From Heterotrichella gracilis (taxonomy: Eukaryota > Sar > Xanthophyceae > Tribonematales > Xanthonemataceae): a stretch of DNA of 64,000 bases. Positions within the stretch are counted from its first letter, which is position 1; the number at the start of each line of letters is the position of its first letter. Shown one piece after another: positions 1-64,000 of the stretch. The notes under the pieces are model-generated. The model made no database searches and had not been told where the DNA came from. It worked only from the letters and a program-made list of their open reading frames with translations. The translations under genes were made by a program, and so were the position numbers. The stretch lies in assembly GCA_032358255.1 (NCBI GenBank), contig JAULBX010004777.1:1-64000 (forward strand). The letters run 5' to 3'.

Positions 1-135
1 CAGGACCTCAAGTCGCGTGGGATCAATAGATGGTTCAAACAGTGCCAGGAAAGAGCTGCGTGGCGCCGCATGTGCAAAACTGACTGCTAATCTGGCTATT
101 TTGCTGGAATGCATGTAACTAACTATTCACCTGTG
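1..135 (+). mobile_element. 3' end of a LINE (non-LTR retrotransposon)
   Basis: Frame 1 is open from the window edge to a TAA at about 88-90. It ends in CQERAAWRRMCK, which resembles the DRxxWRxM-type C-terminus of LINE reverse-transcriptase polyproteins. The coding end plus the following roughly 40 bases match a second copy at 11331-11422 at the DNA level. Repetition at two unlinked places together with the RT-like tail is the basis of the call. The rest of the element lies outside the window, so family and completeness cannot be judged. Confidence 0.5.
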
Positions 136-871
136 CCCAAAGCAGGGTACCCTAACGTTAGGGTTTAGGGTTTACTTTGGCCTCTGGGTAAAACCCTGGT
201 GAGGGCAATGACCATGCTGACGTGGCTGTGCGCTGGGGCGAAAAGCGCGCCAACGATGACATGGCACTCTGTGATTCGAGATTTGCAACAAAAGGCCCAC
301 GAAGGCCCCAAAAAGCGACGTGCGCTGGCTGCAAAGTGCAAATCGGATACCCGGTGTAAAGCCGCTGTGACGAGCCTGGCTTGTGTCAAAACGATAAGGC
401 AGCACTAACCTACAACCTTGATGCATGCTTCCCATGCGTGTCGACACCAGGCTATTCTTATTCCGGGTGCTTGCTTGTCGTTTGTTTGATGGTGGTCCTC
501 CGAGAATATGTGTTGCGTATGCCCTTGTAAGCGGACCTGGGCCGTGATGGCCGGAGCTGTCAGAAACTTCTAAAAGACGCAACTTTGTGCTTGGCACTAG
601 AGACTAGGGTCAAGGAGGTTACTTACTGCTTGTTGTCCGATATTCTCTTTCACGCCATACATCGATTCAGTAACGTGAAGGGACCGCAGTTAGATAAGGG
701 GTTTTCAAGTGCAGCAGGCCCTTGTTATCCTACACCACGGCACTCAACCACAACCATATCCAACTTGGGCCACAGCTCAGTGCCACTAGCGCACTACAGC
801 TGACAGTTTCCAGACTGTGCTAGTTGCTGTATCAGCCACCTAAGCTTGTGTACCCTACTATTGGCCCAGCA
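136..871. other. Upstream region of the STT7-like gene
   Basis: No supported gene. A telomere-like run (two to three TTTAGGG-type units around a CCCTAACGTTAGGG palindrome) lies at about 149-176. The short ORFs here have no recognisable features. The part next to 872 should hold the promoter and 5' UTR of the kinase gene. Confidence 0.5.
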
Positions 872-3800
872 ATGGATAGCTTGCGAACAGTAGCTGCTGT
901 CAGTACCTCCGGCAGCTCAGTGCTGGGCTCTCACAGACGGTTCAGCCTTGGTACCACGCTGCCAACTCTGCCTGCCAGGCTTCGCAGCCGTCGGTCGTGT
1001 CGAAAGCAGACCCGCAGCGCACTGGGTGTCGAGGGGATAGCCAGCCTCGCCAGCGTCGACCTGTCGGTGGTGCAAAGCATAGTGCAGCACAGCCCACTGG
1101 CATATGAGCCTGTAGTCCTCCCCTGCTCTTCATACAACTGTGGGGACCTCATATACAGGAGGTACGCCAAGCCAAACCTAGCCACGCCAACACATGCCAC
1201 GTTTTGTGGTGTGGGTATTCACAACGTCAGGCTACCCTCTCAAAAGCTGCACACTTTGACACACCGTCTAGCCCAAAAGTCCTATTCATTCTGCAAGCAC
1301 AGGTTCCATGAAGTGCCCACGAGCTAGGGATAGCTTATATGCTTAGTCCTTTTGTTCCCTATCCACCCAATGCACCTTCTTGACTCCAGGGCGTTTGGCA
1401 CAGGCTTCTGCTCCCAAAGCCTTGTGACCGTGCACTCGCACGTGTTTGTGGGAAAACCCACTTGCCGAAAGCCTGGCACACTGCATGCCCACAAAGCCTT
1501 GTACCCCTGCCGGATGTGTGCGTGCATGGCCTGCGTGGTGGCCTGCACACTCTGTTTTGTCTGCTGCACACACACTGCTCCTCCCTGTCTGCAGCACGCT
1601 TGACCCCAACCTGAGGAAGGAGCTGCGGGGCCTGACCCTGGAAGGAGCGGTGCTGCTAGGCCTGCTGTTCACATACCTCAATGCAACGCCAGGTGGGCAG
1701 AACAGCGATACATGCGACTGACCACAGCTTTGCCTGCAGCTCAGTATTATTTTAATCTGCAGAGCCTGCGGTTGAGGTGAATTGTAGATGTGTAGAGCCT
1801 TTGCTGCCTAATATGCAGTGCGTATCCCCACCCACTGTTTGTGCCGGTTGAATTTCATAGCATGTCGAGGTTTACTGAAGGTATTACTGACCGCAGGTGT
1901 GTTGCGGGGTGCGTGGGACTGGTACGTGGCAGCACCCGCACAGAGGATGAGTGCCAAGGTGTACACAAAGGTAACAGCGCAACCTCCAGGCAGCACCACG
2001 ACCCTAAACACCAACACCAACCCTAAACCCTAATTACAGAGTTTAAGTGGCAAGGTGTACACAAAGGTAACAGCTCAACCTTGTGGCAGCACCACGGCCT
2101 CCTTAGCTGGTGTACCGTATTGCATCCTGTGCACCGCCTGCTGCCGGATTTAACCCTTGGGAACTGCAACACGTGGTGCACAGTATACTAGGCAGCACTA
2201 CATTGTTCCACCTGTTGTCCAGTTCTGCCCCGTGCTGACCCTTTCTCGCGGCTGCAGGACGATGTCATCCTTGGCAAGAAGATCGCCACGGGTGGCTTTG
2301 GTACCGTGTTCCGTGGGCAGTTGGTGGAGCCAGACACTGGAGAGGCGCGGGATGTGATCGTGAAGAAGGTACAACCCGGTAGTTAGGGCCTAGCGCTAGG
2401 GTTTTGGGGCAGCTCATTGAGAGTGACACTGGGGAGGTGCGGGATGTGATTTGACTCTACGGCTAGGGATTGGGTGTAGGGTTTAGGGCTTTGGTACGGG
2501 GGTTTGTGGCCAGCTTGGTGGAGCCTGACGCTGGGGCGACGTGGGAAGTGATTGTGGTTAATCTACAGACGGTGCAGCTAGTTGTGGATGGAGGTGCATG
2601 GCGAGCTCCTGTTGCCCAACACATGCTCCTCATTCACATCATAATTTGTGCCAACGTTGACGCCTATACACACCACTCCTCACCCCACGCCCTGCAACTC
2701 CCCCTCGCTCCACCCCTCCACCGAGCTTGTTGCCTCTATGCACCCTCACCCTATCCCCCTCCACCAACCAGGCCACCGAGTTTGGCGAGGCGGAGGTGTG
2801 GATGAACGAGCGCATGTCCCGCTCCTCGCCCAACACCTGCGCCACCTTCATCACAGCATTCACCGAGAGCGACCGGGTGGGGGGACCCCTGTGGCTGGTG
2901 TGGCAGTACGAGGGGGATTCCACACTGGCGGATGCCATGGCCAAGAAGGAGTTCCCCTACAATTTGGAGCGGGTGCTGCTTGGTGGGGATTTGGACATCC
3001 CCAAGGGTGCGGTACGCAAGCTTATCACTGTGCGGGAGGTGCTTCGCCAGCTGCTGGCGGGGCTCAAGGACTGCCACAAGACAGGTGAGGGGGTGCGGGG
3101 TTCACAGATCAGGAGTTTATATGATATCAAATGGCAGATAATCTGAGATAATAGTAATGCATTTGTTCTGGTGGTATTGAGTTCTACGGATTTAAGTAGA
3201 GAAAGGTCTAGACCCCAAGGGGCAGATTAAAGTAATGAATGGTGGCGCAGCTGATGTTTTCTTTTGTGTATCTGTTTGTAAGCTGCGCCGCCATGGAGGT
3301 GAAATTGGGTCTGTGGAAAGCAACAGGGAGCTGCCACGTGCAAGACCTGCACCCTACCATGTTGGGCTGCACTGCCGAGTGGAAGCGTAGCCCGCGGAGG
3401 GATGCACACAGCTTGGTTTGCTGACACACACCAGCGCCACAGCAACCATAACCCTGCAATTCCAAGTTGTATACCCTTAACCCCAAACCTCCACCCTCTC
3501 ATCCCCAGGCAGTGTGCACCGTTACCTCAGCCACAGAACTGCATCATTGCCGACCGCCCAAGACCCCAAACCCTCAAATATTAGCCCCTACCGCCCCCAG
3601 GCACCATTCCCTGCACCACCACACACCACTTTTGTTCGCCCGCCTGAAAACCCTAAACCCTATACTTTGTATCCCCAGGCATCGTGCACCGCGACCTCAA
3701 GCCCCAGAACTGCATCATCTCAGACCTGGACCGCCGCCTGAAGCTCATCGACCTGGGGGCAGCAGCTGACCTGCGCACGGGGATCAACTATGTGCCTCGG

Positions 3801-6718
3801 GAGTTCCTGCTGGACCCTCGCTACGCGCCCCCCCAGATGTACATCATGTCCACGCAGACGCCAAAGTAGGTGGCGGGGAGTTGGGGGGGAGGGAGGAAAA
3901 GGGATGTTGAATGCGTGGTGGATAGGTGGTGGTGGAGATTATAGGCCTGTTTTCTGGGTTTGCTGTTACGGGTTGCGGGGAGTTGTTGCAGTGCCCAGGA
4001 GGTTTCTGCTGGGCCAGTGCTACGCGCCTCCCCAAATGTACATCATGTCCACGTAGACGCCAAAGTAGGTGGTCTGGTGGGGTTGGGAGGCGGGACAGGA
4101 AAAGGAATGGAGGGGGGCAGAGGGGGTAATGCATGGTGGAGTGGGGTTGCTGGGTGGGGGGTTACTGCATGGTAGCGCCGGGGTGTAAAGGGGCAACCCT
4201 AGGAGTTTTCCGGCGGTGTGTTTTTTGCCAGTGCAGATTGGCTCCCTCGCCTGCTTTTCTAGATTATGGCTTCATTTTGCTTCATTTGATGCCCTTTAAG
4301 CCCACTGGCATTACCCACGGGGTTTTAACTTACCAGGCATGTTGTTATGCTCGCCGCATGGCATCCAGCATTCATGCCACAATGGCGTGATCTGCGAGCT
4401 GGTCAAGTGCACATGCCCCTGGCACATCTACTCCTACGCCCTGCCTCTCAACCCCCGCCCCCTGTCTCACCCCTTCCCTTCCCCCAGGGCGCCCCCCGCC
4501 CCAGTGGCCGCCCTGCTGTCGCCCATCCTGTGGTTCCTCAACAAGCCCGATCGCTTCGACATGTACTCCTGCGGCCTGGTGCTCATGCAGATGGCATTCG
4601 CACCGCTAAGGTCGGACAATGCGCTCATCAACTTCAACAAGTGAGTGCACCATAAACCCTTGACCTTGGAACTGGAGACCCTAAAACCTGAACCGGTGGG
4701 CTCAAATCCAATAGGGTACTCGTGGGGCCTGGTGTGCATCCAGATGGCGTTTGTACTATGGAGGTTGGACAAACGCGCTCATCAACTTCAACAAATGAGT
4801 GCACCCTATAAAAAACCCTAAATCGGTGGACCATCAACCCTAAAGCAGGCCTTTGCACCGCTGAGGTCTGACAACGCGCTCACCAACTTCAGTGCATTGT
4901 CACCATGGGACCCGCCCCATGCCCTGCGCAGGCAGTAGGTCGGCAAACCCTATAACCTGACCTGTGTTCCTCCCCTGTGCAGGCAGCTTGGTGAGAAGTA
5001 CAACTGGGACGTGAACCAGTGGCGCGCTGCCTTTGAGAGTAACCGTGCATACCAGGAGGGGTTCCAGATGCTGGACCTGGACAACGGAGCGGGCTGGGAC
5101 CTGCTGACAGAGGTAGGGCTAGGGTTGAGGGCCTAGGGTTTAGGGTTTTAAGACCTAGACAACAGGGCTGGGCTGGGACTTTCTGACTCAGTAAGGGGTA
5201 TTGGCTCCCAGAGGGTCTAGGGTTTAGGGTATCATGGTGGGCTTCCAGATGCTGGACATGGACAATGGGGCGGGCTGGGACCTGCTGACAGCGGTAGGGT
5301 TTTGATGCCTTAAAGGTCGAGCGTATAGGCTCGGGGGTAAGGACTTGACAACAGTTCTGGTCTAAGACAGGCAAGGAATTAGGGTGGGTCATTCTATATG
5401 GTTACGGTTATCAGTCCCTGCCTTGGGAATGGTACAATCAGTGGGATCAGCAGGTGCCAGGACAAGGTAATCTGATCTGGCTGTATCAAAGACTGGACAT
5501 CAGGCACCTACACTAATGCCCCACCCCCCCTTCCCCGCAGCTGGTCCAATACTACCCCGAGGACCGCCTCTCCGTGGCCTCCGCCCTGGCGCACCCCTGG
5601 TTTGGCGCCACCATGTCGTTTGACTCGCTGGCGGCCTCGCTGGCCACCGTGGGCCGCGCCATCGACCGCTCCATGGACGGCATCATGGAGGACAAGTGGC
5701 TTCAGGAGTCCATCTCGCGCAATGGCACCGCTAAGGATGGGGGCTTCACCGAGGCGCAGCTGTACAAGGAGCTGGGCATGACGGAGGAGGCGCCAAAGGT
5801 AGGGAGATAAGTATAGATGTTTTTGAAGTATACTGGTTGGGTTTTTCTGTTTAGCACCAAGGTGGAGCTGAACAAGGAGCTGGGTACGACGGAGGAGGCG
5901 CCCAAAAGGGTGCTAGGGAACTGGTTAGGTCTTTTAGGTTTTGGGTAGAAGGTTGACCGAGGCGCAGCTGTACAAGGAGCTGGACGTGACGGAGGAGGCG
6001 CCCAAGGTGGGGGAATAGGACAAGGATTTTCTAGGGTTTGGGTAGGGGGTTCACTAAGGCGCAGCTGTACAAGGAGCTGGGCATGACGGAGGAGGCGCCC
6101 AAGGTGGGGACATAAGAAAAGGGTGTTTAGGGTTTGGGTAGATGGTTGACCGAGGCGCAGCTTTACAAGGAGCTGGCATGACGGAGGAGGCACACATGGC
6201 GGGGTAATAAAAATGCCTGCTCAAATGCTGTGCGCTCCAACCCTCGACCCTAAGATTCATCCATTAAACCATTTGCATCATGCTGGTCATGTCGCCTGCT
6301 GGGACCGTCGCTTGGCGGAAATCATCTGAACCCTACCCACAAACCCTATACCCTAACCCGCGGGTGCCTCCTGCAGATCATGTTGCGTGCCGGGACCATC
6401 GCCTGGTGGGAGTCCCGACAGGCGGAGATGGCTGCTAAGGTCCAGAGCCGCCAGCTGGACAAATTCTCGCGCAAGGTGAACGTCGGACTCATCAAGCTGG
6501 GGAGGAAAGCAGCGCAGTCCATTCGCGGTGGCGGGCAAAAGCAAAATGGGAATGGAAACGGGAAGGTAGCGGCCCCAGTCAAGGGGCGGAGTGTGGGCAG
6601 GGACAACGGGAATGGGGCGGTGAGCAAGGACAGGGGGGGAAATGGGAATGGGAATGGGAATGGCAAGGCGGCCAAGCGCGGCATACCTGCCTTGTTCAAC
6701 ACTAGGCTGTGGTTCTGA
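872..6718 (+). CDS. STT7: STT7/STN7-type thylakoid serine/threonine protein kinase
   Basis: Ten exons: 872-1161, 1595-1692, 1897-1970, 2258-2368, 2772-3084, 3679-3865, 4488-4640, 4983-5112, 5541-5798, 6377-6718; 651 aa, all phases fit. STT7/STN7 is the redox-controlled kinase that phosphorylates LHCII for state transitions. The N-terminus is basic and Ser/Thr-rich like a plastid transit peptide. Next comes [14 protein letters not shown], whose two Cys (about 85 and 90) have the spacing of the regulatory lumenal pair in STT7/STN7. A single membrane span follows ([14 protein letters not shown]). The kinase domain shows [24 protein letters not shown] (DLG instead of DFG, as in this family) and [11 protein letters not shown]. 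The tail has [14 protein letters not shown], a STN7 signature, then an Asn/Gly-rich low-complexity stretch. STN8 is the main alternative, but the Cys pair and tail favour STN7. The introns carry many partial exon copies. Confidence 0.95.
2407..2560. repeat. Two degraded copies of STT7 exon 4 3' end
   Basis: Intron 4 has one copy at about 2407-2456 and a longer one at about 2490-2560. Both resemble the exon stretch 2321-2368 (sharing GTGCGGGATGTGAT or a close variant). TAGGGTTTAGGG-type words sit between them. Inferred to be local duplications of the exon-intron junction. Confidence 0.75.
3505..3570. repeat. Acceptor-side copy of STT7 exon 6 start
   Basis: The stretch CCCCAGGCAGTGTGCACCG and what follows mirrors the true acceptor and the HRDLKPQN-coding start at 3673-3744. 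The catalytic HRD coding has decayed (GTTACC in place of GCGACC). CCCTAAACCC words stand just before the true exon at about 3650-3660. The copy is non-functional as an exon. Confidence 0.7.
3990..4075. repeat. Donor-side copy of STT7 exon 6 end
   Basis: Near-duplicate of 3796-3875, including the 5' splice site (CCAAAGTAGGTGG) and the following G-rich intron stretch, so the duplicated unit is about 200 bp. In the copy the codon after ATGTCCACG is TAG instead of CAG, so it could not replace the real exon end. Confidence 0.85.
4706..4892. repeat. Two copies of STT7 exon 7 end
   Basis: The first copy (about 4706-4800) matches 4561-4655 almost throughout, but its donor reads AACAAATGAGTG where the real one is AACAAGTGAGTG, so the GT is lost. 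A shorter second copy lies at about 4848-4892. CCCTAAA-type words (about 4805-4845) separate the two. Confidence 0.85.
5144..5300. repeat. Two copies of STT7 exon 8 end
   Basis: A short copy at about 5144-5190 and a fuller one at about 5234-5300 match the exon end 5060-5118. The second retains a GGTAGGG donor. Runs of TAGGGTTTAGGG precede both (about 5115-5145 and 5219-5232). Confidence 0.85.
5856..6200. repeat. Four-copy array of STT7 exon 9 end
   Basis: The end of exon 9 (GAGGCGCAGCTGTACAAGGA through GGCGCCAAAG and the donor) recurs four times, at about 5860-5915, 5956-6010, 6050-6112 and 6148-6200. Units are spaced roughly 90-100 bp apart with TTAGGGTTTGGGTAG-type spacers. The middle copies keep a GT after the CCAAG. 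This is the most elaborate echo array in the window. Confidence 0.9.
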
Positions 6719-9012
6719 GGCGGGGCGAGGGGAGGGGTGGGGGCTTGAAGGCGGTGAGGGGAATGGGGGCTTGCACTTTTGTTGGGGTGGTATTGGGTCA
6801 CAAGCGGTCGGTGTAGTTTGGGTTGCAAGTGCGACTCAGACGGGGTTACAGCAGTTTTTCATGTGCAAATTTTGATGTTGTCCATTCCATAGTATTAGAT
6901 AAACCTTGCTGAGAGTGCGTCACAGTGCCGCACACACATGCTAGATATCAGAGTGTATTTGACTTTTGCGTAATGCCCAAGAGCACGTTGAATCAGCAAC
7001 TTGCTACTGCTGTTGTTTGCCAGTCCAGCATGGTTGCTGAGCCTATGTAGTGAAGTCTCAAGCGGTATGCCCATTTTCCTGCTATGCCTATTGCTTGGTG
7101 GGCAGCGTTCCACACTGTCGCAGATCTCAACTGAAAGATTTGGGGATAATCATTTGTTTGTGTTAATTACTTAGGGTCCAACAGGTTGCCATTCTTTTCA
7201 CTAGCATTACTGCACGAGGGCTTTGCTGCCGCAGTGAAAACCCATTTGGTATTTTCCCCTTCGCCTGCTGTATTGCATTTGCAGGAGCGCTGCAGCCACC
7301 ATGTGTTACCGAATCATGGTGGTTGCTCCAGAACAGGTTGCAGCCTTTTCAAAGCATTCTGTGTTGGAAGCTCCTGTTATCAGCAGCTGAAGTTGGTTCA
7401 GTGTGGCAGCACATTGCTGCAACACCATGGGTTCATTAGGCAGCAGAACTGGGTCCGTGATGCAGGCTATAGCTAGACCTCATGATATGGCTGTGGGGGT
7501 TGATGGTTGCCGGTGCAGTATACTGTGCAGCTGCGGCCTATGTGTTGCGTGCAGCAGCTGCCTTTCAATTGAAAGACCACATTTGGCAGACAAAACAAAC
7601 CCACTTTCCTTGTGCCCTGGCAGCGCAACACCCTGCAGCAACTCCATTGATGCAACTTGCGTGGACTCGTAAGCCTGGTTTTTAACGTTCAAGCGGTGAA
7701 TGGGTTGGGAATTGGGAAAGAGAGCTTGATGTGATACGTGAGAATGATTGCAAATAATCCACTGATCAGCTGGTTTTCCAGAGTATACTCTCAAGAGTGG
7801 ATAATTCCGGAGCTCCAGAGTTTCCCCAGAGCTCTTTGCTGGTAGATGCCATCCCTCAGAATTTCACCATACACAGTTCCCTCGTTGGACGCCAAAACTT
7901 ATGCCGTAAAACCCTTAACGGCAACCTTTGGTCACCACTTGTGGTGCATCGTAGAGCGGTGGCAAGCAGGGTCCAACTTAGCGGCAATGTACACGGTTGC
8001 TGATATTGTGAGTGTCCGGGAGACAGCACAATCCTACCACTGTATCGCCCATACTGTCCCAGCAATGGTCAGGGCAGTGAACATGCTATGACCAGTCAAG
8101 CGGTGTTGTAGCCACTGGCAGTCAGTTTGGTCGCCACTGCTTGAAACTTGAGTTCACAAAAAGGCGTCTACAGCCTAGCCACGGCTATGTATTTCTTCCT
8201 ACCGAGCTGACAAACCCTGGGCATTTCTTTTCGTTTGGACTGACACAAGCAGGTCCTTCACACCGCTGGGATTGGACACATGCCACACGCCCAAGTGGAG
8301 CCTTCATGCCACATGACTTTGTCACCAGCCCTGCTTAAGTGGGCGTCTTTGCATATGTATGCATAAATTTAAATGCGGCAAAATTTGGGCATTCTTTGGC
8401 CTCAGGAAGTTTTCCTAACCCTTGGTCAACCCCAACATTGGGCTGCCACCATGCATGCATGGCAAACCAAGGATGCATGCATGGCACGCCAAACCTTCTT
8501 CCTACGCGTTCTTCTGCTCTTTGGAACCACCAAACGGAGTAATATCACCGTAACTCAGAAAAAAAACAGCTTCACGTGCTTGTATTCGCTACAACATGGC
8601 TTGTTGGAACCCTCTAACCGGCGGAGGGCCAGTACAGCCCAACCGGTGTGAACGCACACAGTGGCTCACGCGCAAGCTTTTTCTTAATCTCCAACGTATA
8701 TTCGGCTGTGCTTGAATGTCCACCGCAGCACACTTTAAACTTCGGGTCGTCCTAGATTGCCGTTCCACGCCGCCTGCCCCGATAACAACCCGTCAACCTC
8801 GCCCAGATCAGGCCGACCTATCCCTGCACAAACACCACAGCTTTGCTCGTACTTCAACCAAAGCAGCGTTTCTGTACCCACCACTGACGTTGCTGTAAGG
8901 GCTGAACCTGCGGCTTATTTGGCAGGGTTTGGGTGCCCACTGTGTGACTAATACCTGTGCTGCAACCCATCACCAGCCCGCGCGTAGGTGGTTGTGTTTA
9001 CCCACCGTCAGA
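6719..9012. other. Intergenic, no supported gene
   Basis: About 2.3 kb between the kinase and the flavoprotein gene. Scattered ORFs of 60-104 codons show no domain, no codon bias like the neighbours and no coherent splice pattern. It should contain the 3' UTR of the kinase and the promoter of the next gene. Confidence 0.5.
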
Positions 9013-12000
9013 ATGGGGCAGGCAAACACGCAGAAGGTTGCCATCGCCGCAGGAGTTGCAGCAACAGCCACGCTGGGCCTGTACCTCTACTCCAGGAAGC
9101 GCAGATCGGCACCCATCAAGGAGGGCCCTTACCCCCCAGAATCCCTCCCTGCTGGGGCCTATGATGTGGTTATTGTTGGCGCCGGTCCGTCTGGGAGCAC
9201 GGCGGGCTATTACCTGGCGAAAGGCGGGGCCAAGGTGGTACTTCTAGACAAGGAGAAGTTCCCCAGGGACAAGTACTGTGGCGATGCCGTGTGCACCCCA
9301 GCCCTGAACATCCTGACCGAGATGGGCGTGATGCAAGTGCTGCGGGAGAACAACGAGGCCCACGACGCTGACTCGGGAGGCTTCGTGAGCCCAAGTGGCC
9401 TGTGCTACATAGGTAATAGCAACGAACCCTTGCCAGCCTTGCATTCCTTAACTGGCACCAATGTGTTCTGCTCTGCTGCATCCAACAACCACCACGCAAG
9501 GAAGACAAGTCAGGAAGCAGTAACAATACTGCTGTACTAATGGTTGGTTGCTGGCTTTATTTGCAGGTGCATCCGAGCAGAAGCTGGGCCAGGCAGCAGC
9601 GTGTGCTGTGAAGCGCATCAACCTGGACCTGCGGATCGTGCAGGCGGCCAAGAAGCAGGGCGCAGAGCTCCTGGAGGAGTTTGAGGTTGGCCAGGACGTG
9701 ACCTTTGACAAGGCCGCGGGGCTATGGACGGTCAAGTCAGCCACGGTATGTGCCTTGGACCCAAAACCTTTGCACCTGCATTCGTGGTTGCGGCTGAGTG
9801 TTGCGTCTCACAACCTCATGGCTGAGAAATACACCAGGATCTGGCTGTGTTGCAACTGGAAGGCTGCTTTTGACCACAAGCGCTCCGTTTGTTTACTGGG
9901 CATTGATCTATTTAGGGCAAGGAGGTGAAGGGGAGGGTGCTGGTGTGCGCTGATGGCGCCACCTCAAGGCTGGCCACCCACCTTGGCTACTGCACTGAGC
10001 CGCCCAAGGGTGTGTGCAGCAGGGCCTTCATCGAGGGGGGCACCCACAACACCAACTTTGATGGTAGGTGCCCGCGTTGCACCCCCGCACCTGCAGGGGA
10101 TCATGTACCATGTGCATCTTCTGCCATGCCTCCACTTGCCTTGAGAGGTGTCTTTGTTCATTTCTGCACCGTATTGGTTCTTTCCACTTGAATATGACAA
10201 AGATGTATCACACTGCAAAGCCAATTTGTCCGCTCAATTCTGCGACATCTCCCCTCAGGCGTGTGCTTCTACCAGCGAGAGTCCCTCCCCGGCTACAGCG
10301 CCATCTTCAAGCACCCGAATGACGAGCTCAACTTCTGCTACTACCTCATCCCGTGCGGCAAGGAAGGGATGTGTGGCGATGTCAAGGTAGGGTTTAGGGT
10401 TTAGGGCAACACCCTCGTGCAAAGCAGCCACGGCCCCGTTGGCTGATAGTAAAACAACAGATCAATCTGTATAGTACGACGCAGCCTGTTCCTGAAGTGG
10501 CGCACTGGAAAAGGAGGCAGCTGGATGCCTTTCATATCTACTAGGCCATAAGGTGGAACAACATCCACCACATGCAAGCAAGCCAAGCTGCATTGCATGC
10601 GCACCCACATCAGCACCGGCTCACCATCCAAAGCATGCACCGCCTGCCAGGCCATAAAGTGCAACGGCATCCACATGCATGCAAGGGCAGCTGCATTGCA
10701 TGCGCACCCACATCAGCACTGGCTCTCCAGCCAACGCATGCATGCACCACCGTTCTGTTCTCTACTGCATGCCCCTTACAGTGGAATGGAAACCCACATG
10801 CCAGCAAAGCACATCTGCCTGGCTCTTTATTTACCCATGCACTGCCACCCACCCACCATCCACCACCACTCCTGCAGGAGTCGGACCTGAGGTGGCTGCA
10901 CGACGAGGCCCTGGCCAACGACCAGGCCATAGGTGGATTAAAATCCGCATGCATGCACCACAGCTGCATTGCATGGGCACCCACGTCACCACAGGCCCAC
11001 CATCCACTCGTGCACCACCCACCCACACACCGCCCACCGCCACCCCTGCAGGAGTCTGACCTGAGGCGCCTGCACGACAACGCGCTGGCCAACGACCCCT
11101 TCATCAGCAAGGCGGTGGGACCCAATGCCAAGATCGAGCGCATGAAGGCCGCCTCGCTGCGCCTGGGCAGCCAGGGCTTGACCACCAGCTACGACGACCA
11201 CATCGTGATTGTGGGGGACGCTGCCGGGCACATCGACCCGCTCACCGGCGAGGGGATCCACACGGCCATCATGGTGCGCAGGAGAATTAAATATTCTCAT
11301 GTATTTACATATGAATCACAACATTATCGGGAATGCCAGGACAGATCTGTGCGGCGCATGCTTGTGCAAGGCTGACTGAAAATCTGGCGATACTTGCTGG
11401 GACGCATGTAGTTGTAACTATTATGCTAATAAAATGACAGGAATTAATGGGAAGTTAAATATTCATGTCCCCATTGGCCATCCGGGACCCTTCCCTTATA
11501 TGTGCACCCACCCAGCATGCCAAAACAGTCCTTGATGCATCCATCTCATGGCCTAAATGCCTGCATTATTTTGCTCAACCTCATGACGTTGGGCTTCTCG
11601 TCCACAATAGATTTGCAAATCATGGCAGTTGTTTTTACTGCCTGCCTTCGCACCCTCAGGGCGGCAAGTGCGCAGCTGAGGTCCTGCTTGAGGCGCGCAG
11701 CAAGGGCAACTTCAGCAAGGAGGCGACAGCGCACTACCACGCTGCGTGGTTCAAGGCATTCGGTCACGACTTTGCACTGGTAAGCTTGACAGGTGGCAGC
11801 ACGCGATGTCTGTTGGAGGGCGGTTGCAGCGGGGATCGGGATTAGTTCAAACATGTGGAGGAAGGGTTGTTGGTTATGGAGGGTAGGCAGGGGGATGGGC
11901 GCCTGAGCCAAATATTGGGGGTATGAGCTTGCCAAGATGGACATCGGTGATGTACAGGATGGGGTACACGCCATGCAGTTAACGCTACTCCCACCCCGCG

Positions 12001-12555
12001 CTGGTCACACTGTGCGGATCACGCCTGGATGGCTCTGCCTTGAGCGGCCACACCTGACCAATACTGATCGTCAGCAACCTCACGCCCCGCTTCCCCCCCT
12101 TGGCAGTCCAAGAAGGGCGCTGAGCTGATGCACAAATACCCATTCCTCCGCCTAGTAAAACCCCAAACCCTGCACACCAACCTCACCCCCACTCTCCCCT
12201 TTTGCAGTCCAAGAATGGTGCTGAGCTGATGTACAAGTACCCCATCCTGTGCAGTAATAAAACCCTAAACCCTGCACACCAACCTCACCCCCACCCTTTC
12301 CCCCTTTCGCAGTCCAAGAAGGGCGCCGAGCTGATGTACAAGTACCCCATCCTGCTGGACGCCACCGCCAACGAGATGCAGCGCAAGGGCGACACCATGA
12401 TGGCCAAGTGGGCCGAGGTCATGACCAACATGCGGCCCAAGACCTACTTCCTCAGGCCCGACGTGGCCATCCCCCTGGGCCTGGCGGTGGTGCGCGAGTT
12501 CTGGAACCAGAAGGTCATGAGGCGGCCCGACCTGTACGCAGCGGGTGGCTTCTAG
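9013..12555 (+). CDS. Geranylgeranyl-reductase-family FAD oxidoreductase, membrane-anchored
   Basis: Seven exons: 9013-9412, 9567-9745, 9916-10063, 10259-10386, 11052-11273, 11660-11779, 12313-12555; 479 aa, phases fit. The N-terminus has one hydrophobic span (about residues 9-26) followed by SRKRR, suggesting a tail-out membrane anchor rather than a transit peptide. The FAD-binding Rossmann motif GAGPSG is at 56-61, followed by FPRDKYCGD at about 83-91, which fits the PxxKxCG(D/G) motif of this family. The second FAD motif GDAAGHIDPLTGEGIH begins near residue 340. The family reduces prenyl double bonds (chlorophyll, tocopherol or archaeal lipid side chains). The sequence differs from classical plastid CHLP, so the substrate is unknown. 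Introns 4 and 6 hold partial exon copies and intron 5 holds a truncated LINE. Confidence 0.85.
10588..10932. repeat. Tandem ~100-bp repeats and acceptor-side copy of exon 5
   Basis: A unit containing TGCATTGCATGCGCACCCAC recurs at about 10588 and 10692, with a variant at about 10968. At 10869-10932 stands a copy of the exon 5 acceptor and first 55 coding bases (compare 11044-11104). It is bounded by AG and by ATAGGTGG, so it looks like a cassette exon, but 55 nt would shift the frame. The real exon is 11052-11273. Confidence 0.75.
11303..11454 (+). mobile_element. 5'-truncated LINE copy with target-site duplication
   Basis: Lies in intron 5 of the flavoprotein gene. It contains CQDRSVRRMLVQ then a TGA, matching the LINE end at the start of the window, and a short 3' tail with AATAAA at about 11429. 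It is flanked by TTAAATATTCTCATGT (11287-11302) and TTAAATATTCATGT (11455-11468), which look like an imperfect target-site duplication. This is as expected for target-primed insertion of a short 3' fragment. Confidence 0.6.
12100..12255. repeat. Two acceptor-side copies of flavoprotein exon 7
   Basis: Copies at about 12103-12150 and 12204-12250 begin with GCAGTCCAAGAA, like the true acceptor at 12311. They continue through the codons for GAELM(H/Y)KYP. Both keep AG. CCCTAAACCCTGCACACC-type stretches join the units (about 12160 and 12262). The downstream copy is taken as real because it alone continues into the conserved C-terminus. Confidence 0.85.
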
Positions 12556-14524
12556 GTGGACGTCTGCGAAGGGTAGTCTGGGGATGGAGAGAAGAGCAGC
12601 TCGCGCCACATTTGCAAAGAGCGAGGACACTGTCCCTGTCCCAGGGTGTGATGCACGTGGCGTGCTGAAGAATGCGATGGGTGATGGAATCGGCGGAAAC
12701 TTGGCATAGCACTGCTGGCCAGCAAATGGCGTGGGGGACCTGCAACGTGGTTGGTTGGGGTGCTGCGCTGATGGGGCTGCTCGGCTAGCGCTGGCTGTGG
12801 CCGAGTGCTGAGCATATGGAGTTGGGATGACTTACAGGGTAGGCTTTCGAGACCAGCATTGCAATTTGGGTGGGTGGCTGACCGTGGCATGGAGGCGGTC
12901 GCAGCTTTGGCAGAGAATGGTGGACAGCATGCAGCTGCACATAGCAGCCTCCAGACCAGGCACGGCTTTGGATGTATGCATTCTAGTTAGACAGCACCTC
13001 AAGGAAAGTGCCACATTGGCGATCTTGCACTGGAATTGACAAGTTTAGCAGTTGTTTCATGCTGACGGTGTGTATTCAACATTACCATTTGCTTCCCCCC
13101 CTTTCTTGCCTGCTTCCCCCCCTTTCTTGCCTCCCTGTACTGTTGGCATTCCTGATGGCTCTATGTGGACTCCTTGTGCAACGGTAATTGAGGATGTATT
13201 CCAGCCTTGCACCGACTGTATTCGCCAGGGTGACGGTGGCCCTAAATCCATCTAAGCAAAGTGGCACAGCTTCATGCGCGCATTTACAATGGCATTGTCA
13301 ACTGTGGGGCAATAGTGTGGTGCCGCACGGCTTGTCCCAACTTGTTGGCAACCACATCCATTAGGCAATAATGAAAAACTGCCGTTGTACAACATGTGCA
13401 GGTGGCCTCGCTTGGTTGCACTTCTACTAGCTTACGATTGGGTGATGTGTTGAGCGTTTGTCAAGTCGAGACAGACCAAGCATAGAAATAGAAATAGAAT
13501 AATAATGTACCCGTCGCAGCTCAAACATAGGCTAACCGTAACCCATTTTTGGAAAGTGGTGCACTGCTTGATGCAGCCCCTGTTACAACCTTAGGGTTGT
13601 TACAAGGGTTTCCTTGCCTATCAGCTGATGGTATCAGCTCCCCCTGTCAGACGGACAGGTGGCACATGCATGGGTAGAAATGCACGCGGCCCGTATTTCA
13701 TGCAATTGAGCCATTTTTGACCCCCTGGCAAAGGGGCCCAGGGCAAGGCGAGGCGTTGGGGTCTCCAGACCTGGCGAGCTGGCGACCAGCCAATTGGACG
13801 CCTAACAAAGCCGCGGTGATGCCTCTGCACTCGCCTAAACACCGTGAGAACGTGCGAGCTGCGGTTGCTGCTGTTCAAGACAGGTGCTGGACTGGCTGCT
13901 AAGGGTGCTGTCCGCAGCAGGGAACCTCCAAACCTCGCCCCGGTGCGTCATGGCTGGATTTGGGGTCCAGAGCGTGCACGGCTTGGCCTGTCATTCGTCC
14001 TGTTGCAAGGCCGGCCTTGGAGATGGCTCATATTTGGGCCCAGGCTCGCCTTGTTGGGTATCTGCTTGGTCCCATTGGTGTTTGAGTTCGAATCTGCCAT
14101 GCCACCTGGCGAAGCTACATCCAGCCACTATCACCAGTGATTACCGCTTTGGCACAAGGTCCCAACACCAAAGGTCCCTTGCCCACTGGCATGTTCCCCG
14201 TTCGCTCTTTCGATAGTCTTGCTCGGTTCCTGTTGCGAACAGAGCTGGCTTTGAGCCACGGGGGGTTGCTGGTCGATGTACCGCTAGGGTACCACCTCTG
14301 TGGTGGTCCGTTGTCCCTCTGCATCGCTAGCTGTCAACGAGCACGCCCCTTCCACGTCCGATGCATGTATGCGTGTGTTTGTGAGTTGTTCCTCACGCGC
14401 GTATCAAATCACCTTTCTTTGTTGTCTCTCAGCGCCACCCTTACCCCCTTGTTTTCAATTGAGCAGGTCTACTAAAGGCAGGGTGTTCAGCCAGTAGGCC
14501 CACCACAGTATCGTCTGCTCACCA
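12556..14524. other. Intergenic, no supported gene
   Basis: About 2 kb. A short direct repeat of CTTCCCCCCCTTTCTTGCCT occurs at 13090-13132. ORFs up to 112 codons at 13620-14475 have no recognisable domain and overlap on both strands. They may be remnants of a mobile element, but nothing diagnostic is visible. Confidence 0.45.
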
Positions 14525-16024
14525 ATGGCCGTCTCATCCTTCTTCACGGTCACATGGGCTGTGCTGCTGGTGAGTGCAGTGGACGCATGTGCTTGTTCAT
14601 GAGTAACGGGGCACTGTGTGGTGTATACTCCCACTTTTTAATGGTCTTTCTGAAACGGTTCTTGACACCAAGCCCGGAGTTCCTGACACCCAACCTGTAC
14701 ACGTTGTACGCCTGGCAGGCTTCTCTGCGTTTAGGTGCTGCTGATAGAACTGCTGTGTCCTGATACCTGCCCTGTCCTGCAGCTCGTGCTGGTGTGCCAG
14801 CCTATGGTAGAGGCTGCAAAGCGGCCTCCACCCAAGAAGGTAGTGAGCAAGCCTCCGCCAAAGTCCACCAAGAAGTCGCCACCACCTAAGACCACCAAGA
14901 AGAAGTCCCCACCTCCAATGAAGAAGAAGTCCCCACCTCCAATGAAGAAGAAGTCCCCACCTCCAACGAAGAAGAAGTCCCCACCTCCTACGAAGAAGAA
15001 GTCTCCTCCCCCAAAGAAGGCCTCCCCTCGTGAGTCTTGCTCGCTTGATGTTCCCTCCCACCCCACGCCCACTGCCTCAAAAACCCAAGTTGAGACGCGT
15101 GGGGCTGCACTGGTAGCTCCATAGTGCATTGAGTGCTTGTTGCCTGCAACTGCAAGGTGTTTCGTTTTGCATGTTGGTTTGCTGCACGCCCACCTGCACA
15201 CACCCTTCTGGCTACTAACTTGGCCTTTATTCTCTTGCAGCACCCCCCAAGGCTGTGGATCCTCGCATCAAGAATGGCCAAAGTAAGTGTACTCTCCCTT
15301 TGGTTGCTTTCATCTATCATCTGCTGCACTTAACCCCTGCCCTGTGCATCCCTGGTCAGCTGATGTCACTCTGATACCCCTGGTTCCTATACCTCTGGGC
15401 TTACTTTGACGCCTCGCTGCAGGCATCCTTATTGATGATTCCGCGACAGCTGCGTATCAGACAGCGTACGACAAGGGGTGCCTCAACGGGGCCTGCTGGA
15501 CTCTGTGCCCCGAGCTCTCCACCCACATCAGCAAGCTCACCATCACTGCCCTCACAGCTACCAAGGGGGGCTGCACCAAGGGCGCCATCACCTCCATCGT
15601 CGCCACCTGCACCACCATTGACGGCGTTGTGAAGGCTGGCTTCACCATTGACGCCCCCTACAAGGCCTCCTGCAAGGCAGTTGCCTCCGCAACCACCGTC
15701 CAGAGCGCTGCTGGTGGCAAGTACAACTGGTTCAACCGCGTGATCCTACCTACCCCCATGCCCTTGATCTCCAGCAAGAAGATCACTGTGCTGACTGCCT
15801 CCACCTACCAAACGCTCCCTGATGACAAGGTCGTCGCCCCAGCCGGCACCTGGGTTGGCTCTTGTGAGAACTCCTTTGCCTACACCGAGCAAGAGGTGTC
15901 CGATTTGGACATCCAGTTTGACTATGAAGACCCCATGCAGTACCCCTTCCTCACCGGGTTTGCAATCGCAAAGGACTTCTCAATTGCAAGTCCTTTGTGC
16001 GACGCCAAGGTCAGCCCTAAATAA
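14525..16024 (+). CDS. Secreted SPPPK-repeat (hydroxyproline-rich type) protein
   Basis: Four exons: 14525-14569, 14783-15029, 15241-15282, 15423-16024; phases fit. A signal peptide covers roughly the first 26 residues (hydrophobic core VTWAVLLLVLVC, then VEAA). It is followed by a Lys/Pro domain with six or so KSPPPxKK units. Such Ser-Pro3 runs are typical of hydroxyproline-rich wall glycoproteins of volvocalean algae, where prolines are hydroxylated and glycosylated. The C-terminal domain of about 200 residues has several cysteines (GCLNGACWTLC, GGCTKG, GSCENS). I do not recognise it; it lacks the usual pherophorin cysteine pattern. Wall or extracellular-matrix localisation is inferred from the signal peptide and repeats only. 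Confidence 0.8.
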
Positions 16025-17070
16025 GCCCCAAGTGTTCCTGAAACAGCCTGTGCTGGCACTGTTATGCGATTAGGAATGTTGATCTGCAGGGCGCTGCAGT
16101 GTCGCCACAGCTGAGCTGCTGGTTGACCTTTGCCAGACACAAATGTTGAACATATTTGGTTCATCAAGTACTGTCAGTGTTTATTTGTGCCCCCTTTGCG
16201 CTAGCCTGCTCCCTTGGTGCAGCCTGTGCAAGCGGCGCTCACAACTAGATTTGTTATGTTTCCGATTTATTCCTATGTTGTGCCCCATGAACCTTGTGAC
16301 ACTGTTTGCTCGCTTGAATTCAGCTGGGCTGCTTCGACTGCACATTGCCAGTCTGGCCAGCACCAAGCAAAAGACCACCCCTGTATTTAGCGCAGTGGCG
16401 CGATAGTTCTTTTTAACTGTTTTGCGATTTACTGGAAAGCTTGCCAAACAGTGCTGTAGTTGTGTGGTGAGAAGCAGCAGAACCCATCTTTGATCTTGTC
16501 TAGCGGCCAGTGCCACTTCTCAGATATTGAGCGGGTGAGCCCTACTTCCCCACCCCACACTTCCCCCACCCCACCCCACCCCACCCACCCCTATCAACGA
16601 GGACTAGCCCCAATGGGTGAACATTCCAAGTAAATTCTAGACCCCAGTTTGGAAGATCTTGGCTAATGCCAGGGCAGTAGCCAATGCCACTCCAGCTAAT
16701 GCCACTCCCGGAGCATTAGACGTGCTGTCTGGCTGACCCATCAAGTGGCACCTCAATGGTGGGGGCCCAGGGGGAGCAACTGTCAAACGAGGATGGTAAA
16801 TTATGGGCTGAGGGGCGCGAACAAACAGTATAACAAGGTTTGCCCTGGCGACATAGCACCTGTTTATGCAAAGGTTTCATAAGCTCCTTTGTTCACTCCG
16901 TTTCGGGGCCTTCTTTGCATACGAATTGGGTGATAGTTGAGTTGTTGTACAGCCTTGATCAGCCATTGTGGGGGGTGTGTGGGTTCACCCAACTGAGCAA
17001 AACAGTTGCTACACTTTCCCCACCAACTCTTTGCCTGATAATACCTGCCACTGGTGGTTCGTTGTCAAGT
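16025..17070. other. Intergenic
   Basis: No supported gene. A C-rich simple stretch (CCCCACCCCACC-type) occurs at about 16545-16592. An ORF that runs into the next gene from 16840 has no conserved N-terminus and is best read as 5' UTR. Confidence 0.5.
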
Positions 17071-18684
17071 ATGGCTGGGAGTTTCAAGCCTGTGGTGCTG
17101 CTGTGCGTGCTTGGCCTGTCCTTGTTTAGTGGCTGTCTGGGCAAAATCACGGATGCTTTTGTGTCCAAGGATGATCGCTGCGTGATTCCTATCACTGAGC
17201 CCTTTGGGTTTGGAGCAGATGGCCGTATTGACGTCGCAATTGCTGACTTCAAGGCGTACAGGGAGGTCAGCACAAAATCCACAGCGATCGACTACCATCG
17301 CATGGGCTTTTTCATAGCAACCTATGAGGCGGGGGCACAGTTCGACGAGGAGCTGACTGAGTGCCGGTGTCCGCTGGATGAAACAGACAGGGATATGTCC
17401 CTGGTGCTGTTCACCTTGGATGGGACAGCCACCTATGGCGTAGTGCAGAAGAACTTCACCTTGGGGGACCTCATCCCAGACTACCTGGGTGGGCAGTACT
17501 CGCTCTACTTTGCCAACTGCGAGGAGTCCCTGGCCCTATCTTTTGAAGTCAGTGTTGCCCTGTACAACGTCAAGGGAGAGCGCATCGACTACCTCTCAAT
17601 TGGGGAGGACATGCTCCCACCTATGTACATGGTAGGGAGCCAACCCCATCAAACTCTCTAGTCAGTTGCATGCATTCCAGCAATACATCCAGGTTAGAAG
17701 TCAGCCTTGAACAAGCTTGCACCACTCAACTCTGTCCTGGCATAGCTCATGCCATGTCTGATTGTGTTTCTTTTGTGAACAAGGGCAGCTCTTTAAACTC
17801 TTGACTAGGCAGGTGTCTGCAGCACCGTTCTGGTCATATCCTGACTGCTTGCCTAGTGACTTGCACTTGGCGGTTCAACAGGTCTTGAAAACTTTCCCAA
17901 ATACTGACGCTGGTGTGTCCCTGTGGTCCAGATCGTCTTCGTCCTGTTCACCGTCATCAGCGCCCTGTGGCTGGTCATGGTGCTCAAGGCAGGGCAGTCC
18001 GCGCACAAGGTGCACTACCTCATGGTGGTGCTGACCCTGTTCAAGTCGCTCACGCTGCTGAGCCAGGCGGGCATGTACCACATGATCGGCCTGACTGGCC
18101 ACCCAGACGGGTGGAACATTGCGTTCTACATCTTCACGTTCCTGCGTGGCATCCTGTTCTTCACAGTGGTGATCCTGGTGGGCACCGGCTGGTCATACAT
18201 GAAGCCCTTCATCGCAGAGCGGGAAAAGAACATCATCATGGTGGTGGTCCCCCTGCAAGTGTTTGCCAACGTGGCCATCGTCATCACCGAGGAGAACACC
18301 CCCGCCAGCAAGTTCTGGTTCATCTGGATGGATGTGCTGCACCTGGTGGACATCATCTGCTGCTGCGCCATCCTGTTCCCCATCGTGTGGTCCATCAAGC
18401 ACCTGCGGGAGGCCTCGCACACAGATGGCAAGGCAGCCAGGAACCTGGTCAAGCTGACGCTGTTCAGGCAGTTTTACGTGATGGTGGTCAGCTACATCTA
18501 CTTCACGCGGATTGTGGTCTACCTGCTCAAGAACACCATGCCCTACAAGTACATCTGGTTCAGCGATGCAGCCAGCGAGCTGGCGACACTGGCGTTCTAC
18601 GTCATCACCGGGATCAAGTTCCGGCCGCACAGCGACAACCCATACTTCATTATTGACGCCGATGATGATGACAGCAAATTGTGA
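17071..18684 (+). CDS. GPR107/GPR108-like (LUSTR family) seven-transmembrane protein
   Basis: Two exons, 17071-17631 and 17932-18684; 437 aa. The start at 17071 gives a clean signal peptide (VVLLCVLGLSLFSGC). A cysteine-containing lumenal domain follows (DDRCVIPI, ECRCPLDE, ANCEES). All seven membrane spans are in exon 2, beginning IVFVLFTVISALWLVMV. The central region includes GTGWSYMKPFIAEREKN and the C-terminal part NTMPYKYIWF and ELATLAFYVITGIKFRP, both strongly typical of the lung-seven-transmembrane/GPR107 family (plant CAND7-type). The tail is short and acidic (DADDDDSKL). Known members act in Golgi/endosomal trafficking; G-protein coupling in plants is unproven. Confidence 0.92.
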
Positions 18685-20130
18685 ACACAGCCTAGGCATT
18701 CAAGCAGAGCAGCCAGCCATGCGTAACAAGTTTTGGATGGCTCATGACTTTGTTTTTCTTTTTTCCTAATGTTTTTAGCTTGTAGGCAACTGGATGCGTT
18801 TTCTTCCAGCACACGGCCGTGGCCAATACTGTTAGCACACGCTGTGATGTATCTCCTGGTCACGGTCACATTGTCAGGAAGCCTTGCCACGCTTAATAAC
18901 TGTTTGGTTCCTGAGGGCAAACTGGGTGATCATCGTGTTTACCAAATTTTGTCAATTCAATCACCGAGGCTTGCTTGGAAGCAATATGCAGAGCTTGCCA
19001 ACTGTTACACCTGGTTCTAGTCATGACAATCTGACAACAATGGCGCATGTGCATATTTTACTGAGTGGTTGAGCCGCTTACCCTTACCCCTCAGCTTTGG
19101 GTACGTAACACGTGGTGTGCATCATGCCCAGCAAGCACCGACCTGGGGCCAGGGTTAGGTGTGGATAATAACGACATCCAATGGGCATTTGTTGCACAGC
19201 CAGCACACTGCATAGCCATGACATGAACAGTGTAAACTGGGGCAGGACCCTGTAACTTCAAAATCTGAAGTGAATCATTCAAGGTTGACAATAAATACCC
19301 TGCCAGGCTGGGCAGAGAGCAGGCACTGCTGCGGCATCAAGAGGCTTTTCATTTGTGTACACAGTGTGGCCCACTGGCAGTGACACGGCGTGCTCACTGT
19401 AGCAGCTGTAGGTTTAGACAACTAGACCCCCAGGGGTGCGCGTCAAACTTTGCCCTTCAAGTTAATGCACTCAGTGGCATGAAGGGCCCGGGGCTTTAAC
19501 TCAATTTAAGTTAACTTTAAAAGCTTGAAGCTAATAATTATGCTGCAACTTGAATCAATTAGCTTAAGCATTCTTCAGAAGTCAAGGAACACCATCGGGC
19601 CTACGGGTCACAAATGGCTGTCGGGTTCATTCATGGGGACCTAGCTGCTAATGGTGTTACATGTGTGGCCATGTGCACGGCAACTTGAAGGTTTGATGCA
19701 AGTCTGATTGATCATGTTCTGATTCACTGCCGCAGCAGCTGCATCGTGATAATGGCATTCTGTGACAGGATGGGATTTTTGTGTATGCTCTTCAACAGTT
19801 ACTAAAACTACAGCGTCGACCAGCAGAATGTCATACGCAGTCAGCTGCACGACAAATCTCAGCAAATAATGTGTGCTCATTGACGGCATCGTAATGGCAT
19901 TGTCATGCGCTAGCACCCTAGCACGACAGCGTTCTCGCCACTGAGTGACACTTGCAAGATGTGCCATATGACAAGGCATAGCGCGCTATTGCCAAGACAT
20001 CGCACATATTACAAACAGGCACTGACACGGCGTGACCAGGCTAAGCAACCAATGCTACTGTACCATCACAGTCCATGATGACATCATTGCGGCTGAGGAT
20101 GGCACAATCCCCCGCCCAGAATCGGCCACC
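18685..20130. other. Intergenic between convergent genes
   Basis: About 1.4 kb between the 3' ends of the GPR107-like and AP-4 beta genes. It is less GC-rich than the exons, with no supported gene and no clear repeat. The ORFs are short and unstructured. Confidence 0.5.
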
Positions 20131-23100
20131 TCATCGGCTAAACCCCAACAGCAGATTCTGCACCAGATCCGCTGCTGGCTCCCCGAGGGCAGCATCATCC
20201 GCCTTGACCACAGCAGATGCGCTGCCCCCTGTGGCCACAATGAGCTCCACAAACACGCGCGCATCGCTGGCCGCCGATTGGCCGTGGAAGTAGAAGCGGT
20301 AGGTGGGCGGGGCGCCACCCGAGGCCATGGTTGCCAGCTGGCCTTGCGACATGTGGCGGCAGAAATCCTGCAGGAGGGCACAGGCAGGGAGGTGAGGCGT
20401 GATGGTGCGGACAGCATTTGGGGGTTGATGGAGGAAATCCTATGGAAATTGATGCCAGGGGAGATGCTGAATCACATGGAGCTAGATCTCGGGATGGTAC
20501 TATTGATGGCAGAGTTTTAAATTGCGCGCTGGTCTGAGTAGCATGCGCATGCCATGTGGGTTGACAGAAGGTCAATGGACCTATCCACTGATCCCTCACA
20601 ATACCCCTTGGCCCCTGGACACCACCGCCCACCCCACCCGCTACTCCCCACCTGCCTGCCCCCCCACCCCCCGCCCCCTCACCTGGTGCTTGTTGGCTGC
20701 TATGGCCGCCACCGTGGCAGGCGTGAGCGGCATCTGCAGCCTGGCAGCCACCTGCAGGCCCCCCCACTTGCCCTGGAACTCTGCGGGGCTGACATGTGGG
20801 TTGGGGCGCAGCTGGAAGTCAGGCGCAGGTGGGGGCGCAGGTGGGGGGGCTGATGGCATCCCCAGCAGGTCGTTTACCAGATCCAGCCCCAATATATCCC
20901 CGGATGGCGCCCCCAGCATGGAGGTGGGGCTCGGCCCTGCACATGCAGAATTTGATCATTAGATGTGAGCTTAAGTATAACATACAACCGCTTCCAATTC
21001 CACAGAGGGCTGGGGAAGGCATGGGTTTGGTAAACGGGGTCCTTCCAGCAGGGGTGCGCCATGCCCTGCAACTCCTGCGGCGGCATACACACCACCAAGC
21101 ATCACCCCACGCACCTGGCATCGCTGGCTGCCCCAGCCCATCCAGCGGGTCCCGCTCATCGCCACCTGGCAGTAAGCTGCTGCCCTCATCAGCCAGCAAC
21201 GCATTATCCGCACCTGCGCAATTGGCCACCACAGGCTGACTAACGGCAGTGGATTACAAGGCACGTGCATTGGGTTCCCACTGGTTTTTGAGCACATGAT
21301 CAGAAAAAACTTGAATCGGTCTCGCTTTCGCTTGGATTTGGGGCCCTCACGCAACCGCTGCAGACGTTTGCAATTGTCAAGAGCCAATCAGAAAACAGCC
21401 CTGCTCCTTCTCGGCAGGTGGACAGCAAGGTGGGCATAATCAAGAAACATCACACAGGGGATGATCAAGCACAACGTTACCTGCGCCATTGGCCATGCTT
21501 GTTTCCACCTCCTCTTCCGTGGTGAACGTGTTACGGTCCCCTTCTATGAAGTTACTGGAGGGGGTGGAATACACCACCGCCAGGGAGTTGAACTCCTCAA
21601 AGATCCGGTCCTGAAGCTCCGGGGACTGGTCCTCCGAGAAATGTGACAGGGGTGGCGAGGGGCCGCCGATCACGCGCTGCGCCTCCTGGAGCGAGTACTG
21701 CATCAACCTGTGGGTAGGGTTTACGGTTTACTCGAAATTGGGGTTTAGGGTTTCGGGCGAGGGGCCGCCGATCACGCGCTGCCTCCTGGAGCGAGTGCTG
21801 CATCAGCCTGCAGGTAGGGTTTAGGGGTTTAAAAAAAACGAGGTTTAGGGTGTAGGGTTTTTAAGGTTTAAAAAAAATGAGGTTTAGAGTTTAGGATTCT
21901 TAACGTTTACAGCAGGGTTTGGGCACAGCGCCAGCATCGCAATGGGCGAAGTGGGGTTGTAAAATGCGTGGAGAATGCACACGGATGTACTGACAGTGCA
22001 GCGGTGCACAAGGCATGTGTTTCAACCCATGGGACTAACGGCCACACCCATGTGTCCTGCACAGCCTGCACCTCCTCCACCCCACCTGTAGTACACCGCA
22101 TCCCCCCACCCCGTTGGTCCCCACCCTCTCAGCCTCCACCACACAACGCAATTGCACCCCTCAACTGACACCCCATCCGTTGTACACCAGCCTCTGCCCC
22201 CACCACCGCCCCCACCCCCCCACCTGTAGTACATGAGCGCCCTGCCATGCACGTCCTAGTACCCCCCCTCGCCGCCCTTTACCCTCTCACCCACCCCCGC
22301 CCCAACCCACCACCCTCCCCACCCACCTGTAGTACATGAGCGCCCTGTCGTGCACGTCCTGGTTGGGGTCCGCCACTCCCGCAGCAAGCAGGCGCCCCAG
22401 CAGCTTTTGGCACTCGGGCGGGCGCTTGAAGAACAGCCGCGCTGCCGCAGTCAGCAGCGCCAACCGCGTGCGCACCTGTTAGAAAGTATGTTGGTTTTTC
22501 CTTGAACAAAAAAAATATATTGGTTTCTAAATTGAACATAACTCGAAATGATGTATGGATAAAGATAAGAATGACAATGAGCACCCGTCGCGGGGCTTGC
22601 CTACCAGAGGCACTCTGGTTGCAACATGGTGGGACAGGGGCAGCATCCCCACAGGTGAGGCGTGCAGATCATATGCAACAACATGAAATGAAGCGGAACT
22701 TGATTCAAACGGTGGCTACTGCATACATAGGTTTGTATTGCAAAGTTCCAAAACTAGGGTTTGGGGGTTTGGGGCGAGGTAGCAAGGTCCATGACCTTCT
22801 CCCTTGCCATGTCAGACGCCAGCTCCTCCAGCACGTAGGGTTCGGGTTTAGGGTTTAGTTTGGGAGTGATGTGCTTACCTTCTCCCCTGCCATGTCTGCC
22901 GCCAGCTCCTCCAGCACAAGGGTTCGGGTTAAGGGTTTAGTTTGGGAGTGATGTGCTTACCTCCTCGCCTGCCATGTCAGCCGCCAGCTCCTCCAGCACG
23001 TAGGGCGCATCCTGGATCTTGTGCCCAAACTCACCCAGGATCCACACAAAGGCGGTGCGAGCGGCCTCCTCCTCGATTGCCTGCGGTTGAGGAATTGGAG

Positions 23101-26100
23101 TCAGGGTTTAGGGCTAGGGTTTCCAGTTAGGGTTTGAGGTTTGGAGTTTAGGGTCCACACAAACGCGGTGCGGGCGGCCTCCTCCTCGATTGCCTGCGAT
23201 TAAGGGTTTTGCGTTAGGGCTTGAGGTGAAGGTCTGAGGTTTGGAACCTCCTCCTCGATTGCCTGGGGCGGGGTAGGGTAAGGTTTAGGGTGTAGGGTGG
23301 CATGGTGGCCTCACCACCCTCGCCAGGGTGAAATTGGGGCATAGGGTTTACGGTTTTGGGTACGGAGGGTGGTCTCATCCATCCCACGTCACCCCACCCA
23401 CCAAATGCACCCGCCACCTTGAAACACACCCCCGCACCCATCCCACCAGGTCACCCCTCGCCCACCACACACGCACCGCCGGCGCCACAGTCGAGATCGA
23501 CGACAGGCACACATCGGCAATGTCTGGGTAGCGCCGCAGCAGGTCGGCCATCTGGATGATGGTCTCTGCAGTCACATAGTCCTTACCAACCTCGAGGAAG
23601 GCAAGCAGCCGCTCAACGATGCCGCCCACCTCCGGCACCTGGGGGAGGCGGGGAAGGGAGTGGTGTGTGGGGGTCAAGTCTCAGGTACAGGTACAGGTGG
23701 ATACTCCAGATTGGCATGCAAATAGGGGAGTGGTGGGGAGAAGGGGGGTTCTCAGGTACAAGTAAAGGCACAGGTGGAATCTCAGGGTTGGCATGCACCT
23801 GGAGCATGCGGTGTGGTGCGGTGTGCTTACTTCGTGTGTGAGACTGGCGCATCCCTCGCAGCTTACCCAACCCCCCATGGACCCACCCACCGCACCCATC
23901 GCAGTCCACCTACCACATACCACACCCACCACACCCACCACAACCCACCTGCAGCGCGATCTTGCCCACCGCGCGTATGGCCGCGCGCGCCATCTGCTGG
24001 TCTATGTCGTTCACATACTCAGTGAGCTCAGTGGCGATGTCATACGCGTTGCTGTCGTCAGCGATGGTGGAGAGAATGTCCAGTTTGAGGCTCTTGATGT
24101 AGGATGGCTCGTTCATGCGGCAGAAGAAGGTGCTGTAGATCTGAGGTAAAGGGAAGGAGGTATTAGCAGCCATCGGGCATTTGGCATGGTTGTTTTGGCT
24201 TGAAAGTCTTTCTTGCTGAGCAAATATGCCAGGTACATTATTGTAAAGTGGAAGTGGTAGCAGATGTTGCCTGCAGGAAGGCCATTCTTGCAGCAGCATG
24301 AGGCGCAGTACATCTGGAGGCGGATGGGCGGTGATGGGTGGCACTGCAAAGGGAAGTTCGTTGACAATCACGAAGTCATGCAATGTTCCGCTTGGAAGAT
24401 TTTCTAAGTTTGTAAATGCATGCAGCTAAAGGTGTGAGGGCTCGATCACGTGGCAGGTGCTGTGGATCTGCGGCGGTGGAGGGTACAAATTGGGGATTTT
24501 AGCAGCGGCGCTTTGGCATAAGCAGCGCTTGGCTTGGAGACCTCCTGTACCTTGTAAACGTCAGTACCTGCCAATGGGCAGTTGCCGCATGCAACAGATT
24601 TCTATGAAGCCTGAAGGAAACCGCTTGGGGCTAAATTAGTGGATTGGAATTTAATGTTTAAATATTACTTAATATTCGGGTTTGTAATTTGGGGTGTGGG
24701 GCCAGACCCACCTGCGAGAACATGACGGGCGCACGCTGCGCGATGATCCTGAAGCTGCACAGCACCGCGTAGGCTGTCTCGTAGTGGTCCCGGGACACCA
24801 GCGTCTGCAGGGGGGTGATGATGCGCTCCAGTACCTGCAAGAGGAAACAAGAAAAACAAACGTAAATAAAGTAAACAGATAGACATAAACATAAAGAAGC
24901 TGCAGGAAGCTGCACACAAAATTATTTTGTGTCACTAAGCACCTAGGTGCTAAAAGCCAGCAAGCGATGCAACATGGGGCATCTGCACTGCACCATGAGC
25001 TGCCTGCACAAGAGCACACCTGCTGGTGGGTGGCTGGCATGGTGAGTGTGAGGTGTAGGAACACCTTGACCGTGGCCACCACCACCGCCGAGTTGGAGTG
25101 CGACAGCCTGTCGTCCAACACGTTCATGATGTCAAACACCTCCGCCTCATTGGCAGGCAGGTACTTGGCCACGATCTCCAGCACCTGGCACTGGGCCCAC
25201 TCTGAGAACTCCTGAGGGTGGGTGGGGGGTGGGTGAGGGGGGGGCAAGGGCGCTGTGGGTGGGGGGTGGGCGGGTTGGCTGCTGTGATCAGAGTATATGG
25301 CGGGATGGCGATTCCTGGATGATCAGTGCAAACATTGCAGAAAACTTGACAAGGTACCAAAGAGGAAGTAATGTGACAACCATGGGCATTATTTTGTAAT
25401 TTGGCGTAACTATGTTATCAAACAAATACATCGCCAAGATTGGTGTACTCCTGCCACTGTCATTTGGCCCGTTTGCCATTCATGCCCAGACATTCCGGCT
25501 TTCTGCCACTCCTAATTGCCTCGCACACTGGCCATGGTGGGCGCGCCAGCCAATGCAGACCCGCAGCGATTAGATGGATAACATGGTGGCATCCATGCAG
25601 TGTCTAGATTGCAGTGGCCGAGGTTTACCTTGATCCGGTTGAGAAGCTGGATGACCAACGCCCGGTCGATCATGGCTGCAATCTCGCCCACCTACGGGAA
25701 GCACACCATGGTGGTCATGTGGGGGGACATGCCTAGCACAACGCTTAGTGCATTTGTCCCAAGGAGGCAACATGGTGTTCGGTTTGGGTGAATGCACCTA
25801 CCTGGGCCTCGCATGCACAGCGATGTAATGAAGGCATCCTGAGGCACGTGTGTGACAATGGGATGGGACAGGATGCATGCAAGCCCTCACACCTCCACCT
25901 CTGTCGTCAACCCAGGTGTGCACACTGCTGATTTTGATTCTGATGGTGCTGGTGATGGGTGGAATTTAGACATGACATATGTCCCGGGACTTGTATGGCA
26001 ACTGGCAAGGCACCTACATAAACCCTAGACCCTAGACCCTAAAGACCCCTACCTGCTGCAGCACCGAGAGGCAGTTTGATGTCACTTGGGCGTCTGGTTC

Positions 26101-26965
26101 CCTGAACACCATACTGTGCACCGTCTCCAGCATCCCTGTACAGCCCACCCAGGTGTATTGCTTAGGTGCGTGCCCAAGTGCAGGGTGGTCAGTGGAGCTT
26201 GTGCGGATGCTGAAGGGTGCACAAGTGGCGCACCTGTGTCTATTGCCTTGTGCTTGTCCATGTGGTACACCTTGAGCACGCCCATCACTGCGGTTCTCCG
26301 CACGTAGGGGTGCGCATCGGACAGGCCCATGTTGATGGGTTGTACCTAGCGAGGCACCGTGTAGGGTTTAGGGTTCAAACGTGCGCAATGGATATGCCCT
26401 AGCTGGTGGGTTGTTTCTAAGGACTAGTAGGGAGCAACAAAGGGAGCAACGTGGCATTTCTTGACGAGGCGTCAGCATATGCGGGCAAGCATAGCTTTCT
26501 CTCCGCATACAAGTCAGGTTGACAGCCATCCAGGCACTATACACCATACCCACCAACCCCACCAACACTTACCACGTACTCCAGCAGGTTTGCTACCCTC
26601 AACGAGCACAGGGATCGCAGCGCCAGGCCCCGCACAGTAGGGTCCTGGTCTCTGCAGTCCTTGGTGAGTAGGTTGACTGTCAAGAGGGTAAGCTCAGGGT
26701 TGGCTTGGGCGTATGAGGTCATGAACAGGTACAGCATCTTCTTCAGCACCACGTCTGTGCCGCTCGAAGCTGCGCAGTTTATGACAGGCATGAACAGTGC
26801 TGACATGTCTATGCCAACGGTTGTGTAGTTGATGATTTTGCGGAAGAGCTCCTTCTTGGCCTCGATGGTTTCAGGCTTGGAGCTCAGGGCACCGGCTAAC
26901 GAGGCAAGCTGGTTGCGTATTTCAGCCAGCTCGCCCCTGCTCTTGGGCTCGGTGCCTTTCGCCAT
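20131..26965 (-). CDS. AP4B: AP-4 complex subunit beta (beta4-adaptin)
   Basis: Fourteen exons, 5' to 3': 26965-26573, 26345-26234, 26135-26053, 25691-25629, 25211-25020, 24834-24712, 24140-23949, 23638-23477, 23080-22961, 22475-22327, 21707-21481, 21213-21115, 20936-20683, 20367-20131; 801 aa, all phases fit. Beta4 is a large subunit of the AP-4 coat, which sorts cargo at the trans-Golgi network. The N-terminal trunk has YTTVGIDMSALF, CRDQDPTVRGLALRSLCSLR, NEPSYIKSLKLDIL and KDYVTAETII, which align with plant AP-4 beta over the whole length. VHDRALMYYR ends the trunk. An Ala/Pro-rich hinge (APPPAPPPAP) leads to a C-terminal appendage domain in exon 14. It diverges from the SYP4-type syntaxin gene. 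Several introns hold copies of neighbouring exon ends. Confidence 0.95.
21711..21910. repeat. Copy of AP4B exon 11 start with telomere-like spacers
   Basis: About 21755-21820 repeats 21655-21720 (GAGGGGCCGCCGATCACGCG onward, with CTCCTGGAGCGAGT), which on the minus strand is the acceptor side of exon 11. Around it are six or more TTTAGGG-type units, some expanded with A/T runs (about 21716-21740, 21813-21880). Confidence 0.85.
22082..22260. repeat. Copies of AP4B exon 10 end
   Basis: The donor-side end of exon 10 (plus-strand CACCTGTAGTACATGAGCGC at 22324) is repeated at about 22229-22256, and its first 14 bases again at 22083-22096. The splice-site complement CACCTGTAG is kept in both copies. 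The longer copy carries CCTAGTACC where the exon has CCTGGTTGG. Confidence 0.75.
22803..22925. repeat. Two copies of AP4B exon 9 end
   Basis: Plus-strand TGCCATGTCAG(A)CGCCAGCTCCTCCAGCAC recurs at about 22806-22840 and 22890-22920; the true exon end is at 22961-23000. Each is followed by GGGTTCGGGTTTAGGG-type sequence, so the copies and the telomere-like spacer are duplicated together. ATGTGCTTACCT (donor complement) precedes one copy and the real end. Confidence 0.85.
23090..23360. repeat. Copies of AP4B exon 9 start with telomere-like words
   Basis: GCGGCCTCCTCCTCGATTGC (true copy near 23060-23080) recurs at about 23175-23198 with its upstream CCACACAAA(A/C)GCGGTGCG, and a shorter piece at about 23247-23268. 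The intervening DNA is full of TAGGGTTTAGGG, TTAGGGTTTGAGG and similar words. Confidence 0.85.
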
Positions 26966-27826
26966 ACTGCCAGATTGGGGTGGCCCAAAGTGGGATGCGT
27001 ACATCGAAAGTTTGCGCCTCTGGCGCAGCACACGGCCTATCACTCCTCAGGAAACATGAAACTTGGCAGGGCCACTCTAATTCCTGGCACGATGCCCAAA
27101 AAATCTACCGTTGTCGCAATGCATGGATATAAACCTTGGTGAGCAATCCTCAGAAACCTAGTGGGTTGCGAGACTGTCGAACGAGGCAGGGGATATGGAC
27201 GGCAACAGGGCTTTTTTGTGACATAACCGGCTTTAGCGTTCCTGTGAACCCCTCGAGGACCTTCGACCCAAAACTGACCACGAAGAGCAGGCGCACGAGT
27301 TGCAAAGTCCAAATTGAAATGCCAACGCCTTTTCCTACAAACAGCTGCAAGCACGTCATCCACACACTCCTCGCTATCTGGCTGTTCGGGCAAGCTTCCG
27401 TGTTGCGTCAACCGCGTTAATTGTACAAACTTGTAGCAATCTTACTGGCATGCATGTCCAAGGTGTGACGGTTGAACAACGGCCATACAAGTTGCCTCTG
27501 CATTGGAGTATTACGGCTCTTGTGCCTTTGCTTCAGCATAGTTTTGTCTGCTCCACCTTTTGTGTTGCGTGGGAACAGAGCGTTGCTGCCATAGGCATCC
27601 ACAGGCAAGCAGACTCCCCAGCTGATACCAGACTCTGTTCTGTACAACTCTGTGTATCAATAGTGGCAGCAATGTGATATATGCTTCGGTGCAAGGTTTC
27701 AGCGAGCTGATCCGTATTGGGTGGCAACAAACGACCGTTGACTTCGCTGGAAGCCTGGATCAGTCCTGCTGGGGGATGCAGGAGGGCTGGTGTGGGTGAC
27801 CTGTGGGAGTGACCAGTGCAGCCACA
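26966..27826. promoter_or_regulatory. Shared divergent promoter region, AP4B / SYP4-type
   Basis: The two start codons (26965 on minus, about 27827 on plus) face away from each other across roughly 860 bp, so both promoters and 5' UTRs must lie here. No recognisable TATA element or conserved motif could be picked out by eye. ORFs on both strands in this interval have no domain. Confidence 0.5.
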
Positions 27827-29650
27827 ATGAACGTTGGCACCATTGGTACAACGAGGAACAGAACAGACATCTTCATCAAGTACCGGAACCAAGCACGCGG
27901 CATCTCTAGGCACTTGAACAGGCACAGCGCCAACACAGATGCTGACAGGTGTGCCCCCTCACCGTGACCCCTGCGCTACCCTTAGCCAGCATACTTGGCT
28001 GCCACATGCACCCTCTTGGAACCACAGCTAGCTGCAGGGTGCATTGCAAGTGACATCCACCCAGCCACAACACCAACAACAGGAAGCATATGGGAGTGGC
28101 ATGCGTGGCATGGGTGTTACACACTGTGGTCAAGCAATGGCAGCAAACACTGCTCACCAAACTTTGCTTGCAGGGGCACGCACCGGCTCCTGGATGCAGC
28201 CATTGCAAGCTCAGTTGAGAATGGGCAGCTGGACATGGGGGCAGCGGGTGTGGCTGCCGCCCTCCCCCCTCAGTATGTCGACTTCAAGGAGATCATCCGA
28301 ACAGAAATGTTCTCCATCCGGCAGAAGATGGCGGAGCTGCAGAAGGTTCACGGCAAGGCCACCCTCACAACCTTTGATGACGTCAACCCCGATGAGGTGG
28401 AGGTGGAGGTCCTGACGCAGGAAATCACAAAACTGTTCAGGCGCTGTGAGGCCAAGCTGTCCCAGTTTGGGCAGGGCGCCAGGCAAAGTGAAGCGGATGA
28501 AAAGGTGCGCCGTTAATTTTAAACCCTAAACCCTGGGTGTGCCATGCAAGTGAAACGGATGAAAAGGCGCGCCTTACATGCTAAGCCCTGGGTGTGCCAG
28601 GCAAAGTGAAGCGGATGAAAGGTGCGCCATTGGATATCGCGATTAATGCGCATGGCAAGATTCCAGGGCTTGCGTGCATTGCTGCCATGCTGTACGTGGC
28701 ATCGGCTTCATTGGGTTTCTCCCCGTCCAGGTGAAGCAAAACGTGCAGCGCACCCTGGCGCTGGAGCTTCAAAAACTGTCAGTCCAGTTCAGAAAGCAAC
28801 AGAAAACCTACTTGAACCGCTTGCGGGGCAAGGATGGTGCTGGGAGTTCTGGATTTGCTGCTTTGCAAGACAGCCCTGCCCGGCTGGATGATGAGTATGA
28901 CCCAACTTTCACGCAAGGGCAGGTAAGGATTTATGCCCCTACATGCCCGCACAGGCTCTTTTTTATGGCAATGCAAGTCTCTGCTGGATGCAAAGTATGC
29001 ATGATCAGGACAGCAATCGCATGAGGCATGTCCTGATTGTGCAATTCAGGTGATGCGAGTGGACGCCATGGAGGATTTGGCGATGGAGAGGGACAAGGAA
29101 GTGAGGAAGATCTTGGAGTCCATCAATGATCTAGCGCAGATCATGAAGGACCTGAGTGTGCTGGTGATCGAGCAGGGAACCATATTGGACAGGATCGACT
29201 ACAACATGGAACAGGTGGGTGACTACACGCACAAATCTATGTTGATCACCTGCAGAAAAAACAATTGTTACTTACCAATGCAGAGAAGGGTTGTCCAGCC
29301 GGTTATCATTTTATTGCATCTGCATTGCATGAACAATATACGCACCAGTACGTTTCAGGGGTCGTGGGTTTACAGCAGACTCTGCATGAATGGAGAAAGG
29401 TGGAACAAATTGCCTGTAAACAATTGCTTCTCGTATACTTTGTCGCATTCGCATCATTTGCCCTGCGTGGCTCACACATGACCACTGTGCGCCGCAGGTC
29501 GCCTCCAAAGTGGACGAAGGCGTGAAGCAACTGGTCAAAGCTGAGAAGACCCAGAAGCAAAGCAGATTGATACTGTGCATCATGTGCTTGGTCGTTGCTG
29601 TCATCATGATGCTGATGATTGTTACCCTGAAATTCGTTCTAAAACTATAG
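27827..29650 (+). CDS. SYP4: SYP4/syntaxin-16-type Qa-SNARE (trans-Golgi network)
   Basis: Five exons: about 27827-27948, 28174-28504, 28731-28922, 29050-29214, 29498-29650; 320 aa, the usual SYP4 length. The start is set by the conserved TTRNRTDIFIKYRNQ, which matches the ATRNRT...KYRN N-terminus of plant SYP41-43. PPQYVDF leads into the N-terminal helical (Habc) region, then VKQNVQRTLALELQKLS. The Qa SNARE motif spans exon 4 and early exon 5 (EINDLAQIMKDLS-like, then VIEQGTILDRIDYN with the zero-layer Gln). It ends in a single C-terminal membrane anchor (LCIMCLVVAVIMMLMIV). The protein drives fusion at the TGN and vacuolar traffic in plants. Exon 2's end is echoed twice in intron 2. Confidence 0.95.
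28515..28632. repeat. Two copies of SYP4 exon 2 end
   Basis: AAGTGAAGCGGATGAAAAGG (true end near 28487-28506) recurs as GCAAGTGAAACGGATGAAAA at about 28546-28572 and CAAAGTGAAGCGGATGAAAG at about 28602-28623. Both are followed by GGCGCGCC or GGTGCGCC like the true donor. AAACCCTAAACCCTGGGTG joins the units. The second copy keeps the GT donor. Confidence 0.85.
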
Positions 29651-29925
29651 GCACGGCATTAGAGTCTGCAATGCAGGCTGCGCATGCATCCTGCATCGGT
29701 GCTTACTGTTTTCAGCGGCCACAAGGCAGCTTTATTGCTGCCCTCAAAGGACCAGCAGCAACATTTTCATGCTGTTTTGCTGTTGTTTTTCTAGGATGGT
29801 ATCCGTGGCTTCAAAACTGACGCCAGACCAGTTGGCCACTGGCAGGCAAAGAAGAGACTTGGCAGCTGGGCTAGGTTGAATGGCGTGAAGCGTGCCTGCC
29901 AAATCCATGCTATGCTGTGTGTTTG

Positions 29926-29930
<5 letters not shown>

Positions 29931-29976
<46 letters not shown>
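29931..29976. repeat. (GT)23 microsatellite
   Basis: Perfect dinucleotide run of 46 bases followed by TAAAAGC. It lies about 280 bp past the syntaxin stop codon, in or after its 3' UTR. Confidence 0.95.
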
Positions 29977-29978
<2 letters not shown>

Positions 29979-30411
29979 AAAGCTATATTATGCAGCACAA
30001 CCTTGCACCATATTTGATGACGTGCACCTGTTGGAGCTGCAAATGGTAGCCAGTATGGCTGAATCACATGCCTTGCGAGGTGAACCCAATAAGGAAATGA
30101 CGAAATTCATTGTTGCAAGGCACACAACCACCGCCAGATGAGGATGTGCAATTCCATCAGAAAACTGAGTAACCAAGCAGTGATGGCGTTGTGACACACC
30201 TGCGTTCAATGCAACTTGCGCAGGGTGTTCTTGGCCTGATTGTTCACGCTCAAACAATTGCCCTAAACTGTGGTTTATGAACTTGGCTAAATGTATTCAG
30301 TGGGCACGCTCGTGCAAGTACATAGTCAATAGCCACTGTCATTGATTGAATCCTCTTTACCCACCGTACTTTTGAAGTTCGCTGCGTTGACAGGCACATG
30401 TGGGTTCCAGG

Positions 30412-30478
30412 CCTAGCCTAGGAACAACGTAGCGAACTACAGGTTGTGTAGTGCCTGGCCCAGGGACCCTAGGCTAGG
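30412..30478. repeat. Short inverted repeat
   Basis: CCTAGCCTAGG at 30412-30422 and its reverse complement CCTAGGCTAGG at 30468-30478 flank about 45 bases. A second inner pair (GTTCGCT near 30377 and AGCGAAC at 30431) adds to the hairpin potential. It could be part of a small non-autonomous element; nothing else identifies it. Confidence 0.45.
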
Positions 30479-32008
30479 GTGGGGTTTTCCCTGCTGACGT
30501 TGACTGGCGTCATGTAGTACAGTAACTGTGCCCGACACCAGCCGAAACAAACCGTTTGCAATCACTGGCTACCGTTCTAGATGTATCGAATCATTCCCTT
30601 TTAGACAGAGCAATTCCACAGTGTGCTGGCCAGTCATGACAGGCTTGCGCTCCATAGCAATGTAAAAACCGGAACTTTTAAAAAGTAGCTACAGTTGTCA
30701 ATATCCGCCATACAGTTTCTATCCAAGGTTGTCCTCATCATAAGAGTCCCGTTTGTGCTGGGAGCGATGCGTATTTGGCACTGAAGAGTCTTCGCTGATT
30801 GGATAGACATGGCGAGGGGTGCAGACCCAACAACCAGTGAACAACGAAGATATTTATTTCGGTAAGTGTGTCCTTTAAAAAGGGTTTGAAAAGCACTCGA
30901 AGTTTCGCAATCGCCTAATTGGCTCATTGGTCACCAACGGCATGTTTGCATGTTCGCCTCAAACCATCATGTCCTGAGCAGATCCAACCCATATCAGAAC
31001 GGTATATGTGGCATTATAAGGCAACTGTCTTGTTGTATGCAGGCAAATATGCTTCTGTGCCATGTTATGGGTCACATTTTCCACTGTCCTTCACTTGTGC
31101 CACCACTGGTGCACTGCTGGGACAGGAATTGGCGAGCTGGTCAGACTGCGCGCACTCCAGTCTGTCCCACATTGAAGCCAAAAGTGGTATGATGAAATCA
31201 GCACTGAATTTGAAGCTTCTGGAATATCCCATCCAGGGTACCACCATGGGTGCCAACACAAACTGACAAGATGTTGGTACCACTCATGCAGGGTGGGCGT
31301 TGCCGCTGCGCCAGCAGTTCCACCCAGATAGAGGGGGATTCATTTAATTAGGATCTACAAGCAGTCAATTATGCTTTTCATGTCTTAGTGTAAGACCCAC
31401 CCAGGGGGCATAGCTGCGTGGTCTGCAATTTGCCTTCGTGCGGCAAAAGGCCCTGTCCTGTGTGACGCTGACGTACAGTCCTTTCCATTTTATGAGCAGG
31501 CCAACCCTGCCACCGAATGCTCCTACATTTTGACGTTAGGCACTTTTCCTAAACGTTTACAATCTTAAAGGAATTGCCTTTTTCAAGAGACCCATGCTTG
31601 CAATGTCGTGTTATGCTCCCCTGACCCCCTGCCCTTGAATGGCCTGTCAGTGGGAAAAGTTTGTTGTTTGCGGCTTGTTGCTCGCATATATGATACATCG
31701 TGAGCTAGCTAGATATGTGTGATATATCACTGGAGTGCTTTACCGCAGCGCTGTCCGTGAAAGCTTGGTTTGGTGTGGTGTGTGGTGCCAGGTAACCCTC
31801 CAGGCACTCTGTCCAAACACTGGAAGAATATTTGTGCGATGCCTGCTGTTGCAATAGCTGGTATTTAGTCGTCTATCTCCTAAGCTTTGTACTGACACAA
31901 CAAAGTAGTGCCAGTGTTCCCGAATGATGAACCGATATTGCGCCCACCCCTAGACCGTCGCAAGGCTCCAGTGAACCTGTGCCCAGAGCACAGCCACAAC
32001 CACCAGTC

Positions 32009-34350
32009 ATGTCTGTGGATTGGCCCAACAAGGACAGGTTTGTCGAGCTTTTGGAGAAATGCACTGTCCGGCCCACACGGACACGGCTCGACCAGCTCGC
32101 TGCGTTGGGCGTGCAGGAGGAGAAACAGGTGCAGTCACAGTAGGGCGAAAAGAGTCGCCAAGTGTTCCATAGGTTGCCGCGTTAGTGGCGTAGCATAAAC
32201 AGTTTGTGGGTTTTGTTCTGGTGGGTGGGAGCAGGCGCTCAAGAGAGCGTATCTGTGTGCAGTTTTACAAGCACGCCTGCGTGCTGCTTGATAAGCAGAT
32301 GAAGAGGGCAAAGCTGAGCCAGCGGTTGTATGTCCTGTACGCAATCTCATCCATCGTGCGCGCGTCGCATGCAGCAAACCCCTCGAAAAGCAAATATGGT
32401 GAGTGATACACTCGTACCAATTGGCAGGTCACCTACAATGCTATATGCATGCATATACAACTTTCACAGTACAGTGACTTGTATGGGGTGGCTTGCAGTC
32501 GAGAGGCTTGTGCCTCGCTTGAACATACTGGCTGGTTTGTTGGCGGAGGGTCCTGCCAACCAGATGGTAAGTGTCAGCCACTAATTGTTGCTAATTGTAT
32601 TTCAATTGCGTAGAGCAGGGGCAGTTGTCATCGCATGGCATTGGATTTTTCTTGAGATTACACCTGCACATGGAGTTAGAGGTGGCTGTACGGTTGCAGG
32701 AGCATATTGAGAAAGTTTTGAAGCAGTGGGAGCACGAGAGTGTGTTCCCGCTCTTTGCCCTTTCACAGATGCTTGACACACTGAATGTGCAAATGGAGAT
32801 CACTGGCGGGGGCAAGTCGCAGTCCCCTTCCAAGAAGCAGTCATCGGGGAAGGTATGCATGGTGTGGGATGCCCGGGGGGGGCCACTGACTGGAATGGTT
32901 ATTGGGCTGCGACACGTTGCTAGGTCGCTGGAGCAGCAGAGCACAAGGTTTCCATATTACAAATAATATTGTATTTTGGTAAATGCTTTTTGCATGATAA
33001 TTCTGGGTTGGCCCCCTGACCGTCAAATGAATATACTAAAGCATTAGCCATTAGCTGTTGTAATACCCGCATTCTTCTCATTTGCTTCTAGTGCAAGGCG
33101 GTCAAGCTGCAAACATAGTGTTGCTCCATCTGCATTCACGTGCAACTTGTGGTTGCAGCAGCCCCAGGAGAAGCAAGGCACTCCCAATGAAGACGCAGGC
33201 AGCAGGCTGGACACCACGTCGCCAAAACCGGCGCAACCGACAGCAGGCGCAACGAGGTACCTTTGGAAATCAAAACACGCATACCACTCCCGACACTGCA
33301 TACACTTTCCATTACCCTCCACAAAACCCTGAACCGCGGTTGTGGCCATGCTGCATGGACCATGATGCAACGCCTCTGCCACCCCTTAGCAATATCAGCG
33401 CGCACCATCGCCGCTTCGACTCACCCTTGCCTGCATTCCGGCGCTGCAGCGCGCCATCCGTGCCCTCCACCGGCAGCAGCAGGCCTTCTGGAGAGGCCTA
33501 CGACCCATTCGCCGCCGACTCCTACACCAACTCCCCGCCCTCAACATCGCCCCCTCCCCCACCTGGTCTGCCCAAACCGCCCACCATGCCGCCGCCACCG
33601 CCGCCACCCGGCATGCTTGCGGGTCTGGCGAATGCCGCGCCCCCGCCCCGGCCCCAACCACCACCACCGCATCCTTTAGAAAGGGCTGCCAGCGAGGCGC
33701 CAGGTGGCGGGCTATCAGCCACAGCAGCAGCAGCAGCACCATCTGGATCACATATGGCGCCACCTCTACCACCACCCACAGCCGCAGCAGCAACACCAAC
33801 CGGCGCTATTCCCTCACGGTTGCCGCCGTTGCCGCCAATGCCGCCGCCATACCCACCATCACCGCCCATGCAACCCAGCATGCCGCCACCTGCCCCACCG
33901 GGTGTTGCACCACCCGCACCCACATCAATGGGAATGGGCATGGCGCCCCATCCCATGGCCATGGGGGGGATGATGGGAGCACAGAGCATGCCAATGCATC
34001 CAGGTGTGATTTGAGGCATGTCTGTTGCAACCTGCTGTGCACATTAATGGGGCGGGCCTGACGCTGGGGTTATGCATGCATTACATGTGCCACTGTGGCA
34101 GAAACCTTGGCGGTAGCATGCAAGGGTGGTAATACACCCCCTTGCGACCCAGCAATGGGCAGCGGGAACGCTGAGTAACAACGCCTGTGCTGACGATACT
34201 TGCATGAACTTGTTGTTTCCCGATTTATATTGACATTGATGTTCCTGGCAATTTGCCGGCAGGGATGTTTTCTGGAGCGTATCCTCCAGGGGCCATGCCG
34301 ATGATGCCCATGCCCTACCCACCGCCTTGGCCCCAAATGCCCTTTGCAAT

Positions 34351-34428
<78 letters not shown>

Positions 34429-34929
34429 ACAGGTGCGTCCCATTGCACATATGCTGGTTCAGTGGGGGGATTCGGTGTGCATGCCAGCGATGCACGCTAT
34501 CTAGAGGGCTGTGATGCATGCAGTTGGACATGCGCCTCCTGCCGTCGTGTGTTCATTCGATGCATTATTTTTAACTGCAGTATCGATAGATAGATACTTG
34601 CAGCAGTATGCTTACAGGCTCAGCTCACAGCAACATTACAACACGCAAGCAAGGGCCTGCCTCACTCACAGCATGCAACGCTGCAGGCGGCACCCACAGG
34701 CACATCCTCTGTACCACCACCACCACCACCGCCGCCGCCACCGCCACAGTCCCTGCCACCCCCACAACCACTGCCTCCCCCGCAGCCGCCAAGGGGCCCG
34801 CCGGCCCCCCCAGCTGTTCCGCCTCTACCACCATTGCCGCCACCAGGACCGGGGGCGCAGGAGGGGGGGAGTGGCAGCGCGCGCAAGCGGAAATCCAAAT
34901 GGTCTCCTGCTGGGGCTGATGGCCACTGA
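32009..34929 (+). CDS. CID-domain, proline-rich and polyQ protein (SCAF4/8-like RNA-processing factor)
   Basis: Eight exons: 32009-32128, 32263-32398, 32499-32566, 32700-32852, 33159-33256, 33450-34003, 34263-34432, 34618-34929; 536 aa, phases fit. The N-terminal ~130 residues form a CID (RNA polymerase II CTD-interacting) domain: FVELLEKC near the start, then QFYKHACVLLDKQMK and LYVLYAISSIVRAS, closest to SCAF4/SCAF8. Exon 6 is Pro/Met-rich (PPPPPGLPKPPTMPPPPPPP). Exon 7 ends in about 27 Gln coded by mixed CAG/CAA. Exon 8 is again Pro-rich and ends KRKSKWSPAG, resembling a basic-Trp UHM-ligand motif. No RRM is seen. It probably couples Pol II CTD to splicing or 3'-end formation; the specific role is inferred. 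Confidence 0.8.
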
Positions 34930-35543
34930 CGCAGTGGATCTGTCGATGCCCCTGAGGCGATCGGTCATATTCCAGATGATGCGGGGCAATTTATTTCAGT
35001 GTGCGCTGTGTTATTCATCTTTTATTCAAACTGCCCTTGTGGCTTGGCGCACAAGTGTGCTGTAGTAACAATGGGCAAAACATTCACGACATTGCTTATG
35101 ATATGTTGCAGTTGCTGTCCTGGACAGCAAAGTTTGTTCAGACAACCACTGGCGACGGTGTTTTATTGCAATAATGTTCGGATGTTTGTGTGAGGCAAAT
35201 TCCAGTTTTTCCCCCGGCAACTATACAAAGGCCAACGGAGCTTCAAAAATAGCTGCAGGGCAACAGCTTGGTAACCACGATTCTATGAAATAAAGAGCAA
35301 AAAAAGGTCCACCATTCTCTTGTACAAAGCATACCCCAGGTTAGGGTTTGGAATTCAGCCTATTGCCCGGGCAACTTCACACCCTCAAATATTCCACCAG
35401 CGTGGGTTCCTTATTTGCTTTTGCACACCCAGCGTCGACGCGCCAAATGGCTGGTGTTGTCACATCCGCAGTGGTGCCCCGCCAGTTGCCTGGTGCCCAG
35501 AGGAGCGCCTACCAGGTCCACCCGGGTAACGAGGCCCACCCAT
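34930..35543. other. Intergenic
   Basis: No supported gene; includes the 3' UTR of the CID gene. AATAAAGAGC near 35289 could be a cleavage signal, though green algae more often use TGTAA. Confidence 0.4.
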
Positions 35544-36074
35544 ATGGCCATATCCACAGCTTCAGGCACAGCACGAACAGGCTCATATGTTCTGCGAAAG
35601 CGGGAGATGCCAGGCGTCGAGCTCCCGCACAGGACACCTAAAGAGGGAATGAAAAGTCTCGCCAGCAGACTGAAAGGTCTCGTGGCGCAGCAGGGTCCTC
35701 CGAGGTGGGTATTGGTGGAGGGTTGCATGCACATGAAGAAGTGAGTTTCAAATTTAAAAAACAGCTTCGTTAATTGCGTTCTATGGGTCCACGGGTGATG
35801 GGAACACGGTTGTAGGTGTGGCCAACTTCAGCGTCCATGCAGTGTTTTCTCGGGGTGGTCCATAGTCCTGCGCCAAGGACAGCTGATTTGTTGTAACGGG
35901 AGCCTGTTGTGTTCCGCGCTGACCACATTTGTTGCCTTGTTCGCACAGGCGGTGTCTGACGAAACGGTTCGGAGGGGCCTCTTCAACGTCTTGGTGATCT
36001 ACGGGATGGGCTTCTTCGCTCTTCCCTATATCTACTACTACACTGCACTCCAGATCCAAAACCTCCACAAGTGA
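35544..36074 (+). CDS. Possible small single-span membrane protein (model uncertain)
   Basis: Two open stretches look coding. The first, about 35544-35704, reads MAISTASGTARTG then VLRKREMPGVELPHRTPKEG and ends at a CCGAG/GTGGGT donor. The second, 35949-36074, starts after TTCGCACAG and reads AVSDETVRRGLFNVLVIYG, then a membrane span (MGFFALPYIYYY) and QIQNLHK with a TGA stop. The C-terminus suggests a short organellar membrane protein. The obvious donor is phase 2 while the second piece needs phase 0, so the exon link is not solved; another donor or a missed exon is needed. I do not recognise the family. Confidence 0.3.
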
Positions 36075-37000
36075 CTTTACAGGTAGGGTGGTGCAGTACG
36101 GGAGGTCAGGTCTTTGCCACTTCTTGTATTGCGCAATGTGGAGGAGGGCATTTGTATGGTACAGAAATTCTTGGACGATCTTGGTCCCTGCCGTCAAGTA
36201 TATGTGCAGGGTGTTGACTAGCACACTGCCTCTCGATGTCTTTGCAGCTACACCGCTCAATGCACCTCTAGTCCCAATTTTATGGTGGTTTGCTGCGCAG
36301 GGCTGTCCACTCGATGTCTGGGCTGCACAGGGGCTGGGATGACAAGGGGTGGCGTGCTGGATAGTGAAGCCCATGTACTTGCAACACTGTGTTGAGAGCA
36401 GAGCAGCGTGGCTTGATTGTTGGCACATGGCTAGCCCCCTAAGTTGCGCATACACAGGCAGATACCCGGTTCTAGTGCATGCACAGGCGTTTTGAAGAGC
36501 TGTAGTGTGAGTGGTGGACACGACAGCTTATCGACACGAGCAACAACCCATGCTAGGGTCTCTATATTGCGTACAGCAGTGCGTTAATATGCATGCATAT
36601 ATATTTCTTGACGCTAGAGTGCACCGCTTGAAGGTTTGTCTACGCCCAGAGTAGTTTGGTGTGCTTGAAAGCAGTGATCGTCTGGGGAGAAGCCTGGCTT
36701 ACTCTCCTTTGTTAGTAGGAGTGCTTCGACTAGCCTGTGCCACCCGCCATCGTGTACTCGTTCGTATTCCTGTACAGTTTGACCACTATACGTGTAGCCA
36801 AGTTTGAAAAAGTACTGAGGTCGCTGCCTGGCTTCTGGATGGTTTCTGGTTGCGTAGCGGTTGCGGCGAAGCCTCTGGCTCCGTTGGGGGCAAATGGCCC
36901 CAACAACGCTGGTGTGGTGGTTGGCCAGGTGCTGTTGTGCTGTCCTGTTGCAGCAAGTACCGTTGCTTTGGTAGTTATGACCGCATTGTGGGTTTTGCAG
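36075..37000. other. Unassigned stretch before the coiled-coil gene
   Basis: About 0.9 kb. It must hold the first exon of the following gene, whose exon at 37001 is entered in phase 1, but no start codon could be chosen with confidence. Confidence 0.35.
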
Positions 37001-38182
37001 GTGCGCGCAGAAACAGGAACCTTAAACTACTCAGGAAGCCCGTGGTGAGCTTTTCACCTGTCAATATGATATAGAGCTGCTCAAACCCTCCCGTTGACAC
37101 AACTGACCCTGCTCTCCCACCTTCGTAGATGCCCGTGACTGTACCACGGTCTGTTGCGAGGAATGGCTGACACCTCAGCCGCAAGGGAAGTGAGTGCCCA
37201 AAAAATACTGGAATAGAGTAAACCGCCTGCTTACCCAACTATAGAGCTATCCACTCTTGTTCAGTACACAACTCACCCTGCCCTCCCACCTCTACAGATG
37301 CCCATGCATGCACCACGAGCTGCTGTGAGCCTCAGTGTGAGGCATGCCAGCCGCCCAGCTTGCACCAATTAGTGCAGGAATAGAGTAGACCGCTTGGATC
37401 CCCTGCTGCTTTTGCCCTGCAAAGTTCTCGTCTTTGTGTCCAGCTGTGCTCACCCTGTCTCTGTTGCACAGCAGCCGCCGGTGGTGGTGCCAGGTGGCCG
37501 TCACCTGCTGCGAAGGGTGGTGGCGCTGGTGGTACTGGCATTCTGCTGTGGGCTGTGCGCAACTGTGCGCCCTGCTGCAGCTAGGGGCGCGTCATCTGGT
37601 GAGTGCAACTGCACAGCTAACTTGGCTGCTGGTCCCATCATCTCTGAGAGTCATTTGGCTAGCAGAACGCCGCACTGCACACCTGTTTCACTATTAAAAG
37701 GTTGCAAGATTTACGAGATTCATTGAATAGTTGAACATGACTTTTAATATTTGGGACCTTGGCAACTGCAACGCCAGGCTAACCAGCATTCCATTCTTTG
37801 ACTGGTGTTGCGTGGTAGCTCCTGCATGTTGTTGACGTATTGCATACTTTGCCGGCACCAATTGTGCACTCAGCAGTTGAGTGTGGTACACTGGGAACTG
37901 CAGGACCGGTGCCTACGCCTGAGCTGGTGGCGCTGCGGCAAGAGCTGACGGCCAAGGACGAGGTCATCCAGTTTCTCAAGGATGAGAATGAGAAAGTTTG
38001 GGCGGAGGTGAGGTTGCAGAGTAGTACCGTATGCAAGTGAAATCATGCACATGCAACCATAATCCAGCTCACCCTCTGCACAGCTTTTAAATGCCAAGGG
38101 CGAGGTCATCCAATCTCGCCAGGCAGAGATTGAGAAACTCCAGGCAGAGAATGAGAAAATCATGGCAGAGGTGAGATGCTAA
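37001..38182 (+). CDS. Coiled-coil protein with thylakoid-lumen-like targeting (5' end missing)
   Basis: Four linked exons: 37001-37044, 37472-37598, 37877-38007, 38084-38182, ending at a TAA. The phases agree, but the first exon upstream is unidentified. Basic residues (ARRNRNLKLLRKPV) precede GGRHLLRR, a hydrophobic core (VVALVVLAFCCGLCATV) and RPAAARGA. This resembles a bipartite plastid transit peptide with a twin-arginine-type lumenal signal and an A-x-A cleavage site. Exons 3 and 4 encode a heptad coiled coil (ELVALRQELTAKDEVIQFLK, then QAEIEKLQAENEKIMAE). Family not recognised. Its last 23 bases overlap the convergent 3' end of the pyroglutamyl-peptidase gene. A plain signal anchor is the alternative reading of the hydrophobic part. 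Confidence 0.55.
37060..37395. repeat. Tandem duplication of an intron-exon-like segment
   Basis: TATAGAGCT...CACAACT(G/C)ACCCTGC(T/C)CTCCCACCT...AGATGCCC(G/A)TG at about 37069-37140 recurs at about 37242-37310. The trailing GGAATAGAGTA(A/G)ACCGC at about 37210 recurs at about 37378. The unit is about 170 bp. Both copies contain an acceptor-like AG/ATGCCC, reminiscent of the exon echoes, but no coding exon is assigned here. Confidence 0.6.
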
Positions 38183-39694
38183 GTAAGACCTCTTGCCCAG
38201 CCCCGTCCCCATTGCCATCCCCACCGCCGCACACCACCAGCAGTGCACCCACCAGCGCAACAGCAAAGCGGAGCTGCTCCTGAGCTGACACACACTCCAG
38301 CGAGGGTACGTGGATGAAGAGCGAGTGCCAGTTTTGGCGCCCTGGGGCGTGCGCCTGCGACAGGCTCTTCCAGTATATCCAATTGCACAGGTACCTTCCT
38401 GCATCTTGCGAGGTGGACACATTGAAGCCGACTTGGGATAGGGTTTCTGCAGTGGGGATGGGGGGTCAACGAGCAGGCGAGCGGCCCATGCCCACGCATG
38501 TGGGGCTGCTGTGGTTGTCAGTGCGCATGATGTGGTGATGCAGGCGCTGCCTGCAACAAATTTAAGAGGTGCAGCATGCTGTACATGCGATGTACATGTA
38601 TGCTCAGCTTTTGGCATATGTAGCACCCAACATGGCACTCATGGAAGGCCCCCTCCCAGATATATGCTAGCACGCACCTGCCAGCTCATCAATGGGCAGA
38701 TCTGTGCGTTGGCAATCGGTGATTGATCCTGGTTGGCCACTGGCCAGATGGTTGTCGATCAGCTGCTCAACTGGCTGCCACAGATCTTCATCGGGGCATC
38801 GGTAGTCAGCTTCATTGTACGCACATCCCTGGCCAACAACAGAACGCCATGTCAGCCCTGGGGCCTCATGTGCCCAAGGCGTGGACGATCAACCTTGTCA
38901 GGATCATCATGCCACTGGCTATGCAATGTGTCCTCAGCCAGGATGGCTCGCGTCACTGTAAATGATGTGCACAGGCACGCGGTTTGGTATGCATTTGCTC
39001 TTTTTCTTGCAGTGCAAGTACACAAGTGCCACAAAATGCTCCAGCCCACACCTCCAACTTGATACTGGTTGCTTTCACGTCCACACCAAAATGCAGCAGC
39101 AGCACTGGTTGGCTGCCGCTGCTGCTTGCCTCCCCAGCGGCCAGAGAATCTGAGCTGGTTGTGCGCTCCATCCAATCCGACACTTCCTTGGCTGCCACCC
39201 GCAGCACCTTGCATTGGAAATGGGACACACCTGCACCCAGGGCCACCCAGTCATGCATACCCTATGAGTGGCATATCCACAGCCTAGATGGACCAAAGGT
39301 GCTGTGCGTGTCGATTCTTGAGGGAACGAGGGAAGCGCTGCCAGGGTGCAAATGCAAGGGCAGCAATGCGCATGTTTTGGGTGTCTGTATCAGTAGAACA
39401 AACCCCCTGTTCCATACCAAGCACACACTACTCTACTAAGTTGGCCATGGCTGCGGCCGATTGGCATGCATATACCCCGGCTCAAAATTCCATCGGCACA
39501 GTCAGGCCGCATCAGCAAAACCCCAACAGCACATTCAGGTTGCACTCAAAACTTGCTTTTCTAGTAAAATCTTGTGTACCTTCCAATAGCCCTGCTTTCT
39601 CAAGTGCGTCAGGCAGCGCGCCAATCAGTGTTTCAGTTGGGTTCTTCTCGACACCGCAGAAGGACGAGAAACCAGTCACTACCAACTTCACCAT
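38160..39694 (-). CDS. Pyroglutamyl-peptidase I (peptidase family C15)
   Basis: Four exons, 5' to 3': 39694-39580, 39230-39052, 38828-38678, 38446-38160; 243 aa, phases fit. The enzyme removes N-terminal pyroglutamate from peptides in the cytosol. It starts MVKLVVTGFSSFCGVEKNPT, the family's hallmark opening (VTGFxxFxGxxxNP). VLLLHFGVDVKATSIKLE carries the probable catalytic Glu (about 98). CAYNEADYRCPDE and then VSTSQDAGRYLCNW hold the catalytic Cys (about 169), and LFIHVPSL the catalytic His (about 194). The full triad is therefore present and the length is normal. It is divergent from the EEF1A methyltransferase gene and convergent with the coiled-coil gene. Confidence 0.92.
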
Positions 39695-40536
39695 CGAGCT
39701 CAGATCTACTTAAACGAGGTTGTCTACTTCAAGGGCTTCGCACCAGCACACACGTTGCTTGACCAATACAGGCCTAGTAGCGAGGGGCTTGCAGCGGGTA
39801 TGCCTCAGGTGTACAGGCGTGCAGGAGTAAAGAACAGCCTTCCAAAATATGAGCAGTGTGTTGTGGCATATGATAACACGCCAATTTTGCCTTTTGTATG
39901 GCATAAAAAGTTATCTTGGGCCATGCACTTACCAGGCAACCGAGTTGGCAGATCTTCAGACGTAACCAGGTTCAGGTCAGGCGACTTCAAGGCAATCGAC
40001 TGTCAAACTGTTTGTCAACCAAGAGTACAAAGTCTACTAGTGGCTGAGTCTGTTTCATTGCAGTGCAGCTGGGTTTTCGCATGCATGCATGTGTGAGCTC
40101 ATATGCATGCATGCATCTTCACCCTCCGCTTGACTCTGCGTGAAGCAGTCTCTTTACCCGCTTGTAGTATAACGTAATCTTTTCACTGCTATACGGTCGT
40201 TTACTGTGAATTTACCACTGCCAGCCAGCCCAAACCTGCATGCCATGGGCAGCCGCAACAGTTGTTACTGGCACGTTACTTCCCCTGGCTGCAACCTAAA
40301 GTTTTGTAGCAACCTGCTCTAGTGGGACGTATCAGGGTACAGCGGTGCCCATAACAGCGTAGTGCACTGCTCTCATTGAGGTTGCTGGCACAGCAGTACA
40401 ACCGGTACTGCACCTCCCCTCCCTAGTTGCTAGCCTTGCACAACAAGCCTGTATATTCTAGGCCTTCCCAGTCACACCTTGGCCAGATACACCGCCGTGC
40501 GTTGCTCCCGTTGGGTTTCGACCACCGTTGGCCAGC
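39695..40536. promoter_or_regulatory. Divergent promoter region, pyroglutamyl-peptidase / METTL10-type
   Basis: Start codons at 39694 (minus) and 40537 (plus) point away from each other over 842 bp. ATGCATGCATG words cluster at about 40080-40112. No core promoter element could be assigned by eye. Confidence 0.45.
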
Positions 40537-42417
40537 ATGAGTGACAGTGGCAGCGATTCAGATGGAGCTGACAGCTGTGAGCTGGGCAAGCACGAGCACT
40601 GGCAGGCTGTGTATGCCAAGGAGCTGGGCAACCTGCAGGAGTTTGGGGACGTGGGAGAGATATGGTGGGTACCTTTCATTTGCTTTGTAGCAGGGGATAC
40701 TACTAAGTGGTCTCTGCTGGCAAGGCTATGACACAAGCAGGTGTTGGGATTCCTGTGCCCTTGGTGGAAGAGGCGCTAGTTCTAACTGCACGTTGCGGCC
40801 AAATGCCAAGCCCCCAGTCCACTTCAACAACCAATACACCACCAACCTATGCGCCCTTTGATACCAAGAATATTTTGACACCTGCAAATCCAGCTGGTTT
40901 CCTTTTCCATGGGTGCACTCACAGTACCTCTGCTGCACAGGTTTGGGGAGGAGGTGATGCAGACCATGCTGGACTGGACCGACGACCTGCTGAGCGCCCG
41001 ACACGGCTCTGAAACCGCAAGGGGCCTCTCGGTGCTGGATATAGGCACAGGCAACGGTGTGCTGCTGGTGGAACTGGCACGGAAGGGATTCAAACAGCTG
41101 ACCGGTTCCGATTACAGCGCTGCATCGATCCAGCTGGCAGAGACTGTGGTTGCCAAGCAGGGCTTGAAGGGCATCCAGTTTGTGGTGCGTGTGTGGGAGA
41201 CAGCTGGGTGGCAAAGGGAGAGCATGTATCGTTGCCAGATGTTGGGATGCGTTGAGAGGTGTGAGGCGTTGCCAGATGGCTGCGTAGGGGGCTATGGGGC
41301 GTAGGTATGCATTTAAGGAGGGGCGTTTGCCGCATGCGCGTGCCGCATCGGAGTTTACGGTCACATAATGTTTCATTGACAGTGCAGTTGCATGTTTGCT
41401 GGAAAGATCCCTCACATGTGAGCGATAATCCCCTGTTTGCGCTGGCGATGTGTGCTTGCTATCATACTGCTGCCGCGATTGACACCCGTTGCTGGCCTCC
41501 ACGGTTGTAGGAAGATGACCTACTAGACTCCAAGCTGGCATCTCGGTAGGGACCATGTGATGTTAAGTTTGATCACTGCAGTGGACTAGGATCATATGCT
41601 GTGATGGGAATATTGTAGCAATTTGAATGATGCAGAAGGGAAGAATGGTCCCAGTGTGTTGTCAAAGTGGAAACTGTGGTCGCAGATCGTTCATGTTCTC
41701 AGCTACAAGGACGTGATGTGGTGGTGTTGGTGCAGGTATGATGTCATCACAGACAAAGGCACACTGGATGCAGTGGGGCTGATGGCTGATGCAGTCTCTC
41801 ACAGGTGAGTGCCACTGGCACAGGCGCATGCGTTTTAATTGTTGGCGAAATGCCAGATAGGATGTGCCCTGTGGGTGACAATATACAAAACATTGTTTGG
41901 AGTTCAAGCCCCCAAACTGGCAGTCCCCACTGGGTGACGGTACTCGTTGCAGTATGGTTGAATATGAATGCCGTGTACACTGCTGTTGCAGGGCGCAGTA
42001 CAAGCAGGCAGTGTGGGGGCTGCTCAAGCCACATGGCCTACTGGTACGGTGCATCAATGGAGATGCACATACTACATGATGCGCATCTGCATAAAAAAAG
42101 GGAAATATAACATCACATTTCCCATTTTCCAAAATTATTTGTCAGCACATGGATGGATCCATGCAGCAACTGCACATCACATCCATATTCTATGCATTCC
42201 TCACCCACAGGCTGACAGATAGCATGCCTTGCAGATCATCACCTCGTGCAACACCACCCGGGATGAGTTGGTGGCAGAGATGGAGGCAGGGGGGGATGGG
42301 GAGACAGGGGGTGCGCAGTTCAGGGCGGTGGACCACGTGCGCACATACCCCACCTTTAGGTTTGGGGGGTTTGAGGGCACCAAGGTGTGCACAGTGGCGT
42401 TTGAGAGGCTGCAATAG
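40537..42417 (+). CDS. EEF1A lysine methyltransferase (METTL10/EEF1AKMT2/See1 type)
   Basis: Six exons: 40537-40664, 40941-41184, 41511-41545, 41736-41804, 41992-42043, 42235-42417; 236 aa, phases fit. It starts with an acidic Ser/Asp stretch, then HWQAVYAKELGNLQEFGDVG and EIWFGEE, diagnostic of this family. SAM-binding motif I is VLDIGTGNGVLLVELA and the following acidic loop is GSDY. RYDVITDKGTLDAV and LLKPHGLLVITSCNTTRDEL complete the Rossmann methyltransferase core. The C-terminus TFRFGGFEGTKVCTVAFERL matches the family's last strands. Relatives methylate a lysine of elongation factor EF1A. The substrate is inferred from family membership. Confidence 0.92.
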
Positions 42418-43310
42418 TCAGTACTACTAGGCTACCACGAGGGGGTCCCTGGATGCTGGTACTGTGAATTTTGCCACCAAATCGATCGCATTTCAATGTA
42501 CATTTCACACAACATTGTCTGCATGCCATGTTGGTAAAAATAATGGGCGCTAGCTCAAGCTTCTTTGCGGAGTCCGACATTTCAGCTAACTTTGCATTGG
42601 ATCCTTCCGGATGAACCCATATGAACTCTGGGCAAGTTAGACTTTACTCAGAATTTTGCCAAAGGCCTCCCTTGATGGACCATGGGCACGCATATGCATT
42701 GCGTCAATTTGATCACGCACGTTCCTTGCCAGGCTGGGCAATGTTATTGAAAACTGCAGCTTGGCGCCCCCAGGACCACTGGATTATGATTGTAAACTAT
42801 TGCAGGGCAGCAACAGGTTGTGCAAGGCGGGGGTTATGTTAAGGCATAAGACAGTGGGCGGCACGTGCTTCAAACAATGTTGACATCAACAGTCTTAACT
42901 TGCGGGTCCTCAACCTCCATAATGGTAGGCGCCTACCAAGCATTGGTGGCGCGGCATGCACTTTCTATCAGTCACTGCACGCGTTGTCGTTCCAAGCCTG
43001 CCACAGATGGACTGGTGGTCGTCACATCACAAGCACCTGCTAAAGCCGCCCACCCAGGCCTGTGCATCCCATCCCTTAGTAAATCCATAGCCAAACCTTC
43101 ACAAGGCGCATCATGCACAGCATGCACAACTCCCATGCACCACGCGCTTAGAGCCCCTCCACAATCGGCTGTTCCTCCGTGACTGAATGCACCCCATGGC
43201 CCTGTCCATACTGCAATAAATCACATCCTTGCTGGCGCGCCTCACAACCATATGGCACCAGCAGTGCTTTTGATACATTCTGCAGCGCATCACATCCATG
43301 CTGCCAGCGC
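42418..43310. other. Intergenic between convergent genes
   Basis: Roughly 0.9 kb of 3' flanks for the methyltransferase and RCC2-like genes. No supported gene. Confidence 0.5.
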
Positions 43311-44424
43311 TCACTTCTTCCCCCGCCCCTTCCCCTTGGCCTCTCCGGCTGCCTTGCGCTTGGGTGCAGGGGCGCCGCCCCGGCCCTTGCCTGCAAAACA
43401 CCAATGGCGGTGAGCAAATGACGACAGCAGCACCTGGACAAACGCTGGTCCAACGCATGCGCAACTTCCCTATTTATCCGTTGATGTCATACATAACTTG
43501 GGTGAATTGCTGAAACGCATGTAAGTAGATTTTTTCTACACATAAAGTAAGACAATCGTATGATTGAATCTTTTGCTGGAAGTAAAACGACACACAAACT
43601 TCAGTATGATGACTGAATTTATCTCATTGATTTGCTAATAATAATGATAAATAGAAGTGAATGTTAAACTGTCTCCATGGTGCAACTTCACCCCAATCCC
43701 ACCACCCGCCCACCGCCCGCCACCCCGCGCGCACCTTTCCCCGCGTTTGCCGGCACCACTTCCGACTCCACCTCCTCGTTCTCCCACACGTCAAACGCCT
43801 CCAGCTTGTCCTCAGGGAAGTCCTCAACCAGGAACAGCGTGAAGGCGATGCCAGCAGCCACCTGGCGCACCTTGAGCCCCTCCAGGGCCAGGCACTTGTC
43901 GGGGTTGGCGCTGGACTTCTTGCCAGAGGGGCCGTACCCCAGCTCCCCGTTTTGCGCTTGGCCCCTGCGCCGGCGGGCACGTTGGTCAGCCCACATCCCT
44001 TCCTCTCAACATCAACCCATCCTCCACATGCACGCATGATGCACCACCCAGTCAGCCCTTGGTACCAGCCGCCCCCACCATACATACACACACACCAGGG
44101 GACTGTGAGGCGCTGCGCCTGGTAGTGCGCTGCACCACCAATAGCAATGATCCTTGTCAATAGTCCAGCTCGTCAGGGTTCAATGGAAGAGTTGGGATCC
44201 TAGCCGCCCCCACCCTCCACAACAACGCTACAGTTGCAGCCGCTAGCACCACACATCTTGCATCACATGGTGCGTGTGATGCACAATCCCTCCGCCTGGT
44301 ATTGCGCCGCCACCGCGAAGTGGTACACGCCCCATACACTGCCGGTGGCCCTGGTTCATGAGAGCCTTGAGCGCCGGCCTTGGGATATTAGCCACCACCA
44401 CCACCATCACCACCACCATCACCA

Positions 44425-44456
<32 letters not shown>

Positions 44457-47400
44457 ACCACACCACCGCCACCACCACCACCCGCACACGCACCATGTGA
44501 TGCACGACCTGTCCGACTGGTACTCGGCTGCCACCGCAAAGTGGTAGGCGCCGCACACAATGTCGTGGATGGTCCAGCCCGACAGCTCCATGTATGCCTT
44601 GGGGTACATGGTGTTGTCCCCCGAGGTCTTCAGCTTACCCCACGCATACGCCTGCGCGGCGGTGGCGATGCAGAAGGACGAGGTGGCGCCGCATGCGATC
44701 TGCACCACACGTGTCCATTAAGGAGGCTGATCGTTTAAGTGCATCACAAAGTAACGCCATTTACAGTGCCTACAAGAGGGGCGGGTCGATCTGAGGGCCA
44801 ATCAGTTGAAAATGCATCAACAGGAATGGCTGGTGATAGCGATGCACGGCCCAGCCAGCACACACACTCAGCTGCTGAGGGTTTAAATGATAGTTTATGG
44901 TGTAGGGTTGAGGGTCCGCACCGGTCCCGATGGCTCCGCCATGATGCGGGGCCCAGCCAGCACGCTCAGTTGCTTGGGCTTGAACTCATCCTGCTGGACG
45001 TTGTGGCCCAGGCGCCCATACCCGCCATTGCCTGTGAAGGAGGGGGGCGCACATGCGGTGTGAGCAGTTCGCCTGTACTGTATTGGTGTAGATCTACTGA
45101 CCCTTCTTCACAGGGGCTGCTGTGCACAGGTCAAAAGCTGGAGGAGGGAGCGGCAGGCGCGAGACCATCTCGAGTCAACAGACACCCTGCTCCACCCAAA
45201 GGAGTTGCCTAAATCGTACATACCTAACCTTAAAATGGACCAAACGCTGCAGGTTCCCAGGCCCATGTTATAACTGCCATCCATGGGCATGGGCCACACA
45301 TGTGAACGGATGGTGTGATTCGGCACTTGCAACTACATGGCTCAATCAGCACCAGGCAGTTTTTGAAACAGCTCAACTTTCTGTTCCTTTCCCCCCCTCC
45401 CTCCCCATGCTCACCCCATGTGTACGCTCCCCCCTTGTCATCCAGCGCCAGCGAGTGGTTGTGTCCGCATGCCACCTTGACTATGGTGACGTCAGCCAAA
45501 GTGTTGATCATGGTGGGTACCGGTTGGGGCATGTACTTGATCTGGACAGAGGCTGCACAGAGGGGGAGGTTAGGGTTTCGAGTTTAGGGTTTTGGGTTTC
45601 TACCAGTGTGGGCACAGGCTGGGGCATGTACTTGATCTGGACAGAGGCTGCACAGAGGGGGTGTAAGAGTTTAGCATTTAAGATGTTACGGGTGTTTATC
45701 AACGTGGGGGCGCATGCGGGCCTTGTACTCATTATGGACCGAGGTTGCACAGGCAGGGTACTGGCATGCCTAAAATGTTTCTAGTTATTTGCATGCATTT
45801 CAGCAGAACAGCCAGATTGGCAGAAAAAGCTTGTGGTACTTAATGAGCATGCTGATGGAGGGGTAAATGCTTAAACTGCGCATGCGTTTAATCCGTTACC
45901 GTGAGCGTGTGAGTAGTTATATTAGTCAATTTCTGTAATCAACAATGTGATTTCATGACACAGCTTCCTGTAATCAACGCTGCGGGTTGATAACTGCAGT
46001 TGCCTGTGCCCAACAATGCAGCGTGGCGCCCACTCACAGTCCTTTGCATTGTACTCGTGGTCGGTGCCGTGGCCCAGCTGCCCATACTGCGGCGACCCAG
46101 CCGAGAACAGCTTGCCATCGCACAGCCACATGGTGAAGTCCACGCCACATGCAACCTGGCTGCAGCTGCTCACCAGCGCTTGCACGGGGGAGGTGAACAT
46201 CTCTGGCACAAGGGGAAGGAAGGGGGTTGAGTGATACATGGGCACTGGCCCGGGTTGTAATGCGGTGTTTAGGGTTGAACGTGTGGGGGTGAGAGTTGAG
46301 GGGCTTGCACGGAGGTGCACATGTATGGTACAAGGGGAGCGAGGGGGGAGCGGGTGGGATGGTGGCCCGCAGTTGGTGAGCCAAGCTCCCAAACCGTAAA
46401 CCCTAGGCCCAAGGGCTTTGTTGTGGGTGTCTGATAAGCACATAATATTGGTTTTGCTGGTGTCTCATAAATTCCTAATTTGAATCTACACAATTTTTGC
46501 TCGTGTGCCATGTGTTACACAGCTCACCTTCATACTTGTCCTTGCTCTTGATCGAGCCTGTTCCGCACTGGCCCTGCAACAGGCAACAGCAGGTCAGAAA
46601 TGCTTCCAGGCGTGCGCTGGCTGATACACCTGACGCCGCTATGCTTGCCTTGGTGTGTGATGGTCACACAAAAACGTCAAGCAATGTATTGAGGATCGCA
46701 ATGGAATGAGTTCCACAGGACTCCATGGAAAATTGTGTAGAAAATCATTTCCGGCCACATAATCTTACATTTAAATTGGTGCCAAACACCCAGGAGTCGC
46801 CTGTGTCTGTGATGACCACTGAGTGCCCCTTCCCAGCAGCCCCTGCAAGCATGGGCAACCAGGTTCAGAGGCCCCATATGCGGTGCAGCGCTGGACCGAG
46901 TTGCAGCCTGGTGGGTGGGGGCTGTTGTAATATGCATATGCTGAAGCGCACATGACAGACTGGGTATGTAGTGCGCAACCAAGCTGGCTGGGGCATATGG
47001 TTTGATATGTGCGTACCTGCCACAATGGTCTTCCCCGCCAGTCCTTTGACAACCGTTGGCATGTTCTTTTGCGCAAAGTCGCCTTGTCCCAGTTGCCCTT
47101 TCTGTCAGTGGGAAACACACTTGCTCTTTGAACAAGGCAGCAACCGCCAGGTTTGAAGCTTTTGCTCCACATTCTCAACAGTTGGCTTGTGCAGCATCAA
47201 CTTCAAAAATAGCAGCATATTGCAGGGCCAATAATATGCAGTCAAGGAAGTGCACTTGCACGTGGTGTAAGCTGTCTTTACGTACCTCATTCCTGCCAAA
47301 TGTATAGCACCTGCCTGCATCATCACCCAGGATGATGTGGCATGCAGCGCTGCCCGATGCCACAAAAGTCACCTTGACATCCTGCAGGGTGGATGCACTG

Positions 47401-47795
47401 GTGAGTTGCACATCAAGCGCGATGCGTCTCAACCTGGGAGGTGTAAGGAAGGAGACTACTTACCAGCAGATTTCCTATCCGTGTTGGTGACACGAGGTTG
47501 GGATACTTGGCTGCTCTGTCCAATTCAGCCTGCATGCATCGTTGTCATCGTCATGCCATTGAGGCAATATTACAGCACTGACCATCAAACCCCGCACAGG
47601 AGAGACACGTACCTGAGCTTCTGCCGGTGTCTTCTTCCCCTTGCCACCGCTCCGGCCGATCTACGGCGCAAACATCCAGACGTTATTGAACAGTGGTGGG
47701 GCCATGCAAACCAACTTTTGAACAGGCGCGCTCCATACCTGTTGCCAGTCAGTGCCACCGCATATCAGCAGCTGTCCTCCTTTGAATTCTGCCAT
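43311..47795 (-). CDS. RCC2: RCC2/TD-60-like RCC1-repeat protein
   Basis: Thirteen exons, 5' to 3': 47795-47739, 47660-47613, 47529-47464, 47381-47286, 47101-47017, 46842-46769, 46573-46528, 46202-46038, 45552-45415, 45031-44922, 44699-44518, 43964-43735, 43390-43311; 458 aa, phases fit. It is a seven-bladed RCC1 propeller: GGQLLICGGTDWQQIGR opens it, then YTFGRNEKGQLGQGDF, FSAGSPQYGQLGHGTD, YTWGNGGYGRLGHNVQQDEF, MYPKAYMELSGW and GQAQNGELGYGPSGKKSS. The last three are RCC2 (TD-60) landmarks rather than RCC1 itself. Animal RCC2 works in mitosis and Rac/Arf signalling; plant relatives (RUG3-like) act in mitochondria, so the cell role is open. It ends in a basic tail (APAPKRKAAGEAKGKGRGKK). Introns contain repeated exon ends. 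Confidence 0.92.
44217..44360. repeat. Copy of RCC2 exon 11 end
   Basis: Plus-strand TGTGATGCAC...CTCCGCCTGGTATTGCGCCG and CACCGCGAAGTGGTA resemble 44505-44555 (TGTGATGCACGACCTGTCCG onward, CACCGCAAAGTGGTA). A weaker third relative is at about 44034-44150. It lies in the intron just past the real exon end. Confidence 0.65.
44392..44482. repeat. CCACCA/CCACCATCAC simple repeat
   Basis: Low-complexity CAC/CCA run, intronic in the RCC2-like gene. It reads as poly-His, poly-Gly or poly-Val in different frames, which explains the odd homopolymer ORFs here. Confidence 0.9.
44825..44912. repeat. Copy of RCC2 exon 10 end
   Basis: About 44830-44880 (GCGATGCACGGCCCAGCCAG, CACTCAGCTGCTGAGG) resembles the exon 10 stretch 44938-44980 (ATGATGCGGGGCCCAGCCAG, CTCAGTTGCTTGGG). 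TAGGGTTGAGGG follows at about 44903. Confidence 0.7.
45599..45757. repeat. Two copies of RCC2 exon 9 start
   Basis: GGGGCATGTACTTGATCTGG plus ACAGAGGCTGCACAGAGGGGG (true copy 45526-45564) recurs almost exactly at about 45621-45661 and in decayed form at about 45718-45757. TTAGGGTTTCGAGTTTAGGG links copy 1 to the exon. The nearer copy keeps the acceptor CTGTGCAG. Confidence 0.9.
46300..46352. repeat. Copy of RCC2 exon 8 start
   Basis: GCTTGCACGGAGGTGCACAT, GGTACAAGGGGAGCGAGG at about 46304-46350 is a decayed copy of 46179-46228. GTTTAGGGTTGAACG sits between them at about 46266. Confidence 0.75.
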
Positions 47796-48467
47796 GTTTG
47801 TAGGTGCTAATACACCGCAGCCAGGCTTGATTGAACTATCTCCGCGCCGGTGAAATACTCAACCACAGGATGTGATGCGAGGAGTATTTCGCAAGATGGA
47901 TGTGAATACAGGTGGTGATTTTACGTACTGTGTGCCTTTACGCCGAACTTAGGATGCATATAAATCTGTTGGCACCTGTGCGAACAAGTGATGGTGCTAT
48001 AAAAGGTGAACGACATAAACTCTGTTTGCGAAAAATCCTTGTCACTCTTGTCCGGAGATACCCTAGTGGATACCCTACTAAGGTTGAGGCTGTTTTCACA
48101 TAGGGCAGTGGTCTCAGATCTCTTCCAATTTAACGATATTGGCAATCTCTCTAGCAAAGCCTCGGCACAACTGCAAAATGTGGAGTGGGTAAAGTTCTGG
48201 GCCGCACATGTCATGGCGGGAAAAGTGCCCTCACCATCACCACATACTTATGCATCAACAACGGTGACTCAACAATGCCAACACTCTAGTTTAAATATGA
48301 AAACAGCCTTGATCATGAGCAAAGGCACGAGCCGAAGGCAAAATTGTCCTTCACTGAACGCCACAGGAAACAAACGGAGCCGATGGCAATGCCATGTGGG
48401 CCACCGCTATTGGTGCATGCATCCCACCCGGGTGCACGCATGCAACTGAAAATTGCATTGTCCCTGC
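47796..48467. other. Intergenic (RCC2 5' side, deaminase 3' side)
   Basis: About 0.67 kb; contains the RCC2-like promoter. No supported gene. Confidence 0.45.
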
Positions 48468-51400
48468 CTAGGCTGGCTTGGGGTGCCTTTCGGACTGTTG
48501 CTCCCTCACCACATGCCCCCGCACCCACGCCCGCACGATGTTGCGGTCGTCCCCCAAATTCACAAATTTCTGGAATTTGTCCTCCAGGGTGTCCTGCTCC
48601 CACACATCAAATGTGGCCCCGCTGCCCAGGTCAACCTGCAGGGCATCAAATTCCCTCTCCTGCTGCAATGTGCCTATCGTATCCCCCAGCCCGAGCGCCA
48701 CCGCGCCACCAACAGTGGCGAGGTAGAACGCGTGCTGCATGACAACAGATATCCATGTCACTGACAAACGCAAGCGACATGCATTGCAGCAGCACAGCCG
48801 GACCAGCAGTTGGTCTTGCACAAGCGGCGCTACGCAGGCCATCCTTGCATGGTGTACAGCGATTGAAGACAAGTTTCATTGACATTATATGCAATCCTTC
48901 AGGTTTATTCTGAACAAGACTGTGCCAGGATGCCGGATGTGCGCACCTTGCACAAGGCATATAGGCCAGCCTGCTGAATGTGGCGGTATTATTTGTATTA
49001 AACACGTGTGATCAACCTACTTTGTAATCGATAACGTCCTCCCCCTTGCCCTCTGCCGCATGCTCTGCCTGCTCTGCCAGGCCTCCCTGGGATTGCACCC
49101 TGGTGATGTGGTGCGAGCGGGAGGCCAGCACCGCGTTGCGCTGGGCATTGAGCATGGAGGGGGAGTACCCCCCCGCCACATCTGTGCCCAGCCCTATTTT
49201 CACCCCGTGGCGGCGCACGTGCTGGACCCTGGGTGAGGGGGAATGGAGGGTCAGGTGTGTGGGGAGGTGCCACAAGGCCTACCTGGACAGGCGCACGGGC
49301 GACTGGTAGGTATCAAAGATAGCCACTCTCACCTTCTGATTTAACCCCTTTTCATATTTTAATCTCATTATCAATATTAGTTAAACGCTGCTTTTATGAC
49401 CACTGCATTGCATTGCATGCAGCCCGCACCTGAAGTTTGTGTCTGCAAAGTAGAAGTTGCTGAGTGGGCAGTGCGCCACCGCGGTCCCTCGTGAGGCAAG
49501 CAGCGCCAGCTCGGGGTCGTTGAGAAGCACAGAGTGGGCCATCACAGTCTGCACGTGGGAGGTTGATGTGGGTTCCTATCTGAAGGCAATCATGGCTATA
49601 CTCATTACTGGTTTATTACAATTGTGAGGCAAGCAGTGACAGCTCCGGGTGGTTGAGCAGGACAGAGTGAGCCATCACAGTCTGCGGGGGAAGAATGGGA
49701 GGGAGTCGTTGTGACGCAAGATTGGGTGGGCAAGGGGTGCAAGCAATGACTACTACTAGATACCCTAGCCAATTACCCTGACAGATACCCTGCCTCAGTA
49801 ACAGGGCAGTATTTAATTGCAGTGATGTCACACTTTGCCCTCCTTTCTAATGCCCTCTCTTCCAATTCGCCCTCTCTTCTAATGCGATCCTGCCAAGACC
49901 TTCAACCATATTATCCCCCACCTTATCCGTCAGCAGGCCCGCTGCATCAAAGAGGGCTGCGTCCCGCCCCCCCTCCGCGCCATGCACCTCCCGACAGAAC
50001 ATCATGACATCATAGCTCTCGCTGAGGTGGCTGGTGATGTGGCACCCGGTCTCGCGTGCCAGCTGGCCAAGCCCAGTCAGCAGCTCAGGAGAGCAAGTGG
50101 GGATGAACCTGGCAAAGCATGTTCTTATTAAAATTGAATAATTATATATTGAATTGACATACATGGGCATGACAAGTGCATCCTGGTGGCACGGGGTGGT
50201 CTGGGGTGACAGTGGGGATCTGGGGTGGCATTGTGCTGGCAAGGGGCGCATAATATTCATTACAAACCTGGGGGTGATGACGGGGTGCACCAGTGGCCAG
50301 TCCATGCCCCGCACAAATTTGATAAAATTCTCCGTATTCTCCAGGGCCTCCTGTGTGGTTTCGCAGTAGAAATCCGGGCTGTTGCGGTCCATGGACACCT
50401 GTCAATGCAGAGGGTGTTTGATTTGGTTTTCAGAGGAAATTATTAGCACCATGGCTGATGTGGTCCAGGCTAGATGGCCTGACATGGTGGTGTGGTGGGG
50501 GCGTAACAGGCTGTGGTGGCACGGGGTGTGGCAATTCCGGAGTTGAAAAGGGCGACGAAATGCCCTCCTCCATGCAACCCACATGGATCCCACACACCCC
50601 ATCCAACACTTCATAAGACCCTGCTGCCATCCCTGCCACAGCCCACCTTTCCCACGTATGCGCGCTGCCCCGCGTCCTTCAGTAGCTGCGCAAACAGCTC
50701 ACAGGGCGCGTTGTGCAGTGTGGCAAAGTAGAGAGCGGTGGTGGTGCCATGCGCCAACAGGCGCGAGATGAGCTTTGTGTACAGGTGGCGGGCTGTGGCC
50801 AGGTCTTGCATGCCCGCCTCGCTGGGGAAGGTGTAGTGGTTGAGCCACTCCAGCAGGGGCCTGTCCGTGGCGGTCCCGGTGAAGGCATACTGGGATGGGG
50901 AGAGGAGGGGAGGAAGGTATGGTGAGGGGCATTGGTTTAGGGTTTTGTTGGAGTGAGGTGACAAGGTATGCTGAGCGGTAGGTTATCGTTCAAATTCTGG
51001 CATGTGGTTGCCTAGCGTCATTCGTAGGGTTCAGCACGTTGCCCTGCTTGTCCAGCGGTGTGGCCGCCCTGAACCCTAACCCCTAAACCCTTCTCTGAGT
51101 TCCATACCTGTGGTGCGTGTATGTGGGTGTCGACGAAGCCGGGGATGAGCACGTGGTCGGGCTGCAAACGAGGGGAGCGTGGTTTGGTGGCAGAAGCTCG
51201 CTAAACATTGCCAAGATTGGTTCAGGTGGATATGCATGCATATAGTGCCAAACCACAACAGGCCCGGTGCGTGCTTGAAGGCCGATGTTCTTCCCCTGCA
51301 TGGCTCAAGCGCAGAATAAGTGCGCCGCATGTCGTGTCGTTTGGGCTGACCCACAGCAACTCGTTGTGGCTTGTGTACGTTGAGCACGAAGGCCTAGCTA

Positions 51401-51612
51401 GGGTTTTGTCGCGGCATCCCTACATGTAGCCTCTGCACGCAGCTGACGTTGTACTCCTCGGCGACCTGCTGCTCCTTCTCGCCCTCTTCGACGCACAGGA
51501 TAGAACCGCCGTTCTCCCGACTGGCGAACACCACTATCCGGTCCTCGAGCAGCTCTAGCTCGCCGTAGGCTGGAGCGTGGATCAAGGTGCCACGGATGGC
51601 GTTGTTTGCCAT
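48468..51612 (-). CDS. GDA: Guanine deaminase
   Basis: Eight exons, 5' to 3': 51612-51424, 51161-51108, 50889-50647, 50398-50268, 50108-49922, 49548-49430, 49228-49021, 48734-48468; 465 aa, phases fit. It converts guanine to xanthine and ammonia in purine breakdown. This is the amidohydrolase fold: PGFVDTHIHAPQ carries the HxH zinc ligands (about 76, 78), then GTTTALYFATLH, CHITSHLSES with another His ligand, MAHSVLLNDPELALLASRG, AHCPLSNFYF and GTDVAGGYSPSMLNAQR with the ligand Asp. The C-terminus TFDVWEQDTLEDKFQKFV is typical of the eukaryotic enzyme. The start at 51612 is chosen for the MANNAIRGTLIHAP opening; an in-frame ATG at 51627 is possible. Exon 6 is echoed upstream in its intron. 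Confidence 0.95.
49616..49690. repeat. Acceptor-side copy of guanine deaminase exon 6
   Basis: GTGAGGCAAGCAGTGACAGC through GAGTGAGCCATCACAGTCTG at about 49621-49684 copies 49489-49552, including the CTGCAGACTGTGATGGC-type acceptor (read on the minus strand). The copy would code nearly the same peptide (VMAHSVLLNHPELSLLAS). Confidence 0.9.
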
Positions 51613-52102
51613 GGGTGCGGGGGACACTCAGCCGCACCCCCTGTCTTTTAAGAAAAGGCTACGCCATGTGTTTGGGGGCAGCTAAAACGCAAGCGAAGGC
51701 TTGTCGCGTTTGCCAAAGAATATGTACGCACTTCAATACGAGTGAAGCTTCTGAGCGCCCAGTATGAAGAGTGCCGGCACTCCGACAGACTCGTTATTCA
51801 ACAAACCCTGTATTGTCACCCTGGATTTGGCTGTGCAAACTTCCATAGCTGGTTCTTCTAGCTTCACTCGACGGCTCAGAGTTGCCTACACACACCAGTG
51901 TGCCTTGAGAACACACGAATGCAGCACAGCACACTAGCATATGCATGCATGTGAGCCAGGCTATTAAAAAATACAGCGGGTATCGCCGTTCTGTGCCTTT
52001 CAAAGGCTTCCACAGTGCTTTCATTTGGCACCACTAGCCTATTGAGTCAATAGTATTGATGCCGCGCAACCGCAACTAGTACTGTTTCGAGGGGAGTTCT
52101 CG
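51613..52102. promoter_or_regulatory. Divergent promoter region, guanine deaminase / GET4
   Basis: 490 bp between the start codons at 51612 (minus) and 52103 (plus). This is the shortest head-to-head gap in the window, so a bidirectional promoter is plausible. No specific element could be assigned by eye. Confidence 0.5.
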
Positions 52103-55100
52103 ATGGCAGCTGGAGCGGGGGTGCAGAAGGTGAGGGCCAAAGGGGCACCAGCTGCTGATGCTGTGCCGCAAGCTGTTGATTTCGACGGTATGAAGTTGGC
52201 CAGTCTATGTGTCTCTTTCACGTAGGGTCAATTTCACGATTAAAGTGGAGGTTGCGCATGTCTGATGCATGCATGCTTGAGGGCCACGTGGGCGTCAGCC
52301 GCTGATGCTGTGCCCCAATCTGCTTAATTTGATATATGCAGCTCTCAGTATATATGTATCCTTCAACTAGGAGCAAGGTCTCGACTAAAGGGCAATGCAT
52401 GCATGCATTTTGCAATGCATTGATATGCATGCATGAGCCTGGTTCCCCATTTACCTGCCTAAGACCAACCTGAAGTTCAATTTAGGAACTTCGACTCCTA
52501 AATTTGACATATTCTACGACCAACCCAGGTGTTGGATAAGCTGTCAGCAAACATACAGGCAGGGAACTACTATGAAGCCCAGCAAATGTGCAAGACGGTG
52601 TACCACCGCTATCGGGCGCGAAAACTCCTGGAAGACTCTTATCAGCTAGCAGAGGTACCCCCACTCACTACCACGCCATGCTTGATGCACCATCAATTCA
52701 AACCACACGATCTTGCACATGGGTAGATGCCTTCATGCTCCGTTACAATCCTGGGGATATACGTCATGAGCGTGGGTTGGTGATTTCATATCGTGAACCC
52801 GGTGGTTTTGCTTATGGATGTGCATGATCTGAACACCTCTGCTGTACACGTGCTGCTGCATCTGCCCTAGCGTGTTGCTGAGGGTCTGTATGAGCGAGGA
52901 GGAGTCTTTGCTACCAGCTTGTATACCTGGGCGGTGGTTTGAGTCTTTGCTGCACAGTGCTGTGTACCTTAACACCTAATAGGGTTGTGTGGGGTTGTGC
53001 AGGGTAGCGCAGTGCTCCAGCTGCGCGGCGGTCAGGTCAACTGTGGGCTGGAGATGGGCAAGCTGCTGGTAGAGGTGCGAAACCCTAAACCCCAAACCCT
53101 AAACCCTGAACCCTAACTTGGTGATGGGCAAGCTGCTGGTAGAGGTGTGTGGGGCGGGAAGCGCAGTTGAACTGCGAAACCAATAGCCAATACCTCCCAA
53201 TGAATTGGCCGTACATCACTCTTCTTGAGCCCAATGCAGCAGTCCATCTAGGCATGCTTAGGTCAGGCAGGGTGGCAGGGGAAAACCGGCGCGTGTGGTT
53301 ACGTATATATCGCCGCCTCCAAGGTAGTTTCACGAGTTCTTCTTCCGCGACGCCCAGGCATGTGACACTGATGGTATCAGCCGCACCATTTAAATAGATA
53401 ATCCGTTTTCAGTTATTTGATCTTTAATTGGGCCCCTTCCCATCGCCCGACATGCATGCATATGACACCAATGGAGGGCCAGCTACACTACTACAATTAA
53501 TTGATGTTTTGTTTTCTGGGCATTATTGCATTGCTCCCATCTCCTTCCTTGGCATGCAGGCCTACGATACTGATGGGGTACCCGCCACAACCACCAGCCT
53601 GCACCGGGTGTTCTCGGTGCTGGAGGCCATGCAGGGGTGCCAAGGGGGGGAAACCAGTGGGCTCGAGCCTGTTGATGCGGGGAGGGAGCTGGTGGGGGCC
53701 ACGGTAAAGTGGGCAAAGAAGTGCGCGCTACCCCAACATCCTCACCCCCTCTACATGACGCACTCCTGTTGTGCCAAACGCAATCGAAAGGCATTGTGAA
53801 ATTGGGTATCCGCGGGGTCCCACTTGCGCCGCCTGCTACCCTGGCCTGCAAAAGGGTTGCAAGCCAGTTACGTTGAAACTCCATGACCTTGAAAACTGAA
53901 CACTAAACCCAACAGGGGTCCAATATTGCAGAGGTAGGCCCATGATGGCAATCATTTCCCTTTCGTACAAACCCTTTGCGAGCGAAAGCAAACCCTAAAT
54001 TATTAACCCTAAACCCTAGGCCCCATGGCCGCCTCAAGACCCTGACTCCTGCACGCCCTGCCTTTCCAGGACCGCCACCCGCTCCGACCTGCGCATGGTG
54101 CATGACAAGGCAGCAGGTTTTGTGTGGGCCGTGCGCAAGTTGGAGGGCCTGGGTGAGGCCATGCCGCACCTGGTCAGAGGGGGAGACGCGCAGCTGTTTG
54201 GCCAAGGTGGGTGGCGATGTGGTGTCGATGGAGGTGGCGGGGTGGGGTTGTTGCTTTCTGTCCAACCCCCTTCATCATAAAGCGGACAGTTGCATGTATA
54301 TGGAAAGGATGGACATGTTCCATTATTATTTAGTCATTTCTGATGGACTTCTGATTTTTGAAGTCCAGTGTGCAACTTGCATTTCCAATAAATGGCGAGA
54401 TTTTAGTACATATGAAATCAGCATCCCGTCATCAGCATGCCCTGTTCAGTCCTGCTTATAATGCCAGCCACCTTGCAGCTGCTGGCCAGGCCTCAGGAGC
54501 CAAAAATGACACTCTGTCCCTTCCACGTCAAATCAAAGATACAGAGACTATGCAAAGCATATTTGGATAAGTAACCAAAATTTCTGTGTTTCAGTCCTGG
54601 CGGCATGCACCGAGGACAGCCCTGGGCAGGAAGACCATTTCCTAACGGGCGCCACCCTGCAGGGCACCGCCCTAGGAAAACAAACTCCCTCTCCTCCCCA
54701 ATTGCCTGCATCAGAGACCATTTTCCACACAACTTTTTAACCATACAACAGAATTGAGCATGGTTTCCAACCCCCTGTTGCAGTCCTGGCGGCATGCACC
54801 GAGACCAGCGCTGGGGAGGAAGACCTTTTCCTAACGCGCGCCACCCTGCAGCTCCTGGGCACCACCCCGCCAGGGGAGCAGAGCCGGCAGATCATGTACT
54901 GCGGGGAGGTGCTCAATGGCTACCAGAAGGCCAAGGGGGCGGGGCTGGGGGACGCGCCGCTTACCCACTTTGTGGTGTTCCTGCTTCAGGTGCGCAGGGG
55001 AAAACCCTAGTAAAGGGCTTTGGAGGGGATGCGGAGAAATTTTAGGGCAGGTTTCATAAGGCTACAAGGGCTTTGAAGGGGTTATAACTTACAAGCCTTG

Positions 55101-55576
55101 TCGAAAGGGGGAATCCGTAGGGGATGTAAGGGTTCATCAGGGTCATGTCAGATGGTCCTGGCCCGTTACAACCACTGGGGATGCATTTCTTGCTGTGCAT
55201 GCTGAGCGCAGGCGCTGCGCACTGTGCCGAATGGGGACAGTAGACACTCGGGACTGTCACCCCACATGCATGCAAGAACACCCAACACTATATTGGGTTT
55301 CTGCATACTTTCCCTCTCCCCTGAAGCCCTTGTTTGGTTCATTCCTGTGCTGGCAACCTTATCCCATTTCCATTGCAGGCGCTGCAAGCCAACAAGTACT
55401 CCCTCTTCGCGTTGCTGCGGGAAAGGTACTCCCCCAGCCTTCAGATCGACGACCAGTTTTCCCCCTTGCTGGACCGCATCCAGCAGCTGTACTTCAACGT
55501 GACCCCTGCCTCCCCAGGATTTGGGGGCATGTTTGCAGAAATGTTCAGGGGCCTATTGGCAGGGGAGGACAGCTGA
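52103..55576 (+). CDS. GET4: GET4/TRC35-like tail-anchored protein insertion factor
   Basis: Seven exons: 52103-52129, 52529-52654, 53003-53074, 53560-53720, 54070-54206, 54784-54989, 55379-55576; 308 aa, phases fit. GET4 bridges GET5/UBL4 and the GET3 ATPase in delivery of tail-anchored proteins to the ER. LDKLSANIQAGNYYEAQQM and KTVYHRYRARK are the family's opening helices. MVHDKAAGFVWAVRKLEG and LQLLGTTPPGEQSRQIMY continue the alpha-solenoid. HFVVFLLQALQANKYSLFAL and LDRIQQLYFNVTP match the conserved C-terminus. The first exon codes only nine residues; using the GTGAGG donor at 52130 is what keeps phase. Introns 1, 3 and 5 contain copies of adjoining exon ends. The N-terminal exon is the least certain part. 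Confidence 0.9.
52141..52340. repeat. Direct repeat in GET4 intron 1
   Basis: GCTGATGCTGTGCCGCAAGC (near 52155) recurs as GCTGATGCTGTGCCCCAATC near 52300, with similar flanks and the trailing TTGATTTCGA/TTAATTTGAT. The duplicated unit is about 145 bp. Confidence 0.65.
53075..53155. repeat. Telomere-like run plus copy of GET4 exon 3 end
   Basis: Right after the donor lies AAACCCTAAACCCCAAACCC and further CCCTAA units (about 53082-53116). GATGGGCAAGCTGCTGGTAG then recurs at about 53122 (true copy 53052-53074), again followed by AGGTG. This is one of the cleanest cases of exon end, telomere-like spacer, exon end. Confidence 0.9.
53450..53486. repeat. Acceptor-side copy of GET4 exon 4 start
   Basis: CATGCATATGACACCAATGG at about 53453, followed by AGGGCCAGCTAC, resembles CATGCAGGCCTACGATACTG and GGGGTACCCGCCAC at 53553-53588. 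The AG acceptor is lost in the copy. Confidence 0.55.
54590..54665. repeat. Acceptor-side copy of GET4 exon 6 start
   Basis: TTTCAGTCCTGGCGGCATGC and GAAGACCATTTCCTAACGGG at about 54590-54652 copy 54779-54842 (AGTCCTGGCGGCATGC, GAAGACCTTTTCCTAACGCG). The acceptor AG is kept. The exon at 54784 is preferred because it continues open for 69 codons. Confidence 0.9.
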
Positions 55577-58500
55577 CATTTCCTAGCATAGAGCTATGTA
55601 TATCGGGGCATTCATGCGGCCCTTAGACATGGGTAAGGTATTCAACTGCTTGCGGCAGGCATTCGCCCATGCTTAGGGCTTACCTATTGGCTATAGGTAT
55701 GAGCATTGCGCTGTAACTTTTTCAGCTCGGTTGCCAAGGTTGGCGTAGTACGTACTATATAGCTAGATTTCAGCTTGTGAGGAGGTGCACCTCTTGGTAT
55801 TACATACAGAAGTTTTCTGTAAGCAGTGCCTTTACGAAGGCTTAACGCCTCTGAGCTGAGATGATTGCTGAACATCGGTGTGGAAACTTGCAATGATGGT
55901 GATGGAACCAGACAGGTTGAGGCCTGCCAGCTGATACCACATGGAGCGAGCCGCTTATGCATTGCCAAGGGGTAGCATACCATAATGGCTGGTACTGGCA
56001 AATATCATTGAAACTTAAGAAAGATTCTCAACAAAAAAATGAATGCACGCGCATCACGCTGTGTGGCTACCTGCCAAAGTTTGTGTAGAAATTGGCAATG
56101 ATTTTCATCGATAGCCGGCATGGGATCCACTGTACTCAAATGTGAATTCAACCGGCCATGGTTGAAACTCGCCAACGGCCTATCGGATAGGCTATCAATG
56201 ACCGTACTACGGAGTCCCTGGTGAGGGAAATTTGTTCCTGCGGCAGTGTTACCGGCCAGTGTTACACTTTACCCAGGTGCCTGGCTGCCATTGAATGCTG
56301 CTGCCGCAATGGTTGAAGAAATGTGTCAAGTTACACAAACTGTTCCGGGCAGTTAATCACTGTGCCACATGCCATGGCATTCAATGCGCAGGCTGCGCAT
56401 ATTATTGAATATCTGTTAGGCCCTCGAGCCCTGATCAGGCTGACCTTCGAAGCCCCCACCTAGTAGCCAAAGTGTACAACATGGGGGAACAATTATTGTA
56501 ATGAAAACACAATGTCATGTCATGTTGGCAGCCACTAATTGATTAAGCACCATGCAGCCTGAATTAAGCATCAACCAGCATTGAATGATCCTAACTGGAA
56601 CCATTATGGTATGATAGCCAAATTACTCAGTGACTTTACTTAGTCTAACAGACACTGGACAACAGCTTGAACTGTTGAACAAGGTCTTAGACAGACAAAA
56701 CTCACTCTTGTGCACAGGCTTGCAGCCTACCATGCAGTACACTCTTACTGCTAGGGAGGGAACCATACGTAGACTGTGTATTGTTGGTGTGATACTGCGG
56801 GTGCGCATGGCGTGACAATCATTGGCAATTACTTATAGGATAGTATCCAAGCCAAAGTCACGGGTGACCACATTGGAAGGAAATAATGGAAATGAGGAAC
56901 GCCAACGGGCCCCGTGTATTTGATTTAGTATGGGATTCATTTGTGCTTGGAGAAATATATGTGTTGTAAATTGTGCCCGGGCCTGCAACTCAGCTGGATA
57001 AAGGGCGCACACTGAAGGGTGCCACACGCGCCGAGAGACACTCGGCACGTGGCTCACATAAAGGATAAATGGGATAAAAATGCTGCACATGCAGCATACA
57101 TGCAGAGTGCATACCCGCATGATGAAAGTCATATGTTGAACGCGCCACGGCACAGTGTGCACAATAAAAAGACAACCAAATTGAACTGAGCACACACAAC
57201 GCTGAGCATTGGTATTTTATTGGGCAGCACGTGAGAGCTGCTCCAGATACCTAAGGGTCCCGGGGAGATGGTGATGGAAATAAAGGAACGGTTATCACTA
57301 GGATAAGTCACTGCGTGGACATCAGCATTATTTATTCTCCATCGGTGCAGACCGGTGCGCCAAGTGTACGATACTAGTACTAGATCATTCTGCGCAAACC
57401 TCAAGCGAACTATGGTATGTAGCTACACAATGAATATTCATATGACAAATTTGAACCCTAAATTGTGAAAGGAAGCCTGTAGTGGCACAGGAGCACGATT
57501 GCCAAGTAAAGGCCACTACCTGATCTCACGGATACAACCGTGAAATCCATTGGAAACTCTAAATGCTGACGTATAGTTGTCTGTTGCCAAAATCCCCACA
57601 GCCAATACCTGGCAATGGCCACTACCAGTTACCAACGAGACATCGCCATGCACACTGCGCATGTGTGGCATATTCTACCCTACGAGGCCCAGGGTTGCAT
57701 CCATATGGGGCCTGTGTGGGGCTGGGAACATCTCCAGCGCACCCTCTATGCAGGAAACGTTACAGAACGGGGGTTATTACCCGCACGCAGGTTCCCTGAC
57801 TCCACACCACCCCTCATGTGGGTGCCTCGCCTGCTAGGCTTGGTGCGCGACCATCGTCCAGATGGTGCCTGTCAGGACTGGCTGCATAGCTATTCTTTAT
57901 TTGCTGTTGCTGTGGCTGTCACACGGTGAGCCGGCGTGTCCCAAAGTTGGTGTGCGCACCCCATGCCGCAGTCCTCCTCCCCCCCCTCTGGTTCAGAGAG
58001 GCCTCTATGAACCACCACCAGGTGGCAGGCTGTGGCTGTGGCTCCTTCACAAACGCCACCATAGGGCGTGGCAAGACAGGGCCTGGCCCTTCTGGCTATT
58101 GTGTGGTGTGGTGTGCGCCCTGCCGGTGGCTTGTGGAAAGGCCTGCAAAGGCGGGAAGCTGGTGTGAACTGGGGCCAACCTCAGGAGGAGTTGCTGGGTG
58201 GCATGCAACTTCATGCTATGGTCAGAAAACCAAGGAGCATGAGCAGGTATGTTCAATACATGACGGGTACAATGTACTTCTACGAAAAGTGCTAACTTTC
58301 ACAGGTGGGCGAGTTGGTAAGCGACGACGACTGGCAGCCTGCTGATACTACTTTACCCATCGGATGCTGTCCAGCCCAATCGGTCCTACACCCATGAGTC
58401 AATTGCGCAGCGCGTATCGTGTGCTTCCAAGGTTTAGGGTGCCATTTACGTGCTTTGGCTGCAAACGTATACTCGCAAGTCGTGTCGTTTTCAAAGGTTG

Positions 58501-60531
58501 CAGTGGGTGACGTGGTGACGTTGACAATAGATGCAAAACACCAGCATCGACCTCATATACAGCTGGTGCCAAAATCCGCACCAAACGGTCCCAACCACTC
58601 CTTCGTAACTACTGCGGCTATACCTGAAAGCTGGTAGCTCACCTATGCCCACCTGCCATGCATACACGCTTTTATAGTCATGACTCGGTGACGTTGCTTG
58701 TAGCACCAATATGGGTGCCCATCACGACACCTTCGCACATGTGTACAACGCCATCGCCCACCACCCTAGCTATAGTCTCCGGGCTGACTGCGACTCACTG
58801 CATAGTTAAGACCGAAGCTGCGGAACAGCTCTGCCCGCTGGACTGGCCATGGACACCCACCTTCAGTGACGCAACACAGGCTGTGCACCAAAGCTGTCAA
58901 TAAATGCGCGAAGCCTGAGGCTAATGTGGCTGTGTTTCCCTTCACGACGTCTGCAAACGAGGCTTTAATCTGTCTACATTGTTTGGCGAGGCTTGCACTG
59001 CAGACAGGTTCTAAGGGCCCGCGGGACTGTGGGAAACGTCGTTGCTGAATAGGACTGTGAGTGACGATCGTGAGGTGCATGCATGCATGCATGTAACAGG
59101 GAGGGCCACCGTCTGAGTTCACACTCGTATCAGCCAGGTGGTGTGGGGCAGGGGTAAGAAGGTCCTGACACGCACACCCAGATGAGGTGCGGCATGCAAG
59201 TATGCCTGCACGCAACAGAGGGCCGCGCGTCTTGAGGCAAGACGAGGAGAGGAGAGTGGGAGTTGCAAAAGAGTCCGTGCATAATAAATCGTTAGCCCAC
59301 TTTTGTTGTGTCCAGGTTTTGGAGTAGTTTCTTTGACCAGAATTTGACTCGCAAAGCGGCTTTCCCGCGCTATTTGCTGGCACTGCAGATTTTCAAACGA
59401 GGCACACATCTGCCTCATCTCCTAACGTTCCGCACAGTGCGGACCTATTTACGCTTTGCACAAGTTTCGTGGATAGATAACAGCTTGCAGATAAAGCCCC
59501 CTTTCCAGCATATCAAGTCTGGTTGAAGGTCAACTGTAGGGTGGTTTTGAACGTGACCATATGCATGCACATTTGATGTGCATGCAAAGTTACCGTATAT
59601 TTATACTTGGCCCTGGCAATGACTGACCTTGGCTGGTACTGATCGTCACTGGGTCAGGGCTTGAGCCCCGCTGCTATATTGTGTACCTGCAGGCTGATTT
59701 GGGGGCCTGGGCCCTCAGGGATCAACAAGCCTGGGCTGGTGTCGCTCACAGCCCCAACGTGGTGCTCCCAGCAGTGGCACCGCAGGCGGGGATGCATGCG
59801 GGGCGACATGCGCAGCTTAAAGCGGGGCGGGGGGCTGCCCACAAAGCAGTTGAGCCCGTGAGCATGAGGTGGGTTAGGTTGGGCATGGCTGGGATGGTCT
59901 GCAACTGAATCTCACCCCCACCTCCCCCGACAAGCTCCTGGTTGTGTGTAACCCCAAGCTGTGTCATCAGGAATTCCCAGATGGTCTGCTTGTATCAAAC
60001 ATTACCCAGCCAATCCCACAGCACAAAGTACATATAATTGGAGTTAATATGCTGCTGACACAAATACCAACAGCAAGAAACGCGGGCACAAGAACAGCAC
60101 AACAACCTAGAGAACATACTTCAAGCCGCCGGATACTCTCCAAAGTACATATCCAGAAATACCATGGTAAATGGAGTGGGAAGAACCACATGCACCGAAA
60201 ACCTAACAATTCTCACCGCCTTAGGAGTATCAGAGCCACAGGCTGAAAATGCACTCACCAAGAATCACCTTAAATCATTTCAGTGGTTACAAAATATACT
60301 GTTTCAAGCTGCACTACAACAATGAGAACACATCTAGACGGGGAATAGGTTAATCTCAGTAACCGGCACTCCTAGGGTAGTTATCCCTTGAGGAGGGCAC
60401 CAAAGGAATATGGTAGAAGGCACAGTGGACAGGCGGGCATTGCCCTTCTCTCCGCTAATTAAAGAGTTTATAAATCTTCTTCCTTAACCAACGCGCTTGT
60501 TCAAGGACAGGCTGCATAGCTATTAATTTAT
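55577..60531. other. Gene-poor 5-kb stretch
   Basis: No gene can be supported. Composition is visibly less GC-rich than in the genes, especially 55.6-57.5 kb. ORFs at 57563-58345 and 58419-58637 (the latter with VAVGDVVTLTIDAKHQHRPH) and at 59661-59908 look faintly coding but could not be linked into a model. A GGCTGCATAGCTATT word occurs at both 57882 and 60509. The block at about 59965-60330 is A-rich and unlike its surroundings. GCATGCATGCATGCATG occurs at about 59078-59094. Confidence 0.4.
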
Positions 60532-61524
60532 TTATTTAACCCCAAGCTCCTCCAGGTGCGTGAGCCTCGCCAGAAGGGCCTCCATGTCGCTGATGGGGAA
60601 GCACATCACCCGCAGCTTGCGCAGGTTGGGCAGTGGGGCGAGGGCTGGCAGGAGCGCTGGGAAAGGAGCAGCCGCACTGGGAAAGACGCATCCCCGCCCA
60701 GTGCGCCACAGCTGCAGGACCTCCAGCGAGGAAGGGAAGCTGTTGGCTGGGAAATACACAAGTGAGCCGGCATCTGTCTGGATGGTGAGGCTGAGGAGGG
60801 AAGTGAGGCGTGTCAGGCTGGCTGGGAGTGAGCATGGCCCGAGGCAGCACGAGGTCAGCTTGAGCACGCAGCTCTGCAGGTTGGGAAGGCTGCACAGGGC
60901 CTCATTGGTCGGCATGAACCCTGCCGTGAGGCGGGTGACACTGGAAAGGCGGGGCAGGCGCGGCACCGCAAAATGCCTGTTGCGGGACATGGTGATGCCG
61001 ACGCTCAGCTCCCGCAGCCTTGTCAGAGTGGACAGCTGGGTCAAGCTCTCCAGTAGACCCGTGCTGTGTGGGTCGGCCATCAGACTCAGGCGCGTGAGGC
61101 GAGTCAGTGTGGCAAGCTGCCTGCTGAAGTTTGCGCCGCTGACTGTGGGCACCAGCTGCAGGTGCTCAAGCGACTCCAGCCTGGATGGGTTGACGGCTGC
61201 CAGCAGCCGCTCACAGGCAAACGGGCTCCACGTGCGCGTGCACCACCCTAGATCCAGGCTGTTGGTGCCATGGAGCCTGGTCAGTAGCCAAGGGATGAGG
61301 GCTTGCTGCGCCGCTGGGCTCCATTGCTTGACTGGGAGGTTGATGGTCTCCCACGCAGGGCTGGGGTCCCGCAGCAGGTCCCGCCACTTGGGGCACACCA
61401 GCGCCAGCTGGGCGGTGGCGGCGGGGTCGCACTGGTCCATCTGGTTGACCTGGGCGAAGATGGTGACAAGGCAGCCGTCCGGCAGGTTGTGGATGCGCAA
61501 GGGGGCTCTGCGTTCTATTTTCAT
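60532..61524 (-). CDS. F-box / leucine-rich-repeat protein
   Basis: Single open frame of 330 residues from ATG at 61524 to TAA at 60534-60532. F-box-like region: RIHNLPDGCLVTIFAQV near residues 10-27, then LALVCPKWRDLL and WETINLPV. Leucine-rich repeats follow: LTRLTRLSLMADP, LTRLRELSVGI, LPNLQSCVLKLTSCCL, LTSLLSLTIQT, SLEVLQLWRTG, LPNLRKLRVMCF and a final LTHLEELGVK. Such proteins are usually substrate receptors of SCF ubiquitin ligases, but the target is unknown. An upstream acceptor-like TTCCAG/TACCACATCAGAGCC at about 61552 suggests that a further 5' exon may exist. Confidence 0.75.
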   Translation of the reverse strand: MKIERRAPLRIHNLPDGCLVTIFAQVNQMDQCDPAATAQLALVCPKWRDLLRDPSPAWETINLPVKQWSPAAQQALIPWLLTRLHGTNSLDLGWCTRTWSPFACERLLAAVNPSRLESLEHLQLVPTVSGANFSRQLATLTRLTRLSLMADPHSTGLLESLTQLSTLTRLRELSVGITMSRNRHFAVPRLPRLSSVTRLTAGFMPTNEALCSLPNLQSCVLKLTSCCLGPCSLPASLTRLTSLLSLTIQTDAGSLVYFPANSFPSSLEVLQLWRTGRGCVFPSAAAPFPALLPALAPLPNLRKLRVMCFPISDMEALLARLTHLEELGVK

Positions 61525-61820
61525 ATCGCGTGGCTCTGATGTGGTACTGGAAGGAAATTCAAAATTACAATATCAGAATTTTATAGGGTTGCGACAGTAG
61601 GTGGCCTGTAACTTTTAAAGGGTGCAATCAGTACATAAGCTTCCACAGACAAGCTTGGAAAGCAATCAAACAAGGTGCTTAAGCATGAACCTTGGTAGGA
61701 AAGACATGGTTGCAGGAACCCCACCCACCTTGACATCACGGGGGCCGGGAGGCCGTGTGTGTGCGGGGGGACGCTGCTTTCCATCACCATGTCGTACGGC
61801 TCTGATGTGGTACTGCAAAA
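61523..61820. repeat. Repeated acceptor-like segment upstream of the F-box gene
   Basis: GGCTCTGATGTGGTACTG occurs at about 61531-61548 and again at about 61797-61814, in both cases next to an ATG on the minus strand (ATATGAAA and ACATGGTG). The arrangement looks like another exon-start copy in a 5' intron. Confidence 0.6.
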
Positions 61821-62776
61821 GTGCACAGCAAACCGTCATTGGTGGTCTTTGAAGCCTTCTCTGGCGTTCCTGGAAAGGGCATGGAGCACAGTTGCATGGG
61901 GCCATGGCAGGATACAAGGCTCCACGACGCTCCAGCACTACACCCACCTTTCCAGCAGCATCGTAACGAGGGGAGGGGTGCCGAATAGTGAGCGAAGTGC
62001 TGGCTTGACCGTCAGAGGGTGGGAGACAACTGGATGAGCAGTGCCCACAATGCATTTACCTGCAGCAGAAAACAATGGGGTGTTTCGCTTGCTCGACAGG
62101 GTTTATGCGGTTCAATAACAACGGGTTGAGGGTTGCAGGCCTTGCAAAAACGGGCACACCCACCTCAAGCTGTTTCCAAAGGTGTCGACTGGTTACGAGT
62201 TTGGGCAAGGCGAGGCTCGCCGGGCGAGCGGTGACAAGTCGATAGAAGCTGTGTCCTATACTGGTTGTTTTCCCTGACTCTTTACAAGGGGTCTGCTTGA
62301 TGCGTTTGTGAGATACTTTCGCGTGGTGTGGCTTGAGCATTCCTCACTCTTTGCGCTCGGTTCTGTTTCATAACGACCCGTCGCGACGATAACCTTTGGC
62401 GACGTTGCATGAACAAGGCAGGTGCTGTCAGGGGTATTACAATAGGACTAGAATAGTTCTGTAGGAAACAAGAGCAACAATATATATTGCTAAATAATAT
62501 ATATAAAGAATATACCTTTCGTTCCTATTTTAATGCCCTTGGCAAAGGCTTATAAATCTGTGACACAACGTGCAAACACATTGAAGACAATCTGTAGAAG
62601 AATTGCCTCTCTTTCACACCCAGCCTTCCAAACACACCCCATAACTACCCTCAACCACACATCCACCCACGACCTTGGTGTAACAACAAAGTTAAGCCAA
62701 TCTTCAGCACCGTCAAGCACTGAACAGGACAGACACCAAATGACCTTCATTGCACCGCTGGGTCCAAACTGTGCGG
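61525..62776. other. Intergenic or 5' region of the F-box gene
   Basis: About 1.25 kb with no gene I can support. An AT-rich patch (ATATATTGCTAAATAATATA type) is at about 62479-62515. Confidence 0.4.
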
Positions 62777-63817
62777 TCACTCCCTTGCCATGCCAGCACC
62801 CCTGCCTGGCGCAGGCTTGACCTCATGCAGGACCTGCCCCCTGAACTCCTCGTAGACCTGCAGCCACTGGCACTCCTCGGGGTACCTCTCACGCAGCTCA
62901 GGTACAGTTTGCAACACCCTGAGCGCGCTGCGGACTCGCTCATCCAGCTTCTTAAGGAGCGAAGGGTGAGCCAGGCAGCTTTCGCCAGTGGCGACGCTGG
63001 CAAACAGCGCTGACAGGTCATTGGCAGACGGTGCCAGCCCAACTGCAGTGTGCTGCGTGCCTGGGTAGCCCTCAGCAAGTGGCGAGCGGCCTGGGCTGGC
63101 GGTGGTAGGGCTCCAGCATTGCTCCCCAAAGCAAACATTCTCTATGAACGCTTTAGCCCCTGACACGACAGCGCCCAGCAACAAGGTTGCCAGTTTTCGC
63201 TCTGCTTCCGCCCCAGTCCTGCGAGGCCCCAGGATGACATCCCTCATGATCAGCTCACTGTTTGCCTTCACGTTTGCCGCTGCCTCCGCTGCCGTCAGTG
63301 GCTGTGTCCCAACCTGGGAGAGGCTGCCCAGCTGCAGCCGTTTGCTAGGTCCCTGTGTGACGGGCGCGTCTCCGAGGCTGTCTGGGCTGGCGCCAGTGCT
63401 GGATGCCACAAGCTGCCTGGCGTTGAAGAGGCGTGACTCGCCAAACTGAGTATCACCCCCGCCAGGCTTGCCCTCATGCAGGATCTGCCCCCTGAACTCC
63501 TCGTAGACCTGCAGCCACTGGCACTCCTCGAGGTACCTCTCACGCAGCTCAGGTACACTTTGCAACACCCTGAGCGCGCTGCGGACTCGCTCATCCAGCT
63601 TCTTAAGGAGCGAAGGGTGAGCCAGGCAGCTTTCGCCAGTGGCGACGCTGGCAAACAGCGCTGACAGGTCATTGGCAGACGGTGCCAGCCCAACTGCAGT
63701 GTGCTGCGTGCCTGGGTAGCCCTCAGCAAGTGGCGAGCGGCCTGGGCTGGCGGTGGTAGGGCTCCAGCATTGCTCCCCAAAGCAAACATTCTCTATGAAC
63801 GCTTTAGCCCCTGACAC
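62777..63817 (-). CDS. Unknown protein with in-frame 217-residue tandem duplication
   Basis: The open frame of 346 residues starts at a GTG in this window. Upstream the frame stays open for about 30 more codons without an ATG, so a 5' exon or another start is likely. The block beginning SGAKAFIENVCFGEQCW and running to LQVYEEFRGQ(I/V)LHE occurs twice, 651 bp (217 codons) apart and nearly identical in DNA. Between the copies lies KRLQLGSLSQVGTQPL and a helical, charged stretch (AAANVKANSELIMRD). It is predicted largely helical with no membrane span. I do not recognise the family; either a host gene or an ORF of a mobile element is possible. Confidence 0.5.
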   Translation of the reverse strand: MSGAKAFIENVCFGEQCWSPTTASPGRSPLAEGYPGTQHTAVGLAPSANDLSALFASVATGESCLAHPSLLKKLDERVRSALRVLQSVPELRERYLEECQWLQVYEEFRGQILHEGKPGGGDTQFGESRLFNARQLVASSTGASPDSLGDAPVTQGPSKRLQLGSLSQVGTQPLTAAEAAANVKANSELIMRDVILGPRRTGAEAERKLATLLLGAVVSGAKAFIENVCFGEQCWSPTTASPGRSPLAEGYPGTQHTAVGLAPSANDLSALFASVATGESCLAHPSLLKKLDERVRSALRVLQTVPELRERYPEECQWLQVYEEFRGQVLHEVKPAPGRGAGMARE

Positions 63818-63825
63818 GACACTGC
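62815..63825. repeat. 651-bp offset tandem duplication (~350-bp matching blocks)
   Basis: 62815-63172 and 63466-63823 match with only a handful of differences (for example GGACCTGCC/GGATCTGCC, CTCGGGGTAC/CTCGAGGTAC, TACAGTTTG/TACACTTTG). Such low divergence means a recent duplication, unlike the decayed exon copies in the introns. The telomere-side end of the matched block falls at CGACA(G/C)(C/T)GCCCAG. Confidence 0.9.
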
Positions 63826-64000
63826 CCAGGTGTGCGCCTACTCGACCTATAGTAGCTACCTCAATCGCTTTGTGTGGTACATCTAAAGCTGTGTCTTGTA
63901 ATTAGTGTTTCCTAACTTCACATACCAGCAAGCGGTACTTTTGAAACGTCTGCAAACTGCTTTTGCATCTGGGTTGGCTTGTACGTTCCTGAGCTGCATG

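Follow-up and report, generated by a model that had tools for sequence, protein, structure and literature searches.

Our analysis revealed that introns of Heterotrichella gracilis repeatedly carry decaying copies of the exon end they adjoin, here termed exon echoes. The underlying duplications are tandem, direct and recurrent, have a preferred size, are enriched at exon-intron junctions, often show telomere-like seams on the echo-bearing side and decay in a neutral-type manner. We consider it somewhat probable that the repair of staggered breaks within genes produces such tandem duplications, often with telomeric filler, and that duplications across a junction survive because splicing removes the surplus exon end. 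The main sample of 294 kb comprised the window (the whole 64,000-nucleotide stretch of DNA under study), its adjoining 10 kb and 22 other 10-kb stretches; L007 and L028-L030 (four bacterial-looking C1 stretches), L012 (all N), L001-L006 and L035 were omitted from the statistics. This sample underlies the set of 417 introns, the blastn census of 109 loci, the decay and seam tests, the ungapped scan of 113 loci and the scan for inverted matches, and 254 kb were used for the 351-intron control, the 7-mer count in 64 seams and the stretch-level telomere-density correlations. Gene models were sequence-based, trained on these sequences alone, and called some echoes as exons. Protein families were assigned by Pfam, and solved homologues were compared for AP4B, guanine deaminase, RCC2 and STT7.

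Self-alignment of the window gave 39 local direct matches at most 2 kb apart at E<=0.01; at E<=1e-4, 35 of 40 direct matches lay within this distance, compared with none of four inverted ones. Among 351 introns (score threshold 32), exon ends matched their own intron at 26 of 329 donors and 27 of 330 acceptors, whereas mismatched exon-intron pairs matched in 1 of 3277 and 0 of 3292 cases and reverse-complement controls in 0 of 329 and 0 of 330, respectively. Mid-exon sequence compared with the same intron gave 1 of 188 (donor) and 0 of 190 (acceptor) matches, and the intron on the exon's opposite side 4 of 286 and 3 of 290. The comparison of introns with their flanking exons, which the first-pass annotation of the window had called for, was also run on an enlarged set: own-intron copies were found for 31 of 392 donors and 31 of 392 acceptors versus none of 5685 mismatched pairs, and 54 of 417 introns (about one in eight) bear an echo. 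Exon echoes are confirmed and extend beyond the window (17 of 99 introns carry them within the window and the adjoining 10 kb, and 37 of 318 in the other stretches).

The annotation had reported echoes in at least seven genes, and STT7, flavoprotein, AP4B, SYP4, RCC2, guanine deaminase and GET4 all hold exon-end copies (Table 1). Its description of local, recurrent junction duplication is supported, with identities of about 69-98%. Its dimensions are corrected here: the copied part of the exon measures about 50 bases with a 5-95% range of 27-79, the copied junction sits 50 to about 250 bases away from the active one, and STT7 has arrays of about four copies. Copying of only this much of the exon end is, as had been argued, unlike whole-exon duplication. 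Introns with an echo are longer, as proposed (median 379 versus 247 among 417 introns, p=3e-7; this and all other p values given here are optimistic because introns within one gene are not independent). However, to call introns "built from" echoes was an overstatement, as detectable duplication spans make up 12.8% of intron bases.

Table 1. Exon-end copies in seven genes of the window, with the exon copied
Gene	Copy	Position	Strand	Exon copied	Identity (%)	Remark
STT7	two donor-side echoes	2407-2450, 2487-2556	+	2258-2368
STT7	acceptor echo	3501..3555	+	3679-3865	83.9
STT7	donor echo	3991..4109	+	exon end 3865 (source 3792-3906)	79.8	copied GT kept
STT7	two donor echoes	4716-4808, 4848-4891	+	ending at 4640		self-alignment
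STT7	two donor echoes	5152-5230, 5236-5299	+	4983-5112
STT7	array of about four echoes	5855..6213	+	exon end 5747-5798		spacing 96-108
Flavoprotein (FAD-binding)	putative acceptor echo	10845..10923	+	copy of 11019-11097	86.1
Flavoprotein (FAD-binding)	two acceptor echoes	12072-12147, 12175-12249	+	starting at 12313		spacing 101-105
AP4B	acceptor echo	21756..21857	-	21481-21707		offset 102
AP4B	donor echo	22185..22260	-	22327-22475	83.1
AP4B	two donor echoes	22794-22840, 22877-22923	-	22961-23080		spacing 82-83
AP4B	acceptor echo	23150..23222	-	22961-23080		C-rich telomere-like seam 23110-23149
SYP4-like syntaxin	donor echoes	28541-28628, 28596-28631 (matching again)	+	28174-28504		Pfam SNARE
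RCC2	donor-side copy	44275..44344	-	44496-44565, end of exon 44494-44699	77.1
RCC2	acceptor echoes	45608..45758	-	45415-45552		spacing 95-97
RCC2	acceptor echo	46303..46348	-	46038-46202	79.6
Guanine deaminase	acceptor echo	49624..49685	-	49430-49548	88.7	copied AG kept
GET4	donor echo	53119..53147	+	53003-53074		C-rich telomere-like seam 53078-53118; Pfam GET4
GET4	acceptor echo	54587..54662	+	54784-54989	90.8

By blastn, we identified 109 direct duplication loci in 294 kb, with offsets peaking at 100-119 bp and a second cluster at about 170-219. Self-alignment of this kind misses short offsets, and TRF gave periods of 21-39. An ungapped scan of offsets 12-300 found 113 loci, versus none in locally shuffled sequence, with the same peak. 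The 22 inverted matches consisted of 12 self-centred palindromes and 10 pairs with more than 1000 bp between centres; apart from the palindromes, none in the 294-kb scan had centres 1-1000 bp apart. Junction classes account for 80 of 108 duplications versus 36.1 expected at random, an excess of about twofold, and for 20 of the 27 with at least 90% identity (7.3 expected). Intergenic duplications number 4 versus 23.4 expected, a count as low in none of 400 random placements.

The junction excess is partly expected because a selected copy remains detectable for up to roughly double the time. Duplications of about 100 bp in tandem might fall anywhere, with those that have one copy in an exon simply visible for longer, and such ascertainment could account for most of the pattern, which we regard as unlikely. 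Conservation of the exon copy would prolong this visibility by a factor of about two at most; even after the junction expectation is doubled, the ratio of junction to intergenic duplications is 80:4 rather than about 72:23. The excess over intron-only duplications is modest (80:17 versus about 72:26), so ascertainment explains much of that part. Also in its favour, exon-versus-intron pairs without an internal junction are below expectation (4 versus 11.6), and exon contact alone is thus not always enriched. Recognition of a unit centred on the junction is not claimed, as the exon part, narrow though it looked (median 45-50), could not be told apart from what randomly placed units of about 70-100 bp would leave under the limits of detection.

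Replication slippage or unequal exchange would make tandem copies with neither a break nor telomerase, and telomere-like stretches would then be ordinary intron microsatellites. Short offsets of 12-59 bp are found at 17 of 113 loci in the ungapped scan, so slippage-type events occur too, and the near-constant periods of some arrays (104 in L021, 96-108 in STT7) suggest that slippage or exchange probably expanded them after the first copy. Telomere-like words are, moreover, over-represented in introns generally. As the source of the echoes themselves, however, slippage is rather improbable: the offsets peak not at short distances but at 100-119 bp (26 of 113 loci), and 22 of these 26 touch a junction, compared with 4 of the 17 at short offsets. 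It also sits poorly with the location of the telomere-like motif, which lies in the seams between copies and not in the outer flanks.

For the seam test, 76 of the 109 loci were used (offset <=260, seam >=11 bases, no N). A telomere-like seam was present in 25 of 43 junction pairs versus 8 of 43 length-matched outer flanks (p=2e-4), with 19 pairs positive in the seam only and 2 in the outer flank only; the other 18 of 43 junction seams have no such stretch. Donor seams were telomere-like in 16 of 24 cases and acceptor seams in 9 of 19, versus 23 of 249 near-donor, 27 of 249 near-acceptor and 6 of 249 mid-intron windows of introns without detected duplication or echo (60 nt near the splice sites; matched windows were 60-80 bases, and some seams are longer than these). 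Among the 322 of 417 introns with at least 170 bases, telomeric 7-mers occurred on the donor side of 13 of 22 donor-echo introns versus 48 of 273 (p=4e-5) and on the acceptor side of 11 of 21 acceptor-echo introns versus 50 of 273 (p=8e-4). There was no significant difference on the acceptor side of donor-echo introns (7 of 22, p=0.16) or on the donor side of acceptor-echo introns (6 of 21, p=0.24). The telomere-like motif is located on the echo-bearing side of the intron. Runs of TTTAGGG stand at several contig ends and the same 7-mers are found in 24 of 64 seams; the interstitial repeat matches the species' telomere repeat.

The motifs could instead have been present near splice sites beforehand, possibly with a role in splicing, and, as fragile G-rich sequence, have caused the breaks that led to duplication. 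Indeed, unduplicated introns also carry them at distances of 10-50 bases from splice sites, in the G-rich form downstream of donors and in the C-rich form upstream of acceptors, and some may therefore have another cause. However, a motif at the end of the duplicated unit should be doubled and appear beyond the outer copy, where it was seen in only 8 of 43 pairs, and the preponderance of seam-only pairs likewise speaks against this order of events, which we judge quite unlikely. Counting against telomere-linked repair, the telomeric density of unduplicated introns showed no significant correlation across stretches with the number of duplications (rho 0.22, p=0.29). Stretch-level correlations between telomere density and duplications (rho 0.81; 0.64) were set aside as inflated because duplications multiply the motif. 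Two-ended telomerase healing, G-strand then C-strand, was also rejected, since gaps of at most 30 bp give 19 C-G versus 5 G-C orders; at distances up to 300 bp, neither order clearly prevails (47 G-C, 41 C-G).

Comparison of echo and exon gave mismatches of 10.6, 7.9 and 20.5% by codon position, which fits a neutral copy compared with a constrained exon. Frameshift indels were found in 27 of 62 echoes and an in-frame stop in 5 of 62. The first-pass annotation had suggested that copied splice sites supply decoys, of which we see no sign of retention: the dinucleotide is kept in 39 of 56 echoes (70%), where neutral decay would leave about 76%. Among donors, copies are weaker than active sites (p=0.04), and acceptor strength does not differ significantly between copied and active sites (p=0.80).

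Some copies retain open frames and splice sites and several were called as exons, including RCC2 44275..44344, part (5249-5293) of the second STT7 echo at 5236-5299 and two copies of the STT7 array at 5855..6213. This could suggest alternative or mutually exclusive exons under selection, a highly improbable reading that we reject as the general case on account of single-copy homologues and of the frameshifts, stops and neutral-type divergence described above. Only a single copy is present in the solved homologues of AP4B and RCC2, which lack the echo segment. In AP4B, the repeated peptides RALMYY (22185..22260), EELAADMAGE (22794..22923, with C-rich telomere-like stretches between copies) and AIEEEAARTAF (23150..23222) correspond to alignment gaps versus 9u9r, and the repeated YHFAVAA segment of RCC2 44275..44344 is extra versus 5gwn. 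Moreover, duplication offsets show no frame bias (multiples of three, 40 of 109). The guanine deaminase protein is backed by alignment to 2uz9. For the STT7 copies at 5152..5299, 4ix3 cannot decide between them because the alignment spans the first and soon ends, and the self-alignment pairs for exon 2258-2368 are 2315-2358/2407-2450 and 2294-2362/2487-2556. The echo at flavoprotein 10845..10923 is inferred because a single exon call (10878-11273) spans it and 11019-11097. Introner-like mobile elements or assembly artefacts are hardly credible, although an L021 array spans an N gap: as the annotation had held, no family sequence is shared (none of the mismatched pairs matched), and copies diverge by up to about 30%, with 1 of 109 loci touching an N gap.

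Break repair, as the annotation had suggested, fits these data, and the telomere-like scraps at seams, absent from that annotation, lend further support and point to telomere-linked break mending. Staggered breaks would arise recurrently inside genes; overlapping single-stranded ends would each be filled in and joined, so that the overlap is doubled, commonly with about 60-120 bp per unit. Often, a 3' end would first gain telomeric repeats, which become the filler at the seam. Telomerase and fill-in of the CST/Pol alpha type are the presumed agents. Where the unit crosses a splice junction, the spliceosome would keep using the outer original site and the extra exon fragment would leave with the intron, which would make the change nearly neutral in populations and allow the copy to decay. 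Most intron echoes resemble growth of an existing intron; a few models (for example L023 5358-5536) could represent gains.

In intron gain by filled-in staggered breaks, direct repeats likewise surround inserted bases; however, short repeats flank the gained intron, whereas the echo repeats span at least about 50 bases, include the splice junction and often enclose telomere-like insertions. Paired-nick and patch-repair work in plants is reportedly that of Schiml (2016) and of Vaughn and Bennetzen (2014). Introner elements also recurrently lengthen or create introns and have one family sequence in common, whereas each echo matches its own exon alone. CST-guided Pol alpha-primase fill-in at 3' overhangs yields small duplications (PMC8355091) that resemble echoes in being direct, tandem, tens of bases long and made at staggered breaks by telomere fill-in machinery, but these were Cas9 breaks in mouse and human cells, and the accessible part of that report mentions neither telomeric filler nor a splice-junction pattern. 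Short interstitial telomeric sequences of mammals also represent break-site telomeric filler, sometimes with flank duplication, including insertion at a staggered break (PMC2246262, PMC7215372). According to the accessible portions of these papers, duplication affects 6 of 130 rodent, 4 of 25 primate and 3 of 66 horse loci, flank deletion is the commonest single change and placement seems random, whereas in echoes duplication with filler is common at exon-intron junctions. A duplication in potato RdRp (PMC4974935) crosses an intron-exon boundary and splicing hides the added sequence; there, as far as the available text goes, a new intron was gained, whereas echoes mostly enlarge an intron already present, and do so repeatedly within a single genome. 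The telo-box model has telomerase acting at transcription-linked nicks and adding telomeric units to free 3' ends in transcribed DNA (PMC3022908), as proposed here, but telo boxes lie mainly in the 5' regions of Arabidopsis and rice genes and the accessible text does not mention flank duplication. Each ingredient of the echo system has precedent. For the combination of junction duplications with telomeric seams, no report was found in our literature search, with subscription papers mostly outside its reach.

Intron growth is usually attributed to transposons or drift. It is a doubtful proposition that telomere-type end repair, by telomerase extension and then C-strand fill-in, routinely handles breaks at exon-intron junctions in transcribed genes, which would make telomere enzymes a main engine of intron growth; if true, splicing would hide the extra exon ends in introns and the cell would thus tolerate telomere-seamed duplications. 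Overall, this genome appears to preserve a graded series of one small recurrent splice-junction event whose repair scar can still be read. Many loci of a single organism would lend themselves to testing the origin proposed here for intron sequence and for short interstitial telomeric motifs, and the mechanism predicts which repair mutants should abolish the duplications.

Our comparison of exon ends with their neighbouring introns showed that the genome of H. gracilis carries copies of exon ends (echoes) preferentially in the introns that these exons adjoin. When the final or initial 45 bases of every exon were aligned to the adjoining intron in a 254-kb set, 7.9-8.2% of exon ends matched their own intron compared with 0-0.03% of mismatched pairs. 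In the same set, reverse-complemented exon ends gave no match in their own intron, mid-exon segments matched the adjoining intron in 0-0.5%, and exon ends matched the intron at the exon's far side in 1.0-1.4%. The first-pass annotation had proposed that exon copies favour their own intron, and the mismatched-pair control in an enlarged 294-kb set agrees: 31 of 392 donors and 31 of 392 acceptors have an own-intron copy, compared with 0 of 5685 mismatched pairs. In total, 54 of 417 introns carry an echo (of the 318 introns beyond the window and its adjoining 10 kb, 37 do), although the gene finder calls an occasional echo as an exon, which affects these and the placement counts. The suggestion that echoes lengthen introns was likewise supported, since echo-bearing introns have a median length of 379 bases compared with 247 for the others (p=3e-7). 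Duplication spans cover 12.8% of intron bases.

The window is the opening 64 kb of contig C50 (132,897 bases) in an assembly of 68.5 Mb and 903 contigs. Beyond it we sampled 20 stretches of 10 kb, each on another contig, as well as the adjoining 10 kb, three more pieces of contig C1, four extra stretches and one selected 4.5-kb piece. The 254-kb set combines the window and its adjoining 10 kb with 18 of the stretches, the 294-kb set with 22. Genes were modelled with a purpose-written simple gene finder, self-trained on sequence alone, which yielded the usual splice signals (donor CAG|GT-type, acceptor TGCAG|G-type). Pfam families were matched by 10 of 10 window proteins (nine of eleven models, one split in two) and by 9 of 10 proteins tested from other stretches. 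The window genes are plant-like, among them an STT7 kinase with MsStt7d as its closest solved relative, AP-4 beta, and a receptor bearing an N-terminal CAND6/7 domain. Contig C1 (894 kb; stretches L007 and L028-L030) has 33-37% GC in its sampled parts and, in L007, long intronless ORFs resembling by eye Bacteroidetes secretion and TonB-type proteins; it probably derives from an associated bacterium or contamination.

The echoes belong to a larger population of local direct duplications. Self-alignment of the window gave many direct repeats at offsets of about 60-400 bases, and at E<=1e-4 matches lay within 2 kb for 35 of 40 direct compared with 0 of 4 inverted pairs. By blastn self-alignment, the 294 kb contain 109 merged loci, 108 of them with offsets of 63 to 266 and one with 651; offsets peak at 100-119 and cluster again at 170-219. 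Scanning offsets 12-300 without gaps gave 113 loci, compared with none in locally shuffled sequence; 17 had offsets of 12-59 and 26 of 100-119. Counted with no placement null, 77 of these touch an exon but are not confined to exons, 24 lie wholly in introns, 7 between genes and 5 wholly in exons. The 22 inverted matches in the 294 kb were 12 self-centred palindromes and 10 pairs beyond 1000 bp, none being 1-1000 bp apart. Loci are clustered, with a per-stretch variance of 13.3 around a mean of 3.3 (26 pieces, nearly all 10 kb). The repeat at the end of the window (see table) differs in size from the echoes and is likely a separate recent event. Short-period arrays, one of which (period 24) falls within coding sequence, look unrelated to the ~100-bp echoes.

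Against random placement (400 runs), the 108 blastn loci with offsets below 300 straddle exon-intron junctions in excess: 55 have a single copy in an exon (20.7 expected; 0 of 400 runs as high) and 25 have both copies called exon (15.4 expected). The remaining classes fall short of expectation, namely exon-against-intron pairs with no junction inside (4 against 11.6), intron-only (17 against 25.8), intergenic (4 against 23.4), exon-only (3 against 7.4) and partly intergenic loci (0 against 3.8). Among the 27 loci of at least 90% identity, the two junction classes number 11 and 9 (4.4 and 2.9 expected), with 4 intron-only (7.0), 1 intergenic (5.9), 1 exon-only (2.1) and 1 exon-against-intron (3.8). 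Because an exon copy evolves slowly, exon-containing pairs remain recognisable for up to about double the time; with this allowed for, the intergenic shortage persists, and relative to intron-only pairs a modest junction excess is left. The duplications are associated with genes, and junctions may possibly be specially targeted.

Once formed, the copies decay. Exon-echo mismatch at codon positions 1, 2 and 3 is 10.6, 7.9 and 20.5%, and frameshift indels occur in 27 and in-frame stops in 5 of 62 echoes, so the exon is constrained while the echo drifts. Of 56 echoes, 39 retain the splice dinucleotide, close to neutral expectation. Moreover, the three repeated peptides in the AP4B model coincide with alignment gaps against solved AP-4 beta, and the repeated segment of the RCC2 model sits between two blocks aligned to a solved homologue. 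Together these observations argue that echoes are, as a rule, spliced-out relics and not alternative exons, the homologue comparison supporting this for AP4B and RCC2 but not deciding STT7 and the flavoprotein.

Stacked alignment of the copies revealed telomere-like stretches at the points where they meet. Several contig ends bear TTTAGGG runs; Chlamydomonas has another telomere repeat, TTTTAGGG. Exact telomeric 7-mers occur in 24 of 64 seams (the stretches between copies) compared with 9 of 64 for either flank. When up to one mismatch is allowed per 10-mer, donor seams are telomere-like in 16 of 24 cases, acceptor seams in 9 of 19 and other seams in 9 of 33, compared with 3, 5 and 4 outer flanks of equal length; among junction pairs, the motif is seam-only in 19 and outer-only in 2 (p=2e-4). 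Its side follows the echo, lying donor-side in donor-echo and acceptor-side in acceptor-echo introns. In duplication-free introns, 60-base windows contain it in 23 of 249 cases near the donor and 27 of 249 near the acceptor, compared with 6 of 249 in the middle. Across 109 kb of introns from all sampled stretches there are 538 G-strand and 624 C-strand telomeric 7-mers, compared with about 45, 61 and 92 (G) and 45, 62 and 137 (C) expected from order-1, -2 and -3 composition; in exons they are scarce. They are G-rich 10-50 bases past donors and C-rich 10-50 bases ahead of acceptors. On the sense strand, donor seams are mostly G-rich (G only 11, C only 5) and acceptor seams mostly C-rich (C only 6, G only 1, both 2). 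Since TTTAG ahead of an acceptor would form a false splice site, selection may set this polarity. Genome-wide, the telomere-plus-donor pattern occurs 64 times compared with once for its reverse. In the L035 array several echoes are seamed with GGTTAGGGTTTAGGG, an anatomy as elsewhere, but in an array chosen by the telomere-plus-donor pattern.

Coordinates of individual features in the window and in other sampled stretches (L numbers)
Stretch	Position	Strand	Feature
Window	2258-6718		Example of intron over-representation of telomeric 7-mers
Window	20131-27004		Example of intron over-representation of telomeric 7-mers
Window	13090-13132		Short-period tandem array (21-39 bp)
Window	14897-15019		Short-period tandem array (21-39 bp)
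Window	21826-21909		Short-period tandem array (21-39 bp)
Window	38119-38170		Short-period tandem array (21-39 bp)
Window	62812-63829		367-base segment repeated at offset 651, 98.4% identity, inside leucine-rich-repeat-like model (by eye)
L014	1-934		Single-exon triosephosphate isomerase-like model (by eye) next to heavily interrupted genes
L021	982-994		Closely recurring C-then-G head-on telomeric words (AACCCTAGGGTT)
L021	3800-3813		As above
L032	6056-6068		As above
L034	9152-9165		As above
L023	5358-5536		Tandem duplication; copy-1 donor and copy-2 acceptor could delimit one intron (possible intron gain instead of growth)
L035	~2000-2500	minus	About five exon-end echoes of ~90 bases each after M16-protease-like exon (by eye)

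Had the motif already stood at one end of the unit before duplication, it would have been copied along with that unit. For the most part this did not happen, and the motif therefore resembles filler inserted when the copies were joined. Repair of staggered breaks inside genes would yield a tandem duplication plus filler at the seam, and we regard such repair as the somewhat favoured origin of the echoes. That telomerase is the routine agent seems unlikely. Two results count against a simple telomerase account: 18 of 43 junction seams have no telomere-like motif, and the G-then-C order is not favoured among telomeric words in the 294 kb. The head-on C-then-G order is the reverse of that expected for telomere-healed ends.

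Earlier reports describe related processes: small tandem duplications in mammalian cells arising from CST-Pol alpha fill-in of 3' overhangs (PMC8355091), telomeric repeats inserted at breaks, in some cases staggered breaks that also left a direct duplication (PMC2246262, PMC7215372), and, for the telo boxes of plants, a model with telomerase acting at nicks (PMC3022908). Tandem duplication across a splice junction was already known from single cases, one being the potato RdRp gene (PMC4974935), and an origin of introns in break repair had been proposed (PMC3443670). No precedent was found in the open-licence literature for a genome in which roughly one in eight sampled introns carries echoes, together with telomere-like seams.
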